Shown: in pieces, positions 1 through 64,000 of the stretch
Position numbering within the stretch: position 1 is the first letter of the stretch
Layout of the letters: the number at the start of each line of letters is the position of its first letter
Origin: Agarophyton chilense
Lineage: Eukaryota > Rhodophyta > Florideophyceae > Gracilariales > Gracilariaceae
Direction of reading: 5' to 3'
DNA: 64,000 nt
Assembly (NCBI GenBank): GCA_030374765.1
Contig: JARGXX010000010.1
Coordinates: 186,001 to 250,000, forward strand
Notes under the pieces: model-generated
Told to the model about the DNA's origin: nothing
Databases searched by the model: none
The model's input: only the letters and a program-made list of their open reading frames with translations
Translations under genes and position numbers: made by a program

Positions 1-2
1 CA

Positions 3-440
3 GTAGACCGACTTGCTGAAGCGCATGTGACGAAGTCAAACTTAACCGTGCCTTCCGAAAGGGTGACTGCCAAACTTTTCCATTCGAAGAAAAACAGCTC
101 GCGTCGCTCGGATCACATTGCCAGTGCATCGAAAGGGATCTCAAGGGGCGGGCAGATTAATCTTGAGAATCTCGGAAACGAATTTCTGAACGACAAGCAA
201 GGAAGAGGCCCGAACTTTGTACCTATCTACGTGCCCATTACAGCCCTTCAACATCCGACCTCTCAGATACCACCTGGGTCAATTATCGGAGCTGATAGTA
301 CATCAAATCCTTATCAATGGCCTGGTCGACTTCTTGTTCCGGGGGGCGCATCAGGAGAACCCATGGGTCACCCTTCACCCAACATGAACTCGACGTACAA
401 CTCTTTTGGTCGAATGCCTGAACCACGCATGAAATGGTGA
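3..440 (+). CDS. C-terminal fragment of an unknown protein (runs off left edge)
   Basis: The frame is already open at the left edge (V-D-R-L-A-E from base 3) and closes with TGA at 438-440, so these are the last 145 residues of a gene that starts outside the window. The fragment is polar. It has a basic stretch (HSKKNSSRRSD), a hydrophobic patch (NFVPIYVPITALQH), then a Gly/Pro/Asn/Ser-rich tail ending PEPRMKW, as in disordered C-termini. I see no catalytic motif, zinc site or membrane segment and do not recognise the family. No retroelement motif is present, so a host gene is more likely than a transposon. The fragment could instead be a chance open frame, since no start can be seen. Confidence 0.5.
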   Translation, partial: VDRLAEAHVTKSNLTVPSERVTAKLFHSKKNSSRRSDHIASASKGISRGGQINLENLGNEFLNDKQGRGPNFVPIYVPITALQHPTSQIPPGSIIGADSTSNPYQWPGRLLVPGGASGEPMGHPSPNMNSTYNSFGRMPEPRMKW

Positions 441-1075
441 TGTAGTCGGCTCTAGATAGGAAAATCTTGGGGGATGAGAATGATAGACTAGATTTACGTG
501 AGCTACCGCATTAACATTGGTAGTCTCCTGACATCCGTGTAGTTGTCAACAGATTAACCGATAAACTTGGGTCTGCAGTGGACACTTTCCTTTCTTCGAT
601 TTCAAAGCTTTCGCCGTTCTGATTGCTGTAGCTTTGGGGGGGCTGTATCCTAACAGCAAACGTATGAATGCTTGCTTGTTTTCCGACTCCACAAAAGCCT
701 TCTCAATGTATTTACAGTTATGCGAACACAGTGGATTGAAAAGACAAGTGAATCGGAAAACTGTTATACAATGGGTTCTACCTTGTACAAAGTAAGAAAT
801 CTCAATACTCTAGAGGAACAGTCAAAAATATCGATTGCAGTCCTTTAAGAAAGTGCTTCTTACTCATATGTCTCGCGGTTTTCCATACCTGGTTTCTAGT
901 CGGAGATGAAACATTTGAAGATATCTCTCTCTCCTGAAGAAGGCCCAAAACCTTCACCATTTGACGATCTTTTTCTAGAAACTCAGCGCACCCTGCCTTA
1001 CTAGAGTCTATTAGCAATTTTGAACTCGATCTATGATCTTTTCGGTGCTTTTCCCGCAGTATACTTTCTTGCTCG

Positions 1076-1116
<41 letters not shown>

Positions 1117-1810
1117 GGGCATTCTACGTTCTATGAATACGTAGCAAAGAACGTTACTTTTGGAAGAAACGATCTCTCACTAAAAAGGCCAACACTCTAT
1201 CGGGTTACTTGATGATAATAACTTCAAGACCAAGACCTTGACGCTCTTGAAGAGAAGGAAATCAAAACCTTCTCGACAGTGCCCTTTGGACACCGTAACA
1301 CATAGTGGTCTACAGAATTGAGAACACTCGATCTACAATTACATATCAACCGCTTCCCAATCATCACTGATCCAAATGGAGTATGCTGTAGAAGCTTAAG
1401 GGATGCAAAGTGGAAACATTCTTTGTCGCGACCGGAACCAAATTGAATTCTCCGTTTCTTTCTTGCGTTTCTCTGCAAGCTCCTCAGTGTTTCTCGTAGA
1501 CCTCATGGCGCTTAAATTTTTGCTTTACCACGGATTCAACATCGTGAAAATATTATGGATGACTTTTTGATGGAAGAGACCGAACAATTTAGCGCGAGAC
1601 GTCTGTGCTGTACAAGTGTCTGCTAGCTTTTCAACATATTCTATATATATACATATAAAAAAATGTATCTCTCTCTCTTTATGTGAGCACGTACATTAAT
1701 TTCTAGTATCGTGTGAGGCGTGCTAAGGACCCCCAACAAATTGTAGCACTTTCTTCTACACTGTAACCGCCCACTACATATCTATAGCCGTGTTACGCTC
1801 ACTAGGCTGC
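441..1810. other. Intergenic stretch without a supported gene
   Basis: Only short frames on both strands, mostly with non-ATG starts. The minus-strand frame at 802-1122 begins inside the (TC)n microsatellite and reads as an Arg-Glu repeat there, so I do not accept it. The 84-residue minus frame at 1224-1478 is basic and matches nothing I know. A second small pyrimidine-rich patch lies near 1664-1680. I see no LTR or inverted-repeat structure. Confidence 0.5.
1081..1110. repeat. (TC)15 microsatellite
   Basis: An uninterrupted run of fifteen TC dinucleotides, preceded by a GC-rich GCTCGCGCGC block. It creates an artificial Arg-Glu open frame on the minus strand. Confidence 0.95.
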
Positions 1811-1818
1811 TATATAAG
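1811..1818 (+). promoter_or_regulatory. Possible TATA box
   Basis: TATATAAG in a moderately GC-rich setting, about 30 bases upstream of a pyrimidine-rich stretch near 1840-1850 that could hold a transcription start. The next ATG with a reasonable frame is at 2069, so the leader would be about 220 bases. Judged from sequence match alone. Confidence 0.3.
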
Positions 1819-2068
1819 TTCGTTGAAGAACGCACTAGGTTTCTAGAGTTGTTCTCAACCGCAGAAACGTTTCGCCACCGACGACTTTGGCCTTCAGCTT
1901 TTCATATATCCCTTCATTCAACCTCAAAGGATCGTCGGTTAAGGGGCACACCACGACAAGGCGCTTCGCATGTACCACGTTTGCCGCCAGAAAACCCGTT
2001 GACGACGTCATTCCACCCGACCCTCATACAATCGGCGAAGTCGGGCAAAGAACCGGCGCGTAACCTGC

Positions 2069-2395
2069 ATGTTCATCCTGCCCAAGCGCAGTTCCTCCGT
2101 GAAACAGCCCTGTCCAGAGGCTCCGCTGGAGCTCTTCTTTCGAAGGAAAAATTCAGCGAAAACGGTGGTTGGATCTTCTTCCGACAAGTTCGTGACCTAC
2201 TGCGTCCGTGCAGCTAGGCGGGTGTCTTTTCATGACGTACCGCTCAGGTCCGCAAGGGCGACCGGCAAGCTGCCCGATTGCTTGGACGAGTTTAATGACC
2301 TCCCGGGTGACATATACTATCTACGAGCACGTGCATCTCGCCTTCACGCGGTGTGCCTGACTCCGATCTGTTTCCTCTCGGACGGAGCGAAATGA
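2069..2395 (+). CDS. Small hypothetical ORF, doubtful
   Basis: ATG-initiated 108-residue frame, basic at the N-terminus (KRSSSVKQ, FFRRKNSAK) and then mixed (KLPDCLDEFNDLPGDIYYL), ending in TGA at 2393-2395. It lies downstream of a TATA-like site at 1811-1818. A short upstream ATG at 1970 is in the same frame but hits a stop after ten codons. No family, signal peptide or domain is recognisable. It may be a real small gene, a decayed gene or chance. The overlapping frame from 1849 begins with TTG and looks like a shadow. Confidence 0.25.
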   Translation: MFILPKRSSSVKQPCPEAPLELFFRRKNSAKTVVGSSSDKFVTYCVRAARRVSFHDVPLRSARATGKLPDCLDEFNDLPGDIYYLRARASRLHAVCLTPICFLSDGAK

Positions 2396-3423
2396 GAACG
2401 CAGACGGATTCCCAACGGAGGCCAAGAACGGGATACTATCTACAATGTACAACACAGTATACTCGGGCCCAGTCCATTAACTTACACACACACGGCCTCA
2501 ATTGCATTTGAACCTTGGACAAACACAAAAAGGCATAGGAAATGTCTTCAAAAGATGTTCATGTCTCTCTTCAATCGAGGGGAACCGACACTGATCAGCG
2601 GTCGAGTATGCCTACGTGATCACCATTTTTGCCCCCTGTCTACTAAAGCGGAAAGACCTCTCCCAGGATCAAGCCTTCATTTACGTAGATTTCAGAATAT
2701 TTGTCGAAGGCTGTTTGAAATCGCTTTGATGGTCTTTCTCGTCTTCTGAGAAAAAACCATCCTTCTTTACTGTTGAAGACAAGGAGTGAGTGTGTCTGCC
2801 AAAAAACGCCTTGATTCGTATATCCGATGGGTTTTATTAAGGGAAGAAGAATGCTCGCTGACTATCTGTTGCCAGAAAGCCTCGCGAGGACTGGCATTGT
2901 GCCAAAGGATTTCACTGCACTTTGAAAAGACTCATGGAGCACCAACCGTGAAGGGAGAAATGCGAGGTATTGGACACTGTGCTCTTTCTGAATTGGTTGC
3001 GGATTTCAAGCAATCTGCTTCCTTCTTCTGATAAAACACTATGCCTCAAAATATGTGGGTTTGGCAGGGCAAGGTCGAGTAGTTTACAATTATCGAGAGG
3101 CCCAATCGATATTGCTTGAAGTGAGAGTGTCTACAAGACCGTGTTCTATTGGGGAAAGAAAGACACCATGTAAAGAGCGACACCACGTGGTGATTCTTAA
3201 CAGCATACGCAGCAAGTTGTCCCAATTCGGACTAGCCTGTGCCGCTTCTCCATTGATTGTACCGCATGTTCCGCACCGAGAAGTGGCCCAGAAAATGAAG
3301 GTGACACCCCATCCTATGCATGACGAATTACGGTTTTAAGACTTGATGAGCGTGAAAGAAAGAAATGGCTTCGTCAGAGTGCAACGAACAACCGCTTATA
3401 CATCATCATCTTCCACATAGACC
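2396..3423. other. Stretch with no supported gene, upstream of tyrosinase
   Basis: Three consecutive short plus-strand frames (2555-2749, 2786-3031, 3055-3339) of 64 to 94 residues. The second begins with GTG, and none shows a motif or a consistent frame, so I treat them as chance or as remains of a decayed sequence. The last 100 bases are the leader and promoter region of the tyrosinase; I see no clear TATA box there. Confidence 0.4.
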
Positions 3424-4923
3424 ATGCGAATCATAGTACTGGTGGTATCCGTTACTATCATCATCACAACTAATGCTAGTGTCGTGTCTACGGTGAATCA
3501 AAGGGCTCAAATTACTAAGTCTACCGAAAGGTTTTTCTTCAACAAGGGTGAAAGCTGCAAAGAATCCTGGAACGAGAAAAAGAGACTCACTGAACGTTGT
3601 TGTTCTGGGAACTTTGCGTGCAGCAGCGACAAATGTAAGGGACAGGGGCTCTGTTCGTTTGGGTTCTTGCAGAGCGCGTTATGGTGTTACAGGAAAATAT
3701 GCAAACCGTTGAAATCAGAAGAAGAGGATGACAATGGAGATGAACCGGCAGAAAGCATAGAACCTCAATCAAGTCCCGAGGAAGAACACCCTGGGGAAAG
3801 CGATAGTCCATCCCCTTCCCCAGTTGATGCCAGTCCCACACCTACATCGTCTCCATCACCTCCATCATCCCTCCCATCTCCTTCTCGATCACCGATACCC
3901 ACACCATCTCAATCACCGTCCCCGCGACCAGAAACAGTACAAAATGATCCCCTACACTGCCAAGGCCAGCGAAATCGTCGAGAAATTCGAGATATGACTG
4001 CTCAGCAACGCAGCGAATGGCAGCAAGCTATCAGAGCGCTCATGGAGGACAGAGATGCTCAGGGCGTAAGCAAATGGGATACGCTGGTAAAACTTCACAT
4101 GGACTTTTCTGATGAGGCTCACGGTGGGTCTTACTTTTTGCCATGGCATCGATTGTTTTTGTTGCGCATTGAAAACGCTCTGAGAGAGAAACAACCTGGA
4201 CTTTCTCTTCCGTATTGGGACTGGAGCGTTGACGCAATGGATGCTGCAACATCAAGGATATGGAATGGCGACATGGCTGGAGGAGCGCGGAGAACGAACC
4301 AACCAATACAGAATGGCCAGTTCCAGAACGTTGGCGGCAGGTATCCTAACTCGCATACAGTGGCACGAGACTTCAACTCAGGAACTGCGGGTGATATTCC
4401 GGCACTATGGGGCTCGACCGCATTAGAAAGTCTCCTTAACGAAGCTAACTTTGGAGATTTCAGTGATGGAATAGAGGCCGCACATGCTCTTCCTCATGTG
4501 TACATTGGCGGGGATATGAGGGGAACTTGGTCTGCCCCGAATGACCCTATATTCTACCTCCATCATGCTTTCGTTGACCGTCTGTATGAGATGAGACAAC
4601 AACGAAGAGGAAGAAATGATTTTGGAGGCACACATGACTTTAGCGGCGGAACGCAGACAGCGCGGGCGGGATATCGCTTAAATGCTTTTGGTGTGTCAGC
4701 TTCGCGCGCATTCGACCTCGGATGCGTGAGGTATGTGGCACCTAACCTACAAGGTAGAAGCAAGAAGGGCTCAGGTAGAGAGGAACAGCAGCCAGAGGAT
4801 ATATGCAACAACGCCGAATTCCAAATGGGTAATGGCGTATCAAAAGAACGCTGCGAGCACGGAAACCAAATTTTGGTTGGCAAGAAAGTTCAGGGCCGCT
4901 CCCACAGTCGAAAGTTGCTATGA
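3424..4923 (+). CDS. Secreted tyrosinase (type-3 copper phenol oxidase) with N-terminal Cys-rich domain
   Basis: 499 residues, ATG to TGA, no intron. Residues 1-18 form a hydrophobic signal peptide. Residues 45-93 are Cys-rich (C45, C59, C60, C66, C71, C77, C88, C93), then an acidic patch and a Ser/Pro-rich linker (about 120-172) that looks like an extracellular spacer. The tyrosinase domain starts near C179. CuA ligands are H225, H233 and H242 (PWHRLFL); CuB is H354-x3-H358 with the NDPIFYLHH motif (H380/H381) followed by D-R-L. Family knowledge: tyrosinases hydroxylate monophenols and oxidise diphenols to quinones, for pigment, wall cross-linking or defence. Substrate and location are inferred. 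A catechol oxidase is equally possible. All six copper-ligand positions are occupied, so the enzyme is probably active. The next feature downstream is a DNA transposon. Confidence 0.95.
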   Translation: MRIIVLVVSVTIIITTNASVVSTVNQRAQITKSTERFFFNKGESCKESWNEKKRLTERCCSGNFACSSDKCKGQGLCSFGFLQSALWCYRKICKPLKSEEEDDNGDEPAESIEPQSSPEEEHPGESDSPSPSPVDASPTPTSSPSPPSSLPSPSRSPIPTPSQSPSPRPETVQNDPLHCQGQRNRREIRDMTAQQRSEWQQAIRALMEDRDAQGVSKWDTLVKLHMDFSDEAHGGSYFLPWHRLFLLRIENALREKQPGLSLPYWDWSVDAMDAATSRIWNGDMAGGARRTNQPIQNGQFQNVGGRYPNSHTVARDFNSGTAGDIPALWGSTALESLLNEANFGDFSDGIEAAHALPHVYIGGDMRGTWSAPNDPIFYLHHAFVDRLYEMRQQRRGRNDFGGTHDFSGGTQTARAGYRLNAFGVSASRAFDLGCVRYVAPNLQGRSKKGSGREEQQPEDICNNAEFQMGNGVSKERCEHGNQILVGKKVQGRSHSRKLL

Positions 4924-5315
4924 GGAGAATGTGTCAAGTGCTGCTACCCTTCGTAGCTGCAGATAAGCTGATTACTTGATGACTAACTTGCTTCAGATTC
5001 GAAAAACCCGCTGCGCAAGATATGGGCATTTCTAAAAGAAAAAGACAGGACGAGCGCAAGGTCTTCAGCGTTCCTGACTGTAAAAGCCCATGTACTGTAA
5101 ATGGATAGAGGATGAAAGTACACATCGTACTCGTTGTATAAAAATAAGCCAATTAGAATAACGGGGGTTAGTTGCATGTGCTCTGGAGTATTATTGCATC
5201 TCAATTATGGGCGCCATCTGTTGAGTGTGACGCGGTGGGCCAAACTTGACAATAAAGTCAGCGGAAATAAAACATTTCCATAACTAAAAGGCCCGAATAG
5301 ATAAATGTGACATAC
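4924..5315. other. 3' flank of tyrosinase up to the Harbinger element
   Basis: No gene. AATAAA at 5251-5256, with a second A/T-rich AAATAAAAC just after it, could serve as a polyadenylation signal about 330 bases past the tyrosinase stop. This is a weak inference. The TTA target site of the Harbinger element ends the stretch (5316-5318). Confidence 0.4.
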
Positions 5316-5318
5316 TTA

Positions 5319-5333
5319 GAGCATCTCTACCGC
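5319..5333 (+). repeat. Left TIR of Harbinger element
   Basis: GAGCATCTCTACCGC, preceded by the target-site copy TTA at 5316-5318. Perfect reverse complement of 8222-8236. Confidence 0.97.
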
Positions 5334-5658
5334 AGTAAATCTATCCAGGATTTTCATGCCGCGGGGCAAAATGCAACTCTAACGCGGGAAATGAAATCTA
5401 TCCTTTTCATTTCCGTTTTCTTTAGATGCCAAATTTCCTCTATTGGACCCCCCAATAGAGGCTGAAGTGAATCTAATGGAACGAATAGATATGCCAGTAT
5501 GGCTCTCGTGATTGGACAGCCAAGAAACGTTTTGGCGCCAACCGCCCGTTCCGAAACACAAACACCCTTGCACGTTCTGCTCCGCAACAAAAACCCTTGC
5601 TCCTTCCGTTGCCCTCACCTCCTCCGCCATTTCCGATCTCAGCCATTCCCTCGCTATT

Positions 5659-6486
5659 ATGGGTCGTGGGAAGAGCTGGGACCTGTTGGAGAACCGAACG
5701 CTCGCCAAGGCGTGGGTGGCAGCTTCAGAAGACCCCATCGCTGGTGTAGATCAAACACGAAAAGTGTTTATGAACACGGTCAAACGGCGCTTCATCGAAC
5801 TTATACCAGAGCCATCCTGCGTGCCGAAAGGTAGGTATGGATCTCGAACAACAAACAGCATTGCGCAACACTTCTCCGACATGTCTGCAGATGTTCAGAA
5901 GTTTCGGGTTGCAATGTGTAGAGTGCAGGCATCCAACCCGACTAGAGTATCATAAATGAACGTGGCCGCAATGGCGGTGAGTATCCATCTTGGAAAGACG
6001 AACACTACGTCCTACGATTTTAAGGATTTTGTCGTAAGAAAGTGGCTTTACTTTGATGCTTGGAAGGTGCTTCGCCAACACCCTAAGTGGTGTGCTCCGC
6101 CATCCACAGAATCCTCTCAGAGCGGTGACCAAGTCCAAGATGACGGCGATAGCTCTAGAGAGCCGTCACCACGTAGTACACCGAGGAAGCCTCAACGTAA
6201 AGCAGATGATCGTTTCGGAATAGGAAGTCGCAACGCAAAGATTATCAAGCAGGAGGAATTGCGCACGCAGGCTGTCCGATCCTTGGCATCATCTGCGAAG
6301 CGCAAGTCAGAAATACTGGATGAGAAGAACGCCATAGCCATATTCTCGCTACCTGGATGCCAGGGGAAGCCGGAAACGGCAGCATTCTTCGATGCGCTGC
6401 GCAAAACATATCTTGCGAACGCCCAGAAACGAGCTCGTCTTTCCCAGAGCGAGGTCAGTAGTGCCACTCAAGGCCCTACACAATAA
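5659..6486 (+). pseudogene. Harbinger Myb/SANT-like partner protein, split by an in-frame TAA
   Basis: First ATG (MGRGKSWDLLENRTLAKAW) begins a Myb/trihelix-like DNA-binding domain with spaced tryptophans (W in KSW, W in AKAW). The frame meets TAA at 5953-5955 and resumes immediately in the same frame with ATG at 5956, continuing through KWLYFDAWKVLRQHPKW, the aromatic end of the domain, to TAA at 6484-6486. The second half has an acidic Ser-rich linker and a basic C-terminal region (RSLASSAKRKSEIL). Total 275 codons. Known role in the family: this protein brings the transposase to the nucleus and to the element ends. Since the domain spans the stop, a single nonsense change in a once continuous gene is more likely than two genes. 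A short intron removing the stop cannot be excluded from sequence alone. Confidence 0.8.
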
Positions 6487-6635
6487 ACGATGACTGAAAC
6501 GCGGACTACGATTACCGAGCAGGAGTCAGCCGCACCCCCAGGGGGCCCCGCCGAGAGGTCGTGAGGAGCGTTGGGAGGGCAGAAGTACGGTCTCGTTTGC
6601 GAAATTTCCTTCGGGGGCACGATCCCCCCACCAGG

Positions 6636-6653
6636 CCGGGGGAGAACCCCCGG
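6636..6653. terminator. GC hairpin between convergent Harbinger genes
   Basis: CCGGGGG, AGAA loop, CCCCCGG: a perfect 7-bp stem in an unusually G/C-rich patch (6611-6660) lying between the 3' ends of the Myb gene and the transposase. It might help end or process both transcripts. It could also simply be sequence composition. Confidence 0.25.
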
Positions 6654-6707
6654 ACCCCCTTTCGTTTGCTGCGCTTTGTGGCTTTGTCTTAATGAGTAAA
6701 TGAATAT

Positions 6708-8078
6708 TTACTGCAGTGAGTGCGTTCTGAATACTTCCCCTTCCATGCTCTGGTCCTCCTGTCCATTCGAACGGGCCCAGATATGCTGGATGAGGTCGTG
6801 CTTCAGAGAGAAGTGATCAACGCTACTGACGATTCTGGAGCAACGTGAAGCGACCATGGAAGACCAAGTCTGAAGCGCGAATGCGTCGCCTAGTAGTTCT
6901 CGAGTAACATCCAAAGACTCCCATTTGAAGCACTGACCGATACTGAACATCGCGACCGCCTCATCATAGTGCATAAGACCGTTCATGCAGCTGTCGTACA
7001 GGTCTCTACGAGCCTCAACGACCATATTGTGTAGTATAATGCACCCCTTCACAACGAATGCCATGTCCTTTCGCTTCCACATTCTGCACGGTTTCTGCAG
7101 AATGTTGAAGCGAGCTACAAGGACGCCGAATGCGCGCTCCATATCCTTCCTGAACGCTTCTTGAGCCCTTGAGTAAGCACATTCCTGTGGGTTGGTTCCG
7201 TCCTTGATTGTTTTTGCAAAGATCGCCCAGATTGGGTAGATGCCGTCTGCGAGATAGTACAACATTGTACGCGTTGTGCCGTTTATCTTATACGGTAATG
7301 AAGGAGGGAACTCTCCCTCGCGTATCTTCTGCATAGTTGCTGATGTATCCAAGACGTTTAAGTCGTTACACGACCCGGGACTACCGAAATGTGCATGCCA
7401 TATCCATAGATCGGCATCACAGATAGCTTCAAGGACGACTGTAGGCTTTTTTTCTTTTCCCTTGTACTGTCCAGCCCATGCGACTGGACAGTTTTTCCAT
7501 TCCCAGTGCTGGCAGTCTATACTACCAATGCAACCGGGGAACCCGCGTGCAGCATCGATCTTCATGATACGTTTCAGGTCCTGCTCGGTCGGCTCGCACA
7601 TATACTCCGCACCAAACTGCTCGAAAATCAAACGGCAGAACGCCTTTACAGAAAGTAGTACAGAATCTTCTGACATTTGAAGATACTCATCTAGCGCATC
7701 TGCAGCGACTCCATATGCAAGCATGCGCAGTGCTGCGACGATACGCTGCAGTAGATGAATTCCTCTTTTGCCCAGTCCGTCTTTCCTTCGCACAAATATT
7801 CCTTTGCCATCCAGATGCTTGTAGACGCGGTCGAAGACGTCCCGTGGCATTCTGAACCGCCGCATAAATTTGTCTTCGCCATACTTTGCCGCGTCGTCAA
7901 AGTAGTCGCTCAAAAGGCGAGCTACTGCAGTGTCGAAGTCACGAGCGACGTTGGCACTCTTGCCGGCTCGAGACCCAGAGCGGCGGGGTAAATGTATTGT
8001 CTCTAGCCCGGGAAGTATACCGGTAGCAGCAAGGTACGACAGGGTGTCGTCCTCGCTGGACTCGTCTGACTCCGCCAT
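6708..8078 (-). CDS. PIF/Harbinger-type DDE transposase (DDE_4/HARBI1-like nuclease)
   Basis: 456 residues, ATG at 8078, uninterrupted. Residues 1-50 are acidic then basic; 60-130 are a helical N-terminal domain; the nuclease core follows. Catalytic residues seen: D188 (GCIGSIDCQHW), D239 (GSPGSCNDLNVL) and E314 (KDMERAFGVLVARF), a D-x50-D-x74-E spacing, with the conserved YYLADGIYP segment near 274-282 and LHNMVVE near 349-355. This matches the HARBI1/PIF family, which cuts and pastes DNA at TWA targets. The gene lies inside perfect TIRs and converges on its Myb-like partner. No missing residue or frameshift is visible, so the protein is probably competent, but activity also needs the partner, which is broken here. 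Confidence 0.96.
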   Translation of the reverse strand: MAESDESSEDDTLSYLAATGILPGLETIHLPRRSGSRAGKSANVARDFDTAVARLLSDYFDDAAKYGEDKFMRRFRMPRDVFDRVYKHLDGKGIFVRRKDGLGKRGIHLLQRIVAALRMLAYGVAADALDEYLQMSEDSVLLSVKAFCRLIFEQFGAEYMCEPTEQDLKRIMKIDAARGFPGCIGSIDCQHWEWKNCPVAWAGQYKGKEKKPTVVLEAICDADLWIWHAHFGSPGSCNDLNVLDTSATMQKIREGEFPPSLPYKINGTTRTMLYYLADGIYPIWAIFAKTIKDGTNPQECAYSRAQEAFRKDMERAFGVLVARFNILQKPCRMWKRKDMAFVVKGCIILHNMVVEARRDLYDSCMNGLMHYDEAVAMFSIGQCFKWESLDVTRELLGDAFALQTWSSMVASRCSRIVSSVDHFSLKHDLIQHIWARSNGQEDQSMEGEVFRTHSLQ

Positions 8079-8221
8079 GTCGCGCTCGATCCCTTTTCAT
8101 TACGGGGCGCGGTAGGGCTGAAATAATCTGCATGATTAAAAGGGGTTTACATGTCACTCTATCGGATAGAGCGCCCAATCAAAACGCCCGAAAAAGGCGA
8201 ATAGATTCTATCTTTCCATTC

Positions 8222-8236
8222 GCGGTAGAGATGCTC
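8222..8236 (-). repeat. Right TIR of Harbinger element
   Basis: Exact reverse complement of 5319-5333, followed by the target-site copy TTA at 8237-8239. Confidence 0.97.
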
Positions 8237-8239
8237 TTA

Positions 8240-10245
8240 TTCTGAAATAAACTTTTTCTTCCTGACCTTCTTAAAACGGCCCGCAATCAAACACTTCTAT
8301 CAATAATTTTTAGAGGTGGCACTCACTGGCTTTTCCTTAGATATAACAGATCTGAAACTCTTTTTTCTACCTTTTCATTTATGCTCTTACCATAAGCAGA
8401 CGTTTAAAATATTTACAAAGCTTTCTAAGAAAAAGTAATAACAGAAAAATATGCTTCCAATCGATACGCAAAGCTAACATTTTGAAGAAAAACTGACGCA
8501 ACACCACGTGCAATATTTTCTCTTTTAGTTCTAATTGTTAGGTTTTTAACATGTTTTAACGTCCTTCAAATGTTTTCGACACATAAAATACTACCCATAC
8601 CAATACAAAACCTTTGAGAGACGAAAAAATGGTCTTTTGCGTACCAAATACCACTTTGATCGATACATTTGGCTAATAAAGAGTTTCATGCTTAACATAT
8701 CACGCATTTTAAGCTCCCTACAGTGCGAAAACGTCTCAAAGTGTTTTATTACGAATTTAGTTTCTTTTTCAACAATATCGTGCCAGCCCTAGTGATCAAA
8801 CCACACAAAAAGGACTAAATTTTTTCCTGGAGAGTAGAACAAAAAGAAGTCTCTTGGCGAATGAATAACGAAGTCTGGGTGTAAACCCGAAGCAAACCTT
8901 TGCAATGAGCGAATAGAGTGAGATGGAGAGAATCAGGCTAATATGATATTAGTGAAAAGGGTAACCAACTATGACAGTTGGAAAAAGGAGGAAAAAATGA
9001 GACACGCAGCAGTAACAGCGAAGCATTAGTCACAGGAGCCAGGGTAAACAACAAAGAGAAATAATATACAGGGGTGCAAATACGTTAGTAATAAAGAGAC
9101 TTCAGCGGCAATCGTACTTCTTTTGAAGACTCGGAGTGGGTACATCTACCGTACATAATTTGATATTCCACTGAAGACTGTAGAGCTCTCGGTGCAGTGG
9201 GTATCCACAGAAATAACCTCTAATAGCGGGTGTCGCCTTGCGAGCGACGGTTCTTAGATAAGAAGAGAGTGTGCGGAAAGCGGCCAGGTGGGCCTGAACA
9301 ATGGGGAAAATACGTGTATTCACGAGGCGGATGTCCAGATGCGTCAGTACGTAATGCACACGAGATCGGCTCGACAACCCTTGTGACGACAGAAATAATC
9401 AGGTAACAGTAGAGAAAACAACACAGACACACACACACACAGAAAGCTGTAGAAAAAGGGCGGTAAACGAGCAACGGTAGAAGATATCCTCGGAACAAGA
9501 ACTATAGCTCAGAACGGTTAAGAACTGATACTATAGGTGCCCCTTTGTGGTAATCCACTTTAGGATTTCTAGGACTCACAAAGATGGTGTTTTGGTTTGG
9601 TGGTTGTTGGTTGGCCTTTGCCGTCCTCACCTGGGCCTTGCGCCCTTTAATGTGCCAAGAGGAAAAGCAATTACTGTACAGTAAGGCATACACATGGCGT
9701 GCCAGTACATAATTATCAAAATAAAACCAAATAAAACATTTGGTGATGGCACTTTACAGTGTACACTAAATACAGTACTTCCTAATTAAATTTCTTCTGT
9801 CCCAATCTTTCCATGAATTAATTCTTCTAATAAATCCTCGTATTCGAGTGTAGCCCAAGCAATAGCTTATGAATGCCGTGTCGCGACTTCGTAGTATTTT
9901 CGAACGGTCGAACTCAGGTGCATCCAGAATACTACAGATAACACGGCACAACCTTCGAATAGAGTCGTATAATTCGCAGACAGAAAAGACGTAAAACCAT
10001 AAGAACCCGGCGGAGGAATATTTACCGAGCCAAAAGAAGAGATCGCCGAGGGACTGTATAGTAAACTTGGTACCCTATGCATATAATAAAACATAAAACT
10101 AACCACCAGTGATAGGCGCATATGTGTACACATCGCATGTACAACCAGTCTGGCTGTAGATGATGATACGCAATAAAGGAAAGACTCATAAAACGCGCGA
10201 GAGGTAAAAAAATGTTTAAGTCGTAGGAAACCCTTTTCACGAGGG
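8240..10245. other. A/T-rich stretch without a supported gene
   Basis: No frame longer than about 150 codons, and the longer ones (for example minus 9867-10310) are hydrophobic mixtures with no motif. An (AC)n microsatellite lies at about 9421-9440. I find no LTR, TIR or transposase signature; it may be old, unrecognisable repeat. Confidence 0.5.
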
Positions 10246-10957
10246 TGTAGTATTCTCCTTTTTACGCGTTGCGATAGATTTTTTATCACAAAGTTGCGTG
10301 TAAAACTCATTACTGAGTGGTATAGTCGGCACTATGGTATGAAGCGTCGTCCAGGACAGAATCCCCGGAGACAGGATATATTACTGGATAGCGTATTTGC
10401 ACGAGTCGAGTGGTTGGCCACGGTGCGCCCCCTTGCGACCGTTTTTAAAGGAATTTCATATTAATAAAAGCAGATTTAGTGGCGATCTTCATGTCAGATT
10501 TCCCTACTTTTTATAGCTAAAAGTCCATTAGGGACCATATCAGTACAGTGATTTTGCTAAACGGCTGACTACTGGGTATGGTTTTGGTATTATTTGGAAC
10601 CTTACCCTTGTACACAGTATGTAAGGTACCAGAGGTGAGCTCCGACTCCAAAAAAACGAGACAAAATGGGTATCATGACTCTTCGGTTTCTCGCCTAGGA
10701 CTCTCTAACCGGAGATCTGGACGAGAAATAATAGAGAGTGGGTCCATAACAACTTTTTGAGCCGCCTCGTGTGCCACGTCCTATCCGAATTATACAGTGT
10801 ACTGTTCACCCTCGCTGGCGAGTAGTGGCCTTACAACCCACTTTCAGCTCGCTGGTGCTATAGCTCTACCACCCCTTTTCCCTTAACCACAAGCATCACA
10901 TCGGCAGTTCGAACTCTGTCGCAGGTGTCTGCTCTTACCGAAAGAGCGGATGCAACA
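10246..10957 (+). repeat. Solo LTR of the B/C chromovirus family
   Basis: A 712-base sequence beginning TGTAGTATTCT and ending CGGATGCAACA, alignable along most of its length with the LTRs at 25551-26168 and 45022-45641 (same strand) and with the reverse complement of those at 32755-33420 and 41817-42481. It has a roughly 70-base extra segment in its first half. Flanks are GAGGG (10241-10245) and GAAGG (10958-10962), a 5-bp target duplication with one mismatch. No gag or pol lies on either side, so it is most simply a solo LTR left by LTR-LTR recombination. Confidence 0.8.
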
Positions 10958-11239
10958 GAAGGTTGAATTTCATATCTCCGTCATCAGCTGCGAGTGAGAC
11001 ATCCGCGATGGCAGGTAAAGCGGCAAAAGTCGTGCATATAAGAAAATCCGGGTCGCCGGTTATACCTTACGGCCGGAGTAACCAACACGCGACAGCGAAA
11101 CTCAAATCTTCTGGCAGCGAACACTCCCAAACTTTGGTGTTCGCGACGTACGCGCTTTTGCAGTCACTTTCTCCGATTCCTCGGCTTACACCTGTGGTCC
11201 ACCGTTTTACTCCTAAAAACTCGGTCAACATCCCAACTA

Positions 11240-12170
11240 ATGGACGACAACAATAACAAACACGATCGCGACAACCAGACCCCGCAGGTGTATTTCTACT
11301 AATTACATTCCGTGGTATTTCATTCGGTGCACTTTCCGCAGAGCGGTGTGACAACGTCAGCGCCAGTTGCACCGCACGCGAACGAGGGAGTCGCTTCTGT
11401 GGGAGAATATCCACCTGTGGTGTGGCCATCTTTTAACCGCCTCGTCGGTCTTCAGCTTACATTGGGAACTCCAATCCTCCGTCTAGCGCCATGGTTCCAT
11501 CCGACAGCGGTATGCAATGATGCTCTTTTGGCGATGCACACCCATGGAAGCGGAATGCTTCTGAGAGTTAATCCCGTCCCGAAACCACTCCGTAGGATTG
11601 GCAGAACTGTGTAGCGGTTCTGGTTCATACGATAAGTCGCCTCGGGAACGAAATGTTAGCTTCCCTACATAAGGCTTTTGTCCTCCTCGGGCATCAACGG
11701 CTTCGCCGGGCTCCGTTTGAACTTCTCATTCTTGATGGTCATGGCTCTGACATAGTGCTGTACTGCACCCAAGGTGAAATTGGTATCTCGACCGCCTAAC
11801 GGGTTGGGAAATTTTCTCGTGGAGGGGCCTTTTCTTATGCGCAAGGCCGCCGTGTGCTGGATTCCGCAGATCATGAGGGCTGAATTCCTCTTTATGCGAA
11901 GGTTTAGGCGTGCGAATGTCTGAGCAATGATCTGCTTTGAGAGGAAAGCGCGATCCCAGTTCGGAGATATGGTTCCGTACCCAAACGTGGAGATCGATCG
12001 CACTCGTGCCGCCAAACCACGCGGTTGGTACGTTCCCATTTCAGCTTTCTTGATGTGTCTCGAAAGTTTTCGAAGCTGTTACGTTGAGTTACCTCCGGTC
12101 GTCACGTATTACGGCTCTGACCTCCTCGAGGATCCTCGGTCTGAGCTTTGGTTCGTTGTCGTCAACTAGT
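11240..12170 (+). pseudogene. Fragment of the chromovirus antisense ORF family (A-type)
   Basis: Two blocks match the antisense ORF of element A. Around 11487 the frame reads LAPWFHPTAVCNDALL (A has RAPWFHPTMVLNDQLI). From 11927 it reads MICFERKARSQFG, with PYPNVEID, YVELPPVVTYYGSDLL after it (A has MIRFERKSRSRFG and ELPPCLTHIGSRLL). A possible start at 11240 (MDDNNNKHDRDN) resembles the Asn-rich start of the A copy. Between the blocks the frame is broken, with no match at about 11615-11926. The protein family has no function known to me. No pol remains nearby, so this is the tail end of a separate, older element that has lost the rest. Confidence 0.65.
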
Positions 12171-14151
12171 GGGCTATTTGCCCCGGGGCTTACGTCCTCT
12201 GGGAGGCTTAAGACCAGTACTGACTGTGGTTTATCCTATTACGGGTTCCCGCTCGCAAATTCAAGCAGGTACGATGTAAAAGACGGCAAACGCTTAACAC
12301 AGGGCACGAGACAGGGTCAAAGCACTCGTACTGTCGGAGGCTGTTTTTCTTGGTAAGATATTAAAACAAGAAAATGAATAGAGTATATAGATGGAGCTTG
12401 AGGTTTACCACGGGGCAGCCAGCCGCCCAGGAGGTGCCTCAGTTCACCCGCAGCTGAAGCAGAAACTATTTGAATTGAAGAAACAGTCCGACTACCAAGA
12501 ATATTTGCAAGTATACACACAGATAGTGTGTAACTCTTAAACGTAGTTCATCTAGGAGAGGTAGCGTCTTGTGCTTATCACGCCATCACTATCTCTTTTA
12601 CACGTCTTCTAAATTGAACATTTCTATTGCTCTATAGATAAACCTAGTAGCCATATCCAGTCTTACAACCGGTTTAAAGTCGCGCTTTCGCACGGACAGA
12701 GTGCATTGATGCAGAGTTCTCCTTCTCAGGAAAGCCGAACTGGGATATCCCGCCGATCTTTACCATCCCGGGTTTTACTCTACATATAATAGTAAGGCTG
12801 GAAGTCGATGGCACGGCAGCTATATGCCCGGTTAAAGACTCTATGTAATAGGGCACTGTTGGTGAGGCTGATTGTGTGGAAGTAGCTAACGAGGTCTGAG
12901 CGTCAATTTCGTTTTCACTTCTTTGATTGGAAACAAAAAACAGTTCCAGGATTTTGGATGCGAACAAAGGGGAATGTTTAGGAGACTCTTTGTGCTGGAA
13001 GGTGTTGGGATTATCTCGGGTGAAGGAGTGTGTAGAGAAAAAATTCTTCATTGCAGTATCCATGGCTTCACCTTACCAAAACGTAAGCGGGAAGCGGTTT
13101 TGAATAAGTGAAACAAGAGCATTGCTAAGAAGTGATCCATTCAGACATTTTTTCAGGGACCGTGCATTTGACAAGTCGGGCCAATTGGCTAGAAACAGAT
13201 GATATGGACTGACAGAATTGTTAGAAATGCATTAGATTAACGTTCTTTGCAATTGTACTTTGTAGATGGAGAGGGTGTTCTATACGGGTTTGAAATACCT
13301 GTATCAGTACATCCGAGAGTTCGAAAAGGGCGTCATATAAAGCCTTGAAATTAGATGCAAAATAACTGTGATGCTGGTTCACTGACCAGAAAGATATGGA
13401 TGTTCTCTTGATGTGATGGAGGTGTCAGCAGACCGCAGGTCATTTTTGATATGAAAGATCAAACAATTTTTGTGTGGATGTCCGACGGTAGCATTTTGTG
13501 AAACCAGTATTTTATTTCTAAAAAGAATAGCATCAATGACAGCCGCGTTGATAACGAGGATAACTTTGTGGAATGTGAGTTCTATGTAGAAAACTTAGGG
13601 TTGAAGAACACATCGCATGTTTGTTTGAAGATATGATTGTGGACAGTTGGCAGCGACTAATAAGCTGTCTGTGGGAGAGTTTTTGTAGTATGTTGCAATT
13701 GTCATCAAAAGTTTGGAGATATTGTTCTGCTTCGTATTGGTCTTGATGTCTGAAGACTCTTCAGATTCTTGAAGAGGAGGGTGATAGTGCTGTGCACAAA
13801 CCCTGTGATGACCGATTTGTAGGACCCCAGACGGGGGAAGCGCAACGTTCCTGAGGGTTTTATGTGGTTTCTGCCACTACAGGTGATCACTGTAAATAGT
13901 GTACACCACAATATGATGCTGAGCTGCTTTATTATATAAAAACTGTTCCACAGAGGGGCGCAATGTACTGTGGGTAACACTAAAGAGCAACATAATGGTC
14001 GTTTTTGAGTCATATTTAACCATATCCACCCAATTAGTGTAGGTTGCACTGCACAGTTACAACCTCACCATCGAAAAGTTTTCTGGTCCGTCTGGTAATC
14101 TCCTGCAGCTTTCAATAGAGCTACCACTCCTCCCACAACCCGTTGAAATTC
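12171..14151. other. Degenerate stretch without a supported gene
   Basis: The longest frame is minus 12674-13063, 129 residues from an ATG, Ser/Pro-rich in the middle with no recognisable motif. Another, minus 13705-14049, is hydrophobic and without motif. Neither has a neighbour that would give it a role. The right part may belong to the pogo-like remnant that starts at 14152. Confidence 0.4.
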
Positions 14152-14997
14152 TTAAAGAATTCCAACTTGAATCATGGACTTCCAGGCTTTTGGAAAATGA
14201 AGCTCATCTCTCTGTGGGTTCACATCTCGAACCGCAGCGACTGCCAGTTGCAAATAAAACTTCTTCACAGAACTAGGCAGGATACCAAAAAGTGTCACGT
14301 TTCCACGTGGCATCCCGTTCAGAATTTCAGCCTTTTTCTTATCATAAATCAGGCAATGGGATGATCCCATCGCTTGATCCATGCCGCTTTTAGATATTGA
14401 ATAACAAACCTATGGGAGGACTGGACCGAATCTGTATCGTTCTCCGAAAAAACAGGCAACTTTTTATTGCATAGTCGAACGCAGCATTTAGTTTAGGATT
14501 GAGTTCGTTTCCTCAACAGTTTCCAACGTACGAAATCCCTTTCCCCTGATCATCAAGCTTTCGGATCACGGGTTTCTCTTCGAAATACTCAGGGAAATGA
14601 TTGCAATTCAGACATACTTTTTGATATGATTTCAACGGAACTCTTCGCTGATCATCTGGAACACCTCGGATAGGTATGCACGAAATTAAATCTGAAATAT
14701 GATAAATGGATATTCAATTCTTGAATCACGCTCTCCGGATATTCGATTCATCATTCTCATATCTTCTCCACTAAGGACTACATCCATGTAACGAAAATCT
14801 GTATCACCAATGAAACTGAGCGTTTAATAATTGTGCATGTATATCACGAAGTAAGCTTCATCCGCATTTGTGATATAGTCCTCCTTAAGTCTTCCAGATT
14901 CGAATTCGCGTTTCCAAACACCCAAATAGGAAGCAAGGTTCTTTTCAATATAGACCTTCTTCAAATTGGCTATTTGTAATTTAGCATCCTGGGCTCA
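14152..14997 (-). pseudogene. Dead pogo/Tigger-like (DDE_1) transposase fragment
   Basis: Read on minus with several frame changes, the segment follows the order of the DDE_1 transposases abundant in protists. ITNADEAYFVI carries the first Asp (codon 14860-14862). Then come GDTDFRYMDVVLSGEDM, RISGERDSRIEYPF, RGVPDD, the position of the usual VDNC motif (here VGNC, near 14520), DTDSVQSSHRFVIQYLK, and finally KKFYLQLAVAAVRDVNPQ in the C-terminal part. The second catalytic Asp has become Gly, and there are several stops and frameshifts, so it is inactive. The N-terminal helix-turn-helix part is not recognisable to the right. Family assignment comes from motif order as I know it for these transposases; an alignment would settle it. 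Confidence 0.6.
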
Positions 14998-16205
14998 AAC
15001 TGTAATTATAAAACGTTCCATGTAAGATTAAATCCAGCGCTAGGTTACGAGGTCCTTCTGATAGGTTATAGTTCTTCGGTCTAGTTCTTTTGCTTTGTAC
15101 AATTCTTTTTTATCCTTGAAGAAGATACTTGGGATTTAGAAAAGGATACCAGTATTCATATTCATTACTGCCTTTCCAAGTCTGTTAAATTTCAAACGCA
15201 ACTCGCTATGTAGTGATTCTACTTAAAGCGCCCTTTTTTGTTCTTTTCCTTGTTTGAACTTTAGAATTACTCTACTTTGGCGGTGTTTGGTAACCCTAGT
15301 AATGCAAAAGAAGGCTTTAAAATAGGTTTAGTTGTGTTGCTCTGCGGTAGTAATCAGGTCGGGCTTTGTTTTTCAGATTCATAACAACTTCATGAGATTC
15401 GCGTTACCGCCGCCTTTCAAGTGCTGCCAAAAGTTCTATACAGTCTTGTAGACAATATTTTTGTCCGTGTTCGTTTTTGAAACTGTTTAGGGCTTTCGCT
15501 TTGCCAATCGGACAAGATTTGTTATGGACAGCACATGTTGCATTACACTCATGGTGAAAAAAGCAGCTGAGTATGTGTTGGCTTCAATTGTAGTTTGGAC
15601 AGTTAGAGTGGTGGCTGTTTGTGTCGCTAGAGATGTAAATTGGTATTGGGAGGCTTTTTCACAGCTTGCCATAAAGGAGACGCATAAAATAATCTATTTC
15701 ATCTGAGTTTTGAACTTCATCGCTTCGAAGACTGGAGCTTTTGAACGAAAAGAAATATTTTCTAGCTATGGATTGGGCCAAGTTAGTATTTTCATCGTTA
15801 TAGTCACTTTTAACATCCCATGATCGGTTCATTGAAATTGATGGTAGTATTAGCCAAAATAATACAAATGTGACTGTATTCAAAGCGACAAAATGTTTTG
15901 GGTGATCACCTGTACCTCTGCGCTCTGGACACATGTGTGCGTCGCCACAAATAACTCCAAAGTTCAGTCCAATGAGTGTGCGCCACGCATGACACGAGTT
16001 TTGATTTGGTTATGTTTTCTCTTCGCCGGTTCAGATGCTCTCTGAACAAGAATGCCAATGTGCCAAAATGTAGCGCTGAATTAAAGAAATAGAGACGCAT
16101 TTGCTGGAATATTTCTGTTGCAACAATATTAGTCGAGCGCTAATTATTAAATCTCCCTTCTTCATACGTACCATCGTACTTCAGGGTCTCAAATCGGAGT
16201 GCACT
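14998..16205. other. Stretch without a supported gene
   Basis: Short frames only (for example 15487-15672 minus, 15524-15706 plus, 15659-15934 minus), none with a motif. It lies between the pogo-like remnant and the left LTR remnant of copia element E and may contain the outer end of either. Confidence 0.4.
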
Positions 16206-16290
16206 GGTGAGTGGAAGTCACTAAGCGCTCTCTCTTTACTTAATGGTCTCCGTCGTCGTTGTATCTTATCAATATTTCCATTAACTTTAA
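16206..16290 (-). repeat. Remnant of left (3') LTR of copia E
   Basis: Matches 57746-57832 in a shared order of blocks: GTGAGTGGAAG, then CGCTCTCTCTTT, then C-T-T-A/C-ATGGT, then TTTC/TATCTTATC and a common tail. The true LTR ends are not clear because both copies are diverged. Confidence 0.5.
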
Positions 16291-16299
16291 TCATTTGTG

Positions 16300-17880
16300 G
16301 CATTTAAACGAAGTGTGGTACAGCAATTGTTCGTGATGTTGTTTCACGGTCCTCGGATGGTGCGTGTGGGCTATACGCGGTGCAATATTAATGTCTCGAT
16401 ATTGACGTGTTGTTGGAGGCAATGTTGACTTATGTCGATGTATTGGCCTTGTTTTGTTTGTGCTTGAGTTTTCGGGATAAGAATCGCTTAAATGTTGTCG
16501 ATGTAATGCGGTTCGATCATTTCCAATTGTTAGCTGGCGTCCCGTAAAAGATCCACCAGCCATTTCGTATGTTAAGTTGCTGTTGTTGCCGCTCTATATT
16601 GCGATTCCGTTGTTGTTAATCCTATTATATTATTCTTTCTCGATGATCACAAAATTGGCGTGGTTGGCATACAGTGAATTATGCCAGATATAGATTTGAA
16701 TTTTTTAGAGTTTTGCATAGTCTTCATCGCTGTTTATTCGCAGTGAGAGTGTCGGTGATGTGTTCGGCGTTTTAAAAGAGAATGAGAGGCCATTATCATG
16801 GTGCCGTTCAGGTATTGGAGCAAGCATTTGGGAGCTTGTTGATGGTGGTGTGTAGGGTGTGAAATGTGCTGCGCAAGTGGATTAGTAGCGTATGCAATGT
16901 CGAGGTTGATACTATCCTTAATGTATCAAAATTTCCCGATCGTTCGTTGATAACGTGTGGCTTTCTGCGGTGTTAGGGGTTTCGTGGAGGGCTGCTGATC
17001 AAGGACGGCCATGTTGTTGTAAAGAGTATGTGTCGGGTCACAAACTTGCATTTTGGTTTGAGGATTACTGAATCGATCGCGATCGATTGCGATATGTGGA
17101 GGCCTTGCTTGTTTCTTGTGATCGTCCAGTTCAAGAAGGGTGTTGGTGTGCCCGTTCTCTTGATTTTAAATTTTTTTAAGAGCTTCTGGTATAGTTCGTT
17201 AATGAGATCTTGAGTTGTTTCCAAGACGAGAACCACGTATATTGTGGTGCTGACCATGCATGATGTATCCGGTTGCCGTGTGTCTTGAGTTTAGGCAAGG
17301 GTCGTGTTTTGGTGGCTGGAACCCCATTCAGGTGAGTTAGAATTCGAGTCCGTGGTAGTTGTATAACCCGGAAGGTGGCGAGCCGTATAGATGCCAACCA
17401 GGCTTTCAAATGTGCTTTAGTGTCGATAGGTCTCGTCTAATTGTGGCATTTGTTTCACGTACACGGGGCAAGGGTGTTTGTAGTTCTCGTGGAGATATGC
17501 TAATTTGAAATCAAAATGGTCAAATGGCATTTCGTGTTCTGCGTATAAATCTAAGAGCATGCTCTAGGTCGTGCGGTCTGACATGTACGTTGTTGGTCGT
17601 TTGGGGTCGTAGTGAAGTTCTGGCTTCAAAGTGATCGCCTTTCAGGTTTCAGCGCGCTTTGTTTTGGAAGATGTTGCCTCCCGTTGATCGTTGATATCTG
17701 GATAACATCGTGAGAGGAATGACTGTCTCGGGTGATGAGAAGAATTGTTTGGGGTCTAGATCATGCTGTAGTGTATGTCGAGATGTCGTAGCGCGCTCTC
17801 GTGTGCGCTTCGACAGTGTTGACCGTCTGGAAAAGTTTTGGCTTTTTGGAAGTTGTTGGGGGTGTTGTTGTGATCCCAAT
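16300..17880 (-). pseudogene. Copia E reverse transcriptase and RNase H, decayed
   Basis: On minus, across several frames: an RT segment with GFQPPKHDPCL, then QDLINELYQKLLKKFKIKRT and GTPTPFLNWTITRNKQGLHI, corresponding to the copia RT region after the catalytic loop (usual form K-L-x-x-x-F-x-M-K-D-L-G then F-L-G-x-x-I). This is followed by QYLNGT (usual R-Y-L-K-G-T) and an RNase H end with SISGIIHCM and GLTTTESQYRAAT (usual A-L-S-x-x-E-A-E-Y-x-A). Many stops and frameshifts; non-functional. It is contiguous with the integrase piece to the right. The motif order is specific to Ty1/copia. Confidence 0.8.
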
Positions 17881-17899
17881 TGATTTTGGAAAAGGTTAG

Positions 17900-18545
17900 T
17901 TATGGTAGGGGCGTGCTTTGAAGGCTTGGGTGGTGTTGGTTCTGGGATCTATGTGTTTGTTGAAGGGATGGAAATATTCGGCTCTAGGTTGTTGGAATGT
18001 GTTGGTGAGGAATTTTCTTGTGACGATGTGTTGGAGAGATGTTGCGTACATGTACTGGGCGGGATCGGATCTGGTTTATAACTTCTTCTTGGGAGCATAT
18101 AGGGCTATGGTACCAACTGGTCCAAATGTGAATATTTGCCTAGGGTTGGAGGTGGTGTTATGCCACATTCGCTAGGGCAACATATCTGTGGTCGTGTGAG
18201 GCAGGTCGTTGTACTTCAGAATAGTGTACATGGCGGCGTCTTCCTAGTGCTATTATAGCATTCTTGATGTGTGTAGCAGAGCTCTTATGGAATCCATTGT
18301 TTTTTTGTTCATTCGTTCTGCGACTCCGTTTTCTTGGGGCTAATGTGAAGTACAGAGATTATTTGCAACGTTTTGTGCTAAGTAAATAGCTTTTAATATG
18401 TTATAATTAGACTATTTGGCGTTATCGTCACGAAAATCGGCACGGGGATGTCTCATTTTGTGCCGTATGTGGTGGAGCGTTTGTACACGTGTTGCGGGAT
18501 GTCTTTTCGATCTCTGAGAAAGTTCGACATGATTAAGTTTCTGGT
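17900..18545 (-). pseudogene. Copia E integrase fragment, cut by element A
   Basis: On minus, FRDDNAK (usual R-S-D-N-G) is followed after about 30 codons by QENGVAERMNK, the classic copia integrase block containing the catalytic Glu (usual P-Q-Q-N-G-V-A-E-R-x-N-R). Stops are present. The piece ends exactly where the 3' LTR of element A starts at 18546. The upstream half of the copia gene lies beyond element A at 49105. Confidence 0.8.
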
Positions 18546-19359
18546 TTTAGAACAATTCCAAATGGGGAAATACCTCTCGGGTGTTTGAGTCCCGCTCTCG
18601 CGAAGAGGTGTAACTCAGCGAACGAGCCTTCGTGCCACCGATGTATGGGTGTAGGACCATAGTGGTCCAGGCAATACCTACGAAGGTGATGAACCCAGAA
18701 AAAGGGGAAGAATCAAAGGGGGATCCAAGGACAAGGATATTCCGTGGACAACAGCAAAATGTAGGGCGAACATGTAGAGCGAAATAGGACGCACGGCCAA
18801 GCGTACAGACCTATGAAAGTGGTATCCACACTTGATAAGCAAAACCATGACGGGTAAAAACAATCCTATACAGGTGCGGTGTACTGTCCTAAACATTGGA
18901 AAACCAATAAGGGAAAAAAACACACCAATAACAATGGTACAGTGACGCCTGAGCTTCCTGAGGGGATGTATTAGACAAACCGGTCGCGGTTCCTCCCGTT
19001 AAGAGACGGAGATTCGCGAAGGTGAGATTATCTAGAGCCAAGCACTCGGCTACCTTTTACTTGGTGTAGTAATGGAGATGAAGCCATCACTTAAGTCTAA
19101 ACTAGACAGTGACTACACGTGTAGACTATAGTATTGCAAACAAACCTTGGTCCATACACGTATCATTTGTGTACCCCCAGCCTTGCACGCCCGTCCGTCC
19201 ACTACGGTACTACTGTAGAGACTTAAATAATATACCTTCTTAGGTGTCTATAATACTAAAAACTAATACTACTCATAAAATCGGTGACGTGGTCCCCGAT
19301 ATGTCGGATGCCATATGATTAGTTCCCCGACCGGTTGTACGGGCACGCGTTGCTCTACA
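18546..19359 (-). repeat. 3' LTR of element A
   Basis: On minus it begins TGTAGAGCAA and ends near TTGTTCTAAA. It aligns end to end with 48280-49104 with scattered differences (roughly nine bases in ten match by eye) and small indels. The polypurine tract of A abuts it on the right at 19360. Confidence 0.9.
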
Positions 19360-19373
19360 TCACCCCCTCCTTA
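19360..19373 (-). other. Polypurine tract of element A
   Basis: On minus, AAGGAGGGGGTGA directly precedes the 3' LTR start TGTAGAGC. This is the expected place for plus-strand DNA priming in an LTR retrotransposon. Confidence 0.7.
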
Positions 19374-19566
19374 AAGTTGGAGTTCGGGGGAAATATTGCA
19401 ATCCGAAGCGACGGTACGAACAACATAGAAGGCAGTCCTTCCATCGTGAATGTCACCGATGTTCCGGTTCCTCGTAAGAACCTCTCGTCTGACTCACTCA
19501 GTCCGGGTAATTCCAACATCTCCTCTTTTGCTAAATCGAAGCCTGCTCGATCTTTTTCCAAACGAA

Positions 19567-21215
19567 ATGAATCCTTTTTTGGATAACAACAATCAAGTTC
19601 CTTATGGTGTTCTGAGCAATGCGGGATCACAATATCACAGTGGTTTCCTATCAGCTCCGCTCCCTCAGAGGACTTCGCAACCTTGCGCGAACAACTTCGT
19701 CGACGCTTCCGTGTGGAACTAGCCTCGAGCGATGCTGGTCTCAGCGAATGAATCCGGTTCGATATCGCGCGAGTCTCTAATTGTGCGAGATCCTCTTCAG
19801 GACAATTTCCTCTTTTCCAGAGCCCCTTGGTTCCATCCCACTATGGTTCTCAACGATCAGTTGATCGACTCCTATGTGGAGGATGAGTACCTTCCGGGTG
19901 AACTTCCGGTTCAAATTGTCCGTTCCTTCGATTGGAGGAACAGCATCGCAGTTGACTCTAGTACGCTTTTATGCAGGAGAAATAAAAGTCCCGATGATGC
20001 AAGGTCCGCTATGGTGCGCCTGGCCTATCAAGGACTTAACCGTACCTTCGGTGACTCTCCTGTACCGTTTGAGTACAACTTTGATGTGATTTTCTACCGA
20101 ACCCGCGCTGAAATATCCTATAGGGATAACCTAGCTGTCTATCCGGAAACGGAGTACCATGGTCCTGGTGTTCACAAGCTTTCTCCACACATGACGTGTT
20201 GGAACAGACCGATTCTCCGAGCGGAATTTCGATATGTATCGAGACAATCTCAGAGATCCTTTTGCCAGATGATCCGCTTCGAGCGGAAATCTCGTTCTCG
20301 ATTTGGTTGTTTCGCACCGTATCCGAACTTTGAGGTTGAACGCCTCCATCCGCGGTTTCTTCGAGGGAACTACGTACCCTTTCCCAGATGGTGGAATCAG
20401 GTCGAAGTACCCCGTGGGGGTTTCGCAGAACTTCCTCCGTGTCTTACACACATAGGTTCAAGATTGTTAGCCGATGAGCACTTGGGATACTGGAACTTGG
20501 TCCTGGCCGAATGGGCAATCCGCTTTGCGGCATTCATTCTTTAGGAGTCCTATGATGAGAACCGATTGTGGTATCTTCCGATGGCTCTTCGGTCAACAAT
20601 TCGAGCACTTAATCTCTACCCAGCGTTGGGCTCTGACGAGAATTGTTGTGAAACTCACTACTTACTGAGTGTCATCGTCAGTGTCGATTGGGATATTGAC
20701 CCTCCTTCGAACCACGCTCGCCGAAAAGCCTCTCCGTGTGATCGGTCTCCGTACGCCGGCATCGAGGTGCCGGTGATTTTGTGTACTAGGACCCATGGTA
20801 AGGTGTGGTTACGACCGCTGCCCATACCGGGGTGTTGCGCCAACTTTCTTGGGGCATCCCAGCAGGATATCCAACTGGATTTGTATTCTCTGACACTGCA
20901 CCGGTTACCATCGATACGGATGTTCTAGACGTGGATAAAGAGGATGCTGTCGCCGCTGGAAGGACTGTTCCTATAGAAGTAGCCAGTCCGAGTGGCAATA
21001 GAGATTCTCCAGTGGATTGGAATTTTACGACGCTCGCACCGAGTCCGGTTGATCCGCAAGTTGCGGCAATGCGCTTTCATCTTCAATCCATCGGTGTGGA
21101 AGTCCCTCTCAACATAGTTGGTAAGGAAGAGCTCCTAGCCCTTGCGGCTAAGAGCTATCAACCAAATGCTGGTGCCTCCAAAATTGGTGGGGCTGGGAAT
21201 TCGACTGGGGCGTAG
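19567..21215 (+). pseudogene. Antisense accessory ORF of chromovirus A
   Basis: Starts MNPFLDNNNQ about 210 bases inside the 3' LTR and runs opposite to gag-pol for about 549 codons, ending about 80 bases from the pol 3' end (convergent). It is broken by TAG at 19720-19722, TAG after AAFIL at 20542-20544, and a frame change near 20805. Residues 1-85 are Asn/Ser/Pro-rich. The conserved part begins APWFHPT (residue 86) and contains IRFERKSRSRFG, ELPPCLTHIGSRLL, LGYWNLVLAEWAI, ALNLYPALGSDE, VSVDWD and a C-terminal DPQVAAMRFHLQSIGVEV block. Each block has a counterpart in the B and C copies (33589-35272, 43443-44898). No known domain, zinc site, signal peptide or transmembrane span is recognised. 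Position between pol and LTR is where other elements carry env or extra ORFs, but the strand is reversed. Confidence 0.75.
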
Positions 21216-21292
21216 TTTTCCCAAAGAGAGATAAACTCATCTCCATCTAGTGGATAGTTAACTTGAGAAGTTGTAAAAATCATCTTGTCATA

Positions 21293-24200
21293 CTAACTTC
21301 TGTGCTTGTCGACTTCTTCGACTTCATTACCGTTTCGGTTTACCCATCTTGGGTACAATCGAAGTTTGGAGGTAACGATGTACCGGTTCTTCGTTGATAG
21401 GATATAATCGTGGACCTCGGTAGGTGTGCAACAGGTTCCCAAGTTTCCTCGGCAGGACTGTATCCAAACGATCGGATTTGATAACGGTAGTCTCCAGTGG
21501 GAGTGATTTCGTGACAAACAACGTGATCCACAACGAACTCCTGTGGGTACACCTTGGGTGTTTACGTCCACATGACGTATTCTGATATGGAGATCCTTTG
21601 TAGGACTCATAAGAGTTTAGGAGAGACCCTCAAGTGAGGGGTTCAAACTTCGGAACGTGTTCGGATCACTCGCGACTTCGACGAGAACAGTGGTGACGGA
21701 GTAATTGTAACTTTCGCTATAAGCTACCAAGTTGATCACCTTCTGGTTCTTCGTGAAGCTCTCGTAAATTCGAGTTAATCCAGAATAGGTTCGCGGAAAT
21801 TGGACTTCAAACCGATGAGCGACGTGTTCCACAAAACAGCGGAATGCCGTTTGCGATTGACAAATTCGTCATAGCGGCGAATATCGTGCTTCATACTCCC
21901 TTTGCAGGGTGGTGGAACACCCAGAGGGTTATAGCCCCACTCATTGGCTTGGCATACACATGCGTCGTGCCATGGAACTGTGTATCAGCGAGGTTGTAAA
22001 GTACAGTACCATTCAGAGTATTTTCTCTGCACTGTGAAGTCAGAGATCCGTTTGGTGACGGTTTTTGGCTAACGCTTGTGTGGAATAACGTCTCGACGTG
22101 GTACTGTGCAGTGCACCGTAGTTTCGCATCGTTATTCTGTACAGTACATGTGATCTCTTCTCTGCAGCAGTACCAACCTGGTTCGATTCATGAACTTCCT
22201 TCATCTTTCTTCGCAATGGCGATCTTCTTCTCTTCTACGCGTCTGCGTTTCGCTTATCCTTCTTCTCGGGATCATCGGACATCCAAGCATCCGTATCGAA
22301 TGTTACTACTTTTACCGTCTACGTTTCCTTGCGTTTATGACGGCGCTCGTACATTCCCAACGGCAGAATTTTGACCAATGTAGTCTTCTCTTGTACTGGA
22401 GGTAAAGCTTCTGTAGTTATCTTTTCAGGTTTCCGTTCTGGTGCAGATTTTCCATCTATGAAGTGGTCAGTCATTGCCAACTTTCGAGTACTAGAATCTC
22501 CATCAGTGAGACTCCCGTGAATCGCCGGACAATTATTTGTAACACCTTCTTCTGCAGCCCGCCCCTTCTTAGGCGGGTTCACGGTGTCATGATTACCTGA
22601 GTAGGTGGGGTCAGCCTAAAGACAATTGTCGGGGTTATCCGAGATCCTTTCGTTGAGGTAGAAGAACCTGTCCTGGTAATTTCAGAACGTTTCGGTAGAT
22701 CAGACACGCCGCGGGCTATGTGCGGGAGAATCTCTGGTCGCGAGAGGCGAACTGTCAGTTAAGGATTGCCCATTACCGGGGAAGGTAGTAGGTTTTAGTA
22801 CGACTTCCATTGTTTACGGTGGGGCTCTGGTGACTCTATCAAGAGAAAACCGTTCGTGCTGTTGGTCAACTTCCAATACCACTGTGGTCTCATCGATTGA
22901 GATGACTCGATAAGGTCCGTCAGCAATCGGAGAAAGCTTTTGCAGCGTTTCCTATTCAGGATTGTAGTATGCCTTACGTACGGATACGAAATCGTAAAAC
23001 GCTATCAGAGGTAGAGGCTTGCGGATTCGATCATTGAAATTACGCTTATACGGGGCTTGGGCATTGTCCATTGCTTTCTGGGCAATTAGCACCATTGTTT
23101 TCAGCCATTCCTTCCGGGATTCCCCATATAACTTCGGTGAGGGGAACGCGAAGAGCTTTGGTTGAGTCTGAATAGCCACTGGTGGTGGGGTGCGTGATAA
23201 CACCAACTCAAATGGTGACAGTGAAGTAACCCGATGCACATGGGTGTTATACGCGTACGTTACCGCATCGGTGTACAAATCCAATTGCTTGGGGTGATCA
23301 GCGACATGGGATAGTAACGTATTCAGCAAGGTACGGTTAAACCGTTCTACCTGACCATTCGTTTGAGGATGGTAGGTTGCAGTAAACAGGTTCTTAATTT
23401 CGAGTATTCGACACAATTCTTGAAAGAACTTTGACGTAAACTATGAGCCATTATCTGATATCAGATGTACGGGTGGACCGCAGACGAAGATCCAGTGAGT
23501 TCCAAAGGCCTGTGCCACAGTATAAGCTGTAATCTGTTTAAGCGGTTCTGTCCCGACGAGCTTGGAAAAGCCGTCTGTCATCACCAATAGATATTGATTT
23601 CCTCGAGGGATCCTGATTAGTTCACCTAAAAAGTCGATAGCCACGAAATCCAAGGGCGCCCGAGCGAGAAATAGCTTCAACTTCTTCGAGTGTTTACGTA
23701 ACTTCAAGTCGTTTTTCGCGCTTTTTGTACAGGAACTGCGTACTGCATAACAGTCAAAAGCCATACTAGGCCAGTAGAAATCCCTTCTAAGGGTCAAGTA
23801 CAATTTTCTTCCTCCATGATAGGAACTCAACCTCGAGTAGTGTGAAAGATGGAGTACCCTTTGCTGTAAGGAATGGAGAACCACAAGTTGTGGATTAAAT
23901 TCGACATTTCGAGCCAGATATCCCTGGAAATCTGTCACAAAGGGAATTGTTGCTCCTCCATTGAGGGCAGAACGGATCTGTGTACACAAAGGATCCATTT
24001 GTTGCTCTCGGATCATCTCCTCAGGAGTTATTGGTTCGAATGAACCCGTCAGGGGCTCCGAAGGTTCGGCATCCAGTATATCGTCACACACGTCATCCGA
24101 TGTAATTTCGGCGCTGCCATAAGCTTCTCCTACTTCAAAGCAGGGAATCTCGAGATCGTCGATAGGTTCTGTCGCCGTAGAGGTTTCCAAGCGGGATAAT

Positions 24201-25550
24201 TCATTTGCTTGCGTGTTCAGAGTACCCTTCTTGTAAAGAATATCGAAGTTAAACTCCACCAATCGGAGGCGCCAACGCATGAGGCGTCCCGATGGTTCGG
24301 TTATTTCCAGAAGCCAACGGAGGGCTGAATGGTCAGTGTTTACCTTGAAGTGGTTACACATAAGATTTGTTCGGAGCGTTGCGAGTTCCCAAACGACGTC
24401 GAGACACTCTTTCTCTGATATCGAGTAATTACGTTCATGAACGTTCAGAATGCGGGACCAGTATCCTATTGGATGTCGCTTACCTTCGGTAGAGGTCTGA
24501 AATAGCGCACAACCGACTTGGTCTTTGCTCGCATCCGTATCAACTTCAAACGGAAGCCCAAGGATTGGAAGCGCTAATATTGGTGGAAACGTCACAGCTT
24601 CCACAAGGGAATTGAAAGTGGATGCTTGTGTGTCTCCAAATGGTTCCAGTTCAAATGGTCTTCCTTTTCGAAGGAGCCCATTTACAGGAGTCGCAACATC
24701 GGCGAAGTTCGGAACAAACCTGCGATACACATTACACAGGCCGAGAAATGATCGGAGTTCCGTTTGATTGGTCGGATATTTTGCTTTCTTCAAGGACTTG
24801 AATCGAACGTCATCGGTTGATAGCCGTCCGGGTCGGATTATATGTCCGAGGTATTTGACCAAATCGGTAAAGAACTTACAATTCTTCAGCATCAATGTGA
24901 TTCCTGCGTCTCGCAGTGTCCTTATAACATCCTTAACATGAGAGAGGTGCTCGTCAATGTTGTCGGAGAATACGATGATATCGTCCAAATATACCAAAGA
25001 TGTTTTCCACTTAAAGCGGGCTAGTTGGATATCTATCGCACCTTGAAACGTTGCAGGGGCATTCGTTAAGCCAACGGCATTCGGTTGAACCGATACAAGC
25101 CTTGATGGCAGACAAATGCCGTTTTATCATGGTCCTTCTTTCGAACAGGAACTTTCCAATAACCCCAATTCGAATCAAGGGCGGTGAACACAGTCGCGTT
25201 TCCAAACGAATCGATATAATCATCCATCCAAGAAATCGGGTATACCTCTTCCACTGTAACCGCATTCAAGCGTCGATAATCAATATAAAATCGCCACGAT
25301 CCATCGGCTTTCGGAGCTGAGACAACACGTGACGCCCAAGGCGATTGTATTGGTTCTATAACGCCTGTGCGTAACACCTTCTCAACCGGAGTCTGCTCTT
25401 CTTGCCGAGCCTTCGGTCCAGGCCTGTAAGGGTGCTGAGCAATCGGCCGAGTATTCGGAAGCAAGTCAATACGGTTTTCCGTGATTCCTATTGTTCCAAG
25501 GGAATCATACCACATAGGGGTAAATTCCTTCAGCATTTCTCTTAGATTCT
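21293..25550 (-). pseudogene. Pol of chromovirus A: RT, RNase H, integrase, chromodomain (broken)
   Basis: Read from 25550 leftward. RT starts EMLKEFTPMWYDSLG, then VFTALDSNWGYWKVPV (catalytic Asp present), a frameshift near 25000-25066, then VYLDDIIVFSD (intact active site) and LRSFLGLCNVYRRFVPNF. RNase H shows VDTDASKDQVGCALF, YSISEKECL and VNTDHSALRWLL. Integrase has VAIDFLGEL, HLISDNGS and HPQTNGQVERFNRT (catalytic D, D, E). TAG at 23441-23443 falls directly after SDNGS. A linker of decayed frame (21553-22951) leads to a chromodomain at 21340-21552 (TWEPVAHLPRSTIISYQRR). The chromodomain marks this as a chromovirus, which guides integration by reading chromatin. Enzyme motifs are better kept than in B and C. 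The upstream end is cut by element B. Confidence 0.92.
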
Positions 25551-26168
25551 TGTAGTATTCTGCTCTGTCGGAATAACGATGGAAGATTTTTTTGGCTAAG
25601 TATGATGATACTCATAAGTGAGTTAAACGGCTAGGATGAAGCTATGAAGCTTCACCCTGCAGATGGTCCATGAGGTGGTTTGTTATATGTGGGACCTCGG
25701 TCTACCACGGCGCATCCGATTCGACCCTTTGCAGGGAAATACCGGTTTGGCAACGGTACATATACTGTAGTGGGTAGCCACGTGGCAACCATTATCCCGT
25801 ACTGTAGAGGGGTTTATTTTCGAACTAAGTTTATATCTAGATATTATTATATGCGGCGCTCATCCCTGTCCACAGTACATAAGGCACAGAAGGGAGCCCC
25901 GACTCCAAAGTAAAGGAGACAACAAACGGGTTCAAAAATCACTTGTTCCTTGTTTAGTAATCCTTAACTAGAGATCCAGACAAGCTACAACAAATAGTTG
26001 TCCGTTCAATAGTACCAACCACCCTCATTGGCGAGTGGGGCCGTACAACCCCTATTCTAGCTCGCTAGTGTCGTGCTATATCACACCTTCCCCTTAGCCG
26101 CAAGCACCCATTTGGCAGTCCCAGACACTGTTGCAGGTGTCTGTTCTCTCCGTAGAGCGGATAATACA
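25551..26168 (+). repeat. 5' LTR of element B
   Basis: Begins TGTAGTATTCTGC and ends GCGGATAATACA; the outer 8 bases form an inverted repeat. Aligns throughout with 45022-45641, with frequent single-base differences, and with the C LTRs at lower similarity. Confidence 0.93.
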
Positions 26169-26170
26169 AG

Positions 26171-26188
26171 TGGTCTCCCGACTTAGAA
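26171..26188 (+). other. Primer binding site of element B
   Basis: TGGTCTCCCGACTTAGAA begins two bases after the LTR end. TGG is the complement of a tRNA CCA tail. The same site with one difference follows the C LTR at 41797-41814. Which tRNA is used cannot be told from this window. Confidence 0.65.
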
Positions 26189-26383
26189 ACACTGTGGTTA
26201 ACTACTCCAAATACTTCGCACCTGGAACGTGGAATTGATACTGATATTGAAATGGAATGAAACACGATCTCCTGAACGGTTTCCAAACACGTCCAGCTAT
26301 TACGGAGTTCCGTAGTTAACTACGCTGTCGTATTTAATTGAAGAACTCAATTATTTCGTCGCCGAACATTGGATTTTTTCCAA

Positions 26384-28640
26384 ATGCCGAAAGAGAAGAC
26401 ACAGTCTATTACTGGTGCCCTGGGTTCTTCAGACCCACGTCCACGACCGAGGCTCGCCTCATCTACAGAATCCAGATAGGGACTATACCGTCAGGATATG
26501 ACGCGCTCTCGTTTGGAAAGCGATAGACGAAATCTTTCGGAAGTACCCATGCCCGTGGAGTTGGCTATTGAACCAAGCACGGAGGCCATGGTTCCCATAA
26601 TGAACCTAGAGACCAACAGATCGGAACCCCTGCTGGAGAAAATGATTTACGCGCTCAGGTGCTTCGTCTCAAATTCCTTTCAAACGCCTATCGTGAGCGA
26701 TTCATTGGATTGGAATTGCAGATGGCGATCATTTCCCAAGAAGTCGAGCGCTTACGCTGAGAACAAAGCGTACTCGCTCTTCGAGAAGAAAGGGACCCGA
26801 TGCCCGCGGTTGTGAAAACCCTGCGAGAGGATTTGAACCAAGTAATGGAAAGGCATGGTAATTCTCCAGAGGCTTTACCGGGCCTGACCTTTGAAGTGGA
26901 GGACATCTTCACTCTAGTTAAGCCTCGTCTGGAATGCCTGAAGGCAGTGGTGAATGCGCAGACTACTGCTACCGAAGTCGTGAAGGACGAAAATGAAGTC
27001 CCCTGAAGGAAGAGCGGTCGAGGAAATCGAAGTCAAGAGGTCACAAGAAGCGATAGTCCCAGCCGGACACTAGTGATGATTCATCAGGATCAGAGGATAA
27101 GGATTCCAGTGCTGACGAGTCTGAATCTTGGGATGCGTCCACTGACGACGCCAGTGATGATAATTCATCAGGATCAGAGGATGAGGATTCCAGTGCTGAC
27201 CAGTCTGACTCGTTGGATACGTCCACTGACGACGCCAGTGACGATGATCATCGTAGTTCCCGTTCTAGGAGGAGGAACAAGTCTTCTTGGCAATTAAGGA
27301 AGAAAGGTCTTAAGTACAAGCGTCTCAGGCCACTTCCATGTACGAATCCGTGGTATCGGAGAATCCTGGACTATCGTTACTATCGCCTGAAGAGAGGAGG
27401 AAAGAAGCGATCGTGTCGCGAAACCGCAAAAGTTAAGGACCACATAAGGCGGTTGAAGATTGGACTGAATGATCTTGTCTTTGATGGAAAATCGCCCATT
27501 GTCGTTGTCGACTTCCTTACTCGTTTCGTTGCCGAAGCGGACACCTTAGAAATGAGTGAACCTCAAGCTTGGGTTTCATTTCCACATTTCTTGACGGGTT
27601 TTGCGACCGAGCAATATCGTTCCGTTTGAGAATCCCTGACCGCAGACGAAAGAGGTGTAACATCCCGCCCGGAGGCAGTAGAGTACTTACTGCGCTGCTA
27701 AGTGACATCGTAAGCAATCCGACAGGCTATCCTGGATCTTCGTGATGTGATCCAGAAACCTGGTGAGGGAGAAATAGAGTACAGCTCGAGGCTTGACAGA
27801 ATGGCAACGCGCTGTGGAAACTTTCACTCAACGGAGGAAAGGACTACCTCGTTCACCGATGGACTCGATGCCAACATCAAATCTCTAATGGCTTGGTTTC
27901 GAGAGAAGCATGAAAGAACCCCACTCTGGAGTTGGTTCAGTTTGCGCAAGCTGAAGGTGAAGCGGTAAGAGCTCGCGGAATTACTCGGAACAACACAACG
28001 CTTGGCGCATCCAAAGCAGGTGAAAGACGTAATCAACCCGGGAAACCCGCTCGAAAGTTGTTCCACCTGGAATCTCCAGTGGGCTCTCGAGAGTCGTCAT
28101 TCATTAGACACGATAACCAATTGCGACACGATGCTATTCACCTTATGGATTACTGGCACTCATCGGTGCCCATAGATAATATACCTCAAACAGAATCCCA
28201 GGAGGAAGAAGCTCTAGTGGCTATGGAGGGCAGACGCTTAGTACCCCATGCATAAATGAAACCCCCGGATGGAGGATTAAAGAAGGAAACCCCTGGATGG
28301 GTGGACGCGCGAGTAGCGTATCGATCACAAACGATGTCGGCAGAACGCCGTGAAGCGTTAATTTGATATCTGTGCTTTGGCCGTCATCTTCTGTCTTCAG
28401 AATGTCCCCTTCCGGCAAAGGATTTAGTTCGCAACCTCACGAATTACGAGACTCTCTCAGAGGAGGAAAGAACCCGAGTGTCAGCTGGTACCTACCAGAA
28501 GCTAAAAGCATGGCTTAGCTACCATCCCGGACGTCAATCTGGAGCTGCAGTGATTCAGAACACTGGAGCATCACAGGCAGATCCGCAAGTTGGAAGCAAC
28601 GCCCCGAGGGCGAACGACCCGCCTCAGTCAGAAAACTAAG
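26384..28640 (+). pseudogene. Gag of chromovirus B (broken)
   Basis: Start MPKEKTQSITG corresponds to the C gag start MPKTRNQSSTG. TAG breaks the frame after SSTESR near 26480, and further frameshifts and stops follow (for example after TEQYRSV near 27628 and at YLLRC near 27698). A coiled-coil-like N-terminal part is followed by an acidic Ser/Asp repeat (two 84-base copies, 27073-27240) and a basic block. The capsid-like part shows KVKDHIRRLKIGLNDLVFDG and FVAEADTLEMSEPQA, each matched in gags A and C. The zinc knuckle region near 28360 is damaged. Gag would form the particle and bind element RNA. Reading order and similarity to C leave little doubt of identity; it is non-functional. Confidence 0.88.
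27073..27240 (+). repeat. Two tandem 84-base copies in gag B coding acidic Ser/Asp repeats
   Basis: TCATCAGGATCAGAGGAT recurs at 27081 and 27165, followed in both by GA/AGGATTCCAGTGCTGAC and GTCCACTGACGACGCCAGTG. The period of 84 keeps the frame (28 codons). It encodes GSEDEDSSAD-like acidic segments. Confidence 0.85.
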
Positions 28641-28864
28641 TGAGGGAACCCCTTGGGGGTCGGCCCTATTCCATCTCATAGAGCAGACCAGGAAGTACTC
28701 GCCTCATTGTTCCCGCGCTTGGAGACCCAAGGTCCTGATGAGGACTCATCATATTCCGTCGAGCGGATGTAATCCGTCCGTTGGAAAGCGAGTACAGTTT
28801 GACTGTGAACCCATACGTCCTGGGAGACGTTATACTTGTGCATCGAAATGGGAAATCTTTATTA

Positions 28865-29808
28865 TGATATTGCAGAAGTGGAACTATAAATATTATGCTG
28901 ACATCGGCTCGGAAAAGGATTTATTGACCCGGCGCCTGACAGTTCTTGATACAGGCGCCAGACCGAACTTTTTTCGAATATCCGAACTAGGATCCACCGA
29001 TCAGAATCGAATTCGTTACGGTCCGTTGCCGGGTATCCGAGATGATAATAGGAATGCATTGAGAACACTTGGAACAGTGAAGTTTGTCGTTCGACTCAGA
29101 CACTTTTTAGTGAAGGTGAATTTTATTGTCTGCAAGTCACTGGCGGCACCAGTTGTTCTAGGATTTGATTATTTTGACAGATTTGTCGAAGCAAACCGCC
29201 CTCGGAGTCGAATAATTACGTTAGACGATGGCTCGACAGTGCATATAGTGAGAAGACCACTTTGAAGAGGCCCTACAGCTGCTGCACTTCCACCCTCAAT
29301 GTAATACGAGTTGGCTCGTGGTTTTACATCACCAAAGAATCGTGAGTCGAAACCTACATTTTTAAAGGCTCAATTCCAAACCTGGGTACAAGTGATAACA
29401 AAATGACACGGTCTCGTGGTAATCCAGCCTAACGCTGCAATTTATGAGCATCGAGGACTTCTCGCAGCGAATGGAGTTGTTTATGTTGAACTGGGCAAAC
29501 CCTTCCGAATACTCATTAGTAACTGTACCGATATTGAATATCATTTACCGAAGAATCTGATCGTTGCAGCCGCTCTGCCGCACCCAATAGCAGTAGTCCC
29601 GACTCATATCTCTACCGCAGAAGTGCTACGGTTGACTGATGTGTCAGACGAATCAACTGGCGCACATGAAGGTCCCAGAGAGCAGTCGCACCCGATAGAA
29701 GAACAGAAGGACCCAGACAAGCAGGTTGAAGATCTAGTTCTCGGGAATTTTCGCGAAGGGTGTAAAGAAAGAATCAAACAATTGTTTAAAAAGAATGCCT
29801 CTATGTGA
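28865..29808 (+). pseudogene. Aspartic protease region of chromovirus B (broken)
   Basis: Matches the C protease ORF along its length: YKYYADIGSEKDLLTRR then LTVLDTGARPNFFRISEL, with the D-T-G active site present, GFDYFDRFVEANRPR, and after a TGA at 29263-29265 and decayed frame, EHRGLLAANGVVYVEL and PTHISTAEVLRLTDV. The frame ends in TGA at 29806-29808, directly before the RT segment and at the same codon as the TGA that ends the C protease ORF. Retropepsin would cut the polyprotein. The protein is split by stops and unlikely to work. Confidence 0.85.
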
Positions 29809-31140
29809 AAGTGGAAAACTATGAGAGATCTCCGCCACAGAACATCATATTGATGTTACTCCGGGATCTGGCCCCATTTCTCAGCCACCTCACACAGCAG
29901 GACCGCGAACTCGTCAGATCTAGAAGGAAAATGTTGCCAAGATGCTCGAAGCAGGAGTAATAGAAGCAGCACAATCTGCTTGGGCTTCACCTGTGGTGGT
30001 AGTCCCAAAACCTGATGGTTCTTTACGATTATGTGTCGACTACCGGAAACTCAACGCAATTTCGATACAGAATACCTATCCACTGCCTCGCATGGACGAG
30101 TTTATAGACAGATTCGATGCGAACGTGTTCACCACGCTTGGCGCCAACACTGGCTTTTGGCAGATTCCTGTTGCCAAAAAAGATCAGGATTAGACTTCAT
30201 TTGTGTCACACGCTGGACAATACCGTTTCAAGCGGATGACTTTTGGACTCACCAATGCTCCGACAACTTTCCAGCGCGCCCTGGACATATTACTCTCGAA
30301 GTACAAATGGAAATTATGTCTAGTCTACTTGGACGGCTTCATCATCTTCTATCAAGATATGGAGAGTCATATGCGACATGTGGAGGAGATCGTCAATGCG
30401 GTACAGACAGCAGGTATAACCTTGAAGCTCAAGAAATGCGAATGGTTCGGTAATACTGTGAAGTATTTGGGCCAAATAATTAGGCCTTGTCAGCTTGCAA
30501 TTCATGAAGCTCAGACAGCGGCAGTCCGCGAATCGCAACCACCGTCCACACAGACTCAATCTCAATTGCGATCCTTTCTTGGATTATGTAACGTCTACAG
30601 ACAATTCATACCGCGCTACTCGCATATTGCAGCTCCATTGAACGCATTGTTGATTAAAGGACAGCCTGTTGAGCTCGAGGAATTCGAGCCCGCCGAACAC
30701 GAAGCCTTCAAGACTTTGAAGACAAAACTGGTCACAGCACCAATCTTGGCATTGCCCAAACTCAACCTACCCTATTCTTTGGATACCGATTCCAGTGTGT
30801 ATCAGGTAGGGTTTGCCCTTTTTCAGTCCCATCCGGACGGTCAGAGGAAACCAATCGGATACTTACCACGAACGCTGAACGCTGCAGAGAAGAATTACTC
30901 CTTATCGTAAAAGGAATGCCTTGCAGTAGTGTGGGCGCTGACTACTTTACGACCCTATCTCCAGGGAGAAACGTTTACCATCTATACGGATCATTCGTCT
31001 CTACGATGGATATTTTCAATAACAGACCCCTTCGGGAGATTAACACGTTGGCGCTGAAGCCTATCTGAATTCGATTTCGATGTTAAATATAAGAAGGGAC
31101 TGACTAACATACAAGCCGACGCTTTATCGCGATTGGAAAC
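29809..31140 (+). pseudogene. RT and RNase H of chromovirus B, catalytic residues lost
   Basis: RT fingers and palm: ASPVVVVPKPDGSLRLCVDY, MDEFIDRFDANVFTTLGANT, TAG after KKDQD, then MTFGLTNAPTTFQRAL and LVYLDGFIIFYQD. The first catalytic Asp position reads Gly (TLGAN where relatives have LDAN), and the second motif reads YLDG instead of YLDD, so the enzyme is dead by two substitutions besides the stop. Then LRSFLGLCNVYRQFIPRYSH, RNase H with LDTDSSVYQVGFALF, a TAA after KNYSLS, ECLAVVWALTTLRPYL and IYTDHSSLRWIF. The RNase H ends in ADALSRLETLGETQGEI. Same family as C. Confidence 0.9.
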
Positions 31141-32754
31141 TTTAGGGGAAACCCAAGGAGAAATAGATGACGATTTACCGTGTTTCTCAACGGATATGAA
31201 CAACGATGAAATGAAACTTGAAGATCAAGAAGATGATGGGGACTACTCATGGAAAACAATGGAACTGAATCTCCTGATGAACTCGAGCGTATCTCGATCA
31301 TTGAGCTCCTCAATGAGCAACTTACAGATACCTTCTGTACAGCGATACGCTTTCGTCTCAAAGGGGGGGAGGATGTGTCCTTTTCGTTCGATTCACGAGG
31401 TATAGTGCTCAGGCATGTCGAGGAGCATGATCAGATCGTGGTTTCGCACGCCTTGAAGAGTCTTATACTCTACTTGGCCCATAATGAGAATCAATCTGGA
31501 CACCCAGGAGGAACAAGGTTGTTAATGGCCCTAAGAAGGGACTTCTATTGGCCAACGTTTGAAATGGACTACCATGCTACGGTAAAGCTATGCCGAACTT
31601 CTGCGATGAATCGCGTAAAACAATATAAGAAGAGGAAAAAGAAGAACCTATTCCCGGCGAAGGCGCCTCTACAATTCGTTAGCATCGACATACTTGGAGA
31701 GCTAATTCGTTCCAATCGAGGATATCGCTATCTACTGGTAATTACGGATTGATTCTCAAAACTTGTACAAACTGTACCTTTGAAGAGGATAACCGCCTCG
31801 GTAATAGCTTAAGCTTTCATCAAACACAGAGTGTATGTGTACGGAGCGCCGGAAGTGCTACTATCAGATAATGGAAAACAGTTTTTTCGCTAAGTTCTTT
31901 CAGAACGTATGCCGATTATTCGGCATGAAGAACGTGTTTACCACGACCTATCATCCACATTGCAATGGTCATGTGGAACGCTACAACCGTACGATATAAG
32001 CCGCTCTTCGGCATTACATCGCGCATCACCCGAAGGAGTGGGACATGTAAACGGACACACTCTGTTATGTGTACAACATGCAAGTGCCTACGTCTACCAA
32101 GGCGGCTCCTTTTGATCTCGTGATATCACGTAGCCCACCATTCCTGCCTATGAGATTCGATGAAGTCGAGGAGGACAATCCGACACCGGAGAAGAACCAT
32201 CTGAAGTGGAAGAACGATCTGAGGTTAAGAAAAGAGCAGGCGGCTCGAGATTTTTCAAAGAAGTAAGCGCATTACAAACATAATTCGGACGACCGACATC
32301 GATGATAATTTTCAAATCTCAGGGTCGGAGGATACGCGTTTGTTCGCGTGGAACGACTTGAGAAGCAGGATGGACCACATCACAAACTGCTACCGGTAGC
32401 ATCCGGACCTTTCAAGGTAATGGTGCTCACCGATGACACGGAATTCCTAAAGAAAGAATAGGACGTTGAACGATTTTCGCGCGACCGCGTTGAAACCGCG
32501 ACAGACAACCCGGAACCCCAGGAAACTGAGAAAGAAAGCTCTGTTTATCAGCAGGAAAGGGAGCTACCCGTCGAATCAGACGATTCGCCTCCAGTGGCAC
32601 ACGGCGCTTAAAGGGCTTGTGATTTCCTGCTTCGCGGCAGGACAGTGGCATCCAACGGCGATTCTCCGAAAAATCTGAATAGGTCCCGAGGCAAGAGCCA
32701 GCACTCTGGAACGACCACAGTACCTGAAGACAGGAAAGCTATTTTAAAATGTGG
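31141..32754 (+). pseudogene. Integrase of chromovirus B, first part (interrupted by C)
   Basis: Zinc-binding region near 31480-31620 (GHPGGTRLLMALRRDFYWPT, with KLCRTSAMN where C keeps CTTC). Core: VSIDILGELIRSNRGYRYLL, a TGA after VITD near 31750, LLSDNG near 31862, then CNGHVERYNRT near 31965, so D, D, E are all still legible across frameshifts. The sequence continues to PEDRKAILK at 32750 and is cut there by element C. Integrase would join the DNA copy to the target. Decayed. Confidence 0.88.
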
Positions 32755-33420
32755 TGTAGTATCCGCGCTAACGGAGAGAGCAGACACCTGCGATAGCGTT
32801 TGGACTGACAATGTGTTGCTTGCGGCGAAGGAAAAGGGGTGGTAGAGCTACAACACCAGCGAGCTGGAAGTAGGGTGTAAGGCCACTACTCGCCAGCGAG
32901 GATGAACAGTGCAACTGTAAAACGTTGACGGAACGTAGGTACGAGACAGCTCGTGAAGTGGTTTGGGGCTGACTATGTATTATAGCTCGTCCGGATTTCC
33001 GGTTAAGGAATCCTAAGCGATGAACATAATAGTCATGATACCCATGTTGTCTCCTTTACTTGGAGTCGGCGCTCACCTCTGGTACACTATATACTGTGTG
33101 CCAAGGTGACTGCCCAAATAATACGTAAATAATACCCAGTGGGCAGCCACTTAGCCAAACCTCTGTATGGGTACGGTCCCTAATGGACGTGTAGCTACAA
33201 AGGGTATTAAAACCAGCCACGTGGATCGCCACTACATGCGCAGTTGCAAGCCACTCCACTCGTGATACCACGTGTTCCAACAATGTACCCTGCCTCCTGG
33301 CATCCTGCGCGATGTGCCGTTTCATAGCACAAGTTTGATGACATCACTCACTTATGAGTTCCAACCACGACTTCGCGAAAAACCAACATATCGGATTCCC
33401 CGACATAGTAGAATACTAAA
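32755..33420 (-). repeat. 3' LTR of element C
   Basis: In plus orientation it runs TGTAGTATCCGC to GAATACTAAA (the last TG/CA base is mutated, ACA to AAA). Aligns end to end with 41817-42481. Confidence 0.95.
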
Positions 33421-33432
33421 TACCCCCCTCGT
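33421..33432 (-). other. Polypurine tract of element C
   Basis: On minus, AACGAGGGGGGTA precedes the 3' LTR. Compare AACGGGGGGGATG before the B 3' LTR. Confidence 0.7.
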
Positions 33433-33588
33433 TAAGCGCGAACCATGAGGGACGCAATAAGAGTTTATACGCAGTCGGACCGGTGTTCCGGGTACTCATC
33501 TTCATCACAAAATCCTCGCCGCCCGATCAACTCTTACAGTTTTCAACAGCATTCTGTTCCTCACCGCTCTTCAGCTCGATCTCTCGCG

Positions 33589-35272
33589 ATGGATCCGAAC
33601 GCCGGGTCCAACCCGTTTCAGCCCTCCCCTGAGGATGTGCCTTCTGGGGCTCCGTCCAACACTGCTGGTTATGCGTCGTAGCCTACTGCTCAACTCGGTC
33701 CATACCGTTCGTTCCCCACACCGTACAGCAGATTCCGGTCGGTACCGTTATGTCAGCCAACCGTGGCTCCGATGCCGAACGCGGCTTACGTCGCCTCTGC
33801 GGGTGTAAATCGAGCTCCTTCTCGTCGTGCTCAGCGGAGCTACTTACACCCTGCGGATTTCTATGGACGAGATACTCTCGACAACGTTGAACTTTTCGCG
33901 CAAGCGCCCTGGTTTGCTCCAGTTGCAATCCGCGATGACGCGTTGATACAACAGTATGTACACGGTGGGTACTTCCCTGACGGTATTCCAGAACACGCGA
34001 TTCATAGCGACGACTGGGCGAGCCATATTGCTTTGCCAGACAACGCCATTGCGCGATATTCAACGGAAACCTTGTCCGAAGCCCGTACGCGGTTCACTAA
34101 GCTGATTTACCAGCGTCTTCACCGATTCATCAGTACGGTTCTCCTCCCGCAGGATTGGGAACTAGATATCTGGAAAGCCCGTACCGACGGTGAAAGTTAC
34201 TCGTATATCTAGACACTCGTTGAAGTCGATGTTAGCGGTTGGCGCGGTGTGCGCGGTGTGCGTGATGCAAGCCCTCTGCTTTCAGCAACCTCTTCTCTGT
34301 GCGAAGTTCCGCTTCCTTCGAAAGCGTGACATTCCCTATTGGGATTATTCCCGTTGGGAACGTCGTACTCGATCACGTTTGGGCTATTTGGTGCCGTATC
34401 AAATGGTCGAGATTAACGGCATCCGGCGGAACGCGCGCTTCGGGCGCTACATCGGTATTCCAGAGCATTGAGCGGCGATCGAGAGTCCTCGTGGTTGCCC
34501 TGTGGAGCTTCCACCGGCTATCTCCTACGTCGGGTCCGCGTTGGTCAACGATCCATTCTCGGGATATTGGACGGTGGTTTATACCGAGTTTATCGCCGAG
34601 ATGGCCGTCTTCCTCCTGTGGGATGCTTATGATACGTTTAGAGTTTGGTACATGTCGCCCACAGCACGAAAGTATGCGAGAGAACTCGATCTTTCCCTTG
34701 TCCTGGGATCCCGTGCGAACCATGCCGACTTCCTCCTTCTTGTGGATGTAATCATCAGTGTCGACTGGTCTGGAGTGCCAGCTGAATAATCCGCTTGCGG
34801 AACCTGTGCAAGACTCTACGACCATTCTCCTGGACGAACAGCAAGTGCTGGAGATTTCGTTTGGTACGACCCCTGGACGCGCCAGTTGATCACCTCCGAG
34901 CAGGTTCGCTTTCTTCGGGAGAACCCGCGTGAAATGCCACCGAACCAGCTTACTGGATACGTGTACGATGGTACTCCATCCGAGAACGGAGAGGAACCGT
35001 ATGAGGAAGCGCCGGGAGCTGAGGCTGAACTCGGTTACGAGGACGAGCCAGAGCTGGCAGGCGTAGCGACTTCCGTCGATCAATCCGCAGCGGCGGGAGT
35101 TGCTCAAGAGTAATCGCATGGGTATACCCGACAACGGAGTGAAGTGCCGTTCGAAGATCCAGGCTTGGATCCGCTGAGGCAGTTCCTCTTAGATGCGGGC
35201 TTTCCCGTGGACCAAGTTGAGGGTGGTCGGGGACAGCTTCTTGCGAACCTGAGTGCTCGCACGTCTCTTTGA
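33589..35272 (+). pseudogene. Antisense accessory ORF of chromovirus C
   Basis: Starts MDPNAGSNPFQPSPED about 170 bases inside the 3' LTR, runs opposite to gag-pol and ends at TGA 35270-35272, about 300 bases from the convergent pol end; about 560 codons. Breaks: TAG after NTAGYAS (33679-33681), a frame change near 34200, TGA after GIPEH near 34470, TAA after SGVPAE near 34788, TAA after GVAQE at 35111-35113. Ser/Pro-rich first 105 residues, then AQAPWFAP, RRTRSRLGYLVPYQMVEI, ELPPAISYVGSALVNDPF, GYWTVVYTEF, RVWYMSPTARKYAREL, LSLVLGSRANHADFLLLVD, ISVDWSGVP, an acidic stretch (YEEAPGAEAELGYEDEPEL) and DPLRQFLLDAGFP. Closest to the B copy. No known domain. Confidence 0.78.
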
Positions 35273-35339
35273 TGTTTTTTGAAAAGACTCCTAGTCAACA
35301 CCCTTGCGGTGCTATCTTGATACCAATAAAACTCCGGTG

Positions 35340-35560
35340 ACTTCGTGTCTTCACGTTCCCTTCTTATCTTCTAGTCTTCATCTCTTCTCGCTTCTCGATT
35401 TCTTAACTTCTTCTTCTCGCTTCTCAAGTTCTTCAATCCTTCTTCTCGCTTTTCGAGTTCGTCATAGGTGATAATCAGTAAAAGTCCTTTGCTTGCGTGT
35501 CGTCACGTTTCCTCTTCATGATTTCTTGTTTTCATCTCGCCTTTCGAGTTTTTACTACCT
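35340..35560. repeat. Pyrimidine-rich repeats between pol and antisense ORF of C
   Basis: Strongly pyrimidine-rich on plus (purine-rich on the pol strand), with internal repeats of CTTCTTCTCGCTTCTC and a larger repeat in which GTGTC-T/G-TCACGTT recurs at about 35346 and 35497. Element B has an analogous purine-rich tandem repeat in the same place (43208-43399). Confidence 0.6.
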
Positions 35561-35573
35561 TTGTAGCCCATAC

Positions 35574-37019
35574 TTAGGAATAGGATGTGCCCATGAGCCC
35601 GACTATCGAGGAGTCGATCTCCCGGGAGATTGGTAATCGCATGCGTCGATGATATCGCACGAGTTGCGAACGGGTGATATGAGCTATAGGTTCCCACGTA
35701 TCCGCTTCCGGAGGAAAACCGTACCAACGGACTCGATACAGAAATTCTCTAGTATCTTCATGCTCGCCATGTTCACATATGCGATCCATAACATATTCCT
35801 GGGCGTTTCCCAATGCTTTCGCTGTTGGCGCAAGACTCCTGTTAACAGGTTTGAAATGCCTTAGGGCTGACCCAAGGTTCTCTGTGTTAGCAGTCTCAGC
35901 GTCGCTAAGCGTTTGCTCGTCGACTAACTGTCGTTCTGCCCGCAGGGGCAGTGTACTCATTCCTTGATAACCTTTATCAGATAAAGAGCTATCCTGTTTT
36001 CCAGGTTCCATAAAAGCGTACTTCTTGCTACTTCTCAATTCCATTCGTGGATGAACTTCCTTCGGTTTATCCGATTCTGACCGCTGTTCGGTGGACGATG
36101 GTGCTTGCACCACGACAGGAGGCGATACCTCTTCTTCGTCCTGCCCACGAGGGATGGGAGCCGATATCGGCGGAACAGCAAGTGGCGCTTCACCTGACGG
36201 TTCAGCCTGAAGCGGCAACGGCGCGTTTTCGAGTGCACTCGTTTCCAAGTCTTTGGGGCCAAAGGCCAAAACATCTTTCCTGCTTTCAGGTTCCATTTCT
36301 GTACTTACGGGTGTGCGCGTGCCACGGGGCATATCCCGATACTTCGAGAAGCGGTCGGTGATTACCAATAGGTAGCGATAACCTCGCCTTGAGCGAATCA
36401 ATTTTCCTAGGATGTCGAATCTGACGTATTGTAAAGGCGCTTTCGCCTGGAATAACGTCATCGGTTTCCGCTTCCTGTAAAGCTTCACGCGATTCTTTGC
36501 ACATGTTGTACACAACCTCACTGTAGCATGGCAGTCCATTGTCAAAGTAGGCCAGTACAAATCTCTTCTTAGAGTCATGAACAAATTAGTTCCTCCTGGA
36601 TAACCAGACCGCCTGCTGTAGTGTGCCAGATGGAGTACTTCACTCTTCGAGACGTGTGGAATCACGATTTGATCATGATTCTCTACATGTTTTAACAGTA
36701 TTCCTCGTGAATCGAGTGAAAAGGGGAGCTCCTCCCCCCCGTTAAGACAAGAGCGTATCGACGAACAAAACGCATCGGCTTGTTGCTCATTGAGGAGCTC
36801 AGTGCACGAGATTCGCTCGAGTTGAACTGAAGGGTCAGTGTCTGCTAATGCAAGGAACGGGTCTGCATCCGAATAATCATCAAGGGTCTCTTGTTTCTTT
36901 TCTTCAAAAGATGGTGAATGGGTCTCCATGTAGAAGCAAGGTATCTCTTCATCGATTTCGCCTTGGGTTTCGCCCAGTGTTTTGAGTCGCGATAGCGCGT
37001 CAGCTTGGAAATTGGCCAA
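35574..37019 (-). pseudogene. Integrase-chromodomain ORF of C with deleted catalytic core
   Basis: 481-residue open frame on minus. It begins in the RNase H tail (ADALSRLKTLGETQGEI), has the integrase zinc region (LRRDLYWPTLTMDCHAT, RLCTTCAKN, but GYPGG replaces the second His), then the first core motif FDILGKLIRSRRGYRYLLV. After VITDRFSK (near 36345) it jumps to YRDMPRGTRTP and the C-terminal tail; B has about 1 kb here, including the SDNG and NGHVERYN motifs. The jump keeps the frame. The tail is Pro/Glu-rich and ends in a chromodomain (REFLYRVRWYGFPPEADTW, EPIAHITRSQLVRYHRR). Integrase activity is therefore impossible; such a copy could only be mobilised by another element's enzyme. Confidence 0.9.
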
Positions 37020-38286
37020 TCCCTTTTTCTACTTCACTTCGAAATCGAAATCAGAAAGGCGTAAGCGCCATCGTGTGAGACGACCAGAGGGGTCTGTAAT
37101 GGACAGTAACCATCGTAGAGACGAATGATCCGTGTTGACGGTAAAACGTTTTCCTTGGAGATACGGTCGCAATGTGGTTAGAGCCCAAACGACTGCAAGG
37201 CATTCCTTTTCTGAAACTGATTACATCTTCTCAGCTGCGTTCAGCGATCTTGACCAGTAACCAATGGGTTTGCGTTCACCATCAGGGTGTGTTTGAAAAA
37301 GGGCACACCCTACTTGGTACTCGCTAGAGTCGGTATCCACTGAGTATGGCAGGTTGGGGATGGCCAAGACTGGGGCTGTAATAATCTTTGTCTTCAGCGT
37401 GTCGAACGCTTCCACTTCAGCTTGTCTGAATTGTTCCAGCTGTACTGGTTGTCCTTTACGCAGCTTTGCGTTGAGCGGTGCCGCTATATGCGAGTATCGC
37501 GGCACGAATTGTCGGTAGACGTTGCAAAAGCCGAGGAAAGAACGCAATTGCTTCTGTGTCGACGGAGGTTTTACTTCGCGAAGAGCCGCTGTTTGTGCCT
37601 CTTGAATGACAAGCTGTCCCGGCTTGATCACATGTCCTAAGTACCGGATGGTGCCAGCAAACCAATCGCATTTCTTGAACTTCAGGTGATACCTGCGCTC
37701 TGTAGTGCTTTGAGAATCTTCTCGACATGCCGTAAATGGCTTTCCACATCCTGGGAAAAGATGATCACATTTTCCAAATAGACTAAACAAGTCTTCTACT
37801 TGTATCTTGAGAGCAAGATGTCCAGAGTACGCTGGTAAGTAGCCGGTGCATTCGTTAAGCCGAAAGGCATCCTTTTAAAACGGTAGAGATCGGCGTGACA
37901 CGCAAATGCGGTTTTATCTTGGTCTTCTTCTGCTACGGGCACCTGCCAATAGCCAGAGTTGGCGTCCAACGTGCTTCTCCTAAGCTGTCAATACATTCGT
38001 CCATTCGAGGCAACGGGTATGTATCTCGAACTGTAACTGCGTTCAGTTTTCGATAATCGATACAGAATCGTAAAGAACCATCAGGTTTTGGGACCAGCAC
38101 CACTGATGAGGCCCAAGCAGTTTGAGCTGCTTCGATTACTCCTTCTTCCAGCATTTTGCTGACATTCTCCTCCTCGATTTGGCGAGTTCACGGTCCCGCT
38201 CTGTAGGGTGGTTGGGAGATGGGTCGTGACCCTGGGACCAAATCAATGTGGTGTTCCGTAGCGGAGATCTCTCCTAGTTTTCCACT
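37020..38286 (-). pseudogene. RT and RNase H of chromovirus C (broken)
   Basis: Directly follows the protease in the same frame after TGA at 38287-38289. ISATEHHIDLVPGSRPI, a second TGA at 38188-38190, KMLEEGVIEAAQTAWASS, VPKPDGSLRFCIDYRKL, then a frameshift near 37940. The catalytic motif near 37785 reads LVYLENVIIFSQD where relatives have YLDD, so both Asp are lost. Then YLGHVIKPGQLVIQEAQ, LRSFLGFCNVYRQFVPRYSH, RNase H VDTDSSEYQVGCALF and YWSRSLNAAEKM before a stop at 37221-37223, and LTTLRPYLQGK further left. Confidence 0.88.
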
Positions 38287-39222
38287 TCACATGGATGTAT
38301 ACTTCTTCAGTATAGACCTGATCTTCGTTCTGTAGTGTTCCGACACATGTGCTAAGTCTAGCTCATCGACCAGGCTCTCTGGATCCTTTGCCGTTTGAAA
38401 TTGATCTCCAGACGGAGTTTGCAGTTCTTCGTCTGTGTCACCGACATGGGTTAATCCCAATACTTCTGCAGTAGAAATATGAGTAGGGACCACCACTGTG
38501 GGATGAGGCAAAGCTGTTGCAACAACCTGATTCTTCGGTATCTGATAATCGTTATCGGTGAAGTTACTCACTAGTATCCAAAAGGGGCTACCAGGATCAA
38601 CCTGAACAATGCCGTTAGCGACTAGCAATCCACGGGATTCGTACATCCGAGTATTCGGTTGAAATACCACGAGTCCGTGTCGTTCTGTTCTTACTTGAAC
38701 CCAAGTTTGGGTTTGCGCCTTCAGCATGGCACTCTTCGCTACTCGAATCCTCGGCGAGACACGTCCTTGGGATTTCCCGTATTCCATAGATGGTGAAAGT
38801 GGAGGTGCTTCAGTGCAACGACGCACTGGCTTGCGAACAATTGGTACCATTGATCCATCATCTAGTTCCACTAGTTTTCTTCGCGGGCGAATGGCTTCGA
38901 CAAGCTTGTCGCAATAATCAAATCCCAGTACCACTGGTGCAGCTAACTTCTTACAGACTATGAAGTCAACTAGGACTGCAAAGCGTCCCGAACGCACCAC
39001 GAGTCGAACTGTTCCCAGTGTTTCCACAGCATTTTTGTTGGCATCCCGGATGTCCGGTAAAGCACCGTATCGAATACGTTCTAAGTCAGCAGGAGCGAGC
39101 TCCGATTGCCGTATAAAGTTCGGACCAGCACCTGTGTCGAGGATAGTCAATCGACGAGATAACAGATTCCTGTCAGAGCCGATGTCGGCATAGGCCTTAT
39201 AGTTTCTTGTAGACACTACCAT
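38287..39222 (-). CDS. Aspartic protease ORF of chromovirus C
   Basis: 311-residue open frame with ATG at 39222 (MVVSTRNYKAYADIGSDRN). Retropepsin-like: LTILDTGAGPNFIRQSEL carries the D-T-G active site; VLVDFIVCKKLAAPVVLGFDY is the hydrophobic second half ending in the usual flap-distal G-F-D. Then a basic-acidic linker and PTHISTAEVLGLTHV, SEHYRTKIRSILKKYTSM. It ends in TGA 38287-38289, with RT following in the same frame. In element A the corresponding place reads PMW, so TGA replaces a Trp codon, and B has TGA at the same point. The protein would process Gag and Pol. It is the only long intact enzyme frame left in C and may persist by chance, since C as a whole is decayed. Confidence 0.8.
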   Translation of the reverse strand: MVVSTRNYKAYADIGSDRNLLSRRLTILDTGAGPNFIRQSELAPADLERIRYGALPDIRDANKNAVETLGTVRLVVRSGRFAVLVDFIVCKKLAAPVVLGFDYCDKLVEAIRPRRKLVELDDGSMVPIVRKPVRRCTEAPPLSPSMEYGKSQGRVSPRIRVAKSAMLKAQTQTWVQVRTERHGLVVFQPNTRMYESRGLLVANGIVQVDPGSPFWILVSNFTDNDYQIPKNQVVATALPHPTVVVPTHISTAEVLGLTHVGDTDEELQTPSGDQFQTAKDPESLVDELDLAHVSEHYRTKIRSILKKYTSM

Positions 39223-39620
39223 GAGGTAACTTTCCCGTTTTGACGGACAAGTATAACGTCCCCAAGGACGATGTCACTCACAGTCAAACTGTACTCGCTT
39301 TCCGTCCGGCGGATTGATTCCGTACGGCGGAACTTTGGCAGGCCTCAAGAGAATCTTGGTCTTCCAAGCGCGGGAGCAGGGAGGCGAGCTCTCCCTGGTC
39401 AGCACGACGGGATCGACTAGTGCCGACCCCCTAGGGGCTCCCTCACTTAGTTTTCCGGTTGCACCGGCTTATTCGCCTCAAAGGCGCCTCTTCCTACCGG
39501 AGTTCCGGGTTGTAACACTTCAGAATTTTGAGCAACTGGCTTGTCCGTCCGGCGCATTGGTGTCTGAGAAGACCAACTTTTGGCTTTCCAATACATGCCC
39601 GCCGGTACGCGGCTCTTTTC
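39223..39620 (-). other. Element C, gag-protease interval
   Basis: About 400 bases between the gag stop and the protease ATG, holding only broken continuation of the polyprotein. The matching B interval is about 28640-28865. No separate feature seen. Confidence 0.5.
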
Positions 39621-41601
39621 CTATTCTGAGAGTGCTTCATAATTCGTCATGATACGACTCAGATCCTTTGCAGGAAGCGTGCATTCTGCACTCAAATGGT
39701 GTTTTCCATAACATGAATAACATATCAAACCGTAACGACGGTTGGTCAACATAAATTGTGAACGGTATGCCGTGCGAGTATTCACCCATCCGGGTTTCCC
39801 GTTCTTAAAACCTCCTTGTGGTGGCACCGTGTAGGGACAGTAAATAGGGCGACGGCCCTCCATAGCCATTAGGGCTTCCTCGTCCTGAGACTCCGATTGT
39901 GGAAGATCCACTGTAGGTACAGAAGAGTCCGTATACTTCACTAAATGGACCGCCTCCTCATGCGAGTCACTCCCTTTGGGTGCCAAAGACGAATCTCGTG
40001 AGTGCACTGGAGATTCCAGGTGTAGCAGTTTGCTGCGCTCATTAACACTGGCGGAGATCTTCTCCTTACCCATTAAGGTTCCAAAAGCCACTAAACGACG
40101 GGAGCTACCACGCGCTCTGGCCGCGTCTCCTTCAGCTTTCGCAAACTGAACTAACTCCAAAAAGGAGACTCTTACATGCTTCTCTCGATATTGAGCTACC
40201 AACCACTTGATGCTCGGGTCCAGCCCGTCGATGTACAAGGTAATCTTGTCTTCCATCGAGTGGACGTTTCCACAGCGGACTGAAGCTTTGTGAAGCCTTG
40301 AGCTGTACTCAGCTTCGCCCTCCTCAGGCTTTTGTGTCACATCCCTTAGGTCCAGGATCGCCTGACGTATCGCGTTTGAAGTCGCGTAACTGCCCAGCAA
40401 ATACTGCACCGCCTCTGGCCATGAGGTAACGCCGCCTTCATCGGCTGTCAATGATCCGCATACGGAACGATATTTCTCTAAAGCAAAAACCCTTCAGGAA
40501 GTGTGGTAAAGACACAAATGCCTGTGGTTCACTCATCTCTAGAGTGTCTGCTTCGGCAACGAATCGAGTGAGAAACTCGATAACGAGAATGGCGGTCTTC
40601 CCATCAAATGTTAAATCATTAAGGCCGATCTTCAATCGTTTGATGTGATCCTTCACCTTCGCGGTTTCGCGTCCTGAGCGCTTCTTGCTCTTTACCTTCA
40701 GACGGTAGTACCTTTAATTCAGGACCTTCCGATAAAGCGGATTCGTCCACGGAAGCACCTTCATTCCTCTGTAAGGTGAGCCTTTTTTTCTCATTAACCA
40801 CGAAGACGTGTTCTTTTTCCGGGATCGGGACCTTCGATGACCATCATCACTGTCGTCGTCATCTGACGTATCTTAATCATCAGAATCATCAGTACTGGAA
40901 CTGAAACCCTCCGTACATGACGATTCATCACTCGAATCACGTGCGGACTTCCGCTTCTTACGTCGTGACTTCGACTTCTTCGAACGAGCTTCCTCCAAAG
41001 GAGCTCCTTCGTCTTCCAGCACGACTGGTTTAGCAGCAGTCTGCGCATGAACTGCCGCCTCCAGGCGTTCTAAACGAGGGTTAACTCGAGTGAGGACTTC
41101 CTCTACATCCACGGTTAAGCCGGGTAGCGCATCGGGCGTATTCCTGTACCTCTCCAGTAGATGGTTCAAATCCTCACGTAGTGTTTTTACTGATGCAGAG
41201 ACCTGCTTCCCATCGTCTTGACGAACGAGTGCTTGATGCGCTCTTCGTAATTATTCGACATCAGCGATAAGAGCAGCGATCTGAGATTCCAACGCAACCA
41301 TGCGCACACGCGAAGCCCTTGACTCAGACTTGAGACGACGCACTTCCCTGCGCAAATCATCCTCTTCTTGAGGTCCGCCGACCTCAGGGTCAACTACGGC
41401 TTCTGTGGTGGGCGTGACTGCCGCTGCCACAGGGGCCGGTACATCCGAGGGATCTCGTTTATCATTCACCGAGCGTGAGCGCGACATCGCTTGACGATAC
41501 AGCCGCTCTCCGGCTTCAAAAGATGAGGCGAGCCTCGGTTTCGGGGGTGGTCCCGCAGGACCGGGGCGACCAGTACTCGACTGGTTTCGTGTCTTCGGCA
41601 T
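39621..41601 (-). pseudogene. Gag of chromovirus C (broken)
   Basis: Starts MPKTRNQSSTGRPGPAG at 41601. First part 1-117 (coiled-coil-like LRREVRRLKSESRASRVRM) ends at TAA 41251-41253; then KTLREDLNHLLERYRNT, a basic block (KKSKSRRKKRKS) and an acidic Ser/Asp stretch, a stop at 40873-40875, a frameshifted KVKDHIKRLKIGLNDLTFDG to FLTRFVAEADTLEMSEPQA block, and finally a 276-residue frame (39621-40451) with SWPEAVQYLLGSYATSNAI, FLELVQFAKAEGDAARARG and a CCHC zinc knuckle, CYSCYGKHHLSAEC. The zinc knuckle is intact (C-x2-C-x4-H-x4-C). Nucleocapsid and capsid functions inferred from position. Confidence 0.88.
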
Positions 41602-41796
41602 CCTAGACCAAACCTGAGTCCAGGTGCGAACCAAATGGTGTCTTCGACTTCTCGACCACGTGTTCAACGACGATTGATTCCGCAATTGCCGGAGGTGGTT
41701 CGATAAACAATAACTGTAGTGGTTCCACTTCTTCCAAGTATCGATATCGATTCCACGTTCCAGGAACGAAGTGTTCAGTGCAGCTGACCACAGTGG

Positions 41797-41814
41797 TTCT
41801 AAGTCAGGAGACCA
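41797..41814 (-). other. Primer binding site of element C
   Basis: On minus, TGGTCTCCTGACTTAGAA starts two bases after the 5' LTR end (ACTACA). One difference from the B site. Confidence 0.65.
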
Positions 41815-41816
41815 CT

Positions 41817-42481
41817 TGTAGTATCCGCTCTAACGGAGAGAGCAGACACCTGCGACATCGTTCGGACTGCCGATGGGTCGCTTGCGGCGATGCAAGAGGG
41901 GTGGTAGAGCTACAACACCAGCGAGCTGGAAGTGGGGTGTAAGGCCACTACTCGCCAGCGAGGGTGAACAGTGCAACTGTAAAACGTTGATGGAACGTAG
42001 GTACCAGACGGCTCGTGAATTGGTTGGGGGCTGACTATCTATTATAGCTCGTCCGGATCTCAGGTTAAGGAATCCTAAGCGAGGAACAGAATAGTCATGA
42101 TTCCCATGTTGTCTCATTTACTTAGAGTCGGCGCTCACCTCTGGTACACTATACACTGTGTACCAGGGTGAGTGACCAAATAAATATATAAATGACACCC
42201 AGTGGTCCGCCATTTAGCCAAACCACTGTATGGGTAAGGTCCCTAATGGACTTACATCTCCAAAGGGTAGTAAAACCAGCCACGTGGATCGCCACTACGT
42301 GCGCCGTTGCAAGCCACTCCACTCGTGATACCAAGTGCTCCAACAATGTACCCTGCCTCCTGGCATCCTACGCGGTGTGTCGCTTCCTATCGTAGCACTG
42401 ACCAGGCCACTCAGTAATGAGTTCCAAACGCGACTTTGTGACAAAGAAACCATCGGAACGCCGAAGTAGTAGAATACTACA
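41817..42481 (-). repeat. 5' LTR of element C
   Basis: In plus orientation TGTAGTATCCGC to GAATACTACA, 665 bases. Flanked on the right by TTTGG, the second copy of the target site. Confidence 0.95.
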
Positions 42482-43191
42482 TTTGGTCCAAGTAGATCCG
42501 GTCCAGAAGCTGCTGCACACACGCCAGTCCCTGTTCAGGTTGAACCTTCAGGTGAAACGCCACTCGCTGAGCGATCGCGCTTGGCAGCCGACCCAAGAGA
42601 AGAACGCGAAGATGAATCTAAACCTCCATTAGTTGTGGATGCAGCTCCGGCCGAACCTTTGGTGAGGAAGCCTAGTTTGGCTAAAGACCCTAAGAAGGAG
42701 AGAAAGAACAAGCAACGTGAGGAAAAATGGGTAACAGTAGACCCAACGACTATGCAGTCAGAAGCCGAGAACGGCGCTCCGGTGGCACAAAAAGGCTCTC
42801 AGCTGCCCGAACAGACTACGCAGGTTCAACCTGAAGATATAGGGAGTTCCCAAGCGCTCTTTCAGGTGGTCCGGATTCAACGCATTCGTTTGTCGGATGG
42901 TATAAGACGGTGAGCCGAAACCTCGCTCTAACAGCCGAAATGATGGGAAATGCCCAGGAATACGTCAGGGATCGCATCATCGATCACGGCGAAGACGAAG
43001 ACACCCACAGACTACTGTATTGTATCCGTTGGTACGGTTTTCCTCCGGAAGCGGATACGTTGGAGCCTATAACCCATCTCCCGCGCTCGCAGATTGTGCG
43101 TTATCATCGGCGCAGTCGACTACTACTCCCTGCAGAGATCGACACCGCGATGATGGGCTTTCTAGACGCGATTTCGCAGAGCGACAGCTAA
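42482..43191 (+). pseudogene. C-terminal integrase tail and chromodomain of element B
   Basis: Resumes the B pol frame after element C: FGPSRSGPE, VPVQVEPSGETPLAE (C has LPLQAEPSGEAPLAV), a Lys/Glu-rich linker, then a frame change near 42900 and SRNLALTAEMMGNAQEYVRD, LLYCIRWYGFPPEADT, EPITHLPRSQIVRYHRR, a chromodomain closely similar to that of C. One tryptophan of the usual D-T-W-E-P motif reads Leu (DTLEP). Ends TAA at 43189-43191. In chromoviruses this module binds histone marks and steers integration. Confidence 0.9.
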
Positions 43192-43207
43192 TCCCCTTTC
43201 CCTTCCG

Positions 43208-43399
43208 AAGAAGGATGTGAGAGAAGAAGACGAGAAGAAGAAGAGAAGAAGAAGAAGTACTCGGGGAAACGTGCAGGCCCGGAAACAGAAGAATTTGGTT
43301 TATTAGAAGGATATGAGAAAAGAAGACGAGAAGAATCTAAAAGAAGAAGAAATACTTATTGAAACGTGAAGTCACGGAGACAGAAGAATTTGGTTTATG
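43208..43399. repeat. Two purine-rich tandem copies (period 96) between pol and antisense ORF of B
   Basis: GAAGGAT-R-TGAGA-R-AAGAAGACGAGAAGAA at 43210 recurs at 43306; GAAACGTG at 43265 recurs at 43361; CAGAAGAATTTGGTTTA ends both copies. Polypurine on the pol strand. Lies exactly in the gap between the two convergent ORFs. Confidence 0.8.
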
Positions 43400-43442
43400 T
43401 TATGGCCTCAAGGGTGTTAACGAGATCTAGCGATCAATTTAC

Positions 43443-44898
43443 TTACCCACGGGTATGATTATTCAACATTGCGGTAAGATCAACACGATTGCCTTGCCGC
43501 TGTGTTTCGGGGAAACCCGCGTCTAAGAGGAATTTTCTCAAAAGTTCCAAAAAGGGATCCGCCTCATCGTTCGGGTGTTGGGCAAACCCATGATGGTATC
43601 CCATCACCGGGGTGACGCCCGATGTCGTAGCCGTTGGGGGCGAAGCAGCCGTCACAGGCGCAGTACCGGATAGTTCGGGTTCATCCTCGAAATCGAGTTC
43701 TGCATCAGCCCCTGGAGCTTCTTCATATTCCTGATCTGCAAACTCAGAAGGTGTGGACTCGTACACATATCCAGTACGCTGATTTGAAGGGCACTCCCTA
43801 GGATTCGCACGAAGGTCACGAGCCTGATCAGACGTGATTATCTGGCTGGTTCAGGGATTGTACCATACAAAATCTCCAGCATTAGCTTTGCGTCCCGGCG
43901 AATGATCTCGATGGCGCACCCTTGTGCCTCTAGCTGATTGCTCCAATGGAACCCCATGCCAGTCGATACCGTCGATCAAGTCTACCAAGAGTAGGAATTC
44001 GTCATAATTGGCACGGGAACCCAACACAAGGGAAAGACCGAGTGGTCTCGCATATCTCCGCGCTGTTGGCGACATGTACCAAACCTGATAGGTATCGTAT
44101 GCATCCCAGAGGAAATACGGTGCAATCTTGGCAATGAAATCGGGGAAGAGAACCGTCCAGTATCCCGAGAACGGGTCGTTGATCAACGCGGAACCGATAT
44201 AGGTTATGGCAGGAGGAAGCTCCACCGGACATCCAAAAGGGCTCTCGACCTCAACCCAATGTTCTGGCAGCGCGAAATAGCCTCCAACGCGAGCATTCCG
44301 CCTAATTGGATCAATCTCGATCATTTTGTATGGAACCAGGTACCCCATGCGGGATCTCGTATGTCATTCCCAACGAGGACTATCCCAATGAGGAATGTCT
44401 CTCTTGTGGAGGAAGTGGAAGTCCGCACGGAGCTAGGGCCAGCGAACGCAGAGTGCTGCGTTGCGTACATCGCGTAAACCGCGCCATTCGTCAATGTCGA
44501 CTTCTTATAAGGACTCGATGTACGACTATCCTTCGCCAATCGTGCGAGCCATCCAGGGATCCAGATTCCAATCTCCAGTGAGAACGACCGTGCTAATGAG
44601 CCGGTGCAGATGCTGGTATATCAGCTTGGTGAACCGGGTTCGGGCTTCGTCCATACTTTCGTTGAGTCCACCAAGACGGCGCTCGAATGATCCCAGCGAA
44701 GGATAGAGAAGCCGTGTTCAATATCATACGGGAAGCCAAAGGCTGTAAGGGCAAAGATTGGAAACAACCCACGCGAAGGGACCGCATTGATCGGAAGTCC
44801 GAAGGCGCCGCAGCTTGCGAATCGAAGCCACTGCTGGCGTAAGGACCCTCGGAGGGTACGTCTCCGTTGTTGGAGTTGTGCGGCGCATATGGGTTCAT
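43443..44898 (-). pseudogene. Antisense accessory ORF of chromovirus B
   Basis: Starts MNPYAPHNSNNGDVPSEG at 44898, 124 bases inside the 3' LTR, and runs opposite to gag-pol; about 485 codons. Frame changes lie near 44800 and again near 44350; then MGYLVPYKMIEIDPIRRN, ELPPAITYIGSALINDPF, GYWTVLFPDF, QVWYMSPTARRYARPL, LSLVLGSRANYDEFLLLVD, a stop after GDFVWYNP (43851-43853), an acidic EYEEAPGADAELDFEDEPEL and DPFLELLRKFLLDAGFPET to a TAA. Block for block it follows the C copy at high similarity and the A copy at low similarity. No hydrophobic span or known motif; the acidic tail and the final amphipathic helix are common features. It converges on the chromodomain end at 43191. Confidence 0.78.
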
Positions 44899-45009
44899 CG
44901 CTGAGAAATTCGAAACAGATGGTGCTTTCGTGGAGAAGAGGAAATTTCGGAAGGCCTATGCAGGTTCCGGTATATAAGGACGTCTTGCGTCGCCAGTGCT
45001 TCGCGCTTA

Positions 45010-45021
45010 ACGGGGGGGATG
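45010..45021 (+). other. Polypurine tract of element B
   Basis: AACGGGGGGGATG ends where the 3' LTR begins (TGTAGT at 45022). Confidence 0.7.
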
Positions 45022-45641
45022 TGTAGTATTCTGCACTGTCGGAATACCGATGGAATGTTTTTTTTGGCTAAGTCTGATGGTACTCATAAGTGAGTGCAAC
45101 GGTTAGGATGAATTTGTGGAGCGGCACCCCGCAGATGGTCCGTGAGGTGGTATGTTACACGTGAGATTTCGGTCTGCCACGGCGCATCCCATTCGACCCT
45201 TTGCAGGGAAATACCGGATTGGCAACGGCGCATATACTGTAGTGAGTAACCACGTGGCAATCATTATCCCGTACTGTAGAGGGGTTAATCGGCTAACCAA
45301 ATTTATATCTAGGTATTATTATGTGCGGCGCTCACCCCTGTGCACCGTACGGTAGGCACAGCGGGGAGCGTCCACTCCAAAGTAAGGGAGACAACAAACG
45401 GGTTCAAAACTCACTTTTTCCTTGTTCAGGATTCCTTAACCGGAGATCCGGACAAGCTACAACAAGTAGTTGTCCGTTTCATAGTACCAACCACCCTCAT
45501 TGGCGAGAGGGGCCTTACAACCCCCATTCTAGCTGGCTAGTGTTGTGCTCTACCACACCTTCCCCTTAGCCGCAAGCACCCATTCGGCAGTCCCAAAACA
45601 CTGTTTCAGGTGTATGCTATCTCCATAAAGCGGATACTACA
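45022..45641 (+). repeat. 3' LTR of element B
   Basis: TGTAGTATTCTGC to CGGATACTACA, 620 bases, pair of 25551-26168. The right flank GTATG does not repeat the left flank ATTCT. Confidence 0.93.
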
Positions 45642-46033
45642 GTATGGAGCGAACTATTATTCGCATCGGCGATTTCCATTCCTGGACCGTAGAAAATATT
45701 ATTCCAAAGTGTCGACGGTATGATATCAGAATTGATCAAGTTTGGCGCGGCTCCTGTATCCAAAACAGATAACTGTCAAACCATGAACTGGTGTGATAGG
45801 CCAAGGTCTGCATACACCTTCTAGTTACGCTTGGCCATCAAGAGGATTGTATCCGGAGTACGGGGATTCATAAACCGTATCCACGAACGACGTAAAACAG
45901 CTACTTGTTCCGAGTCAACGTCGGTCTTAGCCATATTCCTTGTAAGAATTGTGATTGGGGAGTGAGACGGTGACATATCGGGCGTCTTTGGCCTCAACTT
46001 AGAAGACTCCCCTCCATCAGGGGAGACTCTCAT
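45642..46033 (-). pseudogene. Protease fragment of element A, cut by B
   Basis: On minus, MAKRN, a stop, VYADLGLSHQF, a stop, then LSVLDTGAAPNLINSDIIP, the D-T-G retropepsin motif (Asp codon 45758-45760), then EIADANNSSL ending at the B LTR. Corresponds to the first 68 residues of the C protease; the remaining 230 or so up to the RT start are missing. Confidence 0.85.
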
Positions 46034-46255
46034 GTCTAGTTTTTTGGGTTCGAAGCTTCCGCAACAAGCGGTTGGCCTCCATCCAGGGAAGCTGAAGGAT
46101 TCCCATCGTTGGGTACGATGTTCTGGGTCTGCTGACCAGCGTTCGAAATCGATTTTTGGAGGCGGTATGACCGTTGTCGACGGATCAAAATTAGCTTTAG
46201 CCAGAAGATACGACCAGTTCAGAACCCGAGCTTGATCGCCAGGCGATAGAGACTC

Positions 46256-48118
46256 TTACTGAGTGACAACAGACGGCATCACTCTCAGGGTCAACGTGCA
46301 ACGTGGCGTGATATGACCGTGTCGGTAAAAGAGATAACAAATAAGTGCACACAACGCATTAAACGGTGGGCGAACATTCACGTCCCTCCGTGGGTATGGT
46401 AGTGTGTCCCTCCATCCGGGATGGGTTGTACGCATTTCGTTTGTCGCAGAAGCGAGTGGAGCTGCGGTGACTCTTGTGCCACCATAGAAGGCTGGATCGC
46501 CTTCAGAGATTTCAACAGAAGTAGACGGCAAGTCCATAGTTGCAAATGAATAATTATGATTCCCAAAGAAGTGGGAGTTATCGTAGTCCATTCCAACGGG
46601 TCCTCTGTTCAAGAGTGAAAGAGACGGTGAAGACACTTCGGCGTGAAGTACCTTGGACGGACGACGTCTAGGAGGTTGTCGGGCACGGAGTGAATCTCCC
46701 TCAGCTTGGGCGTATTGTACCAGTTCCAAGTAGGAAATCTTCCGTTTTTCTTAACGGCGTCGCGCAACAAGCGCTCTTATGGCAGTATCAAGTCCATCAA
46801 CAAACATTGTGCCCCGCTCGGACGTGGAATACACGTTACCAGATCGTTGAAACGCCTTATTGAAACGAGTTGAATAGACCGTTTCGGTTTCGCCAGGCTT
46901 CTGTTTCGTATCGCGGAGAGCGAGGATTGCATTCTTAGTCGCAGTACCAGTGACGTATGACCTCAAAAGGTATTGAACGGCTTCGGGCCAACAAGAAACT
47001 CCTCCTTCCGAGGCTCTCGAAGACCCTTGGACTGAATTGTACTGATCTTCAGCCAATCCTTTAAGGAAATACGGTAGGGCAATGCAAGCTTGTGCCTCGT
47101 TCATTTGTAGGATATCAGCTTCCTGAACGAATCTTTCAAGAAAGTCAAGTATTAGAATAGAATCTTCACCATTGAATTCCTGCGAACGCAGTGTAAAACC
47201 CATTCTTTTGATACAGTCATTGACTTTTCCGGTGCGACGGGGTTTGTGACTCGACGAGGATTCGTCCAGCCGATAGTAGCGGTACGAAAGTAGCTTCCGG
47301 TAAAACGTATTCTTCGGCTTCAGATACTTCAATCCAAGGTTACGGAGACCCTTCTCGCGGGAGCGAATATCTCCTGGAGTAGTGCGGGTAGACCTCGAAC
47401 GTTTGATCCGAGAATTTTGTTGGTGATTATCTTCTTCTGAAGAGTCAAAAGATGAGTCCGCAGAGTGGCGGTTAGAATCTGAACTAGATGAATCCGAACT
47501 GCAATGTCCCTCCTTTTTGGAACGATGACGACTTCGTTTCTTCTCGAATCCAATCGAATGAACTGACATTGCAATTTCATACGCCTTTGCGGCAGTTTCT
47601 TGATCCAATCGGATTGTCGCTTCAAGCGTATCCAAATGTCCTTGGAGTCGCTATGTGTTGGCGTGGACGTCATCAACGTGGTCTGTGTATTCCTTTTAAA
47701 AGGTTCCTGGAACACCCAGACATTCCAAAATGGAGCTAGCATCTCTTCGAAGGACTCGAATTTCTCCTGAAACATCCCGAACATGGGCATCATCCACCAT
47801 ACGACGGAGTTCGGTAACCTCTTGTAACAGAGAAATATGAGCTATATTTGCAATGTGCAAACGCAAGTCCAAGTTTTGGTACTCGGTCGACTCAATGATT
47901 CTGTTTACCGCTGACCGTGTTTCAACCATTGGTTGTGGTATCGCAGGGGCGACCAATTGAGTTTCAGAAGCGGCTGAGGGCGCTTCATGAGCTTCAATAT
48001 CAGTTTGATCAGCAATTAATTCGTCCGGGGCGGACATAAGCCAGCGCGGTTCAGCACGTGGTGTACCCCTTGCCGCTCGTGCGGTGACCTTTTTCGACGA
48101 GGGGGCAGGCTCTGGCAT
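46256..48118 (-). pseudogene. Gag of chromovirus A (broken)
   Basis: Starts MPEPAPSSKKVTARAARG at 48118. N-terminal part to TAA after LGVPGTF (47696-47698) and a second stop about 15 codons on; then a 294-residue frame (46751-47635) with a basic-acidic SRHRSKKEGHCSSDSSSSD stretch, YLKPKNTFYRKLLSYRYYRL, FVQEADILQMNEAQA and CWPEAVQYLLRSYVTGTA. A stop at 46751-46753 separates the last frame, which holds LELVQYAQAEGDSLRAR and ICYLFYRHGHITPRC. There the zinc knuckle has lost its second Cys (Phe instead). Same block order as B and C but clearly more distant, consistent with its different LTR. Confidence 0.87.
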
Positions 48119-48259
48119 ACTGTACACAGTGAGCCCACCATTTCGGGATACCAATTAAACCAAATCGAAAGCCTCGAAAGGCGATAGAAAAGTAGCAATG
48201 AATATCCGTAACAAACGGGATCCGATCTTTAAATCTTCAATACCTGTCAGGTTCTTTCC

Positions 48260-48277
48260 TTCGAAGTCGAGTGACCA
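48260..48277 (-). other. Primer binding site of element A
   Basis: On minus, TGGTCACTCGACTTCGAA lies two bases after the 5' LTR end. It shares TGGTC and GACTT-x-GAA with the B and C sites but differs between, so a related or different tRNA may be used. Confidence 0.6.
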
Positions 48278-48279
48278 GA

Positions 48280-49104
48280 TAAAGAGCAATCCCAAATGGG
48301 GAAATACTTCTCGGGTGTTTGAGTCCCGCTCTCGCGAAGAGGGGTAACTCAGCGAACGAGCCTTCGTGCCACCGATGTGTGGGTGTAGGATCACAGTGGT
48401 TCAGATCATACCTACAAAGGTGATGAACCCAGAAAAAAGGGGAATAATCAAAGGGGGATCAAAGGACAAGGATATTCCGTGAACAACAACAAGTTGTAGG
48501 GCGAAAATGTAGGGTGAAATAGGACGCACGACTAAACTACTAAGCGTACAGACCTATGAAAGGGGTATCCAAAATGGAAAAGCAAAACCACGACGGGTAA
48601 ATACAACCCTATACAGGGGCGTTGTACTGTCCTAAGCACAGGAAAACCAACAAGGGAAAGAAACACACCAATAAAAATGTTACAGTGACGCCTGAGCTTC
48701 CCGAGGGGATAGATTAGGCAAACCGGTCGCGGTTCCTCCCGTTGAGAGACGGAGATTCGCGCAGGCGATAAAATATAGAGCCAAGCACTCGGTTACCCTT
48801 TATTTGGTGGTAGTAATGGCGATGAAGCCATCACTTAAGCCTAAACTAGACAGTGAATTACACGTGTAGACCATAGTAGTGCAAACCAACCCTAGTCCAT
48901 ACACGTATCATGTGTATAACCCCAGCCTTGCACGTCTGTCCGTCCACTACGGTACTACTATAGAGACTTAAATAATATACCTTCTTAGGTGTCTAAAATA
49001 CTAAAAACTATTTTTTCTCATAAAATCGGCGACGTGGTCCCCGATACATCGGATGCCATATGATTGGTGCCCCGACCGGTTATACGGGCATTCATTGCTC
49101 TACA
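48280..49104 (-). repeat. 5' LTR of element A
   Basis: 825 bases, pair of 18546-19359. On minus it starts TGTAGAGCAA and ends TTGCTCTTTA, so the termini are an imperfect inverted repeat without the canonical CA end. Confidence 0.9.
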
Positions 49105-49930
49105 TCGGTTGTGCAAACGAACAAAAGCATGTGGTCAATGGCGTAGAAAGCGGTAGGTTTGAGAAGTCCGAAAGTGTCCGAGCTAATATAGGTGCTGATC
49201 GACTAAATGTGGTGCTTTCTTTTGTGTGTAGCTGGTTGACGCTTTGAGTGCCCAAATTCGATACATTTGAGCTGTTTATTCGATGAAATGTGTGATGGAA
49301 TGGCTTGTAGTAACCGTCCACTGGGTGTTAGGGCAATGCTTTTTTGGGATGGGCGTGTTTTAGCTGTGTGTCGCAGTCACTTTTGATGAGTAGTTCTACG
49401 TCTTCTGGAATGAGAGGTAGAGAGGTATGACAGAAATTTTGTATTTGATTTGGTCTGTGGTGTGGTTGTGATGGGGCTGTGATGGGTGGGCATTTGTTGT
49501 CAGGAGGAGGGTGATGTCTGATTGTTTGTGGTATGTGGGATGGTTGGGTGGCTAATAAGTGACGTTTTGGGCTATTGCATAGAGGAGAAGCAAAAAAAAT
49601 TGTTCATACTTTTTGACATTGAGCTTGGTTTGTAATGTTTGTGGAGAGGGTATATTGAATGTTTTTCCATGGTACCGTAGCTAGTAGTACTTGTGGATTG
49701 TGTATGGTATCGTATACTTATTCAGTTCTCTTTGTGAAGAAGATGAATTCATAGCTTGTTTAAAGATCGTGGACGGATAAGATGTTGTGGAAAAGATGTA
49801 GATCGGCTACGGCGAGTGTGTATATCGTCTTACTCTTGTTAGTTTTCAGCTGTATTTTTCTTCGGTGCGTGCTGTAGGTCTGGTTTTTAATGGACGATTG
49901 TGTTATGATGGCTATGAGAATGGTTCACAT
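49105..49930 (-). pseudogene. Copia E segment between protease and integrase core
   Basis: On minus, continuing from the protease piece right of element D: KTIYTLAVADLHLFHNILSV then HDL and a stop. This resembles the usual copia block that ends in N-L-L-S-V-x-x-L before the integrase zinc region. The rest is frame-broken down to the LTR of A. Family assignment rests mainly on continuity with the protease and integrase pieces. Confidence 0.6.
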
Positions 49931-50320
49931 TGTGCCGCCTCGTGGGTTAGGTGCGCTTGCTCGCGTGCGTCGGGTCGATCCCGATGCGAAAAGAAAAAAG
50001 GTTGATGCTCGCGTGCGTGCGAGAATTACGTCAGCTGGAGAAGAGAGTCAGATGGCAAGTTGCAGTACGTCAGTCCGTTTCTTCGACTGAGTATGTTGCC
50101 TTTAATAAAATTGACCTACCGTCTATCTGCGTCCCTTCACCGTCCTCTCGACAGATCACTGGGCGACAGAGTCGACGGGGGTCGACTCGTTTTTGTGAGC
50201 CAAGATAGTGTCGCTTTGTTCACGACCTTTCCCAACGGGAACACCATCTCGATACAGATTTGATTCTGACCGTTTGAGATCCGGCTTGGCGATTTGTGCC
50301 AAAGCCAGTCAGGCACAACA
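49931..50320 (-). repeat. 3' LTR of element D
   Basis: In plus orientation TGTGCCGCCTCG to CAGGCACAACA. AATAAA at about 50106 could be a processing signal on the plus strand only. A purine-rich GGTGCATGGGGCGC on minus abuts it inside and may be the polypurine tract. Confidence 0.95.
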
Positions 50321-50510
50321 GCGCCCCATGCACCTGAAGCTTGCAATAGGCAAGTCTTCGGGAGCATCAGAATGAGCAAAATCGGATTGCGGTCTGCTTG
50401 AGATCCAGCTCCCCCGATGTCGCCAGAAAGTCCTCAAGCATGCCAGGAAGATCGGCGGAGGCGCTGGCGAGAGGTTCCCAAGTCCGATCGACCTCATCTG
50501 GTAAACCCTC

Positions 50511-53380
50511 TCACTCAATATTGAGCTCAAGCGCGCCCTCGCGCTCGCGAATGTCTCGTATCTCGCGAGCACTTTTGATCACCGTTTCAGAATAGGTAGC
50601 TGTAGATATCAGCGCCGGTTCCACTTCCTTTCCCAGTTTGTCCTCGCGGTAGAGCAACAGCCGACGCGCGTGAATTATTTCACGCTTATTGCGTGCGAGG
50701 TCTTCCACCTCGTACACCCAGGGTGACTTTCTCGTCACTACCCTGCGCGGTCCCTTCCACAGGAACTGCAGCTTGTGTCCCTTCTTCTGTGCTCTTCGTA
50801 CGAGCACAAAGTCGCCAACACTGAATGATTGAGCTGCAATCTGGGTGAGCCTATTATGGCGATCAATGCACTTTTGTCGAGCAACGCCAACCCTTCCAGA
50901 AACGTTGCGGTGCACATCCCGCAGGGCGTCTTGTAGATCGTTGATGTTCAGCAGCTTCTGCGCTTCAACCTCAGTTGCCAGCGTAGCTGTCCTATAGTGC
51001 TCGACCGGAAGCGCGCGCAGCAAAGGCCTGATAGGTCGATGTCCTGTAAAGACCTCCAGCGGCGTGCGGTAGATGCGCGGCTCCTCAGGGTCCCGAGCGC
51101 CGAGCTGGCGCGACGGTGCGTGATTAAGAACGCTTTGTATGCATTCAGACACCGCCAGCCACTCGCGCGGGGACATTTTCCATTCAGCCAGTAGTGTGCG
51201 GCACGCGCGGAGCACCTCCCGGCAGACACGCTCTACTGTCCCATTAGCCCAGGGGGAGTAGGCGGTCGCAAAATGATGTTTCACCTTAAGCTCAGCCGTC
51301 GGGTCGTGCAGGAGTTGGTTCTTAAAGTGTGTGCCCTGGTCGCTCACGAGCCACTCGAACCCCCCAAACGAAGCTATCCACATAGTTAAAGCCTCAGCGG
51401 CTACCAGGCTAGTAGCGGCCTCAGCGGGCCAGAGCCATACGTACCCAGAGAGATCATCGCGCATCAGCAGTAGATACTTCATCTTTGCATTACTTGAGCC
51501 CATGTAAAGAAAATCCACATGAAGGACCTCATTCACCCGAGACCCGTGCAGCGCCTGCCCTAGTGGGCGAGGTATGACCTCACCCGTGCATGTCACCAAA
51601 CAGTGGTAGCAGCGACGCACAAAGGTGGCGACATCCTGCTTGAGCGTCGACCAGTAGAAACTCTCGCGTATTGTGCTTTCGGTCCCGTCCTGGCCCCGGT
51701 GGCTCATTGTGCCACCATATGACACAATCAGCACTCGGAGCTGTAGCTCCGCATCATCCTCAGGCACCCAGATGCGACTCCCTTTCTTCCAGAGCCGATC
51801 ATCAGGATCGAGTCCCAGTTCAGCTTTCGGTGAGCTTGATCTTTCCTGCGCGTCACGAAGCGAGGATATACTTGGCCATTCTATATCATCAGCAGCTGGC
51901 ACCATTTGTGCTGTAGTCTCTAATAGAGAGCAGATAGTGCGCATTGGGTGATGCTGCTCAACGCGGTAACCCTTGCACCATCTTGTGAGCATATCTGCGC
52001 AGACGTTCTTGTCGCCATCGATGTGCTCAAGTATGTAGTCAAACCGAGATAGAAATAATGCCCAGCGTTGCACCTTACTCACAATATGGCGGCCGAGGGC
52101 AGGCTCGAAAGCGAGCGGGGCAAAGACGAAGAGGAGATTGCAGTGGTCTGTGTGGACGTGCGCTGGTTGCTCGTCGAAGAAGAGGTAGTCCATTTTGTCG
52201 AACACTTGCATAATAGAAAACCCTTCCTTCTCGAACATACTCCAATTCCGCTCGGCCTTCTTGAACTCGGCGCCGAGGAAAGCAAAGGGCTCATGGCGTT
52301 GCTCCTCGATTGGTAGAGCGAGCTGGTCTGGCTTGGTCTGTGTCACCACGCCGGACCAGAAATATTCCGACGCATCAGTGTAGACGCATAGAATGTACCC
52401 TTCTTTCGGGTATGCCAGCTCAACCGCGTTGCGAAGATTGTCTTGCAAGGTTCGAAAGGCCTGTTCGTGCTCAGCGCCCCAAACCAAACTGCGCAACGGC
52501 ACATCCTTGATAGACCTCTTAGTCCTTCGGCCCTTTAGCTTATAAGCCCTCTCGAGCACGGCCGTTAGCGGGGCGACAGTGCGCGCAAAGTCTGGTATTG
52601 CGTTCTGCATCCAACGGAAACAGTGCACAAATGAGCACAACTCCCCGGCCGTTATGGGAGAGTGCATGTTTCGGAGCCCCTCCACCTTGGCGGGGTCCAT
52701 CTTGTACCCTTCACCGCTGACTATTCTGCCACACCACTTGATGGAGCGTTCGAGGAATTGGCACTTCTTAGCGGAGAGGTATAGCCCAACCTCCTCGCAT
52801 ATGCCAAAGGAAGTTTCTAAACCATCAACTAGCTCTCCCTCCTCCTTGGTATGGAGGATAAAATCGTCCAACCAAGCTTTAAGCTTACTCCATAGCTCAG
52901 AAAATAAAGGCTCGATCGTGCTCTGGAAGTGAGCCGTAGCGTTAGTTAGCCCAGGCAGAGTCCTCGTAGAGGTGTAGGTACCCTGCAGGGTTACCACCCC
53001 ACACTTCCCAAAGCTGTCAGGGTGGAGCGGGAGTTGCCAGTAGCCGCTAACGAAGTCCAACACCGCGAAGCACTTACTTCCAGCAAAGTCATATAGTTCT
53101 GACTCGACGTGCGGCATGGGCCAAGCTTGCTTGACCGTAGCAGCATTGCCCGGCCGGAGGTCGATGGCCATGCGGAACTGCGCCCGCGATCCCAGCTTCG
53201 GTACTAGGAGCGGTGCGGCTTGCCATTCGGCATCGGGGTTTGGAACAAAAAATTCCATCTTGACCAACTGGTCCACGTACCGTTTAAGGTACGCCGTCTG
53301 CGCAGCGGGATACCGCCGCGCCTTCACCTTCACGGGCTTTTTGCACGGCAGGGTTGCAACCCTTAAAGGTCTGACCTTGG
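50511..53380 (-). CDS. Pol of element D: RT, RNase H, integrase
   Basis: About 950 codons open on minus; the frame overlaps the gag end and is shifted by -1 against it, so no ATG is needed. Numbering from Met/Val at 53333: RT 40-240 with FRMAIDLRPGN, D93 (AVLDFVSGYWQL) and D156-D157 in AWLDDFIL (Trp-Leu-Asp-Asp instead of the common Tyr). RNase H has D320 (VYTDAS), E368, D396 (VHTDH) and D447. Integrase zinc end has H545, C575 and C578, with Tyr where the first His is usual (VSYGGTMSHRG); the core has D607 (HVDFLYMG), D665 (VSDQGTHF) and E701 (ANGTVERV), a D-x57-D-x35-E spacing. The C-terminal part (DFVLVRRAQKKGH, FLWKGPRRVV) is the GPY/F-like module; I see no chromodomain. All catalytic residues are present. 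Confidence 0.95.
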
Positions 53381-55105
53381 CTGGGGGGGATTTGCCCAGC
53401 CTAAGTCGAAAACCTGCCGATACCTTTTGTGTAGGTCGGCAAGCCTCTGCGCCCCAGCCTCGCTCAAGCCAGCTTCTTGGGCGGCGACCACGCCGGCATG
53501 CAAAGCCTCTGTAAGCTCGTCAGGGTCATCCTCGCCGAGGTCGACATAAACGTCAGTCTCCTCCAGGAAATCCTTCTCAGCTTTCCCTTCGGAGTGAAAA
53601 ATTCCATCATCCCAGAGTGCCGCGATCAGACTCGGCGGGTCCTCGTCGTTAACGCGCACGGCATTGCGCAAGGCAAGCTCGTTCTGCTTGCGCGCGTGTT
53701 CCTCCAGCAGCGACGGCATGTCCGCCACTCCATCTACACGCTCTGGGGCTGCCTGCAGCAAGATCTTATTGTCCAACCCCAGCGCAGCGAGTTCCTCTCT
53801 TCCAATCAGCACGCATGCAATCGGCTGGTCGACCACGTGCCACCACATCTTGCGGAGCAAAATCTTCGAGCCATGACGAATGCGTAGAGTCACATCCAGC
53901 TGCACCTTCTCCGACGAAGTCAACTTTGCTTCACCCTCGAGGACGGTGTCGAAAGACTTGGTGTTATTCAAAGACACCTTATTTAGAATAAACCCATTTT
54001 GGTTCAGCTCCTCGGCGATATTTTTGGGAAGGACATTGATGTCCGACCCTTGGTCCGCCATCACCACGATCTCATTCGCTCCAGCCCCAAGCGTCGCGCT
54101 GAACCACGTCGAATGACTGTCGATGGCCGCAGCACCAACGCGGCTAACAGCTCCATCACTCCTTCCACCCTTGGTGTCAAACTTGACTTTTTTCGGGCGG
54201 TTAGCGCGATACTTCTCAATCAGCTCTTTCTTACGCGCATCCGAGGTGTTATTACAATCACGTAGAAAGTGGTGCTCGTGGCACCTCGGGTTCAGACAAG
54301 TCGGCATCTCAAACTTGCGCTTATTTGTGCCGGGCTTGTTACAGGTCATATTGTCAATAACCGACGAGCCAGATGCACGACCATTCTTCTGGTTCTTTCT
54401 CTGCCAGGAGGGCTTGTCGTCGTCCTTGCCCGGACGATGGCGCACGTCCATGCGCTCCACGTTCTCGACAATGGTCGCTTCCTCCACCATGATCTCGACG
54501 TACTTGAAGAAATCCGTCTTGTGAATTTGCTCCTTGCTTCTCATCTCAATAAGGTCTTCCATGTGCGTCTTCAGCAGTGCCGGCTTGGTCCTGGTCCTCA
54601 GGTGAGAGATGGCCACCTCGGGACACTTGTCCAACACATTCTTATACCCCTCAGCCTCCAGCGCCTGCTCATAATCGAGGACCAACTGCCAGATTCGGCC
54701 ACGAGCATCACGGATCGTCATGTCCATCTTGACGTTCTTAACGATGTGCTCCCAGTCCTCCTTGGGGAGATCATTGAATGCAACCTCTGTGCGGGCCTCA
54801 AGACAGGCCCGCAGCTTCTCCTCAGTAACCTCAGCCAGCGACGTAGCCTCCAGAAACTTACCGTGCCGAAGCATCCTCTGAACGAGCGGCTCGATCGAGC
54901 TCTTCAGAGAGATCGGCTTCAACGACTCGTCGCCATGCGACTTCATCTCTTCAACCTGCGCCTCATAAAGCTCACGCTTCTTGAGGAACTTAGCGATAGA
55001 CGGAATATCTATGCTCTTCAGTCGGGGAGCCTCCAGACCGACCACAGTGGTCTGTCTGACGATCTCATAGTCAGCCCTGGTATCTTTGCCTGTTCGATCA
55101 GACAT
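53363..55105 (-). CDS. Gag-protease of element D
   Basis: 580 residues from ATG at 55105 (MSDRTGKDTRADYEIV); an in-frame TTG further upstream is not needed. Residues 1-230 are a mostly helical capsid-like region. A Lys-rich segment and a zinc-knuckle-like CLNPRCHEHHFLRDC (270-284) follow. Near residue 351 a retropepsin-like stretch reads VVMADQGSDINVLP, then a second hydrophobic half ending VLIGREELAALGL. The active-site triad is D-Q-G rather than D-T/S-G. The C-terminal 130 residues are acidic. The frame ends in TAA 53363-53365; a run of seven C (minus strand, 53383-53389) lies 17 bases before the stop inside the overlap with pol. Gag builds particles and the protease matures them. Confidence 0.93.
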   Translation of the reverse strand: MSDRTGKDTRADYEIVRQTTVVGLEAPRLKSIDIPSIAKFLKKRELYEAQVEEMKSHGDESLKPISLKSSIEPLVQRMLRHGKFLEATSLAEVTEEKLRACLEARTEVAFNDLPKEDWEHIVKNVKMDMTIRDARGRIWQLVLDYEQALEAEGYKNVLDKCPEVAISHLRTRTKPALLKTHMEDLIEMRSKEQIHKTDFFKYVEIMVEEATIVENVERMDVRHRPGKDDDKPSWQRKNQKNGRASGSSVIDNMTCNKPGTNKRKFEMPTCLNPRCHEHHFLRDCNNTSDARKKELIEKYRANRPKKVKFDTKGGRSDGAVSRVGAAAIDSHSTWFSATLGAGANEIVVMADQGSDINVLPKNIAEELNQNGFILNKVSLNNTKSFDTVLEGEAKLTSSEKVQLDVTLRIRHGSKILLRKMWWHVVDQPIACVLIGREELAALGLDNKILLQAAPERVDGVADMPSLLEEHARKQNELALRNAVRVNDEDPPSLIAALWDDGIFHSEGKAEKDFLEETDVYVDLGEDDPDELTEALHAGVVAAQEAGLSEAGAQRLADLHKRYRQVFDLGWANPPQPRSDL

Positions 55106-55168
55106 ACCTGCTTCGCAAACAAACAAACAAAAGAAACTTAGAAACGTTAAACGCGAAAAAGTAATTAC

Positions 55169-56477
55169 TGTGCCGCCTCGTGGGTTAGGTGCGCTTGCTC
55201 GCGTGCGTCGGGTCGATCCCGATGCGAAAAGGAAAAACGTTGATGCTCGCGTGCGTGCAAGACTTACGTCAGCTGGAGAATGTAGAGCAACGCCCAGTTA
55301 GGGGATACTTGAAGATGCAACTCATAGAATGAGGATTGAACCCTCCGAGGGTTATGATTATGATCCCCTCTAAGGTGTGCTAAGGTGGCACTGTTTTCTG
55401 GTTATATTTCGCCTATAAGGGAAAATTCGGATGGCCAATGGTTGGATTGGCCCCGTGATACACGTGGCTTAATTTTGGCACCGAATTTCGGATATTTGTT
55501 AGAACGTTGGATTTTTGGGCCCTGGCAGTAGGATCTCCACGTGTATGGCCCTGAGAAGGTGTGCACTACTGTAGAGTTTAGTTAGTGGGCCCTACTTAGG
55601 GAGGCGAGATCTGACAGTCCGAGCTCAGAGTAAATGACAACCAAGGTTGGTCTTCGATACCTTTAGAGGTTCTTCGTCGCCATCGTTTCGGCCTTACAAC
55701 CCGGAACGGGCTCTGGTTAGCAACGCCTGCGTAGGGACACGACTCCACTTGGAGGGTGTCCACGTTTGGGTTCCGTGCAACCACCCCCTTGGGACCGCTC
55801 AGACGACCTGCGTGCACGATACCCCGTGGGGGTTCTGCTTACTTGTTGCGTGCTTTTTGTGTTTCCTTTCGAGGACAGGTTTTCGCCCCTGTATTGGGTT
55901 TCTTTTGTTGTTTCGCCCCTTTTCTGGTTCTCGGGTCCGGTGCCTGTTAGTGCCCGACCCTCGCCCCGTTTTTCCTCTTCGCCGGATTTTCCCCCATTCT
56001 TTGGGATACCCATACCCATTCCCGATCCAACGGTTTCTACCACTCACCTCCGTCGGTACTGCCGGAATCCCCCGTGGGAGTTACACCCCACACTACGGGT
56101 GGAACGGAGGGCTCTGTCTCTGAGTCTGCCTCCCCCAGGGAGCAAGGCTTCGAACACCTTGAGAGCACTTCCCGTCGCCAAGTTTTGCTCCACAGAGAAG
56201 AGAGTCAGATGGCAAGTTGCAGTACGTCAGTCCGTTTTTTCGACTGAGTATGTTGCCTTTAATAAAATTGACCTACCGTCTATCTGCGTCCCTTCACCGT
56301 TCTCTCGACCGATCACTGGGCGACAGAGTCGACGGGGGTCGACTCGTTTTTGTGAGCCAAAATAGTGTCGCCTTGTTCACGACCTTTCCCAACGGGAACA
56401 CCATCTCGATACAGATTTGATTCTGACCGTTTGAGATCCGGCTTGGCGATTTTTGCCAAAGCCAGTCAGGTACAACA
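55169..56477 (-). repeat. 5' LTR of element D, split by a solo LTR
   Basis: LTR pieces 55169-55280 and 56200-56477 join to 390 bases matching 49931-50320. On minus the base after the LTR (GTAATTACTTTTTC) does not begin with TGG, so the primer is not an ordinary tRNA 3' end. Confidence 0.95.
55281..56194. repeat. Solo LTR inserted in the 5' LTR of D
   Basis: 914 bases beginning TGTAGAGCAA and ending TTGCTCCACA (near-perfect inverted ends, TG/CA), flanked by GAGAA at 55276-55280 and 56195-56199. No coding content with motifs; the open frames on both strands in 55647-56365 have no family and overlap one another. Apart from its first ten bases it does not resemble the A LTR by eye. Orientation cannot be fixed without the rest of the element. 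Confidence 0.92.
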
Positions 56478-57740
56478 ACATGGAGGGAGTTCGTTTTGAC
56501 AAATGGGTGGGATGCACTTCGCTATCCACAAGAAAAGTACCGGCTGGTTCTATGTCGGCTGCTGAGACTACTTCGACCGTGTTTTTTGAGGCTTTATGGG
56601 ATAAAGGACCGCGATTTATCTGTATTGCAGTGTCTGAGGCTGATGCGGATATGAGTGTGGTGCGGATGCTAATCCTAACCGCAACAAATTGACTTACGCC
56701 GGCGCTTTGGGTTTTAAATATTTGGAGTCGTCTTGATCACTGCACAATTCATCAATGTGGTTTTATATTACATCTAACGCCTTTATATTAGAGCAGTTGT
56801 AATGAATCGAAACTCCGAGGATATTTTCTTGCTTGATTCTATACGTAGAGAGTGGTGTGTAGCCCCTGATATAGTCTCCAGTGAATCTATAGGAGTGTTT
56901 GGTGAGTGTTTTGGTTGTTGCTGTTGGTGGATAGAGGCTGTTTAAGGATATGAAAACTCTGATGATGTTAGGTTTTGTGGTGGATTTCTTTGATGATAAA
57001 TTGAAATATATGTTCCAAGATGAGCGTATTTGTCGATTGCTTCTTTAGACCGTATATTTTAAGATCTATTGTGGTTTTTTCTTTCGTTGTATCAATTGTT
57101 TGTGAAGCAATAATAGTTTTGGGCACTTCCATGTGCTTTTGGTTTTTAAGTATTCGAGATATTTGGCATTATTTGAGAGATTTACACTTTCCGCTTTGGC
57201 TTTTAACAATTGATGTTATTTCTTTGTAGATTGGTTTATTTCTGTTTTAAATTTCTGTATAAAGACGTTTGGGTGTATAGTTTTTTATAAAAGAATTAGC
57301 ACAGCTTATAACTTCATACACTGCTGGTAACGACTAAAAGTATGCTATCATTTTGTAGGAAGTATTTGTTGTGTAGAATCAAATGCTTTGTTTAGGATTT
57401 CTTTTATATTGTACCGTTTATTAAAAATGAAGGCTTACCTTTCACTTTTAATTTATCACAAATAGTAGCTTCTTGTATTAAGTGCTAGATTTTTGTGAGT
57501 TTTATTTTGATAGAGATATATACATTTATAAATAAAACCAACAGTTTAAATTTTGTGCGTTGTGGGTTTTTGCATTATTATGCAAAATGTTTAAGATATT
57601 GTTGGATGTGAGATAGTTAACGTATGTTTCTTAGATGATAGGTTCGAAGTCTAGTACTCGAATTTGTCTCTGAGCTAGGTGAGGGTTTGTGGAATCCGTT
57701 GTGTTGTCGTGGGTGGGATTGTTGGTTTGCGTGAGATCCA
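56478..57740 (-). pseudogene. Copia E gag and protease (decayed)
   Basis: Near 56524-56526 the minus strand encodes FLVDSEVHPTHLSK, matching the copia protease start V-D-S-G-A-T-x-H-M with Gly to Glu in the active site. The frame runs straight over the D insertion (ACAT) into 49930 and leftward. Upstream (to the right) are gag-like scraps, SSEFRFITTALI and HIDELCSDQDDSKYL, resembling the copia gag blocks L-P-x-E-F-x-x-F-x-x-x-L and L-x-E-L. Heavily decayed and A/T-rich. Confidence 0.6.
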
Positions 57741-57745
57741 TAACC

Positions 57746-57832
57746 TGTGAGTGGAAGGAAATAACCGCTCTCTCTTTTCTTCATGGTTGCCTTCTTCGCT
57801 GTTTCTTATCTACCGTTGCATTCACTGTAATG
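57746..57832 (-). repeat. Remnant of right (5') LTR of copia E
   Basis: Pairs with 16206-16290 (see that entry). Marks the right border of the nest. Confidence 0.5.
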
Positions 57833-57955
57833 CTGTTTGACAGCTCTGAGCACTACTCCAACTAAACTTACTGTCTCCACAAGAATGCCTGAGATATAGC
57901 GCTCCTGTCTGATTGGCTACTGCACCTGATAATACCAGGTATTTTTTGGCTCGTT

Positions 57956-58015
57956 CAGCTCAATTTCCAGCTCAATTTCCAGCTCAATTTCCAGCTCAAT
58001 TTCCAGCTCTATTTT
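57956..58015. repeat. Five tandem copies of a 12-bp unit (CAGCTCAATTTC)
   Basis: Units start at 57956, 57968, 57980, 57992 and 58004; the last reads CAGCTCTATTTT. An inverted copy, GAGCTGGAAATAGAGCTG, follows at about 58027-58044, so the region can fold back. ATACCAGG near 57932 and CCTGGTAT near 58083 are a further inverted pair enclosing the array, which would fit a small hairpin-type element. Confidence 0.85.
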
Positions 58016-58045
58016 TCCGCAATGTAGAGCTGGAAATAGAGCTGT

Positions 58046-58648
58046 ATCTAAAATTTAGGTGCAAGAAATAGATAGTTCGGGCCTGGTATGGTTGTCAATA
58101 CCACCTGAATTGCAATAATATAGAAAATATATCTACTACAGCACACTGGTAGTCTTGCTCTCAGTGCAACCAAATGTTAACCTTACCAAGCACCCTCAGC
58201 GCAAAGGGACGGATTGCGAGTCGGGCAAGTGCCGCACAGCAATACACTGTAAAGCATGTCGACCCTTTCCCCCTGTGGCCTGGAAATGTAGTCGAGGGTA
58301 AAATAGTTGTGTACCAGCGCTCACAACAAATTAAGTGTCCCACGCACGTTGGAATGTCCATACTGACTGCTGCTTGCCCCTTGTGACAGGAGCGACAACC
58401 AAGTGCAAGCTCGTCACAGCTCAGCTCAACAACCTCTCTTCGACGCCTTCGCACGGGTGGACTGCGACTTCAGCCGTAGCCATCCAACGAGCGTTTGCAA
58501 CAACCTCTCTGGCGCCAAACTGCGCTTTGCCGAGCAGCTCCATATGGCAATGCCCATCTGCTCAGCCCGCTAGCTGCCTGCCGCAAACAGAGACACTGGC
58601 GCCGATTGTTCTAACCTTATTCATTTCGCCTGCTCCATTTGCTTTTTG
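58046..58648 (+). other. Upstream region of the right-hand host gene
   Basis: No supported gene. Plus frames at 58174-58386 and 58335-58649 and the minus frame at 58161-58454 lack motifs, and two of them start with GTG. In the frame of the downstream gene there is a TAG at 58571-58573 and no ATG before 58649, so this should be promoter and 5' leader. No clear TATA box. Confidence 0.5.
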
Positions 58649-61600
58649 ATGGCCTCTCTTGAACACGATGAGGTTAACCTTCCATGGGGAAAGTTTTCCT
58701 ACACCACAGAAGGTCTGGCAACCACTTGTTATATGGAAGGCATTTCTCACAAGTCATACCCACACACACCTGATCAACCTGCAGGAAAGCGTCTTTTGTT
58801 TCGGGTCGAGTTGCCTGCTCGCTGTTTTGTGCTCTCCGTAGCCGTCAAATTGCCCAACGCACCTCAGCCAGCGCTTTACGCCCTCGATCATATTGAAGTA
58901 GAACGCTCACTAAAAAATGGAGAATACGAGACTGTCTATGACGGATACAAAGCATTGCAAGAACGACCAGACCAAAGCGTTGTCACGGTCAGAAAAGAAG
59001 AGCCGATCAAGAGTTTAACCCACTGCGAGGGCACGGATAGCGCTTCTAGTGGTTCACCGACATCCGTTGATCAATCTGCCTCAAGCATCGTTGAGACCAT
59101 ACAAATATCTAGAAAGAAGGTCATGGAAGTCCGGCGTGCCGCCGATACGTTGAGGCTTACTTTGATAGATGTCGTTGACAGCCCGGAAGGCTCCGAAACC
59201 GATGAAACTCTTCGAAGCCTGTCTACAAATGGTGGTTCTGACAACGGTGAACTACGTATCCTTGGAGTTGTAGTCGTTGGATATGTTCGTGGACAAACAC
59301 CTGCTCCCAATAGACTCAAAGTGCTTCTTGACTGCTCTGCTAAACTCGGGCTCGATAACGCAATGGCAGACAGGGCTGAGGTTGATGCTCTCCTTGGTTT
59401 GGCAATTCTTGGGCATCGACGTTACCGACAAGCTGCAGAACTACTTCAGAGAGCATCAGAGCTTACGTTGCAAGTTGCGAAAGAAGATGCGGAATCCGGG
59501 TTTATCGTCGAAGACGCTATTTTGTGGGCAGCCGAATTAAACCTTCTTTCAGCCCATGCTTACTTTGAGCATATACCAATGTCAAACGATGGAATTATTC
59601 GCCTCGTTCAAGTCGCTGACGCCTCCAATCGCTCAGGAAAGAAAGTGTTTGAAAGTAGTAAGGATATTCAGAAGCTCAGCGAAGAGTTTCTTGATCTCAG
59701 AACAGAATTATTGTGCATGCTTGAAGATCTTGTCACCATGCTGGTACATTTCCTAGGGGAGTCAAACTCATTGGCTGTGAAGCTTGCGTCGACGCGAATG
59801 CTTGAATTTATTTGTGAACAGCTTGGTTGTGCGATTGCACGTCATATGGGAGACATTTTGAACCAAGTCCTGCGTTCATACTCTGCTTGCTTACCGTTTG
59901 GTGCTCGTGAAAGAGCGGCAGCTGCTTCTTTCGCTTACGACTCGATGGAAGATTGTTTTGAACGGTTAATTGACATATGTTGCCGTCTATTTCCACTCAC
60001 AGAACACACAGTGCTCTTGAAGATATATGAAGGAACGTTGATTCCAGTATTCCTGGATGGCTTTCATGAAGCGGATTACTTGCATCATAATGAAGAGGAA
60101 GATGCAGAAGAAGCTGCGGACGAGCTGATGACGACCGCAGTTGCTCAAACTCTGCGTGTCATATACCTTGCCTTGAACATTTTGAGCTCAGATGCAAGGG
60201 TGCCATCTTCATTATTGTCAAGACTATTAAATATTCTCGTGACTGAGAATGGGAACGCAAGAACTCCTCTTCTGTTGAGACGAGCAGCGCTTCATGCTTG
60301 GGACGCGGTTTCTAAGGCCCTTATCCGAGCTGCGAAGGGCAGTCATGTTAAGGTTTTCGGAGATCACTTACATGTGCTTCAAGACTATCTCCCCAGCCTA
60401 CTCTTTGAAACAAGGAGAACAACGTTCCAGTACAAAGATGTAGAAGACGAAGGCGACGGTGAACTTGAAATAACCAAAGAAGAGTACGTTACACCAACAA
60501 ACAGCCAGGTTTTTCAGCATGTTCTTGATATGCGAAACAAACGGATTGAAATCGTTGATAGACACACCTTAAGGCGTCTTATACAAATTATCCGTGCAAT
60601 ATGTGATCAGATTGAACCAACAGAGGATGAAGAGGGTCGCAGCATTGACATAACCCTAAACCTGTTGAAAGCATTGGGAGAAACAATATCTGCTCTGCTG
60701 ATGAGCAGTCTCATTGATGTGAGCTACCATGAAGCGGCAGCCAGTGGTAATGGTGAGGAGCATTCCTTTGAGTTTGGCCAACTGCCTGCGCAGATTATGG
60801 TTGTGTCTGATATTCTTACGGATATGTTCAATTGTTTTTGGTCGGCTGTGAAACTTCTTCCTGTCCATGCAGCAAATGACGTAGTCCGCTCGGCGCCGGT
60901 GAGAGCTGTTCTTGGTTGGTGTGTAGATCGTATGTCACACTCAGCCCCACCAAAGGGTATGTTGCGTTTGCTGTCTGTGACAGTTAAAGGTTTACAGAAC
61001 GATTTGAACTCTTCTATGTATGACCTTCCTGCAGTGCCTAGCGCACCTCACGAAGCGACATTTCTAGGTATATACAGGGCCGTTTTGCAATGGTTACCAC
61101 AGACACGTGAGGAAGAAACATTTGATTTGCTAGATGTTTTACATGAGAATGTCTCTGATGATTTCATGGCAAACGATCTAGCCCTACTCGTTAAGGGTCT
61201 AGGTGATCAAGGCGAGCAGTTACAGGCAAGAACTGAGGTTTCATTAGAGCTCGTTGCGGAAATTGTGGCTTCAAATGTACCAAAAAGACTCGACTTAGCA
61301 TTGAGCTCTTTGAAGGCGCTTGAGGAACCGAGGCACGGGAGCCAAAGAATAGCCAACGGATTTCCCAGCAGTTCGAAAGCCAACTCAAGTTCGTATACAA
61401 GAAGAATGCACGTTTCCGGAGGGTCTTCAAGCTCGGACTCTATGGAGCAATCGTTTTATCTGCATGTGGTCCTCGCGAGTTGCTTCGATCTTTTTGATGC
61501 CTTAGGTCGAGCAGCGTCGAGGAGGGCAGGCCCAAGTTTTATGGGGGAGAAAATCGATGCCTTTGTGGAACATGCTGCTCTGTGTGTCAGATGTCTGCAT

Positions 61601-64000
61601 GCTTGCGCTCGGAAGCAACGACATCGTGGATACGTGGGTGCTAAACTTGGCGACATTTTTGGCACGTGCTTAGCGATGCAAGACCATGGAGATAGCCGGG
61701 TGCGACTAGCAGGATTTGAGATTTTTGCGGCGTCATTGGACGTTCTTTTCCTTGCACAAAGATCATTCGCTTTGTTACCTGAACAGCATGTTTTAACTAA
61801 TAACGAAACAGCCGGTTCATCCTCCTCTACCGCTGCGCCAAACCATGTGGGTGTCTATGAATATCAGAACGGATCATCAGATGGAAACCTTATGGACAAC
61901 GATTCCATGCCATTGGTACGTGTTGCATCAAATCCGATTACTGGTTTAGATTTTTCACGTTCTATGAGTCTTCCCATTTCTCGGAGTGCCTCACGGAATG
62001 ACTTCAATGGAAATGAAGTTCAACCAGAGAGACAGGAATCAGGAAAGGAGGAAGATGCGGAAATGACACTGAAGATAGAATCAATATTTTCTCAAGGAGG
62101 CTCTTGTGCATTTTATGGAGATGACACGTCAAATGCTCGGCTAAATTTCGAAGAACGAGGATGGCAAGTCTTGTGCCATTTTGTAACGGCAAGTTTAGGC
62201 ATCGGCAAGTACGTTGACTTTGTAGTACAACGAGCTTGTTTAGAATACTTGAAAGCTTGTATGATGAACGCATTACGTGGACGTTCTAGCGGGGCTCGGG
62301 TTATAGCGTTTGAACACATCGAGCTGCTATGGGAGGCTGTGAACCGTTTGATCGGCTCGCCTTGGCGCACTTTGAATGCCCTAGCCATGTGGGTTGTGTG
62401 TACTATTTTGAATGTCGGGCTTTATTCTTCTGTTATGCCGCGGAAACGAGGCCTGACAAAGCAACGGGGTGCGCAACTCAGTGAGTTTCTTACGAAACAA
62501 GTTTTCCCTCGAGCAGAATCAATGCTGAAGCACGGAAACAGAGAAACACGTATTTGGGGCATGCGGTTATTAGAGGTCTACATCAGGGCAAGGGACATGA
62601 ATGGTAGCGTTTTGCAGATTGCACCCCCCCCTCCTGGTCGAGTGGTTCGATGTCTTGATCGTTTGAAGCATGACTGGTGCGAAAATGTGCAAGAAGGGGT
62701 AAAGAACTTGCTCAATATTCACTACAATGCTTTGAACAAGAAGGGGGCTTCTCAAGTGCAGTCATTCACAGCACAGGCACAAAGTTTCATGACCATGAGG
62801 CGCTATCATTTGGATGACCTAGAAGGAACCGAATCTAATCAAGTTGAGTTGTGGTTTCCCCCTCTCCCGAAACAGGTTCCTACCGGGGAGATAGAGCTGT
62901 ACTGTAGAACGCTCGAGGCGTTTGCTAATACCGAAATTGAAGGAGGGGAGGAAACTGAACTATCAAAGACCGCAGATGCTCAAGAGAACGATGTGGAAGA
63001 TGATGGAGATGATTATGAAGACGAGCTTGAACAAGAAGAGGTCGAAAACGAAGATATCCTATCGTCTGAAGATGAGGAGCACGGATCTCATGAAAGTCAA
63101 GTGGATCATGCTTTGGAAAACAGTAAGATGGGCGATTTCTCGCGGCCATCTGATGTGTTAAGGACTTCTGTTACTAATTCTGCAGCAATAGAAGCATTTA
63201 AAATATCCCATGAAGCGCAAGAAAACGATTCGGATGTTTCTGTCCCGGAGTCTTTGCAATCATTGGAGAATACGTTGAGCGACTCCTCTACATTGTCTAC
63301 AACTGTGTTAAAGGCAAACGAAGGAACTATAGAGGATGATGAAGACCATGAATTCCCTGCAGCGTGTGAAGATGGACCCAAAGGAATTACTCAATCACCC
63401 TATCCAATTGATAGTAGCAAGGTTAAGGCATTCGATGGCAGTAAGCACAATAGAACTGACTCAGATGGTGACTATCTCGAAGAAGAAGAGGAAGTAGTCA
63501 ATGTCACGGATGAAGACGATGTTTTGGTGGATGTAGAGTCTGTTCCAGCTGAGAAAAAGATGTCACTGCACTCCCCTCAAACTGCAACTCCAAAACCTGA
63601 ATTGAACCCCGACTTGGACGAGGGCAGGCAAGTGCTACGAAGAAAGGGTTCTTTTACGAGTCGCCCTAGCGCTGGTATTACCATCGAGGAAGGTGATGCT
63701 CCTCGTTTGGCTCGAAGAAGATCGATGGACATTGGGCTAAAATCAGCACTGATGGAAAAATCCCCAGATTTAGGACACCTTGAGTCTGAGTCTTCATCTC
63801 AAGTTCTGAGCCCTCGTCTACTTCGCCGGAAGTCGCTGAAGTCTCCTACATCAGGGCCTCGAATTTCGGAATCGTTTCGAAATCGAAGCGGAGATCAAGT
63901 CTCCGCTGAAGGGGTTCGCGGAAAGGATTTTTCGAACGAGTCTGGGCCATCCTCATGGCGTTTTCGCCGTAAGTCTTCAAGAGGGAATCCCTTTGTCGAT
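58649..64000 (+). CDS. Large intronless host protein, helical-repeat-like, N-terminal 1784 residues
   Basis: One uninterrupted frame from ATG 58649 (MASLEHDEVNLPWGKFSY) to the right edge, 1784 codons with no stop or intron; the C-terminus lies outside. TAG at 58571 upstream in frame, so this is the first ATG. Residues 1-100 look globular. About 240-275 is a TPR-like helix pair (DALLGLAILGHRRYRQAAEL). From about 330 to 1330 there are long amphipathic helices like ARM/HEAT solenoids, for example LAVKLASTRMLEFICEQLG and ALHAWDAVSKALIRAAKG. There are Ser-rich linkers near 955-985 and 1100-1120, a strongly acidic stretch near 1446-1470, then a disordered tail with basophilic kinase-type sites RRKGS (1664-1668), RRRS (1689-1692), RRKS (1726-1729) and RRKSS (1773-1777). 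I do not recognise the family. A scaffold regulated by phosphorylation is a guess. Confidence 0.85.
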   Translation, partial: MASLEHDEVNLPWGKFSYTTEGLATTCYMEGISHKSYPHTPDQPAGKRLLFRVELPARCFVLSVAVKLPNAPQPALYALDHIEVERSLKNGEYETVYDGYKALQERPDQSVVTVRKEEPIKSLTHCEGTDSASSGSPTSVDQSASSIVETIQISRKKVMEVRRAADTLRLTLIDVVDSPEGSETDETLRSLSTNGGSDNGELRILGVVVVGYVRGQTPAPNRLKVLLDCSAKLGLDNAMADRAEVDALLGLAILGHRRYRQAAELLQRASELTLQVAKEDAESGFIVEDAILWAAELNLLSAHAYFEHIPMSNDGIIRLVQVADASNRSGKKVFESSKDIQKLSEEFLDLRTELLCMLEDLVTMLVHFLGESNSLAVKLASTRMLEFICEQLGCAIARHMGDILNQVLRSYSACLPFGARERAAAASFAYDSMEDCFERLIDICCRLFPLTEHTVLLKIYEGTLIPVFLDGFHEADYLHHNEEEDAEEAADELMTTAVAQTLRVIYLALNILSSDARVPSSLLSRLLNILVTENGNARTPLLLRRAALHAWDAVSKALIRAAKGSHVKVFGDHLHVLQDYLPSLLFETRRTTFQYKDVEDEGDGELEITKEEYVTPTNSQVFQHVLDMRNKRIEIVDRHTLRRLIQIIRAICDQIEPTEDEEGRSIDITLNLLKALGETISALLMSSLIDVSYHEAAASGNGEEHSFEFGQLPAQIMVVSDILTDMFNCFWSAVKLLPVHAANDVVRSAPVRAVLGWCVDRMSHSAPPKGMLRLLSVTVKGLQNDLNSSMYDLPAVPSAPHEATFLGIYRAVLQWLPQTREEETFDLLDVLHENVSDDFMANDLALLVKGLGDQGEQLQARTEVSLELVAEIVASNVPKRLDLALSSLKALEEPRHGSQRIANGFPSSSKANSSSYTRRMHVSGGSSSSDSMEQSFYLHVVLASCFDLFDALGRAASRRAGPSFMGEKIDAFVEHAALCVRCLHACARKQRHRGYVGAKLGDIFGTCLAMQDHGDSRVRLAGFEIFAASLDVLFLAQRSFALLPEQHVLTNNETAGSSSSTAAPNHVGVYEYQNGSSDGNLMDNDSMPLVRVASNPITGLDFSRSMSLPISRSASRNDFNGNEVQPERQESGKEEDAEMTLKIESIFSQGGSCAFYGDDTSNARLNFEERGWQVLCHFVTASLGIGKYVDFVVQRACLEYLKACMMNALRGRSSGARVIAFEHIELLWEAVNRLIGSPWRTLNALAMWVVCTILNVGLYSSVMPRKRGLTKQRGAQLSEFLTKQVFPRAESMLKHGNRETRIWGMRLLEVYIRARDMNGSVLQIAPPPPGRVVRCLDRLKHDWCENVQEGVKNLLNIHYNALNKKGASQVQSFTAQAQSFMTMRRYHLDDLEGTESNQVELWFPPLPKQVPTGEIELYCRTLEAFANTEIEGGEETELSKTADAQENDVEDDGDDYEDELEQEEVENEDILSSEDEEHGSHESQVDHALENSKMGDFSRPSDVLRTSVTNSAAIEAFKISHEAQENDSDVSVPESLQSLENTLSDSSTLSTTVLKANEGTIEDDEDHEFPAACEDGPKGITQSPYPIDSSKVKAFDGSKHNRTDSDGDYLEEEEEVVNVTDEDDVLVDVESVPAEKKMSLHSPQTATPKPELNPDLDEGRQVLRRKGSFTSRPSAGITIEEGDAPRLARRRSMDIGLKSALMEKSPDLGHLESESSSQVLSPRLLRRKSLKSPTSGPRISESFRNRSGDQVSAEGVRGKDFSNESGPSSWRFRRKSSRGNPFVD

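Follow-up and report, generated by a model that had tools for sequence, protein, structure and literature searches.

A probable antisense gene under protein-level selection in chromodomain-bearing Ty3/gypsy elements of the red alga Agarophyton chilense

Ty3/gypsy elements with chromodomains in the red alga Agarophyton chilense carry, between the chromodomain and the 3′ LTR and on the strand opposite to gag-pol, a reading frame (here termed aORF) which is very probably a protein-coding antisense gene maintained by selection. The arrangement itself is known, whereas the protein family and the host group are apparently new. The explanation that we judge best as a whole, and on balance a probable one, is that of a selected antisense accessory gene with a soluble regulatory product.

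The window, i.e. the whole 64,000-nucleotide stretch of DNA that was analysed, corresponds to bases 186001-250000 of contig C10, and the genome searched alongside it comprises 79.8 Mb in 135 contigs. Three decayed Ty3/gypsy elements with chromodomains lie nested in it: A contains B and B contains C, an order read from the LTR coordinates. By their pol pieces and chromodomains, A and C are minus-strand elements and B is a plus-strand element; all three copies are old, since the LTRs of each pair are only 87-89% identical. The initial annotation had called them chromoviruses, and of this label the chromodomain part holds for A, B and C. The features are given below, where D denotes a further lineage of the aORF family.

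18549-19361, minus strand: 3′ LTR of element A (88.8% identical to its partner at 48283-49106)
48283-49106, minus strand: 5′ LTR of element A
25551-26168, plus strand: 5′ LTR of element B (87.1% identical to its partner at 45022-45641)
45022-45641, plus strand: 3′ LTR of element B
32755-33421, minus strand: 3′ LTR of element C (87.3% identical to its partner at 41817-42482)
41817-42482, minus strand: 5′ LTR of element C
23441-24997, minus strand: pol piece of element A with RT, RNase H, H2C2 and the start of the integrase core (Pfam-type domain scan)
30203-30910, plus strand: pol piece of element B with RT and RNase H
39621-40451, minus strand: gag piece of element C (Retrotrans_gag)
21343-21555, minus strand: chromodomain of element A (tblastn with the D chromodomain frame, E 6.6e-24)
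35598-35801, minus strand: chromodomain of element C, inside a 481-aa frame (35574-37019) with Integrase_H2C2
42955-43158, plus strand: chromodomain of element B (tblastn with the D chromodomain frame)
19567-21215, plus strand: aORF of A, pseudogene (in-frame stops at 19720 and 20542; shift of frame between 20763 and 20802)
33589-35272, plus strand: aORF of C, pseudogene (stops at 33679, 34210, 34469, 34787 and 35111; frame change near 34271-34326)
43443-44898, minus strand: aORF of B, pseudogene (at least five stops; frame change near 44653-44663)
11474-12265, plus strand: copy E, a decayed remnant of this protein's core, of a separate lineage

Outside these features, the window contains a 499-aa unbroken tyrosinase-domain gene (3424-4923), which scores best in the PDB against hemocyanins and tyrosinases, a 456-aa transposase frame of Plant_tran/DDE_4 type (6708-8078) and a younger LTR element (50038-56477). 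The latter has 283-bp LTRs that are 97.5% identical and a 940-aa pol frame in which no chromodomain was matched, preceded by a 587-aa frame without a Pfam match. An LTR-like stretch in plus orientation (10474-10957), which is 77-78% identical to the LTRs of C, adjoins copy E. Elsewhere in the genome, the phycobilisome linker domain PF00427 has 13 matches, one of them on the window’s contig; this linker gives a full-length PDB match to LRC3 of 5y6p (631 bits), with CpcN of 8imn scoring 630 in five pieces and LRC3 of 6kgx scoring 393. Entry 5y6p derives from the florideophyte Griffithsia, and 6kgx derives from Porphyridium. The linkers indicate a red alga, probably a florideophyte. An oomycete host was considered and rejected on account of these linkers, which occur on several contigs, and because the two TIM and two GAPDH genes are spread over four contigs with no TPI-GAPDH fusion, a mark of oomycetes.

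The aORFs of A, B and C, delimited by an M-N/D-P start and the last stop of the common reading frame, all lie in the segment that separates the chromodomain from the 3′ LTR, on the strand opposite to gag-pol, as had been proposed for them. Their start codons stand about 206 nt (A), 168 nt (C) and 124 nt (B) from the edge of the 3′ LTR, and the frames read from there in the direction of the chromodomain; the M-N/D-P start near the LTR was found in each, and the motifs claimed earlier (APWF, R-x-S-R-L/F-G, ELPP, GYW, LGS and D-W) are present in the family alignment. These frames had initially been described as three ORFs of 485-560 codons, a description of which the coordinates and shared frame stand but the open state does not, each containing in-frame stops and a frame change. 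The count of three was likewise right as far as it went, but incomplete, the more decayed relative E (11474-12265) having been overlooked. In tblastn searches, the A aORF matched an open 618-aa copy (locus L036) with an E-value of 1e-110, while the best pieces of C and B matched an open 608-aa copy (locus L067) with E-values of 0 and 5e-164, respectively. The similarity among the window elements and the open copies is far above chance.

Searches of the alga’s own genome returned at least 144 rows with the A piece (142 of 1610 candidates scored), at least 150 with the B piece (150 of 1420) and at least 150 with the E piece (150 of 1211). Five aORF lineages, A to E, were observed and there may be a sixth, the remaining E-query rows at 45-55% identity including a group with frames of 624-667 codons. 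Median amino-acid identity is 62% between B and C, 46% between A and D and 30-33% for the remaining pairs, and the M-N/D-P start is common to A, B, C and D. Open copies were found in lineage D (618 aa in L032, L036 and L037) and lineage C (608 aa in L067), which counted from this start amount to proteins of 575 aa and 560 aa, respectively. The 43 codons that precede M-N-P in L036 (sense 2508-2637) show a synonymous divergence among D copies of 0.16, compared to 0.04 elsewhere, and this roughly fourfold excess favours M-N-P as the true start.

Among the matches listed, the frame reached 618 codons or more, with the matched part free of stops, in 49 of 123 D-like rows, and it reached 600 codons or more in 28 of 84 E-like rows. 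Across 1932 bp, 12 of 18 D copies are free of indels relative to L036. Six D elements have LTRs that lie 10.8-10.9 kb apart and are 97.5-99.5% identical, with the aORF just inside the 3′ LTR. An intact ORF, which the initial annotation had expected of at least some young elements, does exist, but the result is weaker than hoped, with a fully open aORF in one of these six dated D elements and one or two stops or frameshifts in the other five. A separate observation on the D LTRs is that at G000:C75:1331054-1332898 one of them is flanked by the two halves of an opposite-strand D LTR, as if by insertion of LTR into LTR.

The case for selection was built on omega, estimated by NG86 for 40 of 60 loci (9 A, 14 B, 4 C and 13 D; 20 were dropped) from the longest in-frame stretch of each locus, if it had 480 codons or more, with stops masked. 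Between lineages, median omega was 0.135 for B-C (56 pairs), and, with dS near saturation for all other combinations so that their values rest on the computable pairs, 0.184 for A-D (117 pairs), 0.295 for the distant A-B (126 pairs), 0.317 for the likewise distant A-C (36 pairs) and 0.255 for B-D, the last from very few such pairs; C-D was not computable, owing to saturation of synonymous sites. A dN/dS near 1, which had been named at the outset as the result that would speak against selection, was therefore not what was seen between lineages (0.135 to 0.32). Within lineages omega was 0.53-0.73, as expected if most of the differences arose after insertion. The B-C comparison was also set against 200 neutral simulations, in which amino-acid identities of 0.43 and 0.40 were expected versus 0.62 and 0.59 observed, and 17-18 stops were expected versus one and two observed. 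Constraint is strongest at residues 294-393 of the D protein (B-C pN/pS 0.14-0.18) and weak at the ends.

That this signal belongs to the antisense frame was apparent from a six-frame test, in which its pN/pS was the lowest in five of five comparisons (0.33 for B-C and 0.50 for A-D); its count of zero stops there is uninformative, because stops had been masked beforehand. In the mirror sense frame, which shares its third positions with the antisense frame, pN/pS was 0.44-0.73 and there were 6.6-8.0 stop codons per 100; the other four frames gave 0.97-1.74 across the five comparisons. A better-supported protein on the sense strand was sought among these frames and none was found, the mirror sense frame being an echo with about 7-8% stops. 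The suggestion of past selection on a conserved antisense accessory ORF is supported by these results, which place purifying selection between lineages; the ORF itself is older than their divergence.

The association with chromodomains extends beyond the window. In a pairing test that used 292 typed aORF places, an aORF lay downstream and antisense within 4 kb for 30 of the best 150 of 1935 chromodomain candidates, as against a single pairing in the other arrangement, with both on the same strand, and about four pairings of any kind expected by chance. The E query gave seven pairings of this downstream, antisense kind, of which one had been counted before, mainly from rows near 50% identity; the 60% E-like rows had no chromodomain partner among the matches listed. 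The best eight chromodomain loci (L001-L008) had no aORF match within their 1.5-kb flanks, and the two of them that were scanned, L001 and L002, encode integrases with H2C2, SH3_Tf2-1 and a chromodomain. These two are classical chromovirus integrases and represent a separate chromodomain lineage without an aORF within 1.5 kb. An SH3_Tf2-1/GPY-type module was not reported at E 0.01 in the integrase piece of C, the one piece to which this result applies.

Regarding how the gene came to be distributed in this way, B and C share a 4.7-kb gag-pol DNA match at 70%, where A matches neither in the same comparison, and the D chromodomain is 56% identical to that of A and 46-47% identical to those of C and B. 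The grouping of the aORFs is the same as that of pol and the chromodomain, which, as far as so coarse a test can show, fits joint descent of the aORF with pol rather than repeated gain.

The predicted protein is acidic overall (pI 5.2-5.6), with an acidic tract of net charge -9 to -12 near residues 450-500 and low-complexity ends rich in Pro, Ser and Ala. Its core has a patch of the form F/W-E-R-R/K-x-R-S-R/Q-x-G, which A, C, D and E share and of which the B piece shows the part from R-S-R onward. No membrane segment was found in three open copies, the highest 19-residue hydropathy being 1.31, and nothing in the protein was recognisable as a domain for DNA binding, RNA binding or localisation. 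No Pfam match was accepted for the window pieces or the 14 aligned members: PF02817 on the C piece (E 0.026) was taken as chance, as were other weak matches in one or two of the 14 members each (E 0.06 to 0.26). PDB sequences gave no match to the A piece or to the family profile, and of the 46 and 24 pattern stretches in viral and prokaryotic contigs, respectively, none was confirmed as a relative. AlphaFold models of the A piece (273 aa, 7-row alignment; mean pLDDT 34.7) and the B piece (170 aa, 5 rows; 36.7) were unusable.

Antisense genes in this position have precedents, and the plant elements Grande, RIRE2 and Retand, together with fungal brtn, represent the same known arrangement. Excerpts of PMC7264820 and PMC11963269 describe the plant cases, antisense ORFs located after pol and ahead of the 3′ LTR. 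These share with the aORF their place and strand relative to gag-pol, their presence in most copies, their occurrence across diverged elements and their lack of homologs, but belong to another branch of host kingdoms and have no domain that we found in common with it. PF04195 (TRP28) occurs in the antisense ORFs of 97% of Retand clusters according to the excerpted text of PMC11963269. This domain is absent from the matches of 14 of 14 aligned aORF members (E up to 5), and Retand is a non-chromovirus lineage, whereas the aORF elements have a chromodomain. An additional antisense gene (brtn) in a Boty-like Gypsy element was reportedly described by Zhao et al. 2011. In Botrytis cinerea, Boty-like elements carry brtn as an additional antisense gene within a Gypsy element (PMC8365987, in excerpt); the host is a fungus, and the likeness concerns the arrangement as described.

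Two further comparisons bear on the kind of gene and of element. In HTLV, antisense transcription from the 3′ LTR yields the nuclear regulators HBZ/APH-2 (excerpts of PMC11963269 and PMC7264820); these are retroviral and resemble the aORF, which is known here from DNA, in arrangement. The Chronos elements of oomycetes are Ty3/gypsy elements which gained a chromodomain outside the classical chromoviruses, and differ in having an extra aRNH domain and an oomycete rather than red-algal host, with no antisense ORF mentioned in the excerpt of PMC5348765. PF00075, of the aRNH type, was not reported at E 0.01 in the pol piece of element A (23444-24997), the piece to which this result is confined. No red-algal report of such an antisense gene was found in open-licence PMC papers, in searches that were partly oomycete-oriented. 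What is apparently new is thus the protein family and the host group, antisense genes at this place having already been described.

Considering what the protein might do, a regulatory role in the element’s own expression is the leading candidate, though slightly less likely than not, the nuclear and regulatory step being suggested by analogy with HBZ and gene23 of Grande and by the composition of the protein. An antisense transcript would have its start within the 3′ LTR or the leader of 0.12-0.21 kb; its product would be a soluble, probably nuclear accessory protein that may affect the element’s own transcription, the fate of its RNA, or its escape from silencing. Such a protein could act through the conserved core with its arginine-rich patch, which disordered tails and the acidic stretch would flank.

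A special case of this regulatory reading is a factor that blocks or reverses host silencing. VANC counters host silencing for VANDAL DNA transposons, and a comparable role here would agree with the high copy number and diversification of the family (hundreds of rows), while a strongly constrained core with fast-changing ends would suit a factor acting on host machinery. No homology to a known suppressor was seen in Pfam, though, and we consider this narrower form unlikely, if worth keeping in mind.

Less likely again is a structural or packaging partner, viz. an additional protein, Gag-like or packaging nucleic acid, that becomes part of the particle or of the pre-integration complex. The size of the protein, its disordered Pro/Ser/Ala-rich ends and the arginine-rich core patch would fit, and a role of such proteins in the pre-integration complex is raised in the excerpted text of PMC7264820. 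Against it, the aORF has no similarity to the gag piece of C (BLASTP E 0.43; hhalign probability 0.1) or to the 587-aa pre-pol frame of the neighbouring element (hhalign probability 0.2), and no Pfam gag or zinc knuckle was found in the window pieces or 14 aligned members. The core has also been considered as a captured catalytic domain, with G-P-Y, E-L-P, I-G-S, D and G-Y-W invariant; the 14-row alignment has 15 invariant columns, two of them acidic, clustered at residues 301-375, but this invariance is overstated, the rows being close kin and fragments of unequal length, and with no Pfam or PDB sequence match we think an enzyme quite improbable.

It may also be asked whether the antisense RNA is what matters, through dsRNA or interference, with the frame kept open by ancestry or by an overlapping sense codon pattern. 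Antisense transcription may regulate by itself (PMC7264820, in excerpt), and long opposite frames do occur, for instance one of 271 codons on the sense strand of L067 and L064. The third-position enrichment and low pN/pS are nevertheless specific to the antisense frame, and the sense frames contain stops and fail, such that a passenger frame is contradicted as a full account and, as an explanation in general, very improbable; a dual role of RNA and protein is possible. An Env-like protein can practically be dismissed: the location between pol and the 3′ LTR is the usual env-like site, but the strand is wrong and no segment comes near membrane-spanning hydropathy, which contradicts this reading, unless splicing brings in exons that encode membrane segments.

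Time and again, LTR elements bear antisense genes at their 3′ ends. The selected antisense gene reported here means that a feature of land plants and a fungus also occurs in red algae, with an apparently unrelated protein. A single genome offers many lineages, many open copies, protein-level selection and, as a natural contrast, a chromovirus lineage free of the gene, and this contrast makes questions of expression, localisation, silencing and transposition testable. More speculatively, the aORF could be a founding trait of a red-algal clade of chromodomain Ty3/gypsy elements and encode an HBZ-like nuclear regulator or counter-silencing factor, a proposal towards which we lean less than to regulation as such; if true, the strategy of an antisense gene would have arisen here separately from its origins in plants, fungi and deltaretroviruses.
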